From the NCBI GenBank assembly GCA_021018815.1, contig JAITYX010000040.1, forward strand, positions 5,386,501 to 5,450,500: 64,000 nt of DNA, written 5' to 3'. The notes under the pieces were generated by a model. That model searched no databases, was not told the origin of the DNA, and was given only the letters and a program-made list of their open reading frames with translations. This document shows, in pieces, positions 1-64,000 of this stretch. Origin of the DNA: Talinum fruticosum. Its lineage: Eukaryota; Streptophyta; Magnoliopsida; Caryophyllales; Talinaceae. The first letter of the stretch is position 1; each line of letters begins with the position of its first letter. Made by a program: the position numbers and the translations under genes.

Positions 1-345
1 ATGAATAATCATCAACAATAGCGAGTGCATATGATTTACCTCCTAGGCTTTTCACATGAATTTCATTACACAAATCCATATGACCTAACTCAAGCACTTT
101 GGATGGAGACACATTTTTGAGTGGTTTGAAATATGATCTAACTTGTTTCCCTTTCGTGCATGCTTCACACATTTTATCTTTCTTAAATGCACAATTAGGT
201 AAGCGCCTAACCAATCCATGAGATGCAAGTTTCTTGATAGTATGCATGCTAAGATAACCTAGTCTACGATGCCAAGTCGATGAATTATCATCCAAAGATA
301 CTTTAAAGCATGATAAATTCTAAGTAGAATCCGAAAGAGGGATAA
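1..345 (-). pseudogene. Sir-A left copy: integrase zinc-binding domain and start of catalytic core
   Basis: The minus strand reads open for about 110 codons. It carries the GAG-pre-integrase/HHCC region: WHRRLGYLSMHTI, then ASHGLVRRLPNCAFKKDK, then the CEAC cysteine pair and KGKQVRSYFKPL. The start of the core follows (HMDLCNEIHVKSLGGKSY, then IVDDY). The first catalytic Asp is in the HMDL motif. The core continues off the left edge. It lies downstream of the protease at 470-700 in the usual copia order. No break is visible in this stretch, making it one of the best-preserved coding segments here. Confidence 0.85.
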
Positions 346-469
346 TATAAGTGTTACCCGACCTTAGACCCGAGAGCTTAGTCTCTTTGGTGACTGCATA
401 AGAAATATAGCAGTTGGTCTCGAGTGAACATTACCTCTTGACCTTTGTCACATAGCTGAGAAATGCTAA

Positions 470-700
470 GGAGATTGTACTTAAGCCCTTTGACAAAGTA
501 GACTGGGTTGACTAAGTCATTTCCTTGACCAATCTGTCCAATCCCAACTATCTTGCCCTTACTCGTTGTCTCTAAATGTGACTTTTCCTCCCTTTAAATC
601 TTCTAACTTTGAGAAGTGTTTTTAATCTCTATACATATGGCGTGAGCAGCCACTCGTCTAAGTACCGGTGATCCTTTCGTTTATGAGTCACCCGCAAAAC
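470..700 (-). pseudogene. Sir-A left copy: aspartic protease, broken at the catalytic motif
   Basis: Minus-strand remnant of the copia protease with the family's GCSRH segment, a degraded KGGKVTFGD-like stretch and a VYFVKGLKYNLLSIS-like end. The codon expected for Ser of the D-S-G active site reads CGAG instead of CAG (652-656 on plus, seen as CTCG), which shifts the frame exactly at the active site. Other copies show the same site as CAG, CGG or CGAG. Upstream of the protease (about 700-1290) is the basic gag-protease linker containing an IWVPK-like motif. Confidence 0.7.
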
Positions 701-1289
701 AAAAACAAACTAACCCTTCTCACTTCCTTTTACAAACCCAATAACTCCCATTATTGTGGTCCTTTTTTAGGAAGAGCACTTTGGGAACCCAAATTTGAAT
801 GATTTTGGATCTGGTTTGATTCCGAGTCTTCATTCTAGAAAACTGAGTCCGTGACTATTTTCTTTGAAAATCCTTTCTTTTGTAAATAGGTGGAGAAGGC
901 TTTTTCCTGTAAACTGGTCTAGGCTTAGTCCTCTTTTCATGAGAGTGAATAGGACCGTGCTCAGCCTTCCCGAACTTCACAGCTTCGGAGTCGGCTTTGA
1001 AAAAATCGGAATAGGAATTAGATTCCTCTTCAGCATTGTAACCAAGACCTTCTTTTCTGAATGAGACACACTCGGAGCCTAGTAAAAGATTATGGTTTTT
1101 CCGACCTTAAGTGAGTTTTAAAACCAGATCTTGAGACTCATTGAGCTTCCATTTCCGTTGCTTATTCTTTGTTCCGAGTGACTCGGACTTAGTCTCATTA
1201 TCTTAGCACTGGTCTTGAGTACCTTTAGATTTTGTCTCAAGTTTTCTTAACTTATTTTTCAAAACATTACTCTCAGCAGTAAGAGACTC

Positions 1290-2144
1290 AAGTTGTTATT
1301 TGAAGTTTGAAGAGTTAGAATTGGACTTTTCTTCCAAAGCAAAAATATATCCAACTAAATCAACTTAAGAGAACTTAAGGAAGTATTCAATTACCTCCTA
1401 AGGACTTGTCTCCTCAATATTTGACTTGTCATTATCTTACTCGGATTCAACTTCGAGTCCGTGAGTGCATAAGACACTTCAAGTAATCAAAATCATCTTC
1501 TTCGGATGAGTCGTCATCACTCCAGGTAGCCATCATAGCCTTTTTCTTCTTTCTCGTTCTTTTTTCTTCTTTCTGTCCTTCTTTCTCTTTGGACGAGTCC
1601 TTGACTATGTGCTCCTTGCTGCCACATTCAAAGCAACCAGGGTTCTTAGTTAAAGATAACTTTTAAGGGATGAGTATTTGCCTTTCCTCGTCCTTCTTAT
1701 CTTTCTTGTAAAACTCTTCCTTTAGCCTCTTTTGCCACTTCTTGTACTTCATCATTTTTTGAAGCTTCGTTTAATGAGTGCCAAGGGATCCTCTTCTAAT
1801 TCTAAGGAGCTCGGACTTTGACGTCCGCTTTCGAGGCCTTCAGCGCAATGTTTGTTTTGGTGCCGACCTCAGCATCCTCTTCTTCCAGGTGAATCTCATG
1901 AGTAAGTAACTTCTCAATGAGCTCGTCTAGCTTCGGTTAAGAAACATTTTGAGCCTCTTCAATGGTTGTCGTCTTGGGACCCCATTTTCTCTTTGGTAGA
2001 CTTCTCGAATTTTTCTGACCATTTCCTCGTGTGAGATCTTTCTACCTAGAGACTTGAGATTATTAGTAATCTCAGTGAACCCAACGATACATCCGAGAGA
2101 TGTTTTCTTCGGCTCCATTCTGAACAACTTATACTTATGAAGAT
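1290..2144 (-). pseudogene. Sir-A left copy: C-terminal half of gag with zinc knuckle
   Basis: Minus-strand gag fragment. The 1927-2127 part reads FTEITNNLKSLGRKISHEEM, the UBN2-type copia gag core. The nucleocapsid knuckle at about 1605-1640 reads CFECGSKEHIVKD, but the last Cys codon is lost to a frameshift (ggaCGAGtcc on plus where other copies suggest ggaCAGtcc). An acidic Ser/Asp/Glu tract follows (about 1490-1530). The fragment ends abruptly at 2144 where Sir-B is inserted; the N-terminal half resumes at 12506. Confidence 0.8.
2140..2144. repeat. Target-site duplication of Sir-B, left copy (AAGAT)
   Basis: AAGAT precedes the Sir-B 5' LTR and AATAT (12501-12505) follows its 3' LTR. Removing Sir-B and one copy rejoins the minus-strand gag in the order seen in uninterrupted copies (tatgaagatattgactta). 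One mismatch separates the two copies. Confidence 0.85.
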
Positions 2145-2270
2145 TGAAGACTCAAGTTTTGACTCTAAGTCATTCTGAATATTACATGAAGACTTAGGTT
2201 TTAATTCTAAGTCATTCTGAATATTACATGAAGACTCATGTATAAATCATATCTCTCTTAAGTTTTGATT
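2145..2270 (+). repeat. 42 bp tandem repeat at the LTR 5' end (three units)
   Basis: Units start at 2145, 2187 and 2229, each opening TGAAGACT; the first two end ATTACA exactly 42 bp later and the third runs into unique LTR sequence. The Sir-B 3' LTR has two such starts (11011, 11053). Because each unit begins like the LTR terminus, the true LTR end is repeated internally. Confidence 0.85.
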
Positions 2271-3678
2271 CCAAGTCATTCCGAGCACCATAGAAACTCT
2301 TATCTAAGTTTTCATTTGTTTCGATCGACTCGTAAAGCGCCTTATTGCATATCGCCTTTATCGGTGTTTCGACTCACTCAAACATCACCCAAAACTATCG
2401 CTTGCTCAAATAATTTCTCTAACACTCTTATTCCGAGTACTCGATCGTGTATTTCAACGCAAAAAGAATTACATCGTTAATTCTTTATTCTAAGTCAGTT
2501 TATTTCCTTGAGAATTATTTGACCATATCAAGTTGTTATACTCGATATTTTTACACTCTTTACTTGATCGGCTTAGGATTGACTATAGATGGAATTTGAG
2601 TATATTGAATATTACACTCAGAAAATTCCATTCCTTTAGGCCAAATATAATTCAACATTTAATTACTTGGATTTAATTATTATCTCGTGCTTAATCTTGG
2701 ACCAAAGTATTGTTATACTTTGAGAACCAATGTGGTTTGGTTTTGTAGCTTATTCAAACGAGGCTAATTTATTTTTGAATTACAAAAGCAACCGGCTTCT
2801 AGCCGTTAAACACCAGCAGACAAGTTTTACCTACTTCTAAACATGGCTCGGACATTGTGTCGGGGTTATTTGTTTCCAAAACTGGAAAACTCCAACTCTA
2901 GGCCTAACAGCTTGTTTCCACATCAGTTTTCAGTCACCACCAAGTGATTGGACCATCTTTTGGAGCCAAGAGCCGTTGCACAACATTCACATCCCAACGG
3001 ATCTTTTCCGAGTGACTCGGAATAGCGATTCATAACGACTAGTGAAGACTTCGTCCGGAACCAAGACTCAACGGTCACTCTGCCTGGTTGGCTATAGATA
3101 GAAGCCACTCCACAAGACTAGAAGGTTGTTGAAGAGATTGTTGGACTGTATTTATTATTTAACTAATTATTGTTCTCATTCTTACTTAATCTTTTATTTA
3201 CAACTCGAAGTCCGTATTTAATATTTTCCGAGTTGTAAAGAAAGTCTTGTAATCAGTTACACTCTTTTCTTACTTTCTAAGTAAGGTCCCTTAACTGAGT
3301 TGTAAGGGTTAACTCAGCTAAATTGTCCCCGATTGTAAAGGTTACCTCGGTCAGGAAATAGTAGATCGGATAAGGGAACTTTTGAGTCTAGGAAAATATT
3401 GTAAGGAATTATTTAAGGGAGAAATTCTGGTTGAGTCGGTCCTCTCGTATTTAGCGGATTCAAAATAGTGGATTTGACTTGCTTCTTAGATTAGAACTAT
3501 CCGTAGTTTTCCGCCCCGGGAGGGTTTCCTCGTATATCTATGTGATTACTTTTCTAAGTCCAATCTAGACTTAGATTCTCGGTAATGTGTCTGTATTGCT
3601 GCAAAAATTGTTTAATTTTCTTCATCACCTTATTCACCCCCTCTAGGGTGACTTAAACTCTCCAGGAGCAAACTTTCA
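2145..3678 (+). repeat. Sir-B 5' LTR
   Basis: Begins TGAAGACTC and ends CAAACTTTCA directly before the PBS. The core promoter box at 3093-3100 reads TATAGATA where the sister LTR has TATAAATA (11911-11918), so the 5' promoter has probably weakened. The 3' end has the family's conserved block (ttcacccc, then ctctagggtgactt). It is 44 bp longer than the 3' LTR because of an extra 42 bp repeat at its start. Confidence 0.9.
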
Positions 3679-3680
3679 AT

Positions 3681-3692
3681 TGGTATCGAGCC
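3681..3692 (+). other. Sir-B primer-binding site (tRNA-iMet type)
   Basis: TGGTATCGAGCC lies 2 bp after the 5' LTR. The plant initiator-tRNA-Met PBS is TGGTATCAGAGCC; this copy matches except that CAGAG is read as CGAG. The same variant is present in four other PBS copies in the window. Confidence 0.8.
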
Positions 3693-3736
3693 TAACCTTT
3701 CAAGAGGATCTCACCATCCAAAGGTATAAAGATCGG

Positions 3737-5230
3737 ATGGCTCGAACAATGGAGAATTCGATGAAGGAAGATCATTCACCGCACCATGAAAGTTAAAAGG
3801 GTTAAACTTTGCCCATTGGAAGAAGATGATGGAATGTTTCTTGATGGACAACGATGAAGATATTTGGAACATCATCCATGCAGGTAACTACATTCCAATG
3901 AAGATGGAGAATGCAACTCTTGTACGTAAAGCCAAATCAAAGTTCACCACTGAGGAGACCGAGAAATTTAGAAATAATTTCAAAGCTATGAACACACTAA
4001 TGTGTGCCATTAGCACTGTAAGAATACAAGAGGGTCTCAGCCTGTGACATAGCTAAAGTGGTGTGGGATACTCTTGTCAACACCTATGAAGGAACAAGCC
4101 AAATGAAGCAGGCGAAGATAAGTCAATATCTTCATAATTATGAGTTGTTCAAGATGGAGCCGAAAGAAAGCATCACTCAAATATATGTTCGGTTCACCGA
4201 GATTACCAATAATCTCAAATATATGGGTAGAAGGATTTCTCACGAAGAAATGTCCAAAAAGATTTTGAGAAGTCTACCAAAGAAGAGATGGGTTCCTCAG
4301 GTGACAACCATTGAAGAAGCTCAAAACCTATCTCAACTAAGGCCGGACGAGCTTATTGGCAAGGTACTCACTCATGACATTCATCTACGAAAGAGGATGC
4401 GGATGTCGGTACCAAAACAAATATTGCGCTGAAGGCCTTAGAAAGCGGACGTGAAAGTTTGAGCTCTTCGGAATCGAAGAGGATCTTATGGCACTCACAA
4501 CCCGTGGCTTCAAGAGAACGATGAAATACAAGAATTAGGAAGATAGGCCAAAGAATGAGTTATACAAGAAATATAAGGACAAAAAGGTAAAATATACTTC
4601 TCCTTCAAAGTTATCCTTATCTAAGAACTCTGTTTGCTATGAATGTGGTAGCAAGGAGCACATAGTAAGAGACTATCCCAAGAGAAAGAATGACGAGAAA
4701 GAAAAAGGCTATGATGGCTACCTGGAGTGATGATGACTCATCCGAAGAAGATGACTCAGATTACTCAAAGTGTCTTATGGCACTTACGGACTCGGAAGCC
4801 GAATCCGAGTCGACAACGAGGACTTAGATATTGATGAGGTAGTTGAATACTTTCTCAAATTTTCAAAAGTTGATCTAGCACGATATATTTTCACTTTGGT
4901 AGAAAAGTCCAATTCGGACTCGTTCTAGTTCAAACAATAACTTGAGTCTCTTATTGATGAGAACAATGCTTTGAAAAATGAATTGGAAAAACCGAGACAA
5001 AATCTGAAAGAACTTAAGAACAAGTACTCAAGAATATGAGACTATGTCCGAGTCACTCGAACAGAGAATGAGTAATCGAAATGAAAGCTCAATGAGTCTC
5101 AAGAGCTTCTTTTGAAATTCACTCAAGGTTAGAAAGCTCTTAGTGTGTCTTCTTCAGGAAAGAAGGACTTGGTTTCAATGAAGAAGAGGAATCAAAATCC
5201 TATTCTAATCTTTCAAAAGGATTCCGAACC
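3737..5230 (+). pseudogene. Sir-B gag, with gag-protease linker
   Basis: Starts at ATG 3737 (MARTMENS), 58 bp after the LTR, in a frame that stops after 18 codons. Gag then resumes in other frames. 3826-4047 holds MMECFLMDNDEDIWNIIHAG. 4058-4432 holds the UBN2-type core YELFKMEPKESITQIYVRF, then LRSLPKKRW. The CCHC knuckle at 4635-4676 reads CYECGSKEHIVRDY, with Tyr replacing the last Cys. An acidic DDSSEEDDSD tract and a coiled Leu/Glu/Lys stretch follow. Gag would form the particle and bind RNA. At least three frame breaks. Confidence 0.8.
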
Positions 5231-5529
5231 GTAAAGTTCGGGAAGGTTGAACATGGTCCCATTCATACAAATGAAGAAAGGACTAAGCCAAAACCAGTTT
5301 ATAAGAAAAAGCCCTCTCCTACCGTTTACAAAAGAAAATATTTTCAATTGAAAGAGACACGGACTTAGTTTTCTCGGAAGGAAGACTCGGAATCGGACTC
5401 GAGCCAAAATTATTCAAATTTGGGTTCCCAAAAGTGTTCTTCCTCGGAAAAGAAACATAGTAAAGGAAGTTACTGGGTTCGTACGAGGAAGTGAGAAGGG
5501 TTAGTTTGTCTCTGTCTTGCAGATAACTC

Positions 5530-5900
5530 GGAAGAAGAAGAAAGGTCATGGGTACTTAGACGAGTGGTTGCTCACACCATATGTCGAGAGATTCAACACT
5601 CTTGTCTCGAGCTAGAAGATCCGAAAGGAGGAAAAGTTACTTTTGGAGATAACAACAAAGGTAGGATAGGAGGGATTGGCAAAATTGGTGAAGGAAACAA
5701 CTCAATCAGCCCAGTCTACCTTATCAAAGGACTCAAGTACAATCTCCTTAGCATTTCCCACCTATGTGACAAAGGTCAATAGGTAATGTTCAATCAAACC
5801 AATTGCTACATCTCCGATGCAGTCACTAAAGAGACTAAGCTATCAGTGTCCGACGTTAGGTAATACTTACGTTCTTCCTCTCTCGATTCTAGTTAGAATT
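5530..5900 (+). pseudogene. Sir-B aspartic protease, frameshifted at the active site
   Basis: The frame at 5564-5782 contains KGGKVTFGDNNKGRIGGIGK and VYLIKGLKYNLLSISHL, the usual body and C-terminal part of a copia protease. The tract before it would encode Y-L-D-[S]-G-C-S-H-H-M, but the Ser codon region reads gaCGAGtgg (5561-5564) instead of gaCAGtgg, putting the catalytic Asp out of frame with the rest. A TAG closes the frame at 5780. Expected to process Gag-Pol. Confidence 0.75.
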
Positions 5901-5920
5901 TATCTTGTTTAAAAGCATCC

Positions 5921-6480
5921 GTGATCGATGATTCATGGACATGGCATCGTACACTAGGTCATATCAGCATGCATACAATCAAGAAACTTGCATCTCATAG
6001 ACTTGTTAGGGGTTTACCTAATTGTGCCTTTAAGAAAGATAAATCTATGAGGCATGCACAAAGGGTAAGCGGGTTAGATCATCTTTCAAGCCACTCAAAA
6101 CCGTATCTACATCCAAAGTGCTTGAATTGCTTTATATGGATTTGTGTGGTGAAATTCCTCCGAAAAATCTTGGAGGTAAATCGTATGTATTTGTTGTTAT
6201 TGATGATTTCTCATGATTTACTTGGGTTTGTTTTCTTAAGAATAAGAATGAAGCCTTCAAAGAGTTCATTAAGCTCTGCAGAAAAATTCAAGTGGAGTAT
6301 CGGACTCAGATTAGAAGGATTCGAACTTACCATTGAAGGGAGTTCAACTACTCAAAATTTGCAGACTTCTATGACAAGAATGACATCTCTCACAACTTCT
6401 CTACACCAAGAACTCCTCAATAGAATGGAGTACTGGAGAGAAAGAACGGAACTCTTGAAGAAATAGGAAGGACTACAATG
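5921..6480 (+). pseudogene. Sir-B integrase: HHCC domain and decayed catalytic core
   Basis: 5921-6050 encodes WTWHRTLGHISMHTIKKLAS and GLPNCAFKKDK, the GAG-pre-integrase zinc-binding region. A frameshift follows, and core motifs continue in a second frame (LLYMDLCGEIP, GGKSYVFVVIDDFS, later NGVLERKNGTL with the catalytic Glu). At 6480 the sequence jumps from the segment after that Glu to ggtaaggagcatcgtacc. About 0.2 kb found in Sir-D (about 33450-33640) is missing, so part of the integrase C-terminal region is deleted. Confidence 0.75.
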
Positions 6481-7080
6481 GTAAGGAGCATCGTACCAAG
6501 TTTGATGCTAGGTCGGATGAAGGTATATTTCTAGGTTATTCATCTCATAGCAAAGCTTATCTTGTTTTTAACAAAAGAACTAAGAAAGTGGAAGAAAGTA
6601 TCCACGTTGTTTTTGATGAGATTGATCTTGGCAGGATAAGTGAGTTCACATTCTCAAATCTCAAACTTAACAGAGATGAAGACGACCTTGTCGAAGCCGA
6701 GCTTAGAAAAAGTCAAAATAGAATTATTGAGGCAATTGAGAATGAAGCAACTCATAATGTTATGACTCAAACTGAACAAACTAAAGAGCCAGCTTAGAAT
6801 GCTCGAAGAACAAGTCAATGAGACTCAAGCAAGATCAACCAACCGAAGATCAGCCTATCCAACCAACAAACTTGGTAAACCAAAGGACAAGTAAAGCTTT
6901 CAAATATGCATCCATCCACCCACCTGAAATCATACTTTTATACATCAACAATGGGGTAAGAACTCGATCTTCTTTGCATAATCTGTGTGCATTTTCTTCA
7001 TTCATATCATTAACTCGAACCCGAAAATGTTCTAGAAGCCCTAAATGAATATGAATGGGTAGAGGCCATGCAAGAAGAGC
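6481..7080 (+). pseudogene. Sir-B integrase C-terminus and integrase-RT linker
   Basis: Continues after the deletion with FDARSDEGIFLGYS, FNKRTKKVEESIHVVFDEID and an acidic linker (6588-6797), ending in a stop where other copies read on. 6818-7048 has the next linker part in another frame (SKAFKYASIHPPEI). This is the region between integrase and RT of copia polyproteins and carries no catalytic residues. Confidence 0.7.
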
Positions 7081-7864
7081 TCAATCAATTTGAAAGAAAC
7101 CAAGTCTAGACTCGACCGAAAGACCATCTAATCGCCCGACCATAGGAACCAAATGGGTTTTCAAGAACAAACTGGATGAGGAAGGGTTGGTAGTCGAAAT
7201 AAGGCTAGACTTGTTACCCAGGGTTACAATCAAGAAGAAGGAATTGATTGTGGGGAAACCTTTGCACTTGTTGCTAGGTTGAGGTCCTATTAGCATTTGC
7301 ATCTAGCATGAATATCAAACTTTATCAAATGGATGTCAAATGTGCCTTTCTGAATGGTTTTATTCAAGAAGAAGTTTATGTTAAGCAACCCCCTGGATTC
7401 GAAAACTCGAAATTTTCAAATCATGTTTTCAAGCTGCAAAAGGCTTTATATGGTCTTAAACAAGCTCCGAAAGCTTGATATGAAAGACTAAGAAGTTTCT
7501 TGGTTGAAAATAATTTCAAAAGAGGTCGATTGACAAAACTCTTTTCATAAAAACCAAGGGGAAAGATTTTCTTATTGCTCATATTTATGTTGATTATATC
7601 ATTTTTAGAGCTACTAATGAAACTCTATGTCAAGAGTTTTCTAAGTTAATGAGACAAGAGTTCCATATGAGTATGATGGGAGAACTCAACTTCTTTCTTG
7701 GTCTACAAATCAAACAACACAAGGATGGCATTTATGTCCATCAATCCAAGTATACCAAGGAACTTTTGAAGAAGTACAAACTACGAGATGTGAAGCATGT
7801 AACAACACCTATGAGTAACAGTTTGAAACTGCACTCGGACGAAAAAGGTAAAGCTATAGATTAG
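7081..7864 (+). pseudogene. Sir-B reverse transcriptase with mutated YVDD (YVDY)
   Basis: Conserved blocks in order: [48 protein letters not shown], then the catalytic box at 7586-7597 reading YVDY (TAT GTT GAT TAT) in place of YVDD, then MMGELNFFLGLQIKQ and KYTKELLKKYKL. The second catalytic Asp is lost. Several stops and frameshifts interrupt the N-terminal half. A TAG replaces the Gln codon in AIDQK at 7862. Confidence 0.85.
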
Positions 7865-8529
7865 AAACTCTAGAGAGGTATGATCGGATCTCTATTGTAT
7901 CTCACATCTAATAGGCCGGATGTCATGTTCGGTGTCCGCCTTTGAGCAAGATTCTAAGCTAATCCAAAAGAATCATATCTCACTCCGGTGAAGAGAACTT
8001 TAAGATATCTTGCAGGGACTCACAATCTTAGTCTAAGTTTTCAAAAGACTTAGAACCGACTCACAATGGGTACTCGGATGTTGATTATGCTGGATATAAA
8101 GTTGATAGAAATAACACATTAGGAGCTTGTCAATTTCTAGGTCAATCTCTCATCTCCTAGCACTCAAAGAAACAAAACTCTATTGCTCTATCAACTCGCC
8201 AAGGCTGAGTACATTGCAGATGGAGCCTAATGTGGATAGACTCGTGGATTAAGCAACACTTGAAGGATCTACGGCTATCAATCAAATCTATCCCAATCAA
8301 GTGTGACAATGAGAGTGCAATCAACATTACAAAAGAATCTGGTTCAAGCACTAAAAAAACAAAGCATATTGAGGTTAAGTATCATTTTCTAAGAGACCAC
8401 TCCGAGAAAGGTGATATTGAACTTGAATTCATTCCTACGAAATATCGGTTAGCCGATATTTTCACTAAACCACTTAGTAAGGATCAGTTTTACTTTATTA
8501 GGAATAAGCTTGGTATGATTAATACATGA
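7865..8529 (+). pseudogene. Sir-B RNase H and end of pol
   Basis: The N-terminal half is broken into frames around 7880-8230. The C-terminal 99 codons (8230-8529) are open: SIPIKCDNESAINITKESGS, KTKHIEVKYHFLRDHSEKG, LADIFTKPLSKDQFYFIRNK, ending LGMINT and TGA at 8527. The first half includes GMIGSLLYLTSNRPDVMF-like sequence. RNase H removes the RNA template during cDNA synthesis. The end is conserved with Sir-D (35666). Confidence 0.85.
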
Positions 8530-9088
8530 TTATATGATTTATTAAGTGATTATCCTTACATAATTATGTATTATGTGATTTTAATAACAAATGGATCAGT
8601 TGACAGAGTGAGACCGAGCTATGAGTTCTTGGTTTTCTAAGTGTTCCGAGTTACTCGGAAAAACATATTGAGTCGGACTCGGCTTTTGAGCAAAATGGAC
8701 ATCAATCTTATGGGATTATCTCTAAATAAATAGAGAATTTCATAAATTTTTTTCAAAAAGTCTTTCTTATCTCTCTCTCTCTCTCTCTCTCTCTCTATGC
8801 CACGCACTTTGATCGGAGAAAACTAGCCCTTAAAAGAAAGTCTGCTGGAATTCTAGCCATTGGAGAGCAAAACGTCACACCAGCCTCGGAGTACTCGTTT
8901 GGTATTCCGGTAAGAACGAAGGTCGAAGGTCATTTCTTTTCACTATAAATAGCATACCTTTACCTTCATTTCTTTACTTTACTCACTGCCTTCTTGATCT
9001 CTACTCTAAGCATCTCTGCTCACTCATATTCTCTCTCTCTCCGAATTCTAAATGTTTTCTTCTTTCTCTTTGTTTGTCGAAAATCATC
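8530..9088 (+). promoter_or_regulatory. Sir-B pol-extra ORF spacer with internal TATA box
   Basis: Non-coding spacer. It holds a (CT)n microsatellite (8771-8796), a TATAAATA box at 8944-8951, and a second CT-rich tract (about 9030-9043) before the extra ORF. The same arrangement of TATA-like box, CT-rich leader and ORF about 150-260 bp downstream recurs in Sir-C and in the right half of Sir-D. I infer a separate promoter for the extra ORF. No transcript evidence is available here. Confidence 0.5.
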
Positions 9089-10611
9089 ATAACTAAGCGA
9101 GGTTCAGGACCTAAATTTTTTGAGTCGGCTACCAAAAAGCCCTCGCGTCAAAAACACTCAAGAAGGAACCTCCAATCCTTCTAAAATCTTTATCATCCAA
9201 CATTTCACCTTAGATGATAAATTCTTCCCAACCACCTCTTTCTCGTGGTTGTAGCACATCGAAAGCACCGGCGTGTACAAGTATCCGTGCTTTAGTGAAT
9301 TCATTTACCCGTAACTCGTTACCGAGTTCTATTTAAACATGTCCTACTCGAGGGAATCATTAGCTCCAGTGGTTCAAGAGAAGGTTGTTTGTGTGAACCT
9401 CTCTCTTCTTCATAGACTTTTCAAAGTCTCTTCCTTTTTCTCAATTGCAATACCATACCTTTTATGGAGATTGCCGATGAATTCTTTGAAAAGTATGCTA
9501 AGGAAGTTCCTGAGTCACGAAAGAATATCTCAGTGACTCGGATGCAGATCGAGGCAAGATTGCTCTGTTTCATTTTGATGAGGACCTTTTTCGCTCATCA
9601 TTTCAAAGAAGAGAATCCAAACTCCAAGATTCTCAAAGCTTTGTTCGATATCTTAGAAGGCTATGATGTAGACCTCTTTCCTTCTATTATTGAGCGGATG
9701 GCTTCGTGCCACCTCAATCAAAGAAATCTGCTCCAAACTCCAAGATTCTCAAAGCTTCTCGAGTACGGATACCAGGAAGTTCAACCTGGTGTCCGGGTAC
9801 ATAGGTTTGAGTTGAAACATCCCTCACCCCCTCCCACTCGGACTCGGACTCCTCTAGCACTTCCACCTCCTTCGCTGGTCCCTCTACTTCTCTACCACCT
9901 TCTCCAGCCTTCTCATCGCTGTGTTTACCGAGCGGATACACAAACTTGCTTCGTGTTCGAAGAATTTTAGACCACTCGTGCTCTCTCAAAAATGTCCTTC
10001 AAAGCCTGGTTATCAATTAGAAGACCGGGCAGTCCTAGATTCGGGAGAACTAGGATCTAATGATCGAGCTCAAGGCCATCATCAAGGAACAGTGCGAGCA
10101 GCTCCAACTCCTCCAAGAACGAAGATCGAACGCTCCCGAGGACTCGGATACCACCGATACTTCTAAGGAGTCCTCCAATCCAGCTAAGTCCACCTCAGCC
10201 GAGGTACAAGAGGAGACCGAGGAAGCGAGTTGAGGAGGAAGTTCAGCCGAGCAAGAACAAGCCGAGAAGAAGGAAGAGGAGGACAAAGAAAAAGGAGAGG
10301 TCACTCAACCCGAGGGCCAAGGTGCCAAAGAACCGGAACCGGAGCCGATCTCCTCGGATCATGCTCTAAGTGGATCGGAATTCGTGAAGTTGGTCACCCA
10401 AAGAAGCTATACTGTAAGCACGGCCCACTCGTATCTTTGAGGAAGATGAGCTCGAGGATGATGTGCCCTTGGTTCCCAAAACCAGGACAAAGCACATATC
10501 AAATATCCTAGTCGTTGCAGCCGCCCTGTTCCGCCACTTCTACACAAGCGTACAGGTGTAGGCGCACTCGCTCGTCCCTCTTCCTCTCGACAAGCAAGCC
10601 CCCTCTTTTAG
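9089..10611 (+). pseudogene. Sir-B extra 3' ORF (unknown function), decayed
   Basis: About 500 codons in several frames. The start codon reads ATA where other copies have ATG. Core (9464-9760): EIADEFFEKYAKEVPESRKN, VTRMQIEARLLCFILMRTFF, KALFDILEGYDVDLFPSIIE, then GYQEVQPGVRVHRFE, a Pro-rich PPPTRTRTPLALPPPS linker, a Glu/Lys-rich low-complexity tail, and a closing DDVPLVPKTRT-like segment. The layout resembles, from memory, the Pfam family called putative plant transposon protein. SIRE elements carry an env-like ORF in this position, but I see no clear signal peptide or membrane segment. A 26 bp duplicated block (9616-9641, 9732-9757) replaces part of the core. Confidence 0.65.
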
Positions 10612-11010
10612 TTCATTTTAGTTTTTTTTTGTCCAACATCAATTGTACTCTTTTGCTATTTTCTTTCCTCGTTTTTAATGAAATGCTAGGGGAGAAAATA
10701 TAGAAAACTTGATGTTGTGTTTAGGGGAGGTCACCCTCTTTCGAGCAATGAATGAAAATTTTTTTCTCAAACAGACTTGCTTCTTGAGTTATAGTTTTGC
10801 TTTTCCGCTCTAATACAATCTGTTCATTTCCTTGCTCTAATTTATTATCTCGCATAACTATTATGAGTTATGATATGATCCGAATTTCTTTTAAGTATTA
10901 GTCTGTCACTCTCGCTTTGATACGCTCCGATCATTGAAAATGAAAACTCATGTTTCACACTAACAAGTTTCTATCTTAAGTAAGGAATGCCTTTCATAAA
11001 AAGGGGAGAT
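10612..11010 (+). other. Sir-B 3' untranslated region and polypurine tract
   Basis: Non-coding, T-rich, with no ORF. It ends with the polypurine tract AAAAAGGGGAGAT at 10998-11010, directly before the 3' LTR, which would prime plus-strand DNA synthesis. The preceding GGAATGCCTTTCATNAAAA context is shared by every PPT of this family in the window. Confidence 0.85.
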
Positions 11011-12500
11011 TGAGGACTCGGGTTTTGACTCTAAGTCATTCTGAATATTACATGAAGACTCACGCATAAATCCTATCTCTTTTGCGTTTTGATTCCAATT
11101 CATCCTAACAACCATAGAAACTCTTGTCTAAGTTTTCATTCGTTTCGATCGACTCGTAAAGTGCCTTATTGCATATCTCCTTTACTCGGTGTTTCGACTC
11201 ACTCGGACATTACTCGGAACTATCGCTTGCTCAAATAATTTCTCTAACACTCTTATGCCGAGTATCGATCGTGTATTTCAACACAAAAAGAATTACAACG
11301 TTAATTCTTTATTTTAAGTTAGTTTATTTCCTTGAGAATTATTTGACTAGATCAAGTTGGTATACTCGATATTTTACTCTCTCAACTTAATCATCTTAGG
11401 ATTGACTCAAGATGGAATTTGAGGATATTGAATATTAGACTCAAAAACTGCATTGCTTTAGGCCGAAGATAATTCAGCATTTAATTACTTGGATTTAATT
11501 ATTAGTTGTGCCTAATGTTCGACCAAAGTATTGTTATACTTTGAGAACCAATGTGGTTTGCTTTTGTAGGTTATTCAAACGAGGCTAACTTATTTTTGAA
11601 TTACAAAAGAAACCGGCTTCTAGCCGTTAAACACCAACGAAACAAGTTTTAGCTACTTCGGACATGGCTCAGACACTATGTTAGGGTTGTTTGTTTCCAA
11701 AACTAGAAAACTCCAACTCTATGCCTAACGGTTGTTTCTACCTCAGCTTTCGGTCACCACCAGTGATTGGACTATCTTTTGGAGCCAAGAGCCATTGCAC
11801 ATTGTTCACATCCCAACGGATCTTTTCGAGTGACTCGGAATAGCCGTTACAATGGCTAGTGAAGACTTCTATCTAGAACCAAGACTCAACGGTCACTCTG
11901 CCTAGTTGGCTATAAATAGAAGCCACTCCACAAGACTAGAAGGTTGTTGAAGGCATTGCTGGAACTGTATTTATTGTTCAACTAATTACTGTTCTCATTC
12001 TTACTCAATCTTCTATTTACAACTCCAAGTCTGTATTTAATATTTTTTGAGTTGTAAAGAAAGTCTAGTAATCAATTACACTCTTTCTTACATTCTAAGT
12101 AAGGTCCCTTGACTGAGTTATAAGTGTTAAGTCAACTCGGTTGTCCCCGATTGTAAAGGTTGTCTCGGTTAGGAAGTACTAGATCGGATAAGGGAACTTC
12201 GAGTCTAAAAAACATTGTAAGGAATTGTTTAAGGGAGCAATTCTGGTTGAGTCGAGTCCTTTGTATTTTATGGATTCAAAATAATGGATTTGACTTGGTT
12301 CTTGGATTAGTACTTGTCCGTGGTTTTCTACCCCGGGACGGTTTCCATGTACGTCTATGTTATTACTTTTCTAAGTCCAATCTAGACTCGGATTCTGGTG
12401 TTATGCTTTATTCGCTGCAAAAATTGTTTAATTTTCTTTATCACCCTATTCACCCCCTTCCCCTCTAGGATGACTTAGACTCTCCAGGAACAAACCTTCA
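11011..12500 (+). repeat. Sir-B 3' LTR
   Basis: 1,490 bp, TGAGGACTCGG to CAAACCTTCA. The core promoter TATAAATA is intact at 11911-11918, about 900 bp from the LTR start. It has two 42 bp unit starts (11011, 11053) against three in the 5' LTR. The right boundary is fixed by the target duplication at 12501-12505. Confidence 0.9.
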
Positions 12501-12505
12501 AATAT
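12501..12505. repeat. Target-site duplication of Sir-B, right copy (AATAT)
   Basis: Pairs with AAGAT at 2140-2144 (one mismatch). Sir-A gag resumes immediately after it with attgacttatcttc. Confidence 0.85.
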
Positions 12506-12892
12506 ATTGACTTATCTTCGTTTACTTTACTTCACTTGGTCCTTCATAGGTGTTGACAAGTGTGTCCCACACCTCTTTGGCTGTGTCACGAGCAAAGACT
12601 CCGTTGCATGAAGCTAATGGGACATATCGGTGTTTTCATACCTTTGAAGATCTTTCTAAACTTCTTAATCTCTTCGAGTGGTATACTCGGATTTCTCTTT
12701 AGGCACATATCTTACACCTTCCATCTTCATTTGGATGAAGTTCCTATCCTTGATGATGTTTAGCACTTCTTCATCATTATCCATTAGAAAGCATTCCATC
12801 ATCTTCTTCCAATTTGCAAAGTTTGACCCCTTGAACTTAGGTGGTCCGGTAGATGATCTTCCTTCATCGAACTCTTCATTGTTCCGAGCCAT
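12506..12892 (-). pseudogene. Sir-A left copy: N-terminal gag
   Basis: The minus strand starts at ATG 12892-12890 and reads MARNNEEFDEGRSSTGPPKF, then NWKKMMECFLMDNDEEVLNI, an open run of about 75 codons before a frame break near 12665. It then continues to the Sir-B insertion point with WDTLVNTYEG-like sequence. With 1290-2144 it makes one gag. The start lies 58 bp downstream of the LTR, as in Sir-B. Confidence 0.8.
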
Positions 12893-12936
12893 TTGATCTT
12901 TAAACCTTTGGATTGTGAGATCCTCGTGAAAGGCTA

Positions 12937-12948
12937 GGCTCGATACCA
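12937..12948 (-). other. Sir-A left copy: primer-binding site
   Basis: Minus strand TGGTATCGAGCC, 2 bp from the LTR that begins at 12951 on plus. It is the iMet-type PBS with the CAGAG-to-CGAG variant. It proves that this LTR acts as the 5' LTR of the left internal region. Confidence 0.85.
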
Positions 12949-12950
12949 AT

Positions 12951-14268
12951 TGAAGGTTTGCTCTTGGAGAGGCTAAGTCACCCTGGAGGGGGTGAATAGG
13001 GTAATGGAAGATTTTAGGTAAAAATCAAACTCTGTTTTGCACAGAATAGAACATACACAAATTCCGAGTCTAGATTGGACGTAGAAAGAAAGACACTTAG
13101 AAATACGTGGAAACTCTCCTGGGGCGTAAAACCACAAACGAGTGCAAATCCAAACACCAAGTCAAATCCACTATTTTAATCATCAATTACAAAGGATCGA
13201 CTCTTACTAGAACTGCTTCCTTAGACAGTTATCCGATCTAGTACTTCTTAATTGAGGTAACCTTTACAATCGGGGACAACTAAGCTGAGTTAACCCTTAC
13301 GAGCTTAGTCAAGGGACATACTAAGAAAGTAAAAGAAGTATGTAATTGATTACAAGACTTTCTTTACAACTCGGAGAATATTAAATACAGACTTGGAGTT
13401 ATAAATAAAAGATTGAGTAAGAATGAGTCTAACAATAGGTTCAACGTTAATTCCGACAACCTTCAAGTCCGGCAAAGTGGCTTCTATTTATCGACACCTA
13501 AGCGAGTGACCATTGAGGCTTGTGTGCTGGACTGAAGTCTTCACTAGCCGTTATAACGACTATTTTGGGTCACTTAGAAAAGATAAGTTGGGATGTGAAC
13601 GTTGTGCAACGGCTCTTAGCTGCAACAGATGGCCCAATCGCTTGGTGGTGATGGAAAACTGCGATGGAAACAACCGTTAGGCCTAGAGTTGGAATTTTCT
13701 AGTTTTGGAAACAAACAACCCTAACACGGTATCTCGAGCCTTTTCCGAAGTAGCTAAAACTTGTCTGCTGGTGGTTAACGGCTAGAAGCCGATTGCTTTT
13801 GTAATTCAAAAATAGATTAGCCTCGTTTGAATAACCTACTAAAGCAAACCACATAGGTTCTCAAAGGATAACAATACTTTGCTCCAAGATTAGGCAAAGA
13901 TAATAATTAAATCCGAGTAATTAAATGCTTAATTATCTTTGGCCTAAAAAATGGAATTTTCTAAGTCTAATATTCAATATACTCAAATTCCATCTTGTGA
14001 GTAAAATATCGAGTATAACAACTTGATCCGGTCAAATAATTCTCAAGGAAATAAACTAACTTAGAATAAGGAATTAATGTTGTAATTCTTTTTGCATGGA
14101 AATACAAAGTCGAGTGCTTAGAGAAAGTGTGTTAAAGAAACTATTTGATCATACGATGGTTCCGAGTGATGTCCGAGTGAGTCGAAACACAAATGACAAA
14201 GATATGTAGTAGGACACTTTCGAGTCAGTCAAAACATAATGAAAACTTAGATAGGAATTTCTAAAGTG
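12951..14268 (-). repeat. Sir-A middle LTR, main part
   Basis: On plus it begins TGAAGGTTTGCTC after the PBS. It runs to 14268, where Sir-C interrupts it, and its last 61 bp are at 46619-46679. The promoter box is mutated (TATTTATCG near 13485, where intact copies have TATTTATAG on plus). It flanks a PBS on one side and a PPT on the other, which is the evidence that Sir-A is a dimer sharing this LTR. Confidence 0.85.
14264..14268. repeat. Target-site duplication of Sir-C, left copy (TAAAG)
   Basis: TAAAG here and TAAAG at 46614-46618 flank Sir-C exactly. The homologous uninterrupted LTR at 56910-56940 reads ttctaaagaatac, confirming the join. Confidence 0.92.
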
Positions 14269-15004
14269 AAGGCTTGCTCTTAGAGAGTCCAAGTCACCCT
14301 AAAGGGGGTGAATAGGGTGATGAGGAAATTTTCACAAACATAGAAACTTTAAGCTTGAAAAGAATGAATAACACAATCCGAGTCTAGATTGGACTCAAAA
14401 GGGTAAAAGCTCGGAGATACGTGAAAACCCTCCTGGGGCAAAAACGACGGATAGTGCTAATCCAAGCACCAAGTCAAATCCACTATTTTGAATCCTCAAA
14501 ATACAACAGATCGACTCAACCAGAATTGCTCCCTTAGACAATTCCTTACAATGTTTTCCTCGACTCATAAGTTCCCTTATCCGATCTAGTACTTCCTAAC
14601 CGAGATAACGTTTACAACTAGGGACAAGCTGAGCTAAGTTAACCCTTACAGCTCAGTCAAGAGACCTTACTCGGAAAGTAAGAAAAGTATGTGACTGATT
14701 ACAAGACTTTACAACTCGGAAAAGTATTAAGTACAAACTTGGAGTTGTAAATTGAAGATTGAATGTGTAAATGATTTTAGCTTAAGTAATGTGTTTCAAC
14801 AAATAACTCCAGCAATCTTCAAGTCTTGTGAAGTGGCTTCTATTTATAGATGACCAAGCAGAGTGACCGTTGTGACTTGGTTCCGAACGAAGTCTTTACT
14901 GGCCTTTGTAACGGCTCTTCCGAGTCGCTCGAAAAGATCCGTTGGGATGTGAACATTGTGCAACGACTCTAGGTCGCTAAAGGTGCTCCAGTCAATTGGT
15001 GATG
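14269..15004 (-). repeat. Sir-C 3' LTR, first part
   Basis: On plus begins TGAAGGCTTGCTC. The promoter box is intact on minus (plus TATTTATA at 14841-14848, within cttctatttatag). It is interrupted at 15004/15005 by Ath-1 and resumes at 22376. Confidence 0.9.
15000..15004. repeat. Target-site duplication of Ath-1, left copy (TGATG)
   Basis: TGATG before Ath-1 and TGATG at 22371-22375 after it. The sister Sir-C LTR reads agtgatgtctaaaaag (about 45859-45874) without the insertion. Confidence 0.95.
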
Positions 15005-17141
15005 TGTTAAGCTTGTCGTACAGACAACAAATTAAACCACTACTTAAACTTATAATAAACAATATAGCAAGGGCAAGTAGGGATCGAATCCACGAGGAAA
15101 GATATAATAACATGCAAGTTTTAATCTAATTAAATTTACTACTCTTAAAAACAAAACAGAAAATATAAATTAAAATCAATAACTAAAATTCATAGAAAAT
15201 TATCTAACAACTAAATAAATAATTTATACAGAATAATAAAACTACAATAACCCAGAAATATTTTTGTATATTTTTTTAGAATAATTAAAACAGAAAACTA
15301 AAGCAGAAAATAAACAAATTCTAAAACAGAAAATTAAATAAGTAAATTTCTGCACTAAAATAATTACGAAAATAAATACTAAAATTACCCAGAATAGTAA
15401 TACTAATTTTCTAAACCTAACCAGACCCTAAAAATATAAAAACAAAATTTAAAATCTAATTTACGAATTTATTTTATTAAAAACCTGCAGTAATTAAATT
15501 CAAGAATTAAATCTGAAAAAATATCAAATTAATTCCAAAAATTATAAAATTTAATCACAGCAAACTAGGACTCTATCTAAACCCTAAAAGAAAATAAAAC
15601 ACGAAAAATAATAAAAGAAACTATTTTTAAACTAATTTCTAACAAACTGACTCAAAAATAATAAAAACTAACAGAAAATTAAATCTGAAAATTAAAATAT
15701 ATAATGACTCAAAGTTAAATTAAAATAAAATTACTAAAACTAACCTAAAATACTGATCTTTAGGGGTTTAATGAAATTGATAATAAAAGACTATAACTTT
15801 ATGAATAAAAATTAATAAACTCAAGAAAATAACTAAAAGGCAAGCAAGTAATTATCAAAGATATCAAATTTATAAAAACACTTAGTATAATCTATATCCA
15901 CCATGCAAATTATTATTTATCATTAACACACAAATTGATCTACCCATGAGCTAAACTGTAGAAGACAACCACTAGCGGATCTTCCCGTTTTTCCTTAGTT
16001 ATTAGTTTACTTAGGCCTAGCCCTAATATAAACCCTACTAATATTGATAACCCTAGCACTAGCACTAGAATTTAATCAAATTAGAGCATTAAGTATTAGA
16101 AAAACATCATCTAGCACCTAATAACCAATCTACTAGCAAATTGATTTAAGAAGGATCTATGATAATTTCCTAATTAAAAGAGATGGGTATGAGCCATCCA
16201 TGATTAACTAGGGTGATACTTATGTCTAAAAGATCAAGCAATTACGTACTTAAACCCTCTAAACTATCACATGAATTTATATAAAACTAAATAGCGTGCA
16301 CTCTAATTAATTAGACATAAATTAATAAACATTAAACACAAATTATCATAGAATCATGGATCAAATCAATAAGACAATAAAAATCAAAACTTTGTTTCAA
16401 AATAAATAATTTAACATGGCTTCAATGAGATTATACTAAGTATAAGAAAAACTACTCACACATCATGTAATTTAAAACATGTAAACTAAATAAAACTAGC
16501 ATCTTTAGTATTAATCTATCAATAAAAACTCAATCTTTTCTAATAAAAATTACAAAACTAAATTATACTACCGATATTAGTTTCTTTGACCCGGGAACAT
16601 GAAGAAGATGATGATGGATGGTGGCTGGCTGGGCAGCGGACAGCAGCAGCAGCAAGGGCAGCAGCGGCAGCAGCCAGGTTCAGGCGGCAGGTGCAGCGGC
16701 TGGCAGCAGGGGCAGCGGCGGCAGCAAGCAGTGGTGGTGGCTGCCGTGGACAGCAAAGGCAAGAGGTGGTGATTGTGTGTAGGTGGCTTCCCAAAAGTCC
16801 CTCTCCATGATGATAATAAGTAGTATATATAGGGTGAAAGAGTTAGGGTTTATTTCTCTTTCTTCTCTATTAAGTTTCCCTTTTCTATTCCACTTAGGAT
16901 TTCCTAAAATATAATATCCTAAAATAAATATTTTATTACATATTATATTTATGGACCGACTTCATATATTTTCTTGGATGCTTGTCGGTAGCTAAAAATC
17001 CACTTTTAACGACTTTTCTTCTCTTCCCCACTTTATTCGATAATTACCTATAAATAGACAAAATAGAATAAATTAGATAAAATAAACTATATAATATAAA
17101 CTCAATAACTACTAAAAATACGTATAAATTATGACTTAACA
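15005..17141 (-). repeat. Ath-1 3' LTR
   Basis: On plus TGTTAAGCTTGTCG to CGACTTAACA-type end (here ATGACTTAACA), about 2.1 kb and very A/T-rich. A GC-rich CAG/GCA island lies at about 16620-16760. The short ORFs there on both strands read as poly-Gln, poly-Ala or poly-Cys/Pro and come from the repeat, not from a gene. Apart from the island I see no coding potential. Confidence 0.93.
16610..16770. repeat. CAG-rich GC island in the Ath-1 LTR
   Basis: An imperfect CAG/GCA/GGC trinucleotide-rich block inside an otherwise A/T-rich LTR. The counterpart in the other LTR is about 21830-21985. Most substitutions between the two LTRs fall in this block. Where this copy has CCAGG and TTCAGG (16674-16684), the other has CCGAG and TTCGAG (21905-21915); GTGCAGCGG here is GTGCGGCGG there. 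Confidence 0.8.
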
Positions 17142-17155
17142 AATCCCCCACACTT
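17142..17155 (-). other. Ath-1 polypurine tract
   Basis: The minus strand reads AAGTGTGGGGGATT immediately before the 3' LTR, a typical Athila-group PPT. It defines which LTR is 3'. Confidence 0.85.
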
Positions 17156-18400
17156 AGACTTTGGACGTCCTCGTGCAAAGAAATCTAAGACTCGATCTAA
17201 TAATACGCTTTCTTATAAAGATATACATAAAACATAAAATATATACTAAGTTTGCCTTGCTTTCAAAAATACTTTGATGAAATTTTTGTCTTTCCCAAGC
17301 AAGTGAAGAACTAAACATTTTCATTGCCATCGGAGAGTTTATTCATCAGCCTCACAATATCTCTTTTAATTAAGCAACAATCAAAAATTTATCCATCTTT
17401 TTCAAACATGTACATTCCGGTCAAGAGGTCTAAAACTTTTTAGGATGGGAAAAATTAAGGTGCAGTATGGTTAGAGACATTGAATCAGTAGATAACTCAC
17501 TAAAAATCGATAATAAACTTGTTTTGCAAACTTTTTTTTTTTTTCAATTATATATATATATATATAACTCCATTCAAGCACATATTCGAGGCCCATATAG
17601 GGTCTTAGAAATATAACACTCCCTGTCTCCCACTCACCCAAACAGAGGTGCTGGAGTTAATACTCTTTTTTTTTTTCTTTTTTTTTTCGTTAGTATGGTT
17701 CGAGTCATTGATCGGCCTAAAAGGGGCATGACTCTCCCAGCATGGGTTACTCCATTCATAAGGCTCAACTTGAGACCTAAACTTAAGGGGAAATGGCGCC
17801 GAGCCACCAATTCCGACCCATGTTGGTAAACTAACAATTTTTTTTTTTTAAAATTTTTTTTTATTTTTATTTGTAGGCAAAACAAGAAAAATCAAAATTT
17901 TAATGAGTCAATCTGCTAAGTTCAGTAGTCTAGGTGAACGGTTTAAGTCAATTTATTGCCTCTATCACGATCATATAACATGATCAAATCGACGTGAAAA
18001 ATTATGATTGTCACTAATTGAAGAAATATATGAAGATCAACTCAAACAACTGTGAATGACAATTAACATGTTCAAATTTCTCACTTTCAAAGGGAAAGAA
18101 AAATTAGAAACAGAAAAATTTAAGCAAGTTAACCTAGCATATATTCATGTTCATGCATTTCTTTACAAGAATATTTTTTTTCAAAAATAAGATAAAGATA
18201 AATGCATAAAATTAAAATGTAATAAAGATAAATGCATAAAATTAAAATGCAGGATGCACTCCCCACACTTAATTCATGCATTGTCCCTAATGCATGCTAA
18301 ATAAAAATAAAAATTAAATTAAAGTAAAAATTATAGAAACTTCCCTGAAAATGTTGGGTTGCCTCCCAACCAGCGCCTTTGTTTACCGTCTTTGGCTCGA
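17156..18400 (-). other. Ath-1 non-coding region where pol would be
   Basis: About 1.2 kb without pol similarity. It holds a TA dinucleotide run (about 17552-17567), several long T tracts (17529-17543, 17665-17687, 17828-17860), a near-duplicate of about 25 bp around 18195-18250, and a segment near 17700-17830 resembling the 3' untranslated part of Athila elements. Short ORFs are A/T-run artefacts. Confidence 0.6.
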
Positions 18401-18409
18401 CACCTTTGT

Positions 18410-20014
18410 AGCTCAAGGATCATTCAGCTTGCATTTCCCACACTAAATTGATCCGGTCTCCTGCATACTTGCAATTAGTGGGAGATTTCTTTTGGAAAAG
18501 AACAGATGTATTCTCCCCACACTTACCTTTTTGTTCCTTTTCAATTTTAATTTGTTCGTGAATAGATCTTTAAGGAACTTAGCATAACGAGGTTCCCGTT
18601 TCATGGTATCTAGAAGAGGAATGTTTGTTTCTACCTTCCTAGATACTTCTATAATATCTTCAATTGCCTCGTCTATCGTAGGAGTTGTGCTTATCAATCT
18701 ACTAGGAAAAGGTGGGATAGGCTTGTAAATATCTTTCTTATTTTCATCTATTTCCTCAGCATTAGAGGCCTTATCTTTATTTTGGTCAAGTTCAGATTCC
18801 ATGACTTCTAATTTTGGCTCTACCTCTATGTTTTTCGTAGGTTCCTCTAACTCTTTCCCCTATTAAGTGTTAAGACACTCACATTTTCTTTTGGATCTTC
18901 GAAAGGTTGAGATTGCACTTGGGCTTGCAGGTTACTAAGCATGGCATCATTGGCAATCTGTTTCTCTTGTACCGCTTAATGGTCATCTCTAAGCTTTGGA
19001 ACCTAAGGTCAGTCTCCTTTTCTCGGTCATCCATTTTCTTAATGATTTGCTCTAAAAGATAATTAGTTTTGTTCTGAGCAATGGATTCATCAAATTCTAG
19101 GGGTTTTCTTCAAATCCATACCTAAGGTTAGAGTAATCACTCCATTCTTCATAAGTGTTCGAGAATATGTTATAATTCATTCGACCTTGGTTGGAAAAAA
19201 TAGCATTGACATGCCCTCTTTGTTGTGTAGGGCATGAATTAGCAACATGACCCTCTAAATAGCAAATACTACAAACTACTACTTCTTCTTTGTGGACCAA
19301 TTTATTCAACATAACAGTAATTTGGGACAATTGGGTCTCTACAGATGGACCTAAATTGAACTCATTAACATTTCTAAATTGAGTATCTCCAATTCCAAAT
19401 TGTTGAGTATTTTGGGCCATAATATTAAACAATTCTCTAGCCTCGAGATAGAGTCTTATCAAACAGGGCCCCTCCACTAGCAACATCTATCATATTTCTA
19501 TCTATTGGCAATAAACCTTCATAAAAATATTGAATCAATAAATGCTCAGGAATTTGATGTTGGGGACAACTAGCACATAATTTATTAAAACGCTCCCAAT
19601 ATTCAGAAAAACTCTCCCCAATCATCTGTTTAATATCACAAATTTCCTTTCTAATGGACCCTATCCTAGATGCAGGAAAAATTTCTCTAAAAATGCTTTA
19701 TGAACTTCGGTCCATGTAGTGAATGTTGCAGGTGGTAAGTAATAAAACCAATCTTTAGCCTTATCCCGAAGTGAAAAGGGAAAGGCTCTCAACTTAATTT
19801 GGTCTTGGGTGATTCCCTCAAATTGCATAGTGGAACATGTAATAATAAACTCATTGATATGACGATATGGGTCCTCACCAGGCAGTCCATGAAATTTAGG
19901 TAACATATTTAAAAATCCGGAGTTCAGTTTTAGAGGTCGGTCCAATGCAGGATATGAGATAGGTAAAAGTTGTGTATCCAAGTTAGGTGCAGCAAGTTCA
20001 CGTAAGGTAGTCAT
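18410..20014 (-). pseudogene. Ath-1 gag (Athila type), lightly frameshifted, no protease
   Basis: The start is ATG 20014. It reads MTTLRELAAPNLDTQLLPIS, then the retrotransposon gag core FHGLPGEDPYRHINEF and LRDKAKDWFYYLPPATFTTW. A 1-base loss near 19680 breaks the frame; it resumes with ESFSEYWERFNKLCASCPQH and YFYEGLLPIDRNMID. After another break near 19460 come ARELFNIMAQN and a perfect CX2CX4HX4C knuckle, CSICYLEGHVANSC (about 19230-19275). The end (18443-18802) reads IPPFPSRLI, VETNIPLLDTMK and EPRYAKFLKDLFTNK, the family's pre-protease segment. The D-[LS]-G protease motif that should follow is absent. Confidence 0.85.
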
Positions 20015-20212
20015 CTCAATAATTTTAGAACTTACGTAAACAAAATCGAAACACTTACTTGGCTTTCAACTTCGTCAAATGTATACTCCTTTTCAAAATA
20101 AAAAAAAGCACTAAAAAAAAACAAAACTATGAAAACAAACTATTAAAGTTACAAAGAAGTAATAAAAGTAGTAAATCTAAAATAAATAAAACTAACAACT
20201 ATTATTTTCTTT

Positions 20213-20229
20213 CCCCGACAACGGCGCCA
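20213..20229 (-). other. Ath-1 primer-binding site (tRNA-Asp)
   Basis: Minus strand TGGCGCCGTTGTCGGGG, 5 bp from the LTR. It is complementary to the 3' end of plant tRNA-Asp (…CCCCGGCAACGGCGCCA) with one mismatch. This primer is typical of Athila/Tat elements. Confidence 0.9.
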
Positions 20230-20234
20230 AAATT

Positions 20235-22370
20235 TGTTAAGCTTGTCGTACAGCAACAAATTAAACCACTACTTAAACTTATAATAAACAATATAGCAAG
20301 GGCAAGTAGGGATCGAATCCACGAGGAAAGATATAATAACATGCAAGTTTTAATCTAATTAAATTTACTACTCTTAAAAACAAAACAGAAAATATAAATT
20401 AAAATCAATAACTAAAATTCATAGAAAATTATCTAACAACTAAATAAATAATTTATACAGAATAATAAAACTACAATAACCCAGAAATATTTTTGTATAT
20501 TTTTTAGAATAATTAAAACAGAAAACTAAAGCAGAAAATAAACAAATTCTAAAACAGAAAATTAAATAAGTAAATTTCTGCACTAAAATAATTACGAAAA
20601 TAAATACTAAAATTACCCAGAATAGTAATACTAATTTTCTAAACCTAACCAGACCCTAAAAATATAAAAACAAAATTTAAAATCTAATTTACGAATTTAT
20701 TTTATTAAAAACCTGCAGTAATTAAATTCAAGAATTAAATCTGAAAAAATATCAAATTAATTCCAAAAATTATAAAATTTAATCACAGCAAACTAGGACT
20801 CTATCTAAACCCTAAAAGAAAATAAAACACGAAAAATAATAAAAGAAACTATTTTTAAACTAATTTCTAACAAACTGACTCAAAAATAATAAAAACTAAC
20901 AGAAAATTAAATCTGAAAATTAAAATATATAATGACTCAAAGTTAAATTAAAATAAAATTACTAAAACTAACCTAAAATACTGATCTTTAGGGGGTTTAA
21001 TGAAATTGATAATAAAAGACTATAACTTTATGAATAAAAATTAATAAACTCAAGAAAATAACTAAAAGGCAAGCAAGTAATTATCAAAGATATCAAATTT
21101 ATAAAAACACTTAGTATAATCTATATCCACCATGCAAATTATTATTTATCATTAACACACAAATTGATCTACCCATGAGCTAAACTGTAGAAGACAACCA
21201 CTAGCGGATCTTCCCCGTTTTTCCTTAGTTATTAGTTTACTTAGGCCTAGCCCTAATATAAACCCTACTAATATTGATAACCCTAGCACTAGCACTAGAA
21301 TTTAATCAAATTAGAGCATTAAGTATTAGAAAAACATCATCTAGCACCTAATAACCAATCTACTAGCAAATTGATTTAAGAAGGATCTATGATAATTTCC
21401 TAATTAAAAGAGATGGGTATGAGCCATCCATGATTAACTAGGGTGATACTTATGTCTAAAAGATCAAGCAATTACGTACTTAAACCCTCTAAACTATCAC
21501 ATGAATTTATATAAAACTAAATAGCGTGCACTCTAATTAATTAGACATAAATTAATAAACATTAAACACAAATTATCATAGAATCATGGATCAAATCAAT
21601 AAGACAATAAAAATCAAAACTTTGTTTCAAAATAAATAATTTAACATGGCTTCAATGAGATTATACTAAGTATAAGAAAAACTACTCACACATCATGTAA
21701 TTTAAAACATGTAAACTAAATAAAACTAGCATCTTTAGTATTAATCTATCAATAAAAACTCAATCTTTTCTAATAAAAATTACAAAACTAAATTATACTA
21801 CCGATATTAGTTTCTTTGACCCGGGAACATGAAGACGATGATGATGGATGGTGGCTGGCTGGGCAGCGGACAGCAGCAGCAGCAAGGGGCAGCAGCGGCA
21901 GCAGCCGAGTTCGAGCGGCAGGTGCGGCGGCTGGCAGCAGAGTGCAGCGGCGGCAGCAAGCAGTGGTGGCTGCCGTGGACAGCAAAGGCAAGAGGTGGTG
22001 ATTGTGTGTGGGTGGCTTCCCAAAAGTCCCTCTCCATGATGATAATAAGTAGTATATATAGGGTGAAAGAGTTAGGGTTTATTTCTCTTTCTTCTCTATT
22101 AAGTTTCCCTTTTCTATTCCACTTAGGATTTCCTAAAATATAATATCCTAAAATAAATATTTTATTACATATTATATTTATGGACCGACTTCATATATTT
22201 TCTTGGATGCTTGTCGGTAGCTAAAAATCCACTTTTAACGACTTTTCTTCTCTTCCCCACTTTATTCGATAATTACCTATAAATAGACAAAATAGAATAA
22301 ATTAGATAAAATAAACTATATAATATAAACTCAATAACTACTAAAAATACGTATAAATTACGACTTAACA
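20235..22370 (-). repeat. Ath-1 5' LTR
   Basis: 2,136 bp. Compared by eye with 15005-17141, the differences are four homopolymer or single-base indels, a few substitutions, and the clustered changes in the CAG island. It would drive transcription leftwards into gag. Confidence 0.93.
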
Positions 22371-22375
22371 TGATG

Positions 22376-23126
22376 TCCGAAAAGTAAGGTGGAAACCACC
22401 GTTAAGCTTAGCATTGAAGTTTTCCAGTTTTGGAAACAGACAACCCCGACAAGGTGTCTAAGCTCTCTTCGAAGTAGATAAGCCTTGTCAGCTGGTGATT
22501 GACAGCTTGAAGCCGGCTACTTTTGTAATTCAAGAATGAGATAACCTCGTTTGCATAACCTACAAAAGTAAACCACTTTGGTTCTCAAAGTATAAAATAC
22601 TTTGGTCCAAGATTAGGCACGAGATAATAATTTAATTAAGACAATTAACTGCATAATTATCTTAGGCCTAGAAGAGTCGAATTTTCTAAGTCTAATATTC
22701 AATATACTCAAATTCCATCGGAGTTGGTCTTAAGAAAGATCAAGTTAGAAAGTGTAAAATAATCGGAGTATAAAGACTTGATCCGGACATATAATTCTCA
22801 AACAAACACACTCGACTTAGAAAGTGGAATTAACACTCGTAATTCACTTTGCATTGAAATATGCAATCAAAATTCACAATAAAAGAGTTAGAGAAATTAT
22901 TTGATCATGCGATGGTTTCGAGTACTCGTCTCGAATGAGTCGAAACAACAATGTACGAGATATACAAGAATGTGTTTTCCGAGTCGAGTCAAAACGAATG
23001 AAAACTTATACAGGAGTTTCTATAACACTCACAATGACTTGTAATAAAAACTTATGAGGGATGAGGTTTGTACCGAGTCTTCATGCGAGTACTCGGAATG
23101 GTTTAGATTTAGAACCCGAGTCTTCA
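22376..23126 (-). repeat. Sir-C 3' LTR, second part
   Basis: Resumes after the TGATG duplication (22371-22375) and ends ...CCGAGTCTTCA next to the PPT. It contains two 42 bp unit ends (…GTCTTCA at about 23083 and 23126). Combined length with 14269-15004 equals the 5' LTR within one base. Confidence 0.9.
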
Positions 23127-23600
23127 ATCTCCCCTTTTTGATGAAAGGCATTCCACACTCGAGATAGAAACTTTGTTAGTGTAAAACATGAGTTTTCATT
23201 TTCACTCAGTAGAACATATTAGAATAAGAAGTAGTGAGTGAAGATTTTCATACTCGAAGATGCATTGCGGATACTATCACTACCTATAACATTTATGCGG
23301 ATAGCACATTTAGCAAAAATAGATAAACAAATATATCGGAAGCGAGAAAAGAAATAATATAAGAGAACAAACTCGGAAAGAGTTAACTCATAAATGATTC
23401 TCGCTCAAAGAAAGAAAATTCATTCATATATACACGTAACAAAAAAATACAAAAAGAGGGTAGGCTCCCCTAAACATAACAACATCAATTTTGCTATTTT
23501 TCTCCCCTTGCATTTCATAAAAAAAACAGGGAAGAAAACATTAAAAAGATACGGTTGATGTTGGACAAAAGAAGAAAAAAACGAAAACTACGAAAAGAAA
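23127..23600 (-). other. Sir-C polypurine tract and 3' untranslated region
   Basis: The PPT is on minus (plus ATCTCCCCTTTTT at 23127-23139). The rest to 23600 is non-coding A/T-rich sequence, the counterpart of 10612-10997 in Sir-B. No ORF of note. Confidence 0.85.
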
Positions 23601-25184
23601 TTAAGATGGGGGTGCTTGGTGGTGCTGAGGTGGAGGAGTGAGCAGGTGCGCCGGTGCTAGTAAGCTTGTGATGACGTGGATGACCGTGGCGGCGGTAACA
23701 CCAGGATGTCCGGCAATGGCTCAATTCTAGTTGGCTGACCCACAACTATGTCATCCTCTGCTCATCCTCCTGGAAAATCGTGGAGGCAGGTGCTTCTTCG
23801 TTTTGACCATCGTGGATCGACCAACGTCCGTAGGGTATTCCGACCCACTTAGATCGGTGTATGAGCTTATCGGCTCCGGTTCATGGACAATACCACCTTG
23901 TCCCTCTTGCTGAGCGACTTCCTCCTTCTTTTCTTCTTCTTCTTCCTTCTCTTCCTCCTTCTCTTCCTCCTTCTCCTTATGCTTGAGCTACTTTAGCCGC
24001 AACTTCTTCTTGTTTTGCCAAGGTGGAGGGAGACTTGGTCGGGCTCGAGGACTCCTCGAAGTGTCCGAGCTTTCTAGGTCCTAAGTAGCCTTAGATCTTC
24101 TTTCTTGGAGGAGCTGAAGTTCCTCTTACTGCTCCTTGATTAGTCCCTTCATCTCAAGAAGTAGATCCTGGTGCTCCCGAATCTAAGACTGAGTTTTTGA
24201 GGAAACAGAGAGTGCCCGAAATTCTTCGAACACTAAGGAGAGTTTGTCTACTAAAATTGTAGACAAAGCAACGATTGCTTGCAGAAAGAGGTTACGAGGT
24301 GGATGCACCACCTGGTGGAGGAGCGGGAGAGAGGGAGTCCGAGTTTGAGTCCGAGGAAGAGGTAAAGAGGGCTTCAATTCGACCCATGGACCCGGACGCT
24401 GAGCTTGATTTCCTGGTACCCGTATCCCGAAGTTCCTTCCCGCCTACTACAATGGCAGCCTCGGACACTGCGTTTGGGTCCGAGGGGAGGGGAACCTTAA
24501 ACTATTTAAAGACAACGAGTTAGAAGGGCTCCGAAGGGAAGAGGAGAGGATTTTTGGATTGAGCTGGCACAATAGCCATTTGCTCAAGGATGGCTGGGAA
24601 GAGGTCTACATTGTAGCCCTTGAGAATATCAAACAGAGCTTTGAGAAACTTAGAATTGGGATTTTCTTTGCTTGATTGATGAGAGAAGAAGGTTCTCATC
24701 GAAGAAAGCAAAGCGATGCAGCCTCAGTCCTCATCCGAGTCACGAGAGAAATTTTTGCATGACTCGGGGACCTCTTTGGCATATTTTTGAAGAACTCATC
24801 CGCAATCTCATTGAAAGGGATGGGATTACAGTTCAAGAAAAAGAGGAGACTTTGAAAATTCGATAAAGGCGGGAGAGGTTGATACGAACAACCATGTCTC
24901 GGACTTGTGAGGTGATGACCCCCTCGAGTAAGATAGGTTAGAGTAGAACTCAGCAACGAGTTACGGGTAAATGAACTCACCGAAGTACAAAAAGTTGTAG
25001 ACTCCATTGGTTTTGATGTGAGGCAACCACGAAAATGACGTTGTTGGGAAGAACTTGTCATCCAACGTACGGTGTTGGGTGACGAACACTTTCGAGGGGT
25101 TAGAGGTACCCTCTTGAGTTTGTTTGGTGCGAGGTTTCTTGGTCGAAACCCTAGAAAATCTTAGGTTGAACCTCTTTTAGGCAT
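23601..25184 (-). pseudogene. Sir-C extra 3' ORF (unknown function), decayed
   Basis: The minus-strand start ATG 25184-25182 gives MPKRGST, then a stop where intact copies read a Phe/Gly segment. The core is visible in 24520-25061: EIADEFFKNMPKRSPSHAKI, SKENPNSKFLKALFDILKGY and NVDLFPAILEQMA. The Pro-rich linker and Glu/Lys tail follow, with a stop (TAA) at 23603. Same unknown family as 9089-10611. No hydrophobic membrane segment is clear. Confidence 0.6.
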
Positions 25185-25190
25185 GGTGAA

Positions 25191-25231
<41 letters not shown>

Positions 25232-25760
25232 AAACGAGAGAGTAAGAGAGTGAGAGCACCGAGAATTTTGAGGGTGAGTAAGCAAGAGAGTAAGTGAGCA
25301 GAGAGTAAAGTAGTGAAATGAAGGTAAAAGGATGTTATTTATAGCGAAAAGGAATGTCCTTCAATATTCGATCGACTTGAACCTCCAACGGTCGCCTCGA
25401 GACAGTGTGACATTTCTGCTCTCCAGCAATTGGAATCCCAGTGACTTACTCCCAATAGCCAGTTCTCCGATCGGTGCGCACGGTAGAGAGGGAGAGAGAA
25501 AGAGAAAAGAGAAATTTTAAAAGAAATTTCTGAAATTCTCCACTTGTCTAGAGATGATTTCGGAAGATTTATGTCCATTTTGCTAAAAAACTAAGTCCGA
25601 CTTAGTATTGTTTCTAAATGACTCGGAAAACTAAAACCCAGAATAACTCCTAGCTCGGTTTCACTCGGTCAACTGAACCAATTGTTATTAAGACCCCAAA
25701 ACATAATATTAACACATAATCGTGCAAGACAAGTTCACTTAGAAAATCACATAATCATGC
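25185..25760 (-). promoter_or_regulatory. Sir-C pol-extra ORF spacer with internal TATA box
   Basis: Holds a (GA)n run on plus (25196-25230; CT-rich on the sense strand, ending 11 bp before the ATG) and a TATAAATA box on minus (plus TATTTATA at 25336-25343), about 150 bp upstream of the start codon. This is the counterpart of the Sir-B and Sir-D spacers. Confidence 0.5.
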
Positions 25761-26390
25761 ATTAATCATTCCAAGCTCATTCCTAGTAAAAGAAAACTTA
25801 TCCTCACTAACTAGCTTAGTGAAAATATCAACTAACTGAAATTTCATAGGAGTGAATTCAAGTTTAATATCACCTTTCTCGAGAAAATGATACCGACCTC
25901 AATATGCTTTGTCTTTAAGTGCTTGAACTGGATTCTTGGTGATGTTGATCGCACTCCGAATATCACACTTGATTGGGATAGATTTTAATAAAAGTCCAAG
26001 GTCCTTCAAATGTTTCTTGATCCATAGAATGCGAGCACAGCACGTTCCAACTACAATGTACTCGGCTTCAGCGAGTTGATAGAGCAAATGAGTTACGCTT
26101 CTTTCGGTGCCAAGATATACGGGATTGACCTAGAAAGCGGCATGCTCCTGATGTGCTCTTTCTATCAACTTTGTAACCAGCATAGTCGGCATCCGAGTAT
26201 CCAGGTGACGGTCGGTTCGAGTCTCTTAAAAACCATAGACCAAGATTTTAAGTCCCTATAAGATATCAAAAGATTCTCTTCATCGCAGTAAGATGTGATT
26301 CTTTTAGATTAGCTTAAAATCTTACAAACAGACATACACTAAACATAATGTCCGGCCTCATTGGATGCGAGATATAGCGAGAGAACCAAT
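25761..26390 (-). pseudogene. Sir-C RNase H
   Basis: The readable block 25899-26087 has QLAEAEYIVVGTCCARILWI and DLGLLLKSIPIKCDIRSAIN; the C-terminal DIFTK-like end lies at about 25800-25880 in another frame. YIVVG replaces the usual YIAA/YIAG. Frames are broken between 26090 and 26390. Confidence 0.75.
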
Positions 26391-27157
26391 CATACCTCGA
26401 TAGACTTTCCGATCTACTGCTTGACCTTTCTCATCCGAGTCTAGCTTCATGCTACTACTCATGGGTGTTGCTTGCATGTTTCACATCTTGTAGCTTATAC
26501 TTCATCAAGCAATTCCTTGGTATACTTAGATTGATGGACATAGATATCATCTTTATCTTGTCTAATTTGTAGACCAAGAAAGAAATTGAGCTCACTCATC
26601 ATGCTCATTTGGAATTCCTATCTCATTAACTCGGAAAATTCTCGACAGAGATTTTCATTAGTAACTTCAAAAATAATGTCATCAACATAAATATGAGCTA
26701 TAAGAAAGTCTTTCCCCTTGGTTTGTATGAAAAGATTTTTTCAATCGACCACTTTTGAAATCATTCTCAACCAAGAAACTACTCGATCTTTCATACCAAG
26801 CTGCGGGAGCTTGTTTAAGACCATATAGAGCCTTTTGCAATTTGAAAACATGATTTCGAAATTCGAGTTTTCAAATCCAGGGGTTGTTCCTCTTGAATGA
26901 AACCATTCAGAAAAGCACATTTGACATCCATTTGATGCAATTTAATGTTCATGATGCAAATGCAAATACGATTCTAATTGCTTCAATCCTAGCAATTGGT
27001 GAAAAGGTTTCCCACAATCAATCCCTTCTTCTTGATTATAACCTTGAGCTACAAGCCTAGCCTTATTTCTAACTACCAACCCATCCTCATCTAGTTTGTT
27101 CTTAAAAACCCATTTGGTTCCTATAACTAGGTGGTCGGAAGGTCATTTGGTCAAAGT
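26391..27157 (-). pseudogene. Sir-C reverse transcriptase with intact YVDD
   Basis: Minus-strand blocks in several frames: a [16 protein letters not shown] motif near 27040, HQMDVKCAFLNGFIQ near 26930, [12 protein letters not shown] near 26800, the catalytic YVDD at 26678-26689 (TAT GTT GAT GAC), and a FFLGLQIRQ-like segment near 26570. Stops and frameshifts make it non-functional as read. Confidence 0.8.
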
Positions 27158-27712
27158 CTATACTTGGTTTCTCTCAAATTGATTAAGTTCTTCTTGCATG
27201 GCCTCTACCCATTCAGGTTCATTTAGGGCCTCTTGTGCATTTTTGGGTTCAATTAAAGATATGAATGCAGTGAATGCACATAGATTTTGCAAAGAAGAAT
27301 CATTTCTTACCCCACTATTGATGTCAAACAAAATGTTCGCAAGTGGGTGACTCGAAGCATATTTGAATGCTCTACCTAATCTATAGTTTACCAGTCTGTA
27401 GGTTGAACTGTTTGATCTTCGATGAGTCCGAGCCTGTTGAGTTTCTTCACTTGTTTGTCCTTCAATATTCTGAGCTGGTTCTTGAGCTGGTTCAATTTGA
27501 GTCATAATGTTCGAGTTGCCTCATTACGAGTTGCTTTATTTTGACTCTGTCCGAGCTCAACTTCACAACTGTTTAATCTTTAGTAGTCCGAGCCTGCTGA
27601 GTTTCTTCACTTATTTGTCCTTCAACATTCTGAGCTGGTTCTTGAGTTGGTTCGATCTGAGTCATAATGTTACGAGTTACCTCATTCTGAGTTTCTTCAC
27701 TCTTTACAGAGA
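27158..27712 (-). pseudogene. Sir-C integrase-RT linker with 161 bp tandem duplication
   Basis: 27158-27505 reads on minus as MTQIEPAQEPAQNIEGQTSE... FKYASSHPLANILFDINSG, then [20 protein letters not shown] (start of the RT domain). The linker stretch 27406-27566 is repeated imperfectly at 27567 onward (period about 161 bp), including the phrases ctgagctggttcttgag and gagtcataatgtt. The duplicate ends at the integrase deletion junction (27712/27713). Confidence 0.75.
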
Positions 27713-27980
27713 TTTCACCACATAAATCCATATGCAACAGCTCAAGTACTTTGGATGTGGAAACACTTTAGAGAGGTTTGAAAGATAATCTGACTTGTTT
27801 CCCTTTTGTGCATGCTTTACAAATTTTATCTTTCTTACATGCACGGTTAGGTAGACCCCTAACTAAACCATGAGATGCAAACTTTTTGATACTGTGCATG
27901 ATAACATGACCTAGTCTACGATGCCATGTCTAAGAATCATCATCCAATAATGCTTTTAAACAAGATAAATTCGACTTGGA
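27713..27980 (-). pseudogene. Sir-C integrase N-terminus; catalytic core deleted
   Basis: The minus strand shows WHRRLGHVIMHSIKK-like HHCC sequence, PNRACKKDKICKACTKGKQV and the start of the core (LLHMDLCGEIS). The sequence then jumps at 27713 straight to the linker, losing roughly 0.55 kb that in Sir-F (59360-59940) encodes the rest of the core with the second Asp and the Glu. Integration function is therefore absent. Confidence 0.8.
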
Positions 27981-28340
27981 ACGAAAGGGGAAGAGTATAG
28001 GTATTACCCGATCTCTTAACCGAGAGCTTAGTCTCTATGGTGGTTGCATCATAAATATAGCAGTTGGTTTGAGTGGATCTTACCTCTTGACCTTTGTCAC
28101 ACAATTGAGAGATGCTTGAGTAGATTATACGTTAATCCCTTGACAAGATAGACTGGGCTGACCAGGTTGTCTCCTTTCCCAATCTTGCCAATACCAACTA
28201 TCTTGCCCTTACTGTCATCTCCAAAAGTGACTTTGCCTCCTTTAAAATCTTCTAACTTAGAAAAGAGTCTTGAATCTCCGACTTGTGGCGTGAGCATCCA
28301 CCGTCTAAGTACCAATGACCTTTCGTCCTTTTACGAGTTA
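27981..28340 (-). pseudogene. Sir-C aspartic protease
   Basis: 28097-28315 reads LEDFKGGKVTFGDDSKGKIV, GIGKIGKGDNLVSPVYLVKG and LTYNLL. The catalytic motif reads Y-L-D-G-G-C on minus: the Ser codon region is CGG (plus CCG at 28301-28303) where Sir-A right copy has CAG. A later frame break truncates the C-terminal part. Confidence 0.75.
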
Positions 28341-28996
28341 CCTACAAGTCGAAACACACTAATCCTTCTCACTTCCTCTAACAAACCCAGTAACTCCGTT
28401 TACTATGGTCCTATTCTAAGGAAGAAGACTCTTGGGAACCCAGATTTGAATGACTTTGAGTTTGGTCCGATTCTCGGTCTTCTTTTTAAAAAGCTGAGTC
28501 TGTGTCTCTTTCTTTTGAAAATATTTTCTTTTATAAACGAGTGGAGCGGGTTTTCTCCTATAAATGGGTCCGGGCTCAAACCTCCTTTCATTCTTATGAA
28601 TAGGACCATGCTCAGCTTTCCTGAACTTCACGGTTCCGGAATCCTTTTGAAAATATTTGAGTAGGAATTAGATTCCTCCTCCTCGTTAAAACCAAGTCCT
28701 TCTTTCGTGAACGAGAAACATTAAGAGCCTAAAAGCATATCAAGGTTTTTCTGACCTTGTGTAAATTTCAAAACAAGCTCTTGAGACTCATTGAGCTTTC
28801 TTTTTAGATGCTCATTTTCTCTTTTGAGTGACGCGAGACTCGGTCTCATTAGTTTGAGTACTAGTCTTGAGTTCTTTCGGAGTTAGTCTAAGTTTTTCCA
28901 ATTCATTTTTCAAACAATTGCTCTCGAAGTAAGAGACTCAAGTTGTTCCTTGAATCGAGAAGAATCGGAATTGGACTTTTCTTCCAAAGTATAAAT
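28341..28996 (-). pseudogene. Sir-C gag-protease linker and gag C-terminal region
   Basis: Basic linker with GPIHKNERRFEPGPIYRRKP and KVIQIWVPKSLL on minus (28416-28631), then the coiled, Leu/Glu/Lys-rich gag C-terminal region. It stops at 28996 where Sir-D is inserted, and gag continues at 44160. Confidence 0.75.
28992..28996. repeat. Target-site duplication of Sir-D, left copy (TAAAT)
   Basis: TAAAT here and TAAAT at 44155-44159 flank Sir-D. The uninterrupted homologue in Sir-A (about 54333-54350) reads gtataaatatatctagcc. Confidence 0.93.
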
Positions 28997-30604
28997 TGAA
29001 GACTCAAACTTTATACTCACACTTTTCCGAGTTCCATCAAGGAATCGGATATACGACTTCATCTCTTATAGGGTTTTGATTTCAAGTCATTCCATGTGCC
29101 TTAGAAGCTTTTACGAGTGATATAGCATTTTCTCGATTGTTATAGAAACTATTATATATGCTTACACTTGACTCCGATCGACTCGAAAGCATATTTCTAC
29201 ATGCCACTTCACACTCGGTTTTGAGTCACTCAACACTCGGATATATCGCATGTTCAAACACTTTATTTCACAAGCATAAACTCAGGTCCGACTTTGTGTT
29301 CCGGGAATTATATTGTTAATTCACTATTCTAAGTCAAGCATACTTTGTTTGAACTTTGTTTAGTCTAGATCAAGCTTGTTTACTCGATATTCTTTATCCG
29401 ACTCGATTATATTCTAGACTGACTAAGATGGAATTTTGAGTATCATGGATATTAGACTCGAAACTTCCATTCCTTTTCCGACTCGGATAATTAATCACTT
29501 AATTATCTTAATTATGTTATTATCTCTGTCTAATCTTGGACCAAAGTATTTTATACTTTGAGAACCAAATTAATTTACTTTTGTAGGTTATTCAAATGAG
29601 GCTATCCTATTTTTGAATTACAAAAGTAACCTAGCTTCAAAACGTCAAATCACCAGCAGACAAGGCTTTTTCCACTCGTGACCTAGCCCCGGACACCGTG
29701 TCGGGGTTGTCTCGTTTCCAAAATGGGAAATCTGCAACACTAAGCTCAATGGTGGTTTCCACCTTATTTTTCAAGACACCACCGGTGGTTTTGGGACTTC
29801 CAAAGAAGTCAAGAGCCGTTGCCCGAAGTTCATATCTCAACGAGATATTTTCTCGGTGACTAAGAAAATCCATTACAACGGTCACAAGGGACTTCTAGTC
29901 AAAAGATGGACACAACGGCTAAGCTGCTTGGTCATCTATAAATAGAAGCCAACTTCCAAGACTTGAGGATTGCTGAAACAACTGTTAATACACATACTTG
30001 AGCAAAAGTCATTGTATTCATTCCCAATCTTCTAGTTACAACTCCAATTCTTTATTTATTATTTCTCTAAGTTGTAAGGTCTTGTACTCGATTACAAACA
30101 CTCTCTTTCTTACTCTCTAAGTAAGGTTCCTTGACTGAGCTGTAAGGGTTAACTCAGCTCGGTTGTCCCTAACTGTAAGGGTGATCTCAATTACGAAGTA
30201 CTAGATCGAGATAAGATAATTTCGAGTCTAGGAAAAACTTGTAAGGAGTTGTCTAATGGAGCAACTCGGGGTTGAGTCGATCTACTCGAATTTTGTGGAC
30301 TCAAAATAGTGGATTTGATTTCGTGCTTGGATTAGCACGGTCCGTGGTTTTCCGCCCCGGAAGGGTTTCCACGTACTTTCCGAGTTATTACTTTTCCGAG
30401 TGCATTCTAGACTCGGATCTGTTTCAAAGTTCCGCTTAATCTGTTTCTTCACTCTTCACCGAATTCCGAGTTAGTACTTTTCTAAGTTCATCCTTGATTC
30501 TCGCTCACCTCAGATTCATATCTATTTTAAATTTCAAGCAAATTTCATCATCACCCTATTCACCCCCTCTAGGGTGACTTAGCCTCTCCCAGAGCAAACC
30601 TTCA
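28997..30604 (+). repeat. Sir-D 5' LTR
   Basis: 1,608 bp, TGAAGACTCAAAC to GCAAACCTTCA. Core promoter TATAAATA at 29937-29944 within catctataaatagaagcc. Only one 42 bp unit start. It pairs with 42552-44154, not with the nearer LTR at 38317. Confidence 0.92.
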
Positions 30605-30606
30605 AT

Positions 30607-30618
30607 TGGTATCGAGCC
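30607..30618 (+). other. Sir-D primer-binding site
   Basis: TGGTATCGAGCC, 2 bp after the LTR; iMet-type PBS with the recurrent CAGAG-to-CGAG variant. Confidence 0.85.
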
Positions 30619-30663
30619 TAGCCTTTCGGAAAGGATCTAACCATCCAAAGGTTTAAAGATCAA

Positions 30664-32450
30664 ATGGCTCGGAACAACGGAGAGTTTGATGAAATAAGGT
30701 CTTCCAACGAGACCACCAAAGTTCAAAGGATCTAACTTCGTGCACTTGGAAGAAACTCATGGAATGTTTCCTGCTGGATCACGACGAGGATGTCTAGAAC
30801 ATTATACAAGTAGGCAACTACATTCCCATGAAGACGGAAGAAACAAGACTCGTACCTAAGACAAAGGCCGAGTTCATTGCCGACGAAGCGGAGAAGTTCG
30901 AAAGAACTTCAAGGCAATGAACATTCTGATGTGTGCCATCAGCTCAAAAGAATACAACCGAGTGTCCGCTTGTGATACGACCAAAGAAGTATGGGACACA
31001 CTGGTCAATACTTATGAAGGCATAATCCAAGTCGAGCAAGCGAAGATAAGCCAATATCTTTATAAGTATGAGCTATTCAAGATGGAGCCGGAAGAAAACA
31101 TCACTCGGATGCTCATTCGCTTTACTGAGATTACCAACAATCTCAAATCTCTGGGTAAAAAGATTTCCCACTAGGAAATGTGCAAAAAGATACTCGAAGC
31201 CTACCTAAGAAAAATAGGGTCCCAAAGTGACAGCTATCGAAGAGGCTCAAAACTTGTCTCGTACTAAAGCCGGACAAACTCATTGGGAAGCTTCTCACCC
31301 ATGAGATCCACCTAGAAGAGGAGGATGCAGAGGTCGACACCAAAAAGAACATTGTGTTGAAAGCCTCGAAACAAGAGAAGCGGATCTCGAGTTCTTCGAC
31401 TCAAAAGAGGATCCAATGGCACTCATCGCTAGAGGCTTCAAGAGAATGATGAAGCACAAGAGATGGGATAAGAAGCCAAAAGAAGAGTTCTATAAGAAAG
31501 ACAAGAAGGATAGAAAAGGTAAATACTCTTCCCCTTCAAAGTTATCTTTGACTAAGAATTACAGTCTGTTTTGAATGTGGCGAGCAAGGAACACATAGTC
31601 AAGGACTGTCCCAAGAGAAAAAGGGACAGAAGAAAGAAAAAGGCTATGATGGCCACATGAAGTGACGAGGACTCATCGGAAGATGACGAGGACTCGAGAT
31701 GACTCAAAGTGTCCGATGGCACTTTCCGACTCGAAGTGGAAACAGAGTCGAACACGGATCAATCGGACAATGAGGAAGCAAATCCTCAAGAGGCAATTGA
31801 ATACTTTCTCAAATTTTCCAAAGTTGATTTGGCCGAGTATATTTTCACTTTGGAAGAGAAGTCCAATTCGATTCTTCTCATTTTAAAGAACAACTTGAGT
31901 CAATTTCTTCGAGAGAATTTCTTTGAAAAATGAGTTGGAAAAACCGAGACTTACACTCAAAGAACTCAAGACTAGTGCTCAATCCAATGAGACCGAGTCC
32001 GAGTTACTCGAAAAAGAAAATGAGCAACTAAAGCAAACGCTCAACGAGTCTCAAGATCTTGTTTTAAAGTTTACTCAAGGTTAGAAGATCCTTGATATGC
32101 TCTTGGGATCTCAATGTGTCTCCTTCGAAAAGAAGGTCTTGGTTTTAACAAAGAGGAGGAATCTAATTCCTACTCGGATCTTTTCAAAAGGATTCCGGAA
32201 CTGTAAAATTCAGGAAGGCTGAGCACGGTCCTATTCATAAAAATGAAAGGAGGACTGAGCCCGGACCAGCTTACAGGAGAAAATCATCTCCACTCGGTTC
32301 ATAAGAGAAAAGTTTTTCAAAAGAAAGAGACACAGACTCGGTTCCCTAAATGGAAAACTCAGAATCGGACTAAACCCAAAGTCATTCAAATCGGGTTCCG
32401 AAAAACCTTCTTCCTCGAGAAAGGACCACAGTAAAGGGTGTTACTTGGGT
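30664..32450 (+). pseudogene. Sir-D gag and gag-protease linker
   Basis: ATG 30664 begins MARNNGEFDEIRSSN, then the frame breaks. 30917-31171 is open: VSACDTTKEVWDTLVNTYEG, KYELFKMEPEENITRMLIRF, TEITNNLKSLGKKISH, ending at TAG. The knuckle near 31559 starts CFECG but shifts frame because ggCGAGCaagg stands where ggCAGCaagg is expected. The acidic tract (31670-31760) has another CGAG insertion in gactcGAGatgactc. The linker 32243-32434 has the RKVFQKKETQT and KPKVIQIGF segments. Confidence 0.78.
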
Positions 32451-32499
32451 TCGTTAGAGGAAGTGAGAAGGGTTAGTTTGTCTCTGTTTTCGGGCCACT

Positions 32500-32880
32500 C
32501 GAAAAAGATCAAAAGGGCTTTGGTACCTGGACGGTGGATGCTCACACCACATGTCGGGAGACTCAAGACTCTTTTACGAGTTAGAAGAGTACAAAGGAGG
32601 AAAAGTCACATTTGGAGATGACAGCAAAGGCAAGATAATTGGGATAGGCAAGATTGGAAAAGGAGGCAATCCGGTCAGCCCAAGTATACCTTGTCAAACG
32701 GTTAAAGTACAACTTGCTTAGCATCTCTCAATCTGTGTGATAAAGGTCAAGAGGTAAGATTCACTCGGACCAACTGTTATATATCGGATGATGCTACCAA
32801 AAAGATCAAGCTCTCCGGTAAGAGATTAGGTAACACTTACATTATTCCTCTTTCGAACCGAGTCGAGCTTATCTTGTTTG
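32500..32880 (+). pseudogene. Sir-D aspartic protease
   Basis: The active-site region reads Y-L-D-G-G-C-S-H-H-M, with CGG at 32532-32534 in place of a Ser-region CAG. YKGGKVTFGDDSKGKIIGIG follows, then TKRLKYNLLSISQ-like sequence in a shifted frame. Asp is present but the D-S-G triad is altered to D-G-G, as in Sir-C. Confidence 0.72.
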
Positions 32881-33450
32881 AAAGCATCGCTTCATGATGA
32901 CTCTTGGACATGGCATCCTAGATTAGGTCATGTTAGCATGCATACTATTAAGAAACGGCATCCGATGGTCTAGTCGGAGGATTGCCTAATTGTGCTTTTA
33001 AGAAAGATACAATTTGTGAAGCATGCACAAAAGGGAAACAAGTCGGATCATCTTTCAAATCTCTGAAGACAGTTTCCACATTAAAGGTGCTTGAAATGCT
33101 ACATATGGACTTATGTGGTGAAATCCCTATTAAGAGTCTAGGAGGTAAATCATATGTACTTGGTTATTGTTGATGATTACTCACGATTTACTTAGGTGTG
33201 TTTTCTTAAGCACAAAAATGAAGCATTCAAAGAGTTCAGCAAGTTTTGTAGGAAAATCCAAGTTGAGTCTCGGACTCGGATCCGGAGAATTTGAACCGAC
33301 CATGGAAGGGAGTTCGACTACTCGGAATTCTCGGAGTTTTGTGACGAAATAACATCTCTCACAACTTCTCAGCACCCAGAACTCCTCAACGGAATGGAGT
33401 AATAGAGAGAAAGAACAGAACCCTTCAAGAAATAGCAAGGACGATGATGA
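32881..33450 (+). pseudogene. Sir-D integrase (HHCC and catalytic core)
   Basis: HHCC region: WTWHPRLGHVSMHTIKK, then 32982-33173 open with PNCAFKKDTICEACTKGKQV, LKVLEMLHMDLCGEIPIKSL and GGKSYVLGYC. The catalytic Asp of HMDL is present. The middle of the core (33180-33350) is out of frame, and NGV*-RERTEPF-type sequence near 33400 marks the Glu-containing motif. Most frame breaks are 1-base. Confidence 0.75.
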
Positions 33451-34185
33451 TTGAACACAATTTGCCTTACTATTTTCGGGCGGAGGCGATCAACACGACC
33501 CAACTATACTCCGAATAGATGCCTCATCGGACCCATTCTGAAGAAAACACCTTATGAGCTTTACAAAGGGAAGAAGCCAAATATTTACTATTTTAGACCA
33601 TTCGGATGTAAGTGCTACGTTCACAACATTGGTAAGGATCACTCGACCAAGTTTGATGCTCGGTCGAGATGAAGGTATTTTTCAGGTTATTCTTCTCACA
33701 AGCAAAGCTTATCGAATTTTCAATAAGAGAACTAACAAAGTGGAAGAGAGCATCCACGTTGTGTTTGACGAGCTTGAACAGGAGAAACCAAGTGAGTCTT
33801 CATACTCGAATTGAAGCTCAGTAGAGATGATGACGAAGCCGAGCCCACAAAGACTAAGACTCAACCTGCTCGGAATGAAGTCACTCATAATGAAGCGACT
33901 CGGAATGAGACAACTCAAGAGCTCGCTCGAGTGAACAAGCCAATGAAGAAGATCACTCGGAACAAGTTTCGAAGATCAAGCGGCTCAGCCCACAAATCTC
34001 GTGAATCGGAGAACCGGTAAAGCATTCAAGTTCACCTCTAGTCATCCACTAGAGAACATAATATCCGATATCAACAGTGGGGTAAGAATTCGTTCCTCTC
34101 TTCAAAATCTGTGTGCATTCACTACATTCATTTCATTAATCGAACCCAGAAATGCACTAGAGGCCCTTAATGAACCTGAATAGGT
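33451..34185 (+). pseudogene. Sir-D integrase C-terminus and integrase-RT linker
   Basis: 33451-33672 contains TRPNYTPNRCLIGPILKKTP, YELYKGKKPNIYYFRPFGCK and CYVHNIGKDHSTKFDARSR, the part missing from Sir-B. It then continues in other frames with NKRTNKVEESIHVVFDELEQ and the linker, ending SSLQNLCAFTTFISLIEPRN at 34160. The site gctCGGtCGAGatgaagg (33660-33675) aligns with gctAGGtCGGatgaagg in Sir-B. Confidence 0.75.
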
Positions 34186-35050
34186 AGAGGCCATGCAAGA
34201 GGAACTCAATCAATTCGAAAGAAACCAAGTCCGGACTCGACCAACCGACCTTCGACCACCCAGTTATAGGAACCAAATGGGTTTTCAAGAACAAACTGGA
34301 TGAGGGTGGAGTGGTAGTCGAAACAAAGCTAGACTTGTGGCTCAAGGTTACAATCAAGAAGAAGGAATTGATTGTGGAGAAACATTTGCACCTATTGCCG
34401 GAATCGAAGCTATTAGAATCCTGTTGGCATTTGCATCCAAGCATGCATATTAAATTATATCAAATGGATGTGAAGTGTGCCTATCTCAATGGTTTTATTG
34501 AAGAGGAAGTCTATGTCGAGCAGCCTCCTGGTTTTGAAAACTCGGAATTTTCAAATCATGTTTTCAAACTTCAAAAGGCTCTCTATAGTCTTAAACAAGC
34601 TCCTCGAGCTTGGTATGAAAGACTCGAGTAGTTTCTTAGTTCAAAATGATTTTAAAAGAGGTCGGATCGACAAGACGCTCTTTATAAAAACCAAAGGGAA
34701 AGATTTCCCTATTGTTCAAATTTACGTTGATGATATTATCTTCGGTGCTACTAATGAATTTCGTGTCGAGAATTTTCCGAGTTGATGAGTCAAGAATTCC
34801 AAATGAGTATGATGGGAGAACTCAATTTCTTCCTTGCTTTACAAATCAAATAAGACAAAGATGGGATCTATGTCCATCAATCCAAGTATACCAAGGAACT
34901 ACGAAGAAATACAAACTTCAAGATGCAAAGCATGCATCTACACCCATGAGCAACGAGTATAAAGCTTGACTCGGACGAGAAAGGTAAGGCAATAGATCAA
35001 AAACTTTATCGAGGTATGATTGGATCTTTGCTATATCTTACTTCCAGCCG
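34186..35050 (+). pseudogene. Sir-D reverse transcriptase with intact YVDD
   Basis: 34311-34631 reads [59 protein letters not shown]. The catalytic YVDD is at 34723-34734 (TAC GTT GAT GAT). Later motifs (MMGELNFFLALQIK, SKYTKE, KYKLQDAKHASTPMSN) are spread over frames. A TAG ends the clean frame just after YERLE. It is the best-preserved RT in the window but still broken. Confidence 0.85.
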
Positions 35051-35666
35051 ACCAGGTATAATGTTCGAGTGTTTGTTTATGCGCAAGATTTCAAGCTAAT
35101 CCAAAGGAATCACATCTCACTGCGGTGAAGAGAATATTCGAGATATCTTGCAGGCACTCGGAATTTAGGTCTATGGTATTCCGGAGACTCAAAACTGACC
35201 CTCACTGGATACTCGGATACGGACTATGTTGGATATAAAGTTGATAGAAAGAGCACATCCGTAGCTTGCCAATTTCGGGTCAATCCCTAATATCTTGGCA
35301 CTCAAAGAAGCGTAACTCAGTAGCTCTATCAACTCGCTGAAGCCGAGTATATTGCAAGCTGGAGCGTGTTGCGCTCGGATTTTATGGATAAAACAACACT
35401 TGAGAGATCTTAGACTATCTTTTCAATCGGTTCCAATCAAATGTGACAATCGGAGTGCAATCAGCATCACCAAGAATCCAGTCCAGCACTCGAAGACAAA
35501 GCATATCGAGGTCAGATATCACTTCCTAAGAGACCATTCTGAGAAAGGTATTATTGAACTTGAGTTCATTCCTACTAATCTTCAATTAGCTGATATTTTT
35601 ACTAAGCCTCTTGGTGAAGATCAGTTTTCCTTTATTCGGAATGAGCTTGGTATGTTAAATGCTTAA
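35051..35666 (+). pseudogene. Sir-D (or Sir-E) RNase H and end of pol
   Basis: 35352-35666 is open: CCARILWIKQHLRDLRLSFQ, SVPIKCDNRSAISITKNPVQ, HSKTKHIEVRYHFLRDHSEK, NLQLADIFTKPLGEDQFSFI, ending LGMLNA. The first half is in shifted frames. Because Sir-D appears to be a Sir-D/Sir-E hybrid with the crossover inside pol, this part may come from Sir-E. Confidence 0.8.
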
Positions 35667-36307
35667 TTATATGCTATTATTATTCATTTCATGATTCCGT
35701 GTTATGTGTTTTCAAATTATTGATAACCATTAGCTCGGTTGATTCAGTGATACTCGGGTTAGTAACTATTTCCTGTTTCGAGTCACTCGGAAATCTATCT
35801 CGAGTCACACTCGGACGTAGAGAAAATCTTGGACATCAAATTTTCCGAAACTATCTCTAGAATAGTGGAGAGTTTCGAATATATTTTCAAAATCTTTTCT
35901 CTCTCTCTCTCGAGCGCCGTGATTAGACGATAGCCGTGGATCTCTAACTACTAGAATCTTAACCGTTGAGATGAGAACCTTCACACCGGTCTACGATGAC
36001 CGATGGACAAGCCGAGTCATAACGGAGTTATACTTAACGGATAGTTGACGGGCGTGTATTTTTTTTTAAATAGCGCCTATTCAACTTTGTCTCGATACTC
36101 TACATTTCTATCTCTTTCAAACGAAACTTTTCGCGAAAGATTTCTACGTACACAGTGAACTTTGAATTTCTTCAAGCGACGTAAAGGCCATCTCAAGTAA
36201 GTTTCGACTACTCTCATGTCTTTCTTCTACCCTTTTTCGTTTGTTCTCATCTACTTCTTCCTCTCTTCTCCTACTCAAAAGTTTTATCTTTCACTCTCTT
36301 TCTAAAA
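35667..36307 (+). promoter_or_regulatory. Spacer before the first extra ORF (degenerate TATA)
   Basis: Non-coding, with CT repeat 35899-35911. A TTTAAATAG box near 36065-36073 stands where the other copies have TATAAATAG, and a pyrimidine-rich leader precedes ATG 36308. Same plan as 8530-9088 with the TATA box decayed. Confidence 0.45.
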
Positions 36308-37960
36308 ATGCCTAAGAGAGGTAACCATCCCGACTTTCAGGTCTCCTCCTCCTCCAAAAAGCCTCGCACCAAAAATCCGAAACCTCAACCCCTTCCAAAC
36401 CCATTGTCACCCGAGCACCTTGCTGCTGGATGACAAGTTCTTTCCTACAACCAAATTTTCTTGGTTGGCTCACATACAAACCACTGGGGCATACAACTTT
36501 CTTTGTTTCAGCGAGTTCATCTATCCCATACTCGTTTCGAGTTCTACACTCACCTCACCCACTCGAATGTGTCCTAACCTCCGGGGTTCAAAATGTAACT
36601 GTTCGAATAAACACCTCTCTCCTCCACCGCTTGTTCAAGGTCTCCTCTCTCTTCTTGAACAGCAACCCCATTCCTTTCACTCGAAGTCGCCGACGACTTC
36701 TTTGAAAAGTTCGCTAAAGAGTTTCCGAGTCACGGAAAAACTTTTCAGTAACTCGCTTGAAGTCGAAGCACGCCTTCAGTGCTTTCTGCTGATGATAACC
36801 TTTTTCTCTCAGCATTCCAACAAGGAGAACCCCAACTCTAAGCATCCGAAAGCTCTTTTTGACATTCTTGAGGGCTACGAAGTAGACCTCTTCCCTTCAA
36901 TCATTGAGTAGATGGCGGCTGTGCCAGCTCAACTCCAAACCAAGAAGAACACCTCTCTTCCTTTCGGTGCTCTTCTCATCCTTGTCTTCAAACAATTCCA
37001 AGTTCCTCTCCCCTCGGACCCCAACACGTATGTCCGAGGCTGCCGTTGTTGTCGGCAAAAGGAACTCCGGGGTACGGATACTAGGAAACTCAACCTCGGT
37101 GCCCGGGTGCACAACTCAAAGCCGAGGCCACCTTCTCCGCCTCGGACTCGTAAATCAACCCCTTTTTCTCTCCCCTCTCCACCTATTGGTGCCTCCACCT
37201 CAGGTGCCTCAAAATCTCTCTCTGCTATTTTGTCCCCTATTTTTATGGACAGAATCGGCTCCGTGTCCTCTGCTTTCCAGGACACGATCCGATCTTTCAA
37301 ACTTGTCCTCCAAAACATGAACATCAACCAAAAGACCGCCCAATCCCAAATCCGAGAGCAGCAGTCTCCGGATCTTGAGATGAGAGAACGGGTGAAGCGA
37401 GCGAAGGAGCTGGTTGAGCTCTTCGGAGAGAGAAGGTCCAAGGCGGCTCGGGACCATGGTGACTTAGACGCGTCCGAAGCGTCTTCGAGCCTAGGTTTGA
37501 CCTCCTCGGACAGCGGGGAAGAAGAAGAAGAAGCTGTAGATGCGTAAGCAGCAGACACCGAGGAGCCTACGGCTAAGGCAGCTCCATCCGGGCAAGGGGA
37601 GGAACACAAAGAAGAAGTAGTGGGAACCGCCGAGGGTCGGATCGCTCCGCAAGCTCAAATAGTCAGTACTCAGCTCGGACAGCGAGTCCGGGTGGGTCGG
37701 AAGACCTAGCTGCACCAACAGGTCGGACCGAGCAACCCCTCCAGCCTACCGAAGTTCAAAGGGAGGAACCTCTAGATCCACTCGTTCGGGTCGACCACTC
37801 GGAGCCGAGCCCTTGACGATCTTACCGAGCGCCGGCCGAACCTCCAATCCTTCCGCCTCCACTCAAGCATCCCCTCTCCCTCGTAGGCTCCATGCACCGA
37901 GTCACAATTCCTCGGTCTGCGCGATTCTTCTTTCGAGAGATTTCTACTTCTTTCTTTTGT
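36308..37960 (+). pseudogene. First extra 3' ORF in Sir-D (from Sir-E by inference)
   Basis: ATG 36308: MPKRGNHPDFQVSSSSKKPR, then a frame break at a CTG. The core continues with DDKFFPTTKFSWLAHIQTTG and ALFDILEGYEVDLFPSIIE, then TAG for Gln. 36912-37547 is a long clean run: PAQLQTKKNTSLPFGALLIL, VFKQFQVPLPSDPN, a Pro-rich PPSPPRTRK linker, a helical segment predicted as coiled coil (EMRERVKRAKELVELFGERR), and a Ser/Glu tail SSDSGEEEEE. Function unknown; there is no clear signal peptide or transmembrane helix. The right end is approximate. Confidence 0.68.
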
Positions 37961-38316
37961 CCAGGACATCAAAGTTGTACTAATTGTTCTTTTCTTCCCT
38001 TCTTTTTTTTGTTGTTGTTTTTATTGAAAGGCAAGGGGGAGAAATAGAGTCGAAAAACTTGTTGTCTTGTTTAGGAGGAGCCTTCCCTCTCCTTCTGTGT
38101 ATTCTCTTTAATTTTTAATGAATTAATGATTACTCTTCATTTCTATCTCGTGTTTACAGACAACCAATTCTAAGTTAACATTATTTCATTGTTAAAGCAT
38201 ATCTCATTTCATGCTCCGATACATTAAGCTTGCTTTACTCATCCGACTTAATGTGCTTTTATCCAAAAGAAAAGTTTCGTCTAAGTATGGAATGCCTTTC
38301 ATCAAAAAGGGGAGAT
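37961..38316 (+). other. 3' untranslated region and PPT of Sir-E
   Basis: T-rich non-coding stretch ending in polypurine tract AAAAAGGGGAGAT (38304-38316) directly before the LTR at 38317. The PPT shows that this LTR is a genuine 3' LTR and not a random fragment. Confidence 0.85.
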
Positions 38317-39901
38317 TGAAGACTCGGACACCGCACAACACTTTACGAGTTGTATGAACGGAATCAGGTATAACAATTGCTTACTTATAGAGTTTTGATT
38401 CCAAGGCATTCATTGTACCTTAGAAACTTTTTTGAGTGATATGGTATCTTATCTAAGTGATACAGCACTTACTTCCTGATTTTCTTGCTTATTCATGAGT
38501 GACTCATAAAACGTATATGTGTTTCTCACTCAGTTCCGAGTCCCTCCGTGCTTAGATATATCGTTCAATGTTTAGACTAGTTTTCCGCTCGGATCTAACT
38601 TCATGTTATTTGTTCTATCTTGCTGAAGTTAGTGCTTCTAGTCTAATTCATGCTTAGTCTATATCAAGTTATTTCACTCGATATTCTTCATGTAACTTGA
38701 TTCTTCACTTAGACTAAGTCGGATGGAATTTTGAGTCACATGGATATTAGACTCGTAAAATTCCATTTCTTTTCCGACTCGGATAATTAGTTGCTTAATC
38801 ATCGTAATTATTTTATTATCTGTGTCTAATCTTGGACCAAAGTATTTTATACTTTGATAACCAAAATTGATTTACTTTTGTAGGTTATTCAAATGAGGAT
38901 ACACTTTTCAAACTACAACAAGAATCGGCTTCGTAACGTCAAATCAACAAGTAGACAAGGCTTTTCACCTTCTCTCGCTCCAGTCCCGTAAGATTGTGTC
39001 GTGGCTGCTCGTTTCCAAATCTGGAAAACTGGAACGCCAAGCTTAACAGAGGTTTCCACCTTATCTTTCAAGACACCGCCAATGGTTTTGGGACTTCCAA
39101 GAGAGTTAAACCGTTGTCCAACGTTCATATCACAACGGATACTTTCCGAGTGACTCGGAAAGCTTTTGTCAACGGTCACAAAGAACTCTCGGTCAGCAGA
39201 TGAAGATAACGGCTACTCGCTTGGTCATCTATAAATAGAAGCCAACTCACAAGACTTGAAGATTGCCGAAATTATTGTTAACACACGTACTTGAGCAAAG
39301 TCATTGTATTTACTCTCAATCTTCTACTTACAACTCTCACTCTATAATTCATTACTTTCGAGTTGTAAGGTCTTGTACTTAGTTACAAACACTTTCTTAC
39401 TTTCTCTGTAAGGTCCCTTGACTAAGCTGTAAAGGTTAACTCAGCTTAGTTATCCCTAGCTGTAAGGGTTATCTCAGCTAGGAAGTACTAGATCGGATAA
39501 GGGAATTTACGAGTCTAGGAAAACTTGTAAAGAGTTGTCTAAGGGAGCAATTTGGGTTCGGTCAGTTCACGGTATTTTGTGGACTCAAAATAGTGAATTT
39601 GACTTCGTGCTTGGATTAGCACGGTCCGTGGTTTTCTTGCCCAGGAGGGTTTCCACGTAATCTCTAAGTGTTTACTTTACGAGTTCATTCTAGACTCGGA
39701 TCGGCTTAAAGTCTTTATTTAATTTGCCACTTTACTCTAAGCGAGCATTTACGAGTCCATACCTTTCGACTCCGTTTTTACTCGGAATCCATCTCTATAT
39801 TTTATTTGGCAAAAGAGTTTGAATTTCTACGAAAATCCTTCTTCACCCTATTCACCCTCCCTCCTCTAGGGTGACTCGGACTCTCCCCGAGCAAACCTTC
39901 A
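38317..39901 (+). repeat. Sir-E 3' LTR inside Sir-D
   Basis: 1,585 bp, TGAAGACTCGGACACC to GCAAACCTTCA, with TATAAATA at 39230-39237. It is clearly more divergent from the Sir-D LTR pair than those are from each other. It is followed by sequence that matches the region 20-30 bp downstream of pol, not by a PBS, so it is not part of a simple LTR-sharing tandem. Confidence 0.88.
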
Positions 39902-40554
39902 TATTTTATATGTGAAAATTTTTATTGCATGATTATGTGTTATGTGCTTACGATTTGTTAATAACCATTAGTTCAATTGATTCGGTGATACTGAGCGATA
40001 TTTATTATCTATTTCCAGTTTCGAGTCACTCGGAAACTTAGCTGAGTCGGACTCGGACTTTGAGAAAAATGGACAACAAACTTCTGAAATTATCTCTAGA
40101 CAAGTGGAGAATTTCGGAATTTATTTTCAAAATCTTTCTTTTTCTCTCTCTCTCTCGTGCGCCGTGATTAGACCACTAGCCGTTGGGAGACAAACCGCTA
40201 GAATTCTAACCGTTGTAGAAGAGAACAGTCACACCGGTCCGAGGTGACCGCTGAAAGAGTTGAGTCGAACGGATATCGAAGGACGTTTATTTTCTTATAA
40301 ATAGCGCCTATTCTCCTTCATTCCTTACTTTACTCTTCGCTTACTCTCTCTCGAAATCACATCTTCGTGAACAAGCTCTCTATGATTAAAGCGACACCCG
40401 GTGATCTCAAGATTCGTGAAGAATATCTCTAGTAAGCTATGTTGCTCTCACACTCTTTCTTCTTCTACTCTTTTATTTTTCTTTTCTCACTCTCTTCGAG
40501 CTCCTTCTTCCTTCTCTCTCTCAAGCTTATCTACTCTCTCTTTTCTCCATCAAA
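39902..40554 (+). promoter_or_regulatory. Sir-D post-pol spacer with internal TATA box
   Basis: Begins just downstream of the expected pol end. It includes a CT run (40143-40157), TATAAATA at 40296-40303 followed by GCGCCTATTC, and a pyrimidine-rich leader to ATG 40555. The TATA-ATG distance is about 260 bp. This is the clearest copy of the presumed internal promoter. Confidence 0.5.
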
Positions 40555-42185
40555 ATGCCGAAAAGAGGTTCTCACCCTGATTTTCTTGGCTTTGCCACTA
40601 AGAAACCCCGCACAAAAAGCTAGGAAGGCCCCTCAAATTCGAAACCTCTTGTCACCCAAGCACCTTGCGCTGGATGATAAATTCTTCCCAACCACAAAAT
40701 TTTCGTGGTTGCCTCACATACAATCAACCGAGGTCTACAACTTTCTCTCGTTTCAGCGAGTTCATCTATCCTAAACTTGTCTCTCGAGTTTTAAACTCAC
40801 CTTTCTAGCTCCGAGGGTATTCTAACCTCCGAGTTCGAACATCACTGTTCGAATAAACACTTCCCTCCTCCATCGTCCTGTTCAAAGTATCTTCCCTTTT
40901 CTTGAACAGCAATCCAATACCTTTCAATGAGGTCGCTGACGACTTCTTTGAAAAGTACGCCAAAGAGTTCCCTAGGTCACGTAAAAACTTTTATATGACC
41001 CAACTAAAGTCGAAGCTCGCCTTCTATGTTTCTTGCTGATGAGAACCTTCTTCTCACAAGCATTCCAAAGAAGGAGAACCCCAACTCCAAACATCTTAAA
41101 GCTCTTTTTGATATCCTAGAGGGCTACGAAGTAGACCTCTTTCCCGCTATCATTGAGCAAATGGTCGCTATACCAGCTCAAACTCGGAATAAGAAGAACA
41201 CCCCTGTTCCCTTCGGTGCTCTTCTCACTCTCATTTTCAAACAGTTCAAAGTTCCTCTTCCCTCGGATCCGAACGCCATTTCGAGGCTACAATTATAGTC
41301 GGCAAGAAGGAACTTCTTAGGTACGGATACCAGGAAACCAAACCTGGTGTCTAGATCCATAGCTCGGAGCCGAGGCCACCCTCTCCGCCTCGGACTCGGA
41401 TCGAAACGCCTCTTTCTCTTCCTCGCTCCACCTGGTGGTGCCTCCACCTCAGGTGCTTCTAAAACTCTTTCTTCCATTTTGTCTATTGCTTTCATGGACA
41501 AAATCTCTTCTGTGTCCTTGGAACTCAAGGACCTTCTCTCGGTCATTCAAGACTCGTATTCCAGTCCATGACCATCAACCGAAAAACCACCCAATCTCAA
41601 ATTCGGGAGCACATGACATGCTCCTTGAGATGAAGGCTCTAGTAAAGGAGCAAAGAGAGCTTCTCGAGCTCCTTCAGGAGAGAAGATCCAAGGCAACTCA
41701 GGATCCAGGTAACTCGGACACCTCCGAGGAATCCTCGAGCCCCACCAAGTCCTCCTCGGACAGAGGAAAAGAAGAAGAAGAAGAAGGAGAAGAAGCGGAG
41801 GAGCTCGCAGCTGAGGCAGCTCTCGATCAAGGAGAGCCGAAGGACAAGGAGAGCAAGAAGCACAAGGAGTAAGCAATCGAGGGTCCGGGTGCTCCTGAGC
41901 GCATCCGGAGGTGATCGGCTCGGACACCGGTCCGAGTGGGTCGAAGAACCTGCCGACCAAGGCCGATCGAGCAACAGTCAGCCTCGAGCACAGCTCTCCG
42001 GGTCGTTGAGTTCCAAGAGGACGAGCCTCGGACGACCTAGTTCCGGGTCAACCACTCGAACCGAGCCGATACTGGAGATTCTCGTACTTCCTCCGCCGCG
42101 CTCAAGCACATCGTCAAGATCTTATCGGTGTCGGTGCACCACTCGTCCTTCCTCCTCAACCCCGACCGATCCATCCCCTCCTTAG
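40555..42185 (+). pseudogene. Second extra 3' ORF in Sir-D (own copy)
   Basis: ATG 40555: MPKRGSHPDFLGFATKKPRT, then TAG. Core in other frames: LALDDKFFPTTKFSWLPHIQ, KALFDILEGYEVDLFPAIIE, NKKNTPVPFGALLTLIFKQF, KVPLPSDPN, GYQETKPGV, a Pro-rich linker, PGGASTSGASKTLSSILS, a coiled-coil-like LKALVKEQRELLELLQERRS segment, and a Glu/Ser-rich tail. The family's shared C-terminus ends at TAG 42183. Total about 540 codons. Same unknown family as 36308-37960; the two copies in one element are independent lineages. Confidence 0.68.
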
Positions 42186-42551
42186 TTTCTTAGTGTTTTA
42201 TTTACGATATTTCATGTTTTTTTGTTTTGTCCGGATATCGAATATGTACTTTCTCATTGTATTCTTCCCATTTTTTTTATTTTTACTTGAAAGGCAAGGG
42301 GGAGAATAGATAAAAAAATTTGTTGTCTTGTTTAGGGGAGTCTCTCTCACCCTCTCGTAAATATTTTTTCTTTGACGTTATTGAAGTAAATGAATTTCAT
42401 TAATAATTGCTATCTATCTGGATTTATTTCTTTTCTTACTCGATAGCTATGAAATCTCAAGTTCTTTTTCGAGCAAGTTTACAAAATCAGATTTATATCA
42501 CCAACAAAGTTTTTGTCTAAGTTTGGAATGCCTTTCATCAAAAGGGGAGAT
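42186..42551 (+). other. Sir-D 3' untranslated region and PPT
   Basis: A/T-rich non-coding stretch closing with CAAAAGGGGAGAT (to 42551), the polypurine tract next to the 3' LTR. Confidence 0.85.
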
Positions 42552-44154
42552 TGAAAACTTAGACTTTATACTCACACTTTTCCGAGGTCCATCAAGGAAT
42601 CGGGTATACGACTTCATCTCTTATAGGGTTTTGATTTCAAGTCATTCCATGTGCCTTAGAAGCTTTTCCGAGTGATATAGCATTTTCTCTGAGTGTTACA
42701 AAAACTATTATATATGCTTACGCTTAACTCGATCGACTCGTAAAGCATATTTCTACATGCCACTTCACATTCAGTTTTGAGTCACTCAACACTCGGATAT
42801 ATCGCATGTTCAAACACTTTATTTCACGAGCATAAACTCAGGTCCGACTTTGTGTTCCGGGAATTATATTGTTAATTCACTATTCTAAGTCAAGCATACT
42901 TTGTTTGAACTTTATTTAGTCTAGATCAAGCTTGTTTACTCGATATTCTTTATCCGACTCGATTATATTCTAGATCGACTAAGATGGAATTTTGAGTATC
43001 ATGGATATTAGACTCGAAACTTCCATTCCTTTTCCGACTCGTATAATTAGTCACTTAATTATCTTAATTATGTTATTATCTCTGTCTAATCTTGGACCAA
43101 AGTATTTTATACTTTGAGGACCAAATTAATTTACTTTTGTAGGTTATTCAAACGAGGCTATCCTATTTTTGAATTACAAAAGTAATCGGCTTCAAAACGT
43201 CAAATCACCAACGAGATAAGGCTTTTTCCACCTGTGACCTAGCCCCGGACACCGTGTCAAGGTTGTCTGTTTCCAAAATGGGAAATCCGCAACACTAAGC
43301 TCAACAATGGTTTCCACCTTATTTTTCAAGACACCACCGAGTGGTTTTGGGACTTCCAAAGGAGTTAAGAGCCGTTGCCCAACGTTCATATCTCAACGGA
43401 TATTTTCTGAGTGACTCGGAAAATCCATTACAACGGTCACAAGGGACTTCTAGTCGAAGATGGACACAACGGCTAAGCCGCTTGGTCATCTATAAATAGA
43501 ACCCAACTTCCAACACTTGGAGATTGCTGAACCAACTGTTAATACACATACTTGAGCAAAAGTCATTGTATTCATTCTCAATCTTCTACTTACAACTCCA
43601 ATTCTGTACTTATTATTCTCCGAGTTGTAAGGTCTTGTAGTCGATTACAAACACTCTCTTTCTTACTCTCTAAGTAAGGTCCCTTGACTAAGCTGTAAGG
43701 GTTAACTCAGCTCGGTTGTCCCTAACTGTAAGGGTGATCTTAGTTAGGAAGTACTAGATCGGATAAGGTAATTTCGAGTCTAGGAAAACTTATAAGGAGT
43801 TGTCTAAGGGAGCAACTCGGGTTGAGTCAGTCTACTAAATTTTGTGGACTCAAAATAGTGGATTTGATTTCGTGCTTGGATTAGCACGATCCGTGGTTTT
43901 CTCGCCCCAGGAGGGTTTCCACGTACTTTACGAGTATTACTTTTCCGAGTGCATTCTAGACTCAAATAGTTTCAAAGTTCTGCTTAATCTGTTTCTTCAC
44001 TCTTCACTGAATTCCGAGTTAGTACTTTTCTAAGTTCATCCTTGACTCTCGCTCACCTTAGATTCATATCTATTTTAAATTTCAAGCAAATTTCATCATC
44101 ACCCTATTCACTCCCTCTCTAGGGTGACTTAGCCTCTCCCAGAGCAAACCTTCA
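42552..44154 (+). repeat. Sir-D 3' LTR
   Basis: 1,603 bp, TGAAAACTTAGAC to GCAAACCTTCA, TATAAATA at 43491-43498. Close sister of 28997-30604. One informative difference: 5' LTR ccagcagacaagg (about 29652) aligns with ccaacgagataagg here (about 43208), another CAG/CGAG site. Confidence 0.92.
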
Positions 44155-44159
44155 TAAAT
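44155..44159. repeat. Target-site duplication of Sir-D, right copy (TAAAT)
   Basis: Perfect match to 28992-28996. Sir-C gag resumes directly after it. Confidence 0.93.
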
Positions 44160-45066
44160 ATATTTAGCTAAATCAACTTTGGAAAACTTGAGAAAGTATT
44201 CAATTACCTCTTGAGGGCTTGTCTCCTCAATGTTTGAGTTGTCGAGTCGACTCGGATTCCGCTTCGAGTCCGTTAGTGCCATGAGACACTTTGAGTCATC
44301 GAAGCTTCATCTTCTTCGAGATGAGTATTCATCGCTCCATGTGGCCATCATAGCCTTCTTCTTCTTTTTGTCCTTCTTTCTCTTTGGACGAGTCCTTTAC
44401 TATATGATCTTCTTTCAGGTGAATTTCATGGGTAAGTAGCTTCCCAATCAGTTCATTTGGCTTTAGTTGAGAGAGGTTACGAGTTTCCTCAATGGCTGTC
44501 ACCTTGGGACCCCATCTTCTCTTTGGTAGACTTCTTAGAATTTCCCTGCACATTTCTTCATGGGAGATCTTTTTACCCAGAGATTTGAGATTGTTTGCAA
44601 TCTCAATGAAGTGTATAAACATCCGAGTGATGTTTTCTTCTAGCTCCATTACGAACAGCTCGTATTTGTGAAGATATTGACTTATCTTTGCCTGTTTCAC
44701 TTGGCTTGAACCTTCGCATGTGTTGACAAGAGTGTCCCACACATCTTAAGTCGTGTCACAGGTGACACTCTGTTGTACTCTTCCGAGTTGATAGCACACA
44801 TCGGAATGTTCATCGCTTTGAAGTTCTTTCGAACTTCTTTGACTCCTCATTGGTGTACTCAAACTTTTCCTTAGGCACGAGATCTTGTACCTTCTATTTT
44901 CATTTGAATGTAGTCGCCTTCTTGGATGATGTTCCAAACATCTTCATCGTTGTCCAACAGAAAACATTCCATTAGCTTCTTCCACTGTATGCAAGTTTGA
45001 TCCTTTGAACTTTGGTGGTGCGGTGCATAACTTTCCTTCATCGAACTCTCCAATGTTTTGAGCCAT
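44160..45066 (-). pseudogene. Sir-C gag, N-terminal and central part, knuckle deleted
   Basis: Start ATG 45066-45064 (MAQNIGEFDEG), with an early frame break. 44329-44742 is a clean 137-codon run: VWDTLVNTCEGSSQ, KYELFVMELEENITRMFIHF, EIANNLKSLGKKISHEEMCR, LRSLPKRRWGPKVTAIEETR, NELIGKLLTHEIHLKED. It then jumps directly to HIVKDSSKEKEGQKEEEGYD: the stretch holding the first two Cys of the CCHC knuckle (about 0.25 kb) is deleted, and the last Cys is lost too, by a CGAG site. Confidence 0.82.
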
Positions 45067-45111
45067 TTGATCTTTAGACCTTTGGATTGTTAGATCCTTC
45101 TTGAAAGGCTA

Positions 45112-45123
45112 GGCTCGATACCA
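45112..45123 (-). other. Sir-C primer-binding site
   Basis: Minus strand TGGTATCGAGCC, 2 bp from the LTR at 45126; same variant as in the other copies. Confidence 0.85.
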
Positions 45124-45125
45124 AT

Positions 45126-46613
45126 TGAAGGCTTGCTCTTGGAGAGTCTAAGTCACACTAAAGGGGGTGAATAGGGTGATGAGGAAATTTTCACAAACAT
45201 AGAAACTTTAAGCTTGAAAAGAATGAACAACACAATCCGAGTCTAGATTGGACTCAAAAGGGTAAAAGCTCGGAGATACGTGGAAACCCTCCTGGGGCAA
45301 AAAACCATGGATAGTGCTAATCCAAGCACCAAGTCAAATCCACTATTTTGAATCCTCAAAATTGAGCAGATCGACTCAACCGAATTGCTCCCTTAGACAA
45401 TTCCATACAATGTTTTCCTAGACTCATAAGTTCCCTTATCCGATCTAGTACTTCCTAACTGAGATAACCTTTATAGCTAGGGACAAGCTGAGCTGAGTTA
45501 ACCCTTACAGCTCAGCCAAGAGACCTTACTCGGAAAGTAAGAAAAGTATGTGACTGATTACAAGACTTTACAACTCGGAAAAGTATTAAATACGGACTTG
45601 GAGTTGTAAATTGAAGATTGAATATGTAAATGATTTTAGCTTAAGTAATGTTTTTCAACAAATAATTCCAGCAATCTTTAAGTCTTGTGAAGTGGCTTCT
45701 ATTTACAAATGACCAAGCGAGTGACCATTGTGACTTGGTTCCGAACAGAAGTCTTTACTGGTCGTTGTAACGGCTCTTCCGAGTCACTCGGAAAAGATCC
45801 GTTGGGATGTGAACATTGTGCAATGGCCCTGGGTTGTTAAAGGTGCTCTAGTCAACTAGTGATGTCTAAAAAGTAAGATGGAAACCACTTGTTAAGCTTA
45901 GCGTTGAAGGTTTCCAGTTTTGAAAACAGATAGCCCTTACAAGGTGTCCGAGCCCTCTTTAGAAGTATATTGGCCTTGTCTGTTGGTGATTGACGACTTG
46001 AAGTCGGCTACTTTTACAATTCAAAAATGAGATAACCTCATTTGGATAACCTACAAAAGTAAACCACTTTGGTTCTCTAAGTATAAAATACTTTGGTCCA
46101 ATATTAGGCACGAGATAATAATTTAATTAAGATAATTAAGTGCATAATTATCTTAGGCCTAAAAGAGTTGAATTTTCTAAGTCTAATATTCAATGTACTC
46201 AAATTCCATCGAGTCGGTCTTGAGAAAAATCAAATTAGAAAAAGTAAAATAATCGAGTATAATGACTTGATCGGGACATATAATTCTCAAACAAACAAAC
46301 TGACTTACAAGGTGGAATTAACATTGTAATTCACTTTGCATTGAAATATGCGATCGGAACTCATAATAAAAGAGTTAGAGAAATTATTTGATCATACAAT
46401 AGTTTCGAGTACTTGTCCGAGTGAGTCGAAACACCAATGTACGAGATATACAAGAATGTGTTTTACGAGTCGAGTCAGAAACGAATGAAAACTTATACAT
46501 GAGTTTTTATAACACTCGGAATGACTTGTAATCAAAACTTAGGAGGGATGAGGTTTGTACCTGAGTCTTCATGTAGTACTTAGAATGGTTTAGATTTAGA
46601 ATCCGAGTCTTCA
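45126..46613 (-). repeat. Sir-C 5' LTR
   Basis: 1,488 bp; on plus TGAAGGCTTGCTC to CCGAGTCTTCA. The promoter box is mutated (plus TATTTACA near 45710), while the sister 3' LTR keeps TATTTATA. Two 42 bp unit ends. Confidence 0.92.
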
Positions 46614-46618
46614 TAAAG
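46614..46618. repeat. Target-site duplication of Sir-C, right copy (TAAAG)
   Basis: Perfect match to 14264-14268. Confidence 0.92.
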
Positions 46619-46679
46619 AATACGAGAATGACTTAAAATCAAAACCTAAGAGAAATAGAGATTTTTACCTGAATCTTCA
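46619..46679 (-). repeat. Sir-A middle LTR, remaining 61 bp
   Basis: Continues the LTR cut at 14268 (aatacgagaatgacttaaaa ...) and ends CTGAATCTTCA at 46679, directly against a PPT. Homologous to 56919-56979 of the Sir-A 5' LTR. Confidence 0.88.
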
Positions 46680-47240
46680 ATCTCCCCTTTTTGATGAAAG
46701 GCATTCCATACTTAAGATAGAAACTTGGTAGTACATTACATAAGTTTTCATTGCTAATGATCATAACGAAACTCACGTTCTCGAGCAAGAGTGACTTTGA
46801 GATATTGAAAGTGCTCTTCGGATCATAGCATTACTCGGAGCATATGTACGGTTAATGAAGTATGTGAGCTAAAAGAATTGAAATTAGAGTAGATATATAA
46901 ATGAGTTAAATATCGGGGCATAGTGAAGTATCGGAGTATGAAATACAAAAATATGTACCTCGAAATACATATGCTTAGAATGAAAAGTATTAGTATCAAA
47001 GCATATAAAAATATCGGAGAATCAAAGTATTTCAAGACTGAGTATGCTAGAAGAAAATTCATTAGAACGAAAGAAAATAAACAAAGAGAAAATTCATTAA
47101 GCGGAGTTTCTCCCCTAAACTAAACATCAAGTTTTCTATATATTTTCTCCCCTAGCATTTCATCAAAAAGAGGGAAGAAAATAGTAGAGCGAGTACAACC
47201 GATGTTGGACAAAAAAATAAAAACAAAGAAAAGAAATGAA
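46680..47240 (-). other. Sir-A right copy: PPT and 3' untranslated region
   Basis: PPT on minus (plus ATCTCCCCTTTTT, 46680-46692), then A/T-rich non-coding sequence. Short ORFs here have no similarity or coding composition that I can recognise. Confidence 0.85.
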
Positions 47241-48859
47241 CTAAAAGGAGGGGGCTAGGTGTCTATACGAGGAGGGACGAGCGTTGCGCTTGCGCTGTAA
47301 GTTTGTGAGGAGGTGGACAAGCAAAGAGGTTGCAGCACTTGTGATGTCGGGAAGCTGCTCTGTCCTGGTTTTGTGAACCAAAGGGATATCTTCCTTAGGC
47401 TTATCTTACTCGAAGACGGCTTCGAGCGGTGCTCTTGAGACAAAGGCTTGGGAGTGACCAACGTCGCCAACCTCTTCGACCCACTCGGAACATGATCCGA
47501 GGAGATCGGTCCTGGTTTAGGTTCTAGTGCACCTTGGCCCTTAGGTTGAGCGGCCTCTTCTTTTTCTTTTCCTTCTTCCTTCTCCTCTTCTCTTCTTCTT
47601 TCTCCTCTTCGACAGGAGCTGCTTCTTCTGCTTGCTTCCTCACTGCCTCCTCAGCGAGATATAGACTTAGTCTGGGCTTGAGGACTCCTCAAAAGTATCG
47701 AAGTGTCCGAGTCATGAGCGGCTTTAGATCATCGTTCGTGGAGGAGTTGGATCTACTCGCATTGCTCTTTAATAATGGCCTTGAATTCGAGCAAAAGATC
47801 CCGGCTTTCCCGATCCGGGACTATTCGGTTTTCTAGGTAATCACCGGGCCTTGATAGACGGTTTTGAGAGAGCGGAGGGTGTTCGAAGTTCTTCAGACAT
47901 AGAGACAAACTTGTTTACCATCTCGGTAAACATAACAGCGAGAGGGAGGAGAAGGAGGTGGTAGAGAAGTAGAGGGACCAGCAGAGGGAGGTGGAAGTAC
48001 TAGAGGAGTCCGAGTTTGAGTGGGAGGGGTGAGGGTGAGGGAGGTTTCAACTCGGACCAGTGAACCCAAACACTAGGTTTGACTTCCCGGTATCCGTACC
48101 CTGGAAGTTCTTTTCGCCAACAACAATGGCGGCCTCGAAACAATTGTTGGTTACGAAGGAAGGGAAATCTTAAAGCTGTTTGAAGATAAACATCAAGAGA
48201 GCTCCAAAAGGAAAAGGAGCAGACTTTTTGGAGTGAGATGGCACGTTGGCCATCCGCTCGATGATAAAGGGAAGAGGTCTACTTCGTAGCCCTCTAAGAT
48301 ATCGAACAAAACTTTAAGAATCTTAGAGTTTTGATTCTCTTTGCTTGGAATGATGAGTGAAAAGGTCTTCTTGAAGATGAAACAAAGTAATCTTGCCTCG
48401 GTCTTCATCCGAGTTACGGAGAAATTTTTGCATGACTCAAGAATTTCCTTGGCAAACTTCTCAAAGAAATCATCAGCAATCTCCATAAAAGTTATAGGAT
48501 TAGAGTTGAGAAAAGAGAGGAGACTTTAAACAGTCTTTGAAGGAGAGGGATGTTTATACGAGACAACCTTCCCTTGAACCTTAGAAGTGATGACACCCTC
48601 AATGTGGGACATGTTAGCATAGAACTCGACGATGAGTTACGGGTAGATGAAAAAATTGAAGCACAAGTAATTGTAAACCCTAGTGTTTTTGATGTGTAGT
48701 AACCATGAGAAAGAGGTGGTTTGGAAAAATTTATCATCCAACGTAAAGTGTTGGATGACGAAGATTTTAAAGGGGTTGGAGGTACCCTCTTGAGCATTTT
48801 TGGTGCAGGGGTTTCTTAGTAGCCGACCCCAACTCTAGTCCCGATCGTCACTTTGGCAT
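47241..48859 (-). pseudogene. Sir-A right copy: extra 3' ORF, decayed
   Basis: Start ATG 48859-48857 (MPK then stop). Core 48193-48486: MEIADDFFEKFAKEILESCK, NFSVTRMKTEARLLCFIFKK and KVLFDILEGYEVDLFPL. A Pro-rich linker, a Glu/Lys tail and a readable C-terminus follow, VHLLTNLQRKRNARPSSYRH-like, ending APSF and TAG at 47241-47243. This copy shows where the protein ends, giving about 530 codons overall. Confidence 0.65.
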
Positions 48860-48888
48860 GGTGAATGAAGAGAAACGAGAGAGAATAC

Positions 48889-48922
<34 letters not shown>

Positions 48923-49460
48923 TTCAAATTCGGAAAGAGAATACGAGTGAGCATAGATTTCGAGAATAGAGAGCAAGTAAGCAATGAGCAAAGTAATGAA
49001 AACAAAGTAGAGAGGTGCTATAATAACGAGAGAAGAAACGACTTTTAACCTTTGTTCGACTCGAATATCAAACGGTACTCTCGAGACCATTATGACCTTC
49101 TACACTCCAACGGCTAGTATTCCAGCTGACTTTCTTACAACGACTAGAATTCTGCGATTAAAACACGTGACAAAGAGAGAGAGAAGAAGGGGTTTTTTAA
49201 AAAATTTATGAAATTCTCCATTTATTTAGAGATGATCTCGAAGCTTGATGTCCATTTTGCTCAACAACTTACTCGACTCGAGTATGATTTCTCGGTGACT
49301 AAGAACACTCGGAAAACTAATAACTCACAGTTGAGTCTCACTATGTCAACTGATCCATTCCTTATTAAAAAAACACATAACACACAATTATGCAAGGATA
49401 ATTCACTTAATAAATCACATAATCATGCGAGTAATCATACCCGACTCATTCCTAATAAAA
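48860..49460 (-). promoter_or_regulatory. Sir-A right copy: post-pol spacer
   Basis: GA run on plus (48891-48919; CT on the sense strand) just upstream of the ATG, and a degenerate TATA region near 49018 (TATTATAGC on minus where others have TATAAATAGC). No ORF. Confidence 0.45.
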
Positions 49461-50100
49461 CAAAACCGATCCTTACTAAGTGGCTTAGTGAAAATATCAG
49501 CTAACTCGAACTTTTGTAGGAATGAATTCTAGTTCAATAGCACCTTTTTCGAGTGGTCTCTCGGAAAATGATACATGACCTCAATATGCTTTGTCTTTGA
49601 GTGATGGACTGGATTCTTGGTAATGCTGATTGCACTCTAATTGTCACACTTGATTGGGATTGATATGAATGATAACCGTAGATCCTTAAAGTGCTGCTTG
49701 ATCCACGGAATTTGAGCACACCATGCTCCAGCTGCAATGTACTCAACCTGAGTAGTTGATAGAACAAATGAGTTTTGTTTCTTTTTATTCTAGGAGATGA
49801 GGGATTGACCTAGAAATTAGCATGCTCCTGATGTGCTCTTTCTATCAACTTTGTATCCAGCATAATCAACATCCGAGTCTTTTGAAAACCATAGACCAAG
49901 ATTCCGAGTCCCTATAAGATATTTGAAAATTCTCATCACCGTAGTGAGATGTGATTCTTTTGGATTAGCTTAAAATCTTGGACAAAGGCAGACACTAAAC
50001 ATGATATATGGCTTACTAGATGTAAGATAAAGTGGGGATCTGATCATACCTCTATAGAGTTTGTGATCTTCGACTTTACCTTTCTCGTTTGAGTCTAGTT
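49461..50100 (-). pseudogene. Sir-A right copy: RNase H
   Basis: The minus strand carries LADIFTKPLSKD-like, KHIEVMYHF-like, SIPIKCDN-like and QLLRLSTLQLEHGVL-type shifted sequence across several frames, matching Sir-D 35051-35666. No clean run longer than about 75 codons. Confidence 0.7.
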
Positions 50101-50860
50101 TCAAACTAGTACTCATAGGTGTTGCTTGCTCTCTTCACGTCTTGAAGTTTGTACTTCTTCAAAAGTTCCTCGGTATACTTAGATTGATGGACATAAATGC
50201 CATCTTTGTCATGTTTGATTTGTAGACCAAGAAAGAAGTTGAGTTCTCCTATCATGATCATTTGGAACTCCTGTCTCATCAACTCAAAGAATTCTTAACA
50301 CGAGTTTCATTAGTAGCTCCAAAAATGATATCCTCAACATAAATTTGAGAGATACGAAAATCTTTCCCCTTGGTTTTAATGAAAAGAGTTTTGTCAATCT
50401 AACCTCTTTTGAAATCATTTTCGACCAAGAAACTGCTCAAGCTTTCACACCACGCTCTAGGAGCTTGTTTAAGACCATATAAATCCTTTTGCAATTTGAA
50501 AACATGATTTGGAAATTTTGAGTTTTCAAATCCGGAGGCTGCTCAACATAAACTTCTTCTTAAATGAAACCATGCAGAAAAGGACATTTGACATCCATCC
50601 GACAAAGCTTGATATTCATACTAGATGCAAATGCTAACAGGATTCTAATTGCCTCAATCCTAAGAACAAGTGCAAAGGTTCCCCACAATCAATTCCTTCC
50701 TCTTGATTGTAACCCACGACTACCGATCTAGCCTTATTTCGACTACCAACCCTTCCTCATCCAATTTGTTCTTGAAAACCCATTTGGTTCCTATGACTAG
50801 GTGGTTAGAGGGTCGTTTGGTCGAGTCCGGACTTGGTTTCTTTTAAATTGATTGAGCTCT
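50101..50860 (-). pseudogene. Sir-A right copy: reverse transcriptase with YVED
   Basis: RT motifs in broken frames on minus: MIGELNFFLGLQIKH near 50230, the catalytic box at 50330-50341 reading YVED (TAT GTT GAG GAT) for YVDD, KQAPRAWCESLSSFLV near 50440, and FRMDVKCPFLHGFI near 50585. The first catalytic Asp of the box is replaced by Glu. Confidence 0.8.
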
Positions 50861-51400
50861 TCTTGCATGGCCTCTACCCATTCAGGTTCATTTAGGGATT
50901 CTAGTGTAATTTTGGGTTCGATTAATGATATAAATGTAGAAAATGCACACAGATTATGCAAAGAAGATTGAGTTCTTACCCCACTTGTTGATGTTTGAAA
51001 GTATATTTTCTAGTGGGTGACTAGATGCATATTTGAAAGCTTTACATGTCCTTTGACTTATCAAGTTTGTTGGTTGAACAGTCTAATCTTTGGTTGGGTT
51101 ATCTTGCTTGAGTTTCGCATTGACTTGTTCTTCGACTTTACGAGCTGGCTCTTAAGTCTGTTCGATCCGAGTTATAACATTCCGAGTTACTTTACTAATT
51201 CTGTTTTGATTCTTTACGAGCTTAGCTTTAGCAACGTCGTCTTCATCTCCGATAAGGCCAAGATCCGAGTATGTGGACTCACTTATCCTGCCAAAATCAA
51301 TCTCATCAAGGACAATGTGGATGCTTTGTTTCACTTTTTAGTTTTCTTGTTAAACACACGATCGGCTTTGCTATGAGCTGAATAACCCAAAAATATGCCT
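50861..51400 (-). pseudogene. Sir-A right copy: integrase-RT linker
   Basis: The minus strand has [37 protein letters not shown]-type sequence, and 51152-51334 reading KQSIHIVLDEIDFGRISEST and EDDVAKAKLVKNQNRISKV. No catalytic residues are expected here. Confidence 0.72.
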
Positions 51401-52079
51401 TCATCCGACCCAGACATCAAACTTAGTCGAAGCTCCTTACTCGTTGTTGTGAACAAAGCACTCATATCCAAATGGTCTGAAGTAGGAGATGTTAGGTTTC
51501 TTTCCCTTGTATAGCTCCTAGGGAGCTTTCTTCAAGATGGATCTAATGAAGCATCTGTTGAGTGTGTAATTTCTTTGTGTTGAATGCCTTAGCCCGAAAT
51601 AATAAGGTAGATCATTTTCAATGATCATAGTCCTTCTTATTTCTTCAAGAGTTCTGTTCTTTCTCTCTACTACTCCATTCTGTTGAGGAGTTCTTGGTGC
51701 AGAGAAGTTGTGAGAAGTGTCATTCTTGCACGGAAGTCTGTAAATTCGAGTAGTCGAACTCCCTTTCATGGTCTATTCGAATCCTCCTTTCGAGTCCGAG
51801 ACTCCACTTGAATTTTCCTACATAGCTTAGTGAATTCTTTGAAGGCTTCATTCTTGTTCTTGAGAAAACATACCTAGGTAAATCATGAGAAATCATCAAT
51901 AATGGCAAGTATATAAGATTTACCTTGAAGCCTTTTCACAGGAATTTCACCACACAAATCTATATGAATTAATTCAAGCACTTTGGATGTAGATACGGTT
52001 TTGAGTGGTTTGAAAGAGGACTTGACTTGCTTGACTTTTGTGCTTGCCTTACAGATTTTATCTTTCTTAAATGTATAGT
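51401..52079 (-). pseudogene. Sir-A right copy: integrase catalytic core
   Basis: 51518-51769 is open and contains NFSAPRTPQQNGVVERKNRT (the catalytic Glu motif) and IENDLPYYFGLRHSTQRNYT. Upstream parts hold HIDLCGEIPVKRLQGKSYIL (with the catalytic Asp) and IDDFS. At 52079 the domain is cut by hAT-1 inside the HHCC region; the rest is at 53183-53310. Confidence 0.8.
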
Positions 52080-53182
52080 TAGGGATCGGGCAACAAGTCG
52101 GGCCGAGCCGGGTCGGGGTCGGCCCATTACTATAAAGGGTCGAGCCGGGCCAGGAAAAATAAATGGGTTCGGCTGGGTTATGGGCCAGCTGACCACGACT
52201 CGCCCATGGGCCGGAGCTAAACATGAATTGATGTTAGTGCTTGGTTCGGTAGCAAAATTTTCTAAATCTAGATACAAATTACTATAATCACCGGAATCCA
52301 GGCAACCAAAGCATAAAGTAGTAGCAGAACATCTGTGCTTGAAACAACTTGTAAGGCAACGAGTTCCCAATTTTTGACCCATGGCAAATTCCATTAAAGA
52401 CATAGCTAATATAAACTGGTAATCGCTCGGAAAAAGTATATACCGTAGTTTGCTACCCTACATGATATTAAACTCTTGTTTCTCAATAAAAAGTTTTATA
52501 TAAACACAAAATCAATGAGATCACATAACCCTGAAACACTGTTATATTGAGTGGATAGTAATTCGTTCAATCGATAAAATTTTTAAAAGTTGTTATCAAA
52601 AATTCGAGTTTAACGTTGACACCTTCTACCGAAATTATAAGGAAAATAAGTTTTTTTTTAAATCCTGTTTGTGCAAGAAAAAGAAAAACAGATAGTAACA
52701 CATTGATGAAAAAGAAAAAAATGATGATTAGTGGTGGTGGTGGTGGAAAAATCTACATTTAAAAGCATTTTTCGAGGGAAAAGAAAAGCTACAATTAATA
52801 GTAGTAATAATGATGCAATTTGAAGTGAATTAAATAGGGAGATTAATTACTTTAGACCTCCGAGTCGCAGACAAATACACAGAACACGGTGATGACAGGT
52901 GTAAGGTTATGATTGGAGCGAGAAAATTAACGAAGTAGAATAATTAATTAAGCTTTAATGGGAGCCGAGCTTAGAAGTAAATTACCGAAACACGATGGAC
53001 GGGCGTGCAAAACATGTTGACCCTTTTTGCTTTGACCCACTAATGGCCCGCGGCTGACCCTTTAATGGTCTATCTTCACATGACCCTTTTAGCCCGGCCC
53101 TTTTATTACTAAACTTGGATTTCGACCCTTTTTTTGCTCGGCCCTGCTGCCCAATGGGTACCCTGCCCATTGGCCAGCCCTA
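52080..53182. mobile_element. hAT-1: short non-autonomous hAT-type DNA transposon
   Basis: 1,103 bp inserted in Sir-A integrase. Ends are inverted and hAT-like: TAGGGATCGGGCAAC (left) and TAGGGCTGGCCAAT (right, minus strand), followed by GC-rich subterminal CGGGCC/GGCCCG motifs. The flanks tgtatagt and tgtactga resemble a decayed 8 bp target duplication. No transposase ORF is present. The centre is A/T-rich with a GTGGTGG run near 52732-52746. An ATG-started minus-strand run (52403 down to about 52220; MEFAMGQKLGTRCLTSC, then SATTLCFGCLDSGDYSNLYL) may be captured host sequence, but I cannot identify it. Confidence 0.75.
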
Positions 53183-53310
53183 TGTACTGATTAGGTAATC
53201 CCCTAACCAATTCATGAGATGCAAGTTTCTTGATAGTATGCATGCTGATATGACCTAATCTATGATGCCAAGTCCATGAGTCATCATTCACGGATACTTT
53301 CAAACAAGAT
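53183..53310 (-). pseudogene. Sir-A right copy: integrase HHCC region, N-terminal part
   Basis: Minus strand VNDDSWTWHHRLGHISMHTI, KKLASHELVRGLPNQ, then hAT-1. The two zinc-ligand His residues are present here; the two Cys are on the other side of the insertion (near 52050). Confidence 0.85.
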
Positions 53311-53690
53311 AAATTCGACTTGAACCCGATAGAGGAATAGTGTATGTGTTACCTAATCTCGGACCCGAGAGCTTAGTCTCTTTTGTGATTACATCAGAAA
53401 TGTAGTCGTTGGTTTGAGTGAACATTACCTCTTGTCCTTTGTCATGTAGTCGAGAGATGCTAAGGAGATTGTATTTCAGCCCTTTGACAAGATAGACTGG
53501 ACTAACCGAGTTGTGTCCTTCACCAACCTTTCTAACCCCTACTATCTTGCCTTTGCTATTATATCCAAATGTGACATTTCCTCCTTTTAGATCTTCCAAT
53601 TCGGAGAAGAGTCTTGAATCTCCTCACATATGGCATGAGCAACCACTGTCTAAGTACCAGTGACCTTTCTTCTTCTTCGACTTACCTGCA
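53311..53690 (-). pseudogene. Sir-A right copy: aspartic protease with intact D-S-G
   Basis: 53300-53599 is a clean 99-codon run: EDLKGGNVTFGYNSKGKIVG, GHNSVSPVYLVKGLKYNLLS, ISRLHDKGQEVMFTQTNDYI. The catalytic segment just upstream reads Y-L-D-S-G-C-S-C-H-M-like, with CTG on plus at 53646-53648, that is CAG on the sense strand. It is the only one of six copies with the expected codon context. A frame break separates the motif from the rest. Confidence 0.8.
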
Positions 53691-55492
53691 AGACAGAAAC
53701 AAACTAACCCTTCTCACTTCTTCTTACAAACCCAGTGACTCCCTTTACTTGCGCTACTTTTATGAGGAAGAGCACTCTTGGGAACCCAGATTTGAATAAT
53801 TTTGTGTCTATTCCGATTCCGAGTCTCACTTCTAAAAACCGAGTCTGTGTCTCCTTCTTTTGAAAATCTTTTCTTTTGTAAACAGGTGGAGAAGGATTTT
53901 TCTTGTAAACTTGTCTAGGCTTAGTCCTCTTTCCATTCTTATCAATGGGACCATGATCCGTCTTCCTGAACTTTATAGTTACGGAATCGATTTTGAAAAG
54001 ATTTGAATTGGAATGAGATTCCTCTTCTTCATTATAGCCAAGTCCTTCTTTCTCGAATAAGACATACTAAGAGCCGAGTAAAAGATCAAGGTTTTTATGA
54101 CCTTGAGTGAGTTTTAAAACAAGCTCTTAAGACTTATTGAGCCTCCTTTTCATTTGCTCATTCTCTGTTCTAAGTGATTCAAACTCAGTCTCATTTTCTT
54201 GAGTACTGGTCTTAAGTACTTTCCAATTTTGTCTCAAGTTTTCTAACTCATTTTTCAAAACGTTGCTCTCATTAGTAAGAGACTCGAGTTTTTCTTTGAA
54301 CAGTGAAGAGTCGAAATTAGACTTTTCTTCCAAAGTATAAATATATCTAGCCAAGTCAACTTTGAAGAATTTGAGAAAATATTTAATTACCTCCTCAATA
54401 TCTAAGCTCTCATTGTTTGACTCATATTCAGCTTTTGAATCTGTAAGTCCCATAAGACACTTTGAGTCGTCGGAATCATCTTCTTCGGATGAGTCGTCAT
54501 CACTCCGAATAGCCATCATAGCCTTCTTCTTTCTGTCCTTCTTTGTTTTGGGACAATCTTTGACTATGTGCTCCTTGCTACCCATTCAAAGCAACTAGAG
54601 TTCATAGATAAAGATAACTTTGAAGGGATTAATATTTACCTTTTTGTCCTTCTCATCCTTTTTATAGAACTCATCCTTTAGCCTCTTTTCCCACTTCTTG
54701 TATTTCATCATTCTCTTGAAGCCGCGGGCTATGAGTTCCATAGGATCCTCTTTTAATTCCGAGGAGCTTAGACTTTCACGTCCGCTTTCGATGCCTTCAA
54801 AGCTATGTTCCGTTTGGTGTTGACCTCGGCATCTTCTTCTTCCGAGATGAATCTCGTGAGTAAGTAATTTCTCAATAAGCTTGTCTGGTCTAAGTTGAGA
54901 GAAGTTCGAACTTCTTTAATTATTGTCACCTTGGGACCCCATCCCTTCTTTGATAGAGTTCTCATAATCTTTGTGGACATTTCTTCGTGAGAGATGTTTC
55001 TACCAAGAGATTTGAGATTATTAGTAATCTCTATTAACCGAACATACATCTAAGTGATGTTTTCTTACGGCTCCATCTTGAACAACTCGTACTTATGAAG
55101 ATATTGACTTATCTTCACCTGCTTCACTTGGCTTGTTCCTTCATAGGTTTTGATAAGAGTGTCCCACACCTCTTTGGCTATGTCACAGGCTGAGACTATG
55201 TTGTATTCTTCTATACTAATGGCACACATCGGTGTGTTCATAGCTTTGAAGTTCTTTACGAACTTATCCGTCTCTTCGGAGGTGAATTCGGATTTGTCTT
55301 TAGGCACGGGGATTCCATTCTTCGTCTTCATTGGAATGTAGTTGCTCGCTTGGATGATGTTCCAAACATCTTCATTGTTGTCCATCGGGAAACACCATCA
55401 TCTTCTTCCAATGTGCAAAGTTTGACCCTAAGAACTTTGGTGGTCGCAGTGGATGATCTTTCTTCATCGAACACTCCATTGTTTTGAGCCAT
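53691..55492 (-). pseudogene. Sir-A right copy: gag and gag-protease linker
   Basis: Start ATG 55492-55490. 55065-55385 reads MDNNEDVWNIIQASNYIPMK, VSACDIAKEVWDTLIKTYEG and QYLHKYELFKMEP. 54768-55049 has LIEITNNLKSLGRNISHEEM. 54127-54585 is a clean 152-codon run beginning GSKEHIVKDCPKTKKDRKKK, an acidic SSEEDDSDDSKCL tract, then a coiled region (SLTNESNVLKNELENLRQNW). The first two Cys of the knuckle lie just upstream in a shifted frame. Most complete gag in the window. Confidence 0.83.
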
Positions 55493-55537
55493 CCGATCTT
55501 TACCCCTTCGGATGGTTAAATCCTTTTGGAAAGGCTA

Positions 55538-55549
55538 GGCTCGATACCA
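55538..55549 (-). other. Sir-A right copy: primer-binding site
   Basis: Minus strand TGGTATCGAGCC, 2 bp from the 5' LTR; same CAGAG-to-CGAG variant. Confidence 0.85.
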
Positions 55550-55551
55550 AT

Positions 55552-56979
55552 TAAAGGTTTGCTCTTAGAGAGTCTAAGTCATCCTAGAGGGGGTGAGTAG
55601 GGTGATGAAGAAAATTAAATAATTTTTGCACCAATAAAAACTAAAAGCGATTCCGAGTCTAGAATGGACTTAGAAAGGCAATAACACGGATATACGTGGA
55701 AACCCTCCTAGGGTAGAAAACCATGGACAGTACTAATCCAAGCACCAAGTCAAATCCACTATTTTGAATCCACAAAATACATAGGACTCGACTCAACCAA
55801 AATTGCTCCCTTAAATAATTACTTACAATGTTTTCCTAGAATCGAAGTTCCCTTATCCGATCTAGTACTTCCTGACTGAGGTAACCTTTATAATTAGGGA
55901 CAAGCTGAGTTGAGTTAACCCTTACGACTCAGTCAAAGGACTTACCAAGAAAGCAAGAGAAGTATGTAATTGATTACAATACTTTCTTTACAACTCGAGA
56001 GAATATTAAATACGGAATTGGAGTTGTAAGTAAAACATTGAGTAAAAATGAATCCAATTATAGGTTCAACAATAATTCCGGAAACCTTCAAGTCTTGCAA
56101 ACTGGCTTCTATTTATCGACACCCAGCGAGTGACCGTTAAGGCTTGTTTATGGACTGAAGTCTTCATTAGCTGTTATAACGGCTATTATGAGTTACTTAC
56201 AAAAGATCCGTTGGGATGTGAACGTTGTGCAATGGCTCTTAACTCCAAAATATGGTCCAATCACATGGTGGTGACTGAAAGCTGCGATGGAAACAACCGT
56301 TAGGCCTAGAGTTGGAATTTTCTAGTTTTGGAAACAAATAACCACGACACGGTGTCCGAGCCTTGTCCGAAGTAGCTAAAACTTGTTTGCTTTGGTGGTT
56401 AACGGCTAGAAGCCGGTTGCTTTTGTAATTCAAAAATAGATTAGCCTAGTTTGAATAACGTATAAAAACAAATCACATAGGTTCTCAAAGTATAACAATA
56501 CTTTGGTCCAAGATTAGGTACAAATAATAATTAAATCCGAGTAATTAAATGCTTAATTATCTTTGACCTAAAAGAATGGAATTTTCTGAGTCTAATACTC
56601 AATATACTCAAATTCCATCTTGAGTCAATCCTAAGTCGATCAAGTTAGAGAGAGTAAAATATCGAGCATAACAACTTGATCCGGTAAAATAATTCTCATA
56701 GAAATATACTAACTCGGAATAAAGAATTAACGCTGTAATTCTTTTTGCGTTGAAATACAAAGTCGGTGCTCGGGCAAAGTATGTTAGAGAAATTATTTGA
56801 TCATGCGATAGTTATGAGTGATGTCCGAGTGAGTTAGAAACACCAGTGACAAAGATATGTAGTAAGGCGCTTTACGAATAAGTCGAACATAATGAAAACT
56901 TAGATAGGAGTTTCTAAAGAATACAAAATGACTTAGAATCAAAACCTAAGAGAGATAGAGATTTATACCTGAGTCTTCA
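55552..56979 (-). repeat. Sir-A 5' LTR
   Basis: 1,428 bp; on plus TAAAGGTTTGCTC (terminal TG mutated to TA) to CTGAGTCTTCA at 56979. The promoter box reads TATTTATCG near 56110, so it is mutated as in the middle LTR. Beyond 56979 the sequence is no longer Sirevirus. Confidence 0.88.
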
Positions 56980-57417
56980 ATGTGTCCTTCGGTACACTCT
57001 TTAGAGTCGTTGCCCCTATAATGTTCTTCATGTGGTAGTTAGGGTTTTCGAGTCCAGTGGAACTTGATATCAAGCATGGTGAATTTTTGGGGTAACTTTC
57101 CTTTAGGGATTGAAGTGAATCAGTAGGCTAGATAGTAGTCATTGAACATGGAAGACTCACGCAGCAACTTGTCTATTAAATCTATTCGTGGATCAGATTG
57201 AGGCTTGGGCTAAGGCTGAGGCTTAGGTTGAGGGTTTGTTTCCTCTCAGTCCTTTCTTGCTTCATTAGCATTTTTGTGGAGGGTTTGAAGTATAAGATCA
57301 AGGGTTTCGAGATATTGACTCAATCTTCTTATCCCGGGCCTCAATTATAGCTTCTATCTTTGCAATAAACTCCTTGAACAAGGTCATGATAGGGGTTTCC
57401 TCTAGCTTGTTGGCCAT
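56980..57417 (-). pseudogene. Gyp-1: Ty3/gypsy gag-like fragment (Tat/Ogre-like, tentative)
   Basis: The minus strand from ATG 57417-57415 reads MANKLEETPIMTLFKEFIAK, IEAIIEARDKKIESI, then after a frame break ETLDLILQTLHKNANEARKD, a Pro/Gln/Lys run, and LPQKFTMLDIKFHWTRKP with NYHMKNIIGATTLK in the next frame. The last part resembles the gag motif of Tat/Ogre elements in which a conserved K-F-x-M segment precedes D-G-T-x-x-P. It is truncated at 56980 by Sir-A. The lineage is inferred from memory of that motif. Confidence 0.45.
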
Positions 57418-57839
57418 TTTGGAGGAGGATTGCGCTTTGACCGTGGGCGGCGCACTGGTGTTACTAGTAAAGGTGTCTTATGTACTCCTATGGCACGTGC
57501 TAGTGTGGAACGTATCGGTGTTGACCATACTAGTGTTGAAGTAGACTTCTCATTTCCTAGCTGCTTTGTGCTAGGATTTTCGATTTGAGTAGGATTCCCT
57601 ATCTTATGTCCCAAAAGAGTAAGTGCTCGAGATTTGTTCATGGAAAAGTTTTTAGGGAGATCGGGCTTAAGTGCTTGACCCGAGGAATGACTTCTCTTAA
57701 GATAAAAGAAAACAATATGCTCTTGTATGTCGATGCACGTAAAGGAATGTAAATTGAACCAAAATGAAATGCAATGATGCAAATGGAATCCCTTAGATTG
57801 GAATGAATTTGATTTGGCTAAATTCAAAGAAAGACTCAC
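57418..57839 (-). other. Gyp-1 leader region with an unassigned open frame
   Basis: A 145-codon minus-strand open frame (57839-57402) starts inside the minisatellite and ends WPTS next to the presumed gag start. It is rich in Ser, Thr, Pro and Lys and has no motif I recognise. It could be the N-terminal part of the same gag in another frame, or chance. Not called as a gene. Confidence 0.3.
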
Positions 57840-58385
57840 CTAATTTTTAAGATGAATTTGATTTGGCTAAATGCGAAAATAGACTCACCTAATTTGAGAT
57901 GAATTTTAATTTGGCTAAATGCAAATCAAAAACTCACCTATTTGAGATGAATTTTACTTTGGCTAAATGCAAATAAAAGACTCTCCTAATTGGAGATAAA
58001 TTTTAATTTGGCTAAGTACAAATAAAAATTTCACCTATTTGAGATGAATTTTAAATTGGGTGAATGTAAATAAAAGACTCACCTATTTTGAGAAGAATTT
58101 GAAATTTGGCTAATGCAAATAAACAATTCACCTATTTGAGATGAATTTAAATTTAGTTAATGCAAAAAATGAATGGGATCACTTATTTTTAGATAAATTT
58201 AAAATTTTGCTAATGAAAAAATGGACTCGCCTATTTGAGATGAATTTAAAATTTACCTAATGCAAAAATGGACTCACCTAATTTGAGATGAATTTGTTTT
58301 GCTAATGCAAAATGGACTCACCTAATTTGAGATGAATTTAAAATTTGGCTAATGCAAAAATGAAATGAATGGATGACTCAAAAAT
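57790..58385. repeat. Minisatellite, ~12 units of about 50 bp
   Basis: Diverged tandem units built on gatgaatttaaaatttggc, then taatgcaaaaatggactcac, then ctaatttga. Unit starts recur at about 57799, 57851, 57897, 57946, 58001, 58043, 58092, 58139, 58191, 58239, 58287 and 58334. A/T-rich with irregular period (42-55 bp). It lies between the Gyp-1 gag and its probable LTR edge. Not CRISPR-like: there are no unique spacers. Confidence 0.85.
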
Positions 58386-58615
58386 GCAATTAATGGACCA
58401 ACCTAAAAAAGGAAAGCAACTTTGGACTTTTGGCTAAATTGCACAAACTGGACTGACTCAAGAAGGTTCATTATTTTATTTTATTTTGCACCCATGAAAG
58501 GATTATTTAGTAAACCTGGCTAAACTGCATAGGAATCACAAAAAAAAAGTTTAAATGCTAAAACAATCACACTCATTTCAAGCATGCAAATGAAAAGAAA
58601 GGGACCACGTAAACA
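58386..58615 (-). other. Gyp-1 terminal region, probable LTR edge
   Basis: Non-coding. On minus the element would begin TGTTTACGTGG at 58615, adjacent to the broken Sir-F RT, consistent with a TG LTR terminus. The matching LTR lies outside the window, so this is inference. Confidence 0.35.
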
Positions 58616-58618
58616 TTA

Positions 58619-59062
58619 ATAAAGCTTAATGTTCATGCTAAATGCAAATGCTAACAGGATTTTGATTGCCTCAATCCTAGCAACAGGTGTAAAGGTTTCC
58701 CCAGAATCAACTTCTTCTTCTTGATTGTAACCCCGGGCAACAAGTCTAGCCTTATTTCTTACTACCAACCCTTCATCATCTAGTTTGTTCTTGAAAACCC
58801 ATTTGGTTCCTATGATTGGGTGATTAGATGGTCGTTTGGTCAAAGTCCAAACTTGGTTTCTTTCAAATTGATTAAGCTCTTCTTGCATGGCCTCTACCCA
58901 TTCAGGTTCATTTAGGGCTTTTAGTGCATTTTTGGGTTTAGTTAATGATATGAATACAGAAAATGCACACGAGATCATGCACGGAAGATTGAGTTCTTAC
59001 CCCACTATTGATGTCGGAAAGTATGTTTTTAGGTGGGTGGCTAGATGTATATTTGAAAGCTT
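58619..59062 (-). pseudogene. Sir-F reverse transcriptase, N-terminal part
   Basis: A clean 120-codon run to 58616: [105 protein letters not shown]. The copia RT fold begins here; it breaks right before the QMDV motif. No defect is visible in this stretch except E-V-D where the family has G-I-D. Confidence 0.9.
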
Positions 59063-59420
59063 TACCTGTCCTTTGATTTATCAAGTTTGTTGGTTGAATA
59101 GTCTGATCTTCGGTTGGTTGATCTTGCTTGAGTCTTATTGACTTGACCTTCGACATTCGAGCTGGCTCTTGAGTTTGTTCGATCCGAGTCATAACATTCA
59201 CGAGTCGCCTTAGTAATTCTGTTTTGACTCTTTCCGAGCTCAGCTTCAGCAAGGTCGTCTTCATATATGTTAAGTTTATGATCCGAGTATGTGGACTCAC
59301 TTATCCTGCCAAGATCAATTTCATCAAAGACAATGTGGATACTTTCATCCACTTTGTTAGTTCTCTTGTTAAAAACACGATAATCTTTGGTATGAGATGA
59401 GTAACCCGAAATATACCTTC
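59062..59420 (-). pseudogene. Sir-F integrase-RT linker
   Basis: 59062-59352 reads MDESIHIVFDEIDLGRISES, TYSDHKLNIYEDDLAEAELG and KSQNRITKATRECYDSDRTN; the continuation in another frame has TNLINQRTGKAFKYTSSHPP. Frame shift near 59190. Confidence 0.8.
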
Positions 59421-60210
59421 ATTTGACCTAGCATCAAACTTCGTTTGATGCTACTTACCATTATTGTGGACAAAGCATTTACATCCAAATGGTCTGAAGT
59501 AGGAGATGTTGGGTTTCTTTTCCTTGTAAAGCTCGTAAAGAGTTTTTTTCAAGATGGGTCCGATGAGGCATTTGTTGAGTGTGTAATTTCTTTGTGTTGA
59601 TTGCCTCAACCCGGAAATAGTAAGGTAGGTCATTTTCAATCATGATAGTCCTTCTTATTTCTTTAAGAGTTCTGTTCTTTCTCTCTACTACTCCACTTTA
59701 TTGGGGAGTTATTGGTACAGAGAAGTTGTGAGAGATGCCATTCATGTCACAAAAGTTTGCAAATTCTAAGTAGTCGAACTCCCTTCCATGGTTAGTTCGA
59801 ATCCTCCTTATCCGAGTCCGAGACTCTACTTGAATTTTTCTTGTAGAGCTTAGTGAACTCTTTGAAGGCTTCATTCTAGTGAATCATGAGAAATCATCAA
59901 CAACAACAAGTACATACGATTTACCTCCAAGACTTTTCATAGGAATTTCACCACACAAATCTATATGAAGCAATTCAAGCACTTTAGATGTAGACATGGT
60001 TTTGAGTGGTTTCAAATATGATCTAACATGCTTACCTTTTGTGCATGCTTCATAGATTTTATCTTTCATAAATGCACGAGATAGGTGGACCCCTAACCAA
60101 TCTATAAGATAAAAGTTTCTTCATAGTATGCATGCTAATATGACCTAGTCTACGATGCCAAGTCCATGAATCATCATTCACGGATGTTTTCAAACAAGAT
60201 AAATTCTATC
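59421..60210 (-). pseudogene. Sir-F integrase
   Basis: C-terminal part 59451-59639: TLNKCLIGPILKKTLYELYK, EKKPNISYFRPFGCKCFVHN. Glu motif near 59690 (NGVVERKNRTL). 59884-60069: MKDKIYEACTKGKHVRSYLK, STSKVLELLHIDLCGEIPMK, SLGGKSYVLVVVDDFS. HHCC start WTWHRRLGHISMHTMKK near 60130-60170. A short deletion near 59880 joins DDFS to the following core. Several one-base breaks. Confidence 0.8.
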
Positions 60211-60560
60211 TTGAATCGGAGAGAGGAATAGTATAGGTGTTACCTGACCTCGAGACTTGAGAGCTTAGTCTCTTTGGAGACTGCATCATAAATGTAGCAG
60301 TTAGTGCAGGTGAACATTACCTCTTGACCTTTGTCACACAGACTAAGAAATGCTAAGGAGATTGTACTTGAGTCCTTTGACAAGGTAGACAGTGGCTGAC
60401 TGTGTTGTTTCCTTCACCAATTTTGCCAATCCTTACTATCTTGCCTTTGCTGTTATCTCCAAATGTGACCTTTCCTCCTTTCGGATCTTCTAGCTCAAAG
60501 AAGAGTATTGAATCTCCTAACATGTGGCGTGAGCAACCACTGCTCTAAGTACCAATGACC
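60211..60560 (-). pseudogene. Sir-F aspartic protease
   Basis: The minus strand has LEDPKGGKVTFGDNSKGKIV-like sequence and LKYNLLSIS. The catalytic segment reads gagcagtgg (plus CCACTGCTCTAAG, 60536-60549) where Sir-A has gacagtgg, so the active-site Asp codon is disrupted. Confidence 0.7.
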
Positions 60561-62365
60561 TTTCTTCTTCTTCCGAGTTATCCGCAAGACAGAAACAAAC
60601 TAACCCTTCTCACTTCCTCTTACAAACCTAGTAACTCCCTTTACTTGTGGTCCTTTTCGAGGAAGAGCACTTTTGGGAAACCAGATTTGAATAATTTTGG
60701 GTTCAGTCCGATTCTAAGACTTCCTTCAAGAAAACTAAGACTGTGTCTCTTTCTTTTGTAAACAGGAGGAGAAGGCTTTTTCCTGTAAGCTGGTGCAGGC
60801 TTAGTCCTCTGTTCATTTGTATGAATGGGACCATGCTCAGCCTTTCTAAACTTTACGGTTACGGAATCAGTTTTGAAAAGATTAGAATAGGATTTTGATT
60901 CCTCTCTTCATTGAAACCAAGTCCTTCTTTCCTGAAGGAGACACACTGAGAGCCTAGAAGCATATCAAGGTTTTTCGACCTTGAGTGAATTTCAAAACAA
61001 GCTCTTGAGACTCATTGAGCTTTCTTTTCAGTTGCTCATTCTCTATTCTAAGAGACTTAGACACTGTCTCATTTGCTTGAGTACTGGTCTTAAGTTCTTT
61101 CATATTTTGTCTCATTTTTTTAACTCATTTTTCAAAACCTTGCTCTCATTAGTGAGAGACTCAAGTTGTTCTTTGAACTGGAACGAATTAGAATTGGACT
61201 TTTCTTCCAAAGTGAAAATATATTGGGCTGGATCAACTTTTGAGAATTTGAGAAAGTATTCAACTACCTCATCAATACCCGAGTTCTCGTTGTCTAACTC
61301 AGATTCGAGCTTCGAGTCCGTAAGTTCCATAAGACACTTTGAGTCATCAAAATCATCTTCTTCGAGATGAGTCTTCATCACTTCAAGTAGCCATCATAGC
61401 CTTCTTCTTTCTGTCCTTCTTTCTCTTGGGACAATCTTTGACTATGTGCTTGCTTGCTGGCACATTCAAAGCAACTAGAGTTCTTAGATAAAGATAACTT
61501 TGAAGGGGAGGAATATTTACCTTTTCTTTCCTTTATATCTTTCTTGTAGAACTCATCCTTTGGCCTCTTTTCCCACTTCTTGTATTTTATCATTTTCTTG
61601 AAGCCTCGAGCTATGAGTGCCATAGAATCCTCTTCGATTATGAGGAGCTCGGACTGTCATGTCTGCTTTCTTAGGCCTTTAGCGCAATGTTCCTTTTGGT
61701 GCTAACCTCGATATCTTCTTCTTGCAAATGAATCTCGTGGGTAAGTAACTTCCCGATAAGCTCGTCTGGTCTTAGTTGAGAGAGGTTCCGAGCTTCTTCA
61801 ATTGCTGTCACTTTGGGACCCTATCTCTTCTTTGGTAGACTTCTCATAATCTTTCTGGACATTTCTTCATGAGAAATCTTTCTACTCGGAGATTTGAGAT
61901 TATTGGTAATCTCGGTGAATCGAACATAAATCTGAGTAATGTTTTCTTCGGCTCCATCTTGAACAACTCATACTTATCAAGATATTAACTTATCTTCGCC
62001 TGCTTCACTTGGCTTGTTCCTTCATAGGTGTTAACAAGAGTGTCCCACACCTCTTTGGCTGTGTCATAGGCTGAGACTGTTGTATTCTTCTATGCTAATG
62101 GCACACATCAATGTGTTTGAAGTTCTTTCCGAACTTATCGGTCTCTTCGATGGTGAACTCAGATTTGGCTTTTGGCACGAGTAGTTCTATTCTCCCTCTT
62201 CATTGGAATGAAGTTGCTCGCTTAGATGATGTTCTAAACATCTTCATCGTTGTCCATCACGAAACACTCCATCATCTTCTTTCAATGTGCAAAATTTGAT
62301 CCTTTAAACTTTGGTGGTCCGGTGGATGACCTTCCTACATCTAACTCTCCATTGTTCTGAACCAT
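60561..62365 (-). pseudogene. Sir-F gag and linker
   Basis: Start ATG 62365-62363. The N-terminal and central parts (61800-62365) are in short frames, with ITNNLKSPSRKISHEEMSRK-like sequence. 61378-61623 holds SLSKNSSCFECASKQAHSQR: the first two Cys of the knuckle, then a 4 bp insertion shifts the frame. 61112-61381 holds the acidic and coiled C-terminal region (DSKCLMELTDSKLESELDN, SLTNESKVLKNELKK). A CGAG site is at 61363-61366. Confidence 0.78.
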
Positions 62366-62409
62366 CTGATCTTTATACATTTGGATGGTGAAATCCTTTT
62401 GAAAAGTTA

Positions 62410-62422
62410 GGCTTTAATACCA
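62410..62422 (-). other. Sir-F primer-binding site, C-to-T decayed but full length
   Basis: Minus strand TGGTATTAAAGCC, 13 nt, against canonical TGGTATCAGAGCC. It differs by C to T and G to A within the CAG, exactly the outcome of deamination on both strands of a CHG site, and keeps the canonical length. The other five copies are one base shorter. Confidence 0.75.
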
Positions 62423-62424
62423 AT

Positions 62425-63819
62425 TGAAGGTTTGCTCATGGAGAGGCTAAGTCACCCTAGAGGGGAGTGAATTAGGTGATGAAGAAAATTAAACAATTTT
62501 TGCATTAAAGAACTCCAATAGCAGATTCCGAGTCTAGATTGGACTCAAAAAGGCAATAACACGGATATACGTGGAAACCCTCCTGAGACAGAAAACCACG
62601 GACAGTGCTAATCCAAGCACCAAGTCAAATCTACTATTTTGAATCCACAAAATACAAAGGACTTACTCAACCAAAATTGCTCCCTTAAACAATTCCATAC
62701 AATGTTTTCCTAGATTCGAAGTTCCCTTATCCGATCTAGTACTTCCGACTGAGGTAACCTTTACAATCATGGACAACTAAGTTGAGTTAAATCTTACAGC
62801 TCAGTCAAGGACTTACTAAGAAAGTAAGAAAAGAATGTAACTCATTACAAGACTTTCTTTACAACTCGGAAAATATTAAATAAAAACTTGGAGTTGTAAA
62901 TGAAAGATTTAGTAAGAATGAAAACAGACAATTTGTTCAACAATAAATTCCGTTCAAGCAATCTTCACTAGCCATTGTAACGGCTATTCTAAGTCGCTCA
63001 AAAAAATCCGTTGGGATGTGAACATTGTGCAATGGCTCTTGGCTCCAAAAGATGGTCTAATCACTTGGTGGTGACTGAAAGTTGTGGTGGAAACAACCAT
63101 TAAGCCTAGAGTTGAAGTTTTCTAGTCTTGGAAACAAACAACCCTAACACGATATCCGAGTCATGTCTAGAAGTAGCTAAAACTTGTTTGCTGGTGGTTA
63201 AAGGATAGAAACCGGTTGCTTTTGATATTAAAAAGATAGGTTAACCTCGTTTGAATAACCTACAAAAGCAAACCACATTGCTTCTCAAAGTATAAAATAC
63301 TTTGATCCAAGATTAGGCACAATAATAAGTAAATCGGAGAAATTAAGTGCTTAATTATCTTTGGCCTAAAAGAATGGAATTTTCCGAGTCTAATATTCAA
63401 GCATACTCAAATTCTATCTTGAGTCAATCCTAAAAATGATCAAGTTAAAAGAATAAAACATCAGAATATAAGAACTTGATCTAGTCAAATAATTCTCAAG
63501 GAAATAAGTCGACTTAGAATAGAGAATTAATGTTGTAATTCTCTTTGTGTTGAAATACACAGTCGGTGCTCGGAATAAAAGTGTAAGAGAAATTATTTGA
63601 GCATACGATAGTTCCGAGTGATGTTTGAGTGAGTTAGAAACACCAGTTTAGGAGATATGCAATAAGGCGCTTTCGAGTCAGTCGGAACAGAATGAAAACT
63701 TAGATAAGAGTTTCTATAGTGCTCGGAATGACTTGAAACCAAAACTTAAGAGAGATAGGATTTATACCGAGTCTTCATGTAATACTCGGAATGACTTAGA
63801 GTTAAAACCTGAATCTTCA
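62425..63819 (-). repeat. Sir-F 5' LTR, promoter segment deleted
   Basis: 1,395 bp; on plus TGAAGGTTTGCTC to CTGAATCTTCA. Around 62955-62975 the stretch that in other copies holds ggcttctatttatag and its surroundings (about 0.1 kb) is missing, so the TATA box is gone. Two 42 bp unit ends (about 63777 and 63819). Confidence 0.85.
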
Positions 63820-64000
63820 AGGTTGTTATCCCTTATCAAAGTGCATTCGTACCAAACAGAGATAGGTATAAGGTAATATTTTATTAGCACATGAAGTTAT
63901 CAATAAATTTAACAATATTGAAGGGAAATAAATTTATATAGGTCTTAAATTAGACATGAAAAAGCTTATGATAGTATAGAGTTGGAATTCATTTTTTCAT
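63820..64000. other. Flank of Sir-F; nothing recognised
   Basis: 181 bp of A/T-rich sequence with no ORF, repeat or element motif that I recognise. It is the sequence Sir-F inserted into, either host DNA or an unrelated element. Confidence 0.5.

What the first reader, a model, noticed from the sequence alone, without database searches (positions are those of the whole stretch)
652..61366. Recurrent CAG to CGG/CGAG changes at homologous sites break frames and motifs across all copies
Six copies of the protease D-S-G site read CAG (53646, Sir-A right), CGG (28301 Sir-C; 32532 Sir-D), CGAG (652 Sir-A left; 5561 Sir-B) and a third variant (60540 Sir-F). The acidic gag tract reads CGG at 1503 and 54486 but CGAG at 44317 and 61363. 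The knuckle in Sir-D has CGAG for CAG, and the last knuckle Cys in Sir-A left and Sir-C is lost the same way. Sister LTRs of Sir-D show ccagcagac against ccaacgaga. Deamination of a methylated CHG site gives TAG or CAA, not CGG or CGAG, and independent insertion of the same base at the same codon in separate copies is unlikely. Plant transposons are heavily CHG-methylated, so I infer systematic consensus errors in long-read base calling at methylated CAG/CTG. If so, these elements are less decayed than they look.
Basis: partly seen in the sequence, partly recalled or inferred. Interest (0 to 1): 0.85.

Follow-up and report, generated by a model that had tools for sequence, protein, structure and literature searches.

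The report
Methylated CAG sites misread as CG
Many breaks in these plant jumping genes look like sequencing misreads at chemically marked CAG sites rather than real mutations, so old plant repeats in such assemblies can look more damaged than they are.

Summary
In self-alignments of the window, 913 aligned CAG face three forms that create CG: CGG (82), CG (25) and CGAG (12). The extra G after C occurs at CAG, hardly at CAA/CAC/CAT (12/913 v 1/7634). CGG behaves like a hidden CAG: it faces TAG and CAA, the deamination products of CAG, far more than CGT faces TAT. CG is 12-fold enriched at one-base length changes, other dinucleotides 3.0-4.4. Sister LTRs show 20 such changes in 136 CAG. Fetched relatives show the catalytic Ser and integrase Gln as conserved. 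Both strands are affected equally, against RNA editing. Limits: no reads were available, so platform and methylation are inferred; the youngest LTR element (15002-22370) is almost free of the pattern, perhaps for lack of CHG methylation. Real CHG deamination is also abundant, so the elements are only partly less decayed than they look.

The parts
1..2144 (-). copia internal piece (Sir-A left); protease site near 652 reads CGAG, acidic tract near 1503 reads CGG, last knuckle Cys codon split
   Evidence: CG-type share 0.54 (15 of 28 CG-type plus CAG sites)
2187..12501 (+). Sir-B, copia element with LTRs 2187-3679 and 11011-12501 (87.8% alike); protease site near 5561 reads CGAG
   Evidence: Pfam Retrotran_gag_2, gag_pre-integrs, SH3_retrovirus, RVT_2; CG-type share 0.55 (31 of 56)
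15002..22370 (-). young LTR element, LTRs 99.1% alike; nearly free of the pattern (3 of 72 CAG differ in CG type between sisters); strand from a weak gag match only
   Evidence: Retrotrans_gag match below cut-off
23465..28977 (-). copia internal piece (Sir-C); protease site near 28301 reads CGG
   Evidence: CG-type share 0.43 (15 of 35)
28978..44154 (+). Sir-D span with further nested pieces; sister LTRs 28978-30604 and 42533-44154 (93.7%); protease site near 32532 reads CGG; knuckle near 31567 has CGAG
   Evidence: CG-type share 0.58 (29 of 50) in 30605-36900
44155..46613 (-). gag-side piece and LTR (45123-46613), probably of Sir-C split by Sir-D; acidic tract near 44317 reads CGAG; knuckle Cys codon split near 44450. 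The partner LTR is 14264-15005 plus 22371-23126, interrupted by the young element
   Evidence: CG-type share 0.40 (2 of 5) in 44407-45122; assignment to Sir-C inferred from the layout
46646..56979 (-). Sir-A right; protease site near 53646 reads CAG, acidic tract near 54486 reads CGG
   Evidence: CG-type share 0.46 (17 of 37) in 46646-51450 and 0.38 (9 of 24) in 53190-55550
58616..62950 (-). Sir-F; protease site near 60540 has a different +1 form; acidic tract near 61363 reads CGAG
   Evidence: CG-type share 0.33 (13 of 39)

Best explanation
The window is a nest of plant LTR retrotransposons, mostly Ty1/copia. Much of the apparent decay at CAG/CTG sites is a systematic long-read consensus error. 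Proposed mechanism: the cytosines of CHG sites in silenced elements carry 5mC on both strands. A nanopore base-caller trained on DNA in which 5mC stands mainly before G (mammalian CpG) reads the signal of mC-A-G as C-G followed by what is left of the signal. This gives CGAG (+1), CGG (0) or CG (-1), depending on flanking bases. Native reads from the different molecules share the modification, so consensus does not remove the error. Shown here: the CHG specificity, the three CG-making forms, recurrence between sister LTRs, strand symmetry and flank dependence. Inferred: methylation of the sites, the nanopore platform, and the training-set cause.
For: Insertion of G after C: CAG>CGAG 12/913, CAA 1/3915, CAC 0/1472, CAT 0/2247 (pooled p 2e-11). 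CAG>CG is the most frequent of 18 unambiguous middle-base deletions, 25/913 against 237/33776 for the other 17 pooled; the next, GAG>GG at 2.1%, includes CGAG facing CGG. CGG faces TAG 124 times where the product of single changes gives 10.3, and CAA 79 times against 5.9. By distinct CGG positions 99/518 face TAG, against 15/418 for CGT-TAT plus CGC-TAC (p 3e-14). CG at one-base length changes is 12.4x its frequency, other dinucleotides 3.0-4.4x. CGA and CGG are at 1.09 and 1.06 of base-composition expectation while CGT and CGC are at 0.44 and 0.33 and CAG at 0.57. Sister LTRs: CAG>CGG 9/136 against 65/5458 for A>G after A, G or T and 12/830 for CAH>CGH. Relatives fetched as proteins: D-S-G in all 33 (of 241) in which the motif pattern was found; at the second Gln of TPQQNG (94 of 102 motif matches) four copies read CAG, TAG, TAA and CGG. 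Sense/antisense CAG>CGG 18/16 distinct sites. Precedent: for then-current ONT callers on one K. pneumoniae set about 70% of consensus errors lay in Dcm sites CCAGG/CCTGG, i.e. 5mC before A/T-G (PMC6591954, passages). Plant read accuracy rises with species-trained models and methylation is named as the likely cause (PMC9749173, passages).
Against: The young element 15002-22370 is almost free: 3/72 CAG of CG type between sisters against 17/64 in the four other LTR alignments (p 2e-4), and CGAG:CAG is 16:117 against 159:175 and 492:533 elsewhere; flank context does not explain it (0.116 v 0.122 and 0.119). An error tied to methylation would need this element to lack CHG methylation. PMC10473749 (passages) reports that transcribed copia elements of another plant lose CHG methylation, which would fit, but methylation was not measured here. 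Among copia elements with an LTR pair the share shows no trend with LTR identity: Sir-D 93.7% 0.58, Sir-C 93.8/89.6% 0.43 and 0.40, Sir-B 87.8% 0.55; this speaks against growth with age but only on three elements. The CGA-TAA pair is also raised (93 v 16.6) and is not fully explained; CG is also frequent at multi-base substitutions (35.9%). The form at 60540 fits none of the three outputs. Pairwise counts reuse sites, so p values are optimistic. No reads were seen.
Confidence: 0.88

Rival explanations
1. Real CpG decay: the elements once had CGG, and deamination gave CAG, TGG or TAG; the reader has the direction reversed.
For: CAG/CGG alone is ambiguous, and CpG decay is plainly present: CGT>CAT 16.1%, CGC>CAC 15.7%.
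Against: Cannot make CGAG or CG. Double decay CGN>TAN is 9.8% for N=G but 1.4% for N=T and 2.5% for N=C; for N=A it is 5.3%, in between. The outside proteins put Ser and Gln, not Gly and Arg, at the two motif sites checked.
Confidence: 0.04
2. A real mutational process aimed at methylated CHG that inserts or swaps a G after the methylated C, e.g. faulty repair after 5mC excision.
For: CHG specificity; the youngest element has few such changes, as accumulation with time would predict.
Against: Changes fall on the bases after the C rather than on the C; no such spectrum is known to me. No trend with LTR identity among three copia elements. The highly methylated Arabidopsis numt shows C>T at CpG (88) and CHG (87) among 235 such changes, and 44 indels against 425 substitutions (PMC9071559, passages).
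Confidence: 0.05
3. Inherited subfamily variants: CGAG and CGG copies descend from ancestors that already had them.
For: Some states are shared by more than one copy, e.g. CGAG at 44317 and 61363; no tree of copies was made.
Against: Sister LTRs differ in CG type at 20 of 136 CAG. Eighteen of 865 homologous site groups with three or more copies carry two different CG-type forms beside CAG, TAG or CAA. A broken protease site in five of six copies is hard to inherit.
Confidence: 0.02
4. RNA-level A-to-I editing before reverse transcription.
For: CAG>CGG is an A>G change.
Against: Sense and antisense are equal, 18 v 16 distinct sites; it cannot give length changes; no plant ADAR is known to me (recalled).
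Confidence: 0.01

Closest known systems
Dcm-site consensus errors of nanopore base-callers (Wick et al. 2019, PMC6591954; passages read)
   Same: 5mC in C(A/T)G context, unfamiliar to the model, gives errors that persist in the consensus.
   Different: Bacterial; the passages do not give the letters of the errors. Here the three CG-making outputs are read from one assembled window alone, in plant repeats.
Modification-mediated errors, Listeria (Chiou et al. 2023, authors recalled, PMC10687267; passages read)
   Same: Errors centre on fixed motifs, GCAGC and GCTGG, that contain CAG/CTG; amplifying the DNA improved genome quality.
   Different: Bacterial modification systems of partly unknown chemistry; checked with short reads.
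Lower base-call accuracy in plants without species training (Ferguson et al. 2022, authors recalled, PMC9749173; passages read)
   Same: Plant DNA methylation is named as a likely cause.
   Different: No site grammar; 'CHG' and 'CAG' have 0 occurrences in the main text.
CHG deamination in plant DNA (Arabidopsis numt, PMC9071559; passages read)
   Same: Same target sites; would give the TAG and CAA states seen here.
   Different: A real mutation, C>T.

Membership tests
Modification-mediated nanopore consensus error | Errors concentrate in a motif of a known modification (CHG) | tested here: met
   12/913 at CAG v 1/7634 at CAH for the G insertion; CG deletion form and CGG pairs likewise
Modification-mediated nanopore consensus error | Recurs at the same site in different copies without descent | tested here: met
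   sister LTRs 20 of 136 CAG; 18 of 865 site groups with two CG-type forms
Modification-mediated nanopore consensus error | Affects both strands of a symmetric motif | tested here: met
   18 sense v 16 antisense CAG>CGG
Modification-mediated nanopore consensus error | Absent where the DNA is unmodified | tested here: inconclusive
   young element nearly free, its methylation unknown; no gene region was examined as a control
Modification-mediated nanopore consensus error | Disappears in amplified DNA or accurate reads; platform is nanopore | not testable with these tools
   no reads, sample or assembly record; search of the own genome unanswered
Ty1/copia LTR retrotransposon | copia gag, gag-pre-integrase, RVT_2 reverse transcriptase, paired LTRs | tested here: met
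   Pfam matches above cut-off in Sir-B; LTR pair. The other copies were assigned by DNA similarity to Sir-B
Sirevirus genus | genus-specific LTR, PBS and env-like features | not tested

The most novel reading that the evidence does not exclude
The miscall works as a fossil methylome. Because the base-caller turns methylated CHG into CG, the share of CHG sites read as CG in a finished assembly reports CHG methylation element by element, with no signal data. On this reading the young element 15002-22370 lacks CHG methylation in the sequenced tissue while its older neighbours carry it.
Probability: 0.35. Interest if true: 0.6.

Novelty: new variant of a known kind. Interest (0 to 1): 0.5.

Why it matters
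If other plant assemblies were made the same way, counts of broken retrotransposons, LTR ages (length changes and A>G count as divergence), CpG content and frameshift calls in repeats are biased in one direction. The bias leaves a signature that could be screened for in an assembly without reads: CGG and CGA near expectation while CGT and CGC are depleted, and CG at one-base length changes.

Tried and rejected
Real CpG decay, RNA editing, inherited variants and a new mutational process were weighed as rivals. Viral contigs as a possible short-read control for copia DNA gave no relatives in 3 scans. The window's own genome could not be searched: the same request was sent six times and never answered. 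ARAGORN found no tRNA. In the listings of the other six, in passages of ten papers and in a term search of an eleventh that gave no hit, I saw no description of CHG sites being called as CG in plant assemblies; I read none of these papers whole, and most subscription papers are not in that library. A rise of the pattern with falling LTR identity was looked for among the copia elements and not seen.
Full report
What the window is. The 64 kb hold nested LTR retrotransposons. Sir-B (2187-12501) gives Pfam matches to Retrotran_gag_2, gag_pre-integrs, SH3_retrovirus and RVT_2, which makes it Ty1/copia. Relatives of its protease-integrase region that are listed with an organism are plants, e.g. Cajanus, Hibiscus, Theobroma, Trifolium, and Rfam finds a plant snoRNA. 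A younger element lies at 15002-22370 with LTRs 99.1% alike.

The observation. All ten listed protease and acidic-tract sites read as stated, as do the Sir-D LTR pair and the knuckle changes. The knuckle given to Sir-C is not in 28291-28990 but near 44450, in a piece that the layout suggests is Sir-C's other half beyond the Sir-D insertion. At the last knuckle Cys the copies show the unchanged codon, the CG-type form, and both deamination products.

Is it more than chance? I used all pairwise self-alignments at E up to 1e-10 and asked what stands opposite each trinucleotide when three flanking bases match on both sides. Opposite 913 CAG (both strands): CAG 314, TAG 120, CAA 101, CGG 82, AAG 30, CGA 27, CAT 27, CG 25, CGAG 12, CCG 10, the rest other forms. 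The G insertion after C is confined to CAG: 12 of 913, against 1 of 3915 CAA, 0 of 1472 CAC, 0 of 2247 CAT. CAG>CG is the top unambiguous middle deletion of 18, 2.7%, followed by GAG>GG at 2.1%, part of which is CGAG facing CGG. CGG>CGAG is the most frequent unambiguous insertion, 34 of 1261. CG stands at 382 of 1128 one-base length changes (33.9%; clusters of up to three columns) against 13.9% of single substitutions, 35.9% of multi-base substitutions and 7.7% of random columns; relative to its frequency that is 12.4 at the one-base length changes, while the other dinucleotides lie between 3.0 and 4.4.

CAG/CGG alone does not decide direction, because real CpG decay also links them. The double changes do. 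CGG faces TAG in 124 of 1261 and CAA in 79, against 10.3 and 5.9 expected from single changes; CGT faces TAT in 10 of 734 and CGC faces TAC in 5 of 204. TAG and CAA are what CHG deamination makes of CAG, so many CGG stand where CAG stood. Dividing CGG>TAG by CAG>TAG (9.8/13.1) and CGG>CAA by CAG>CAA (6.3/11.1) suggests very roughly that 57-75% of aligned CGG are of this kind; this is arithmetic, not a fitted model. The product expectation is too low in general: CGA>TAA is also raised, 93 v 16.6, and CAA-TAG 87 v 10.4, so the CGT and CGC comparison is the better control.

Independence. In five sister-LTR alignments (four elements; the LTR at 14264-23126 is split by the young element and gives two), 20 of 136 CAG face a CG-type form (CGG 9, CGA 6, CG 4, CGAG 1) and 11 face TAG or CAA. 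CAG>CGG is 9/136, against 65/5458 for A>G after A, G or T (p 7e-5) and 12/830 for CAH>CGH (p 0.001). That the pairs are sisters is inferred from the layout.

Direction from outside. Of 241 fetched relatives the protease motif pattern was found in 33, all D-S-G, with a pattern that would also have accepted T or G in the middle; TPQQNG was 94 of 102 matches. At that second Gln four window copies read CAG, TAG, TAA and CGG.

Mechanism. CAG>CGG is equal on sense and antisense strands (18 v 16 distinct sites), which argues against RNA editing. CG-type forms depend on the base before C (TCAG 69/317, CCAG 14/231) while deamination at the same sites does not (75/317, 65/231), as expected for a signal read in short words rather than for a mutation. 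Each output puts G after C, as a caller would do that knows 5mC mainly before G. PMC6591954 (passages) reports that default nanopore models performed poorly at Dcm sites CCAGG/CCTGG, which made about 70% of the errors of then-current ONT callers in one K. pneumoniae set. [quoted passage not shown] PMC10687267 (passages) links errors to the motifs GCAGC and GCTGG and reports better quality after amplification. That this assembly is nanopore-based is inferred; the homopolymer-length differences between the young sister LTRs (four of 13 difference clusters) fit a long-read consensus with residual errors.

Results against. The young element has 3/72 CAG of CG type between sisters, against 17/64 in the other four alignments, and little excess CGG or CGAG. 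Flank context does not explain this. It may lack CHG methylation, as PMC10473749 (passages) reports for transcribed copia elements in another plant, or the changes may be real and grow with age. Against age: the CG-type share is 0.58 in Sir-D (LTRs 93.7%), 0.43 and 0.40 in Sir-C (93.8 and 89.6%) and 0.55 in Sir-B (87.8%), no trend, but on three elements only. The form at 60540 and the CGA-TAA excess are not explained. Pairwise counts reuse sites, so p values are guides only; counts of distinct positions are.

Consequence. CG-type states (CGG, CGAG, CG) are 33-58% of CG-type plus CAG sites in the eight internal blocks. Real decay is also heavy: TAG states outnumber CG-type states in all eight blocks, most narrowly in 30605-36900 (32 v 29). 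So the elements are less broken than they look at CHG sites, but they are not intact.

Noticed in passing
window 19552-19655 +: A full-length match to plant C/D-box snoRNA snoR71 (45.4 bits, cut-off 40) lies inside the young LTR element, on the strand opposite to its weak gag match.
   Followed up: no
window 16640-16760 and 21870-21990: CAG-rich tract in the young LTRs; within about 40 bases the second LTR has several CG-type changes that the first lacks, while neighbouring CAGs agree.
   Followed up: partly
window 36306-37654 and 41363-42185: The three longest stop-free stretches of the window (201, 211 and 241 aa) lie at 36.3-37.7 kb, with more at 41.4-42.2 kb, in the CG-richest bins. The four + strand ones scanned have no Pfam match; the two on the - strand were not scanned.
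   Followed up: partly
window, all CAG: CAGC is over-represented (o/e 1.71) and shows the fewest CG-type forms of the four following bases, as if a C after CAG protects from the miscall.
   Followed up: partly
window 57781-58362: Local near-tandem self-similarity at offsets of roughly 95 and 145 bases, between copia pieces.
   Followed up: no
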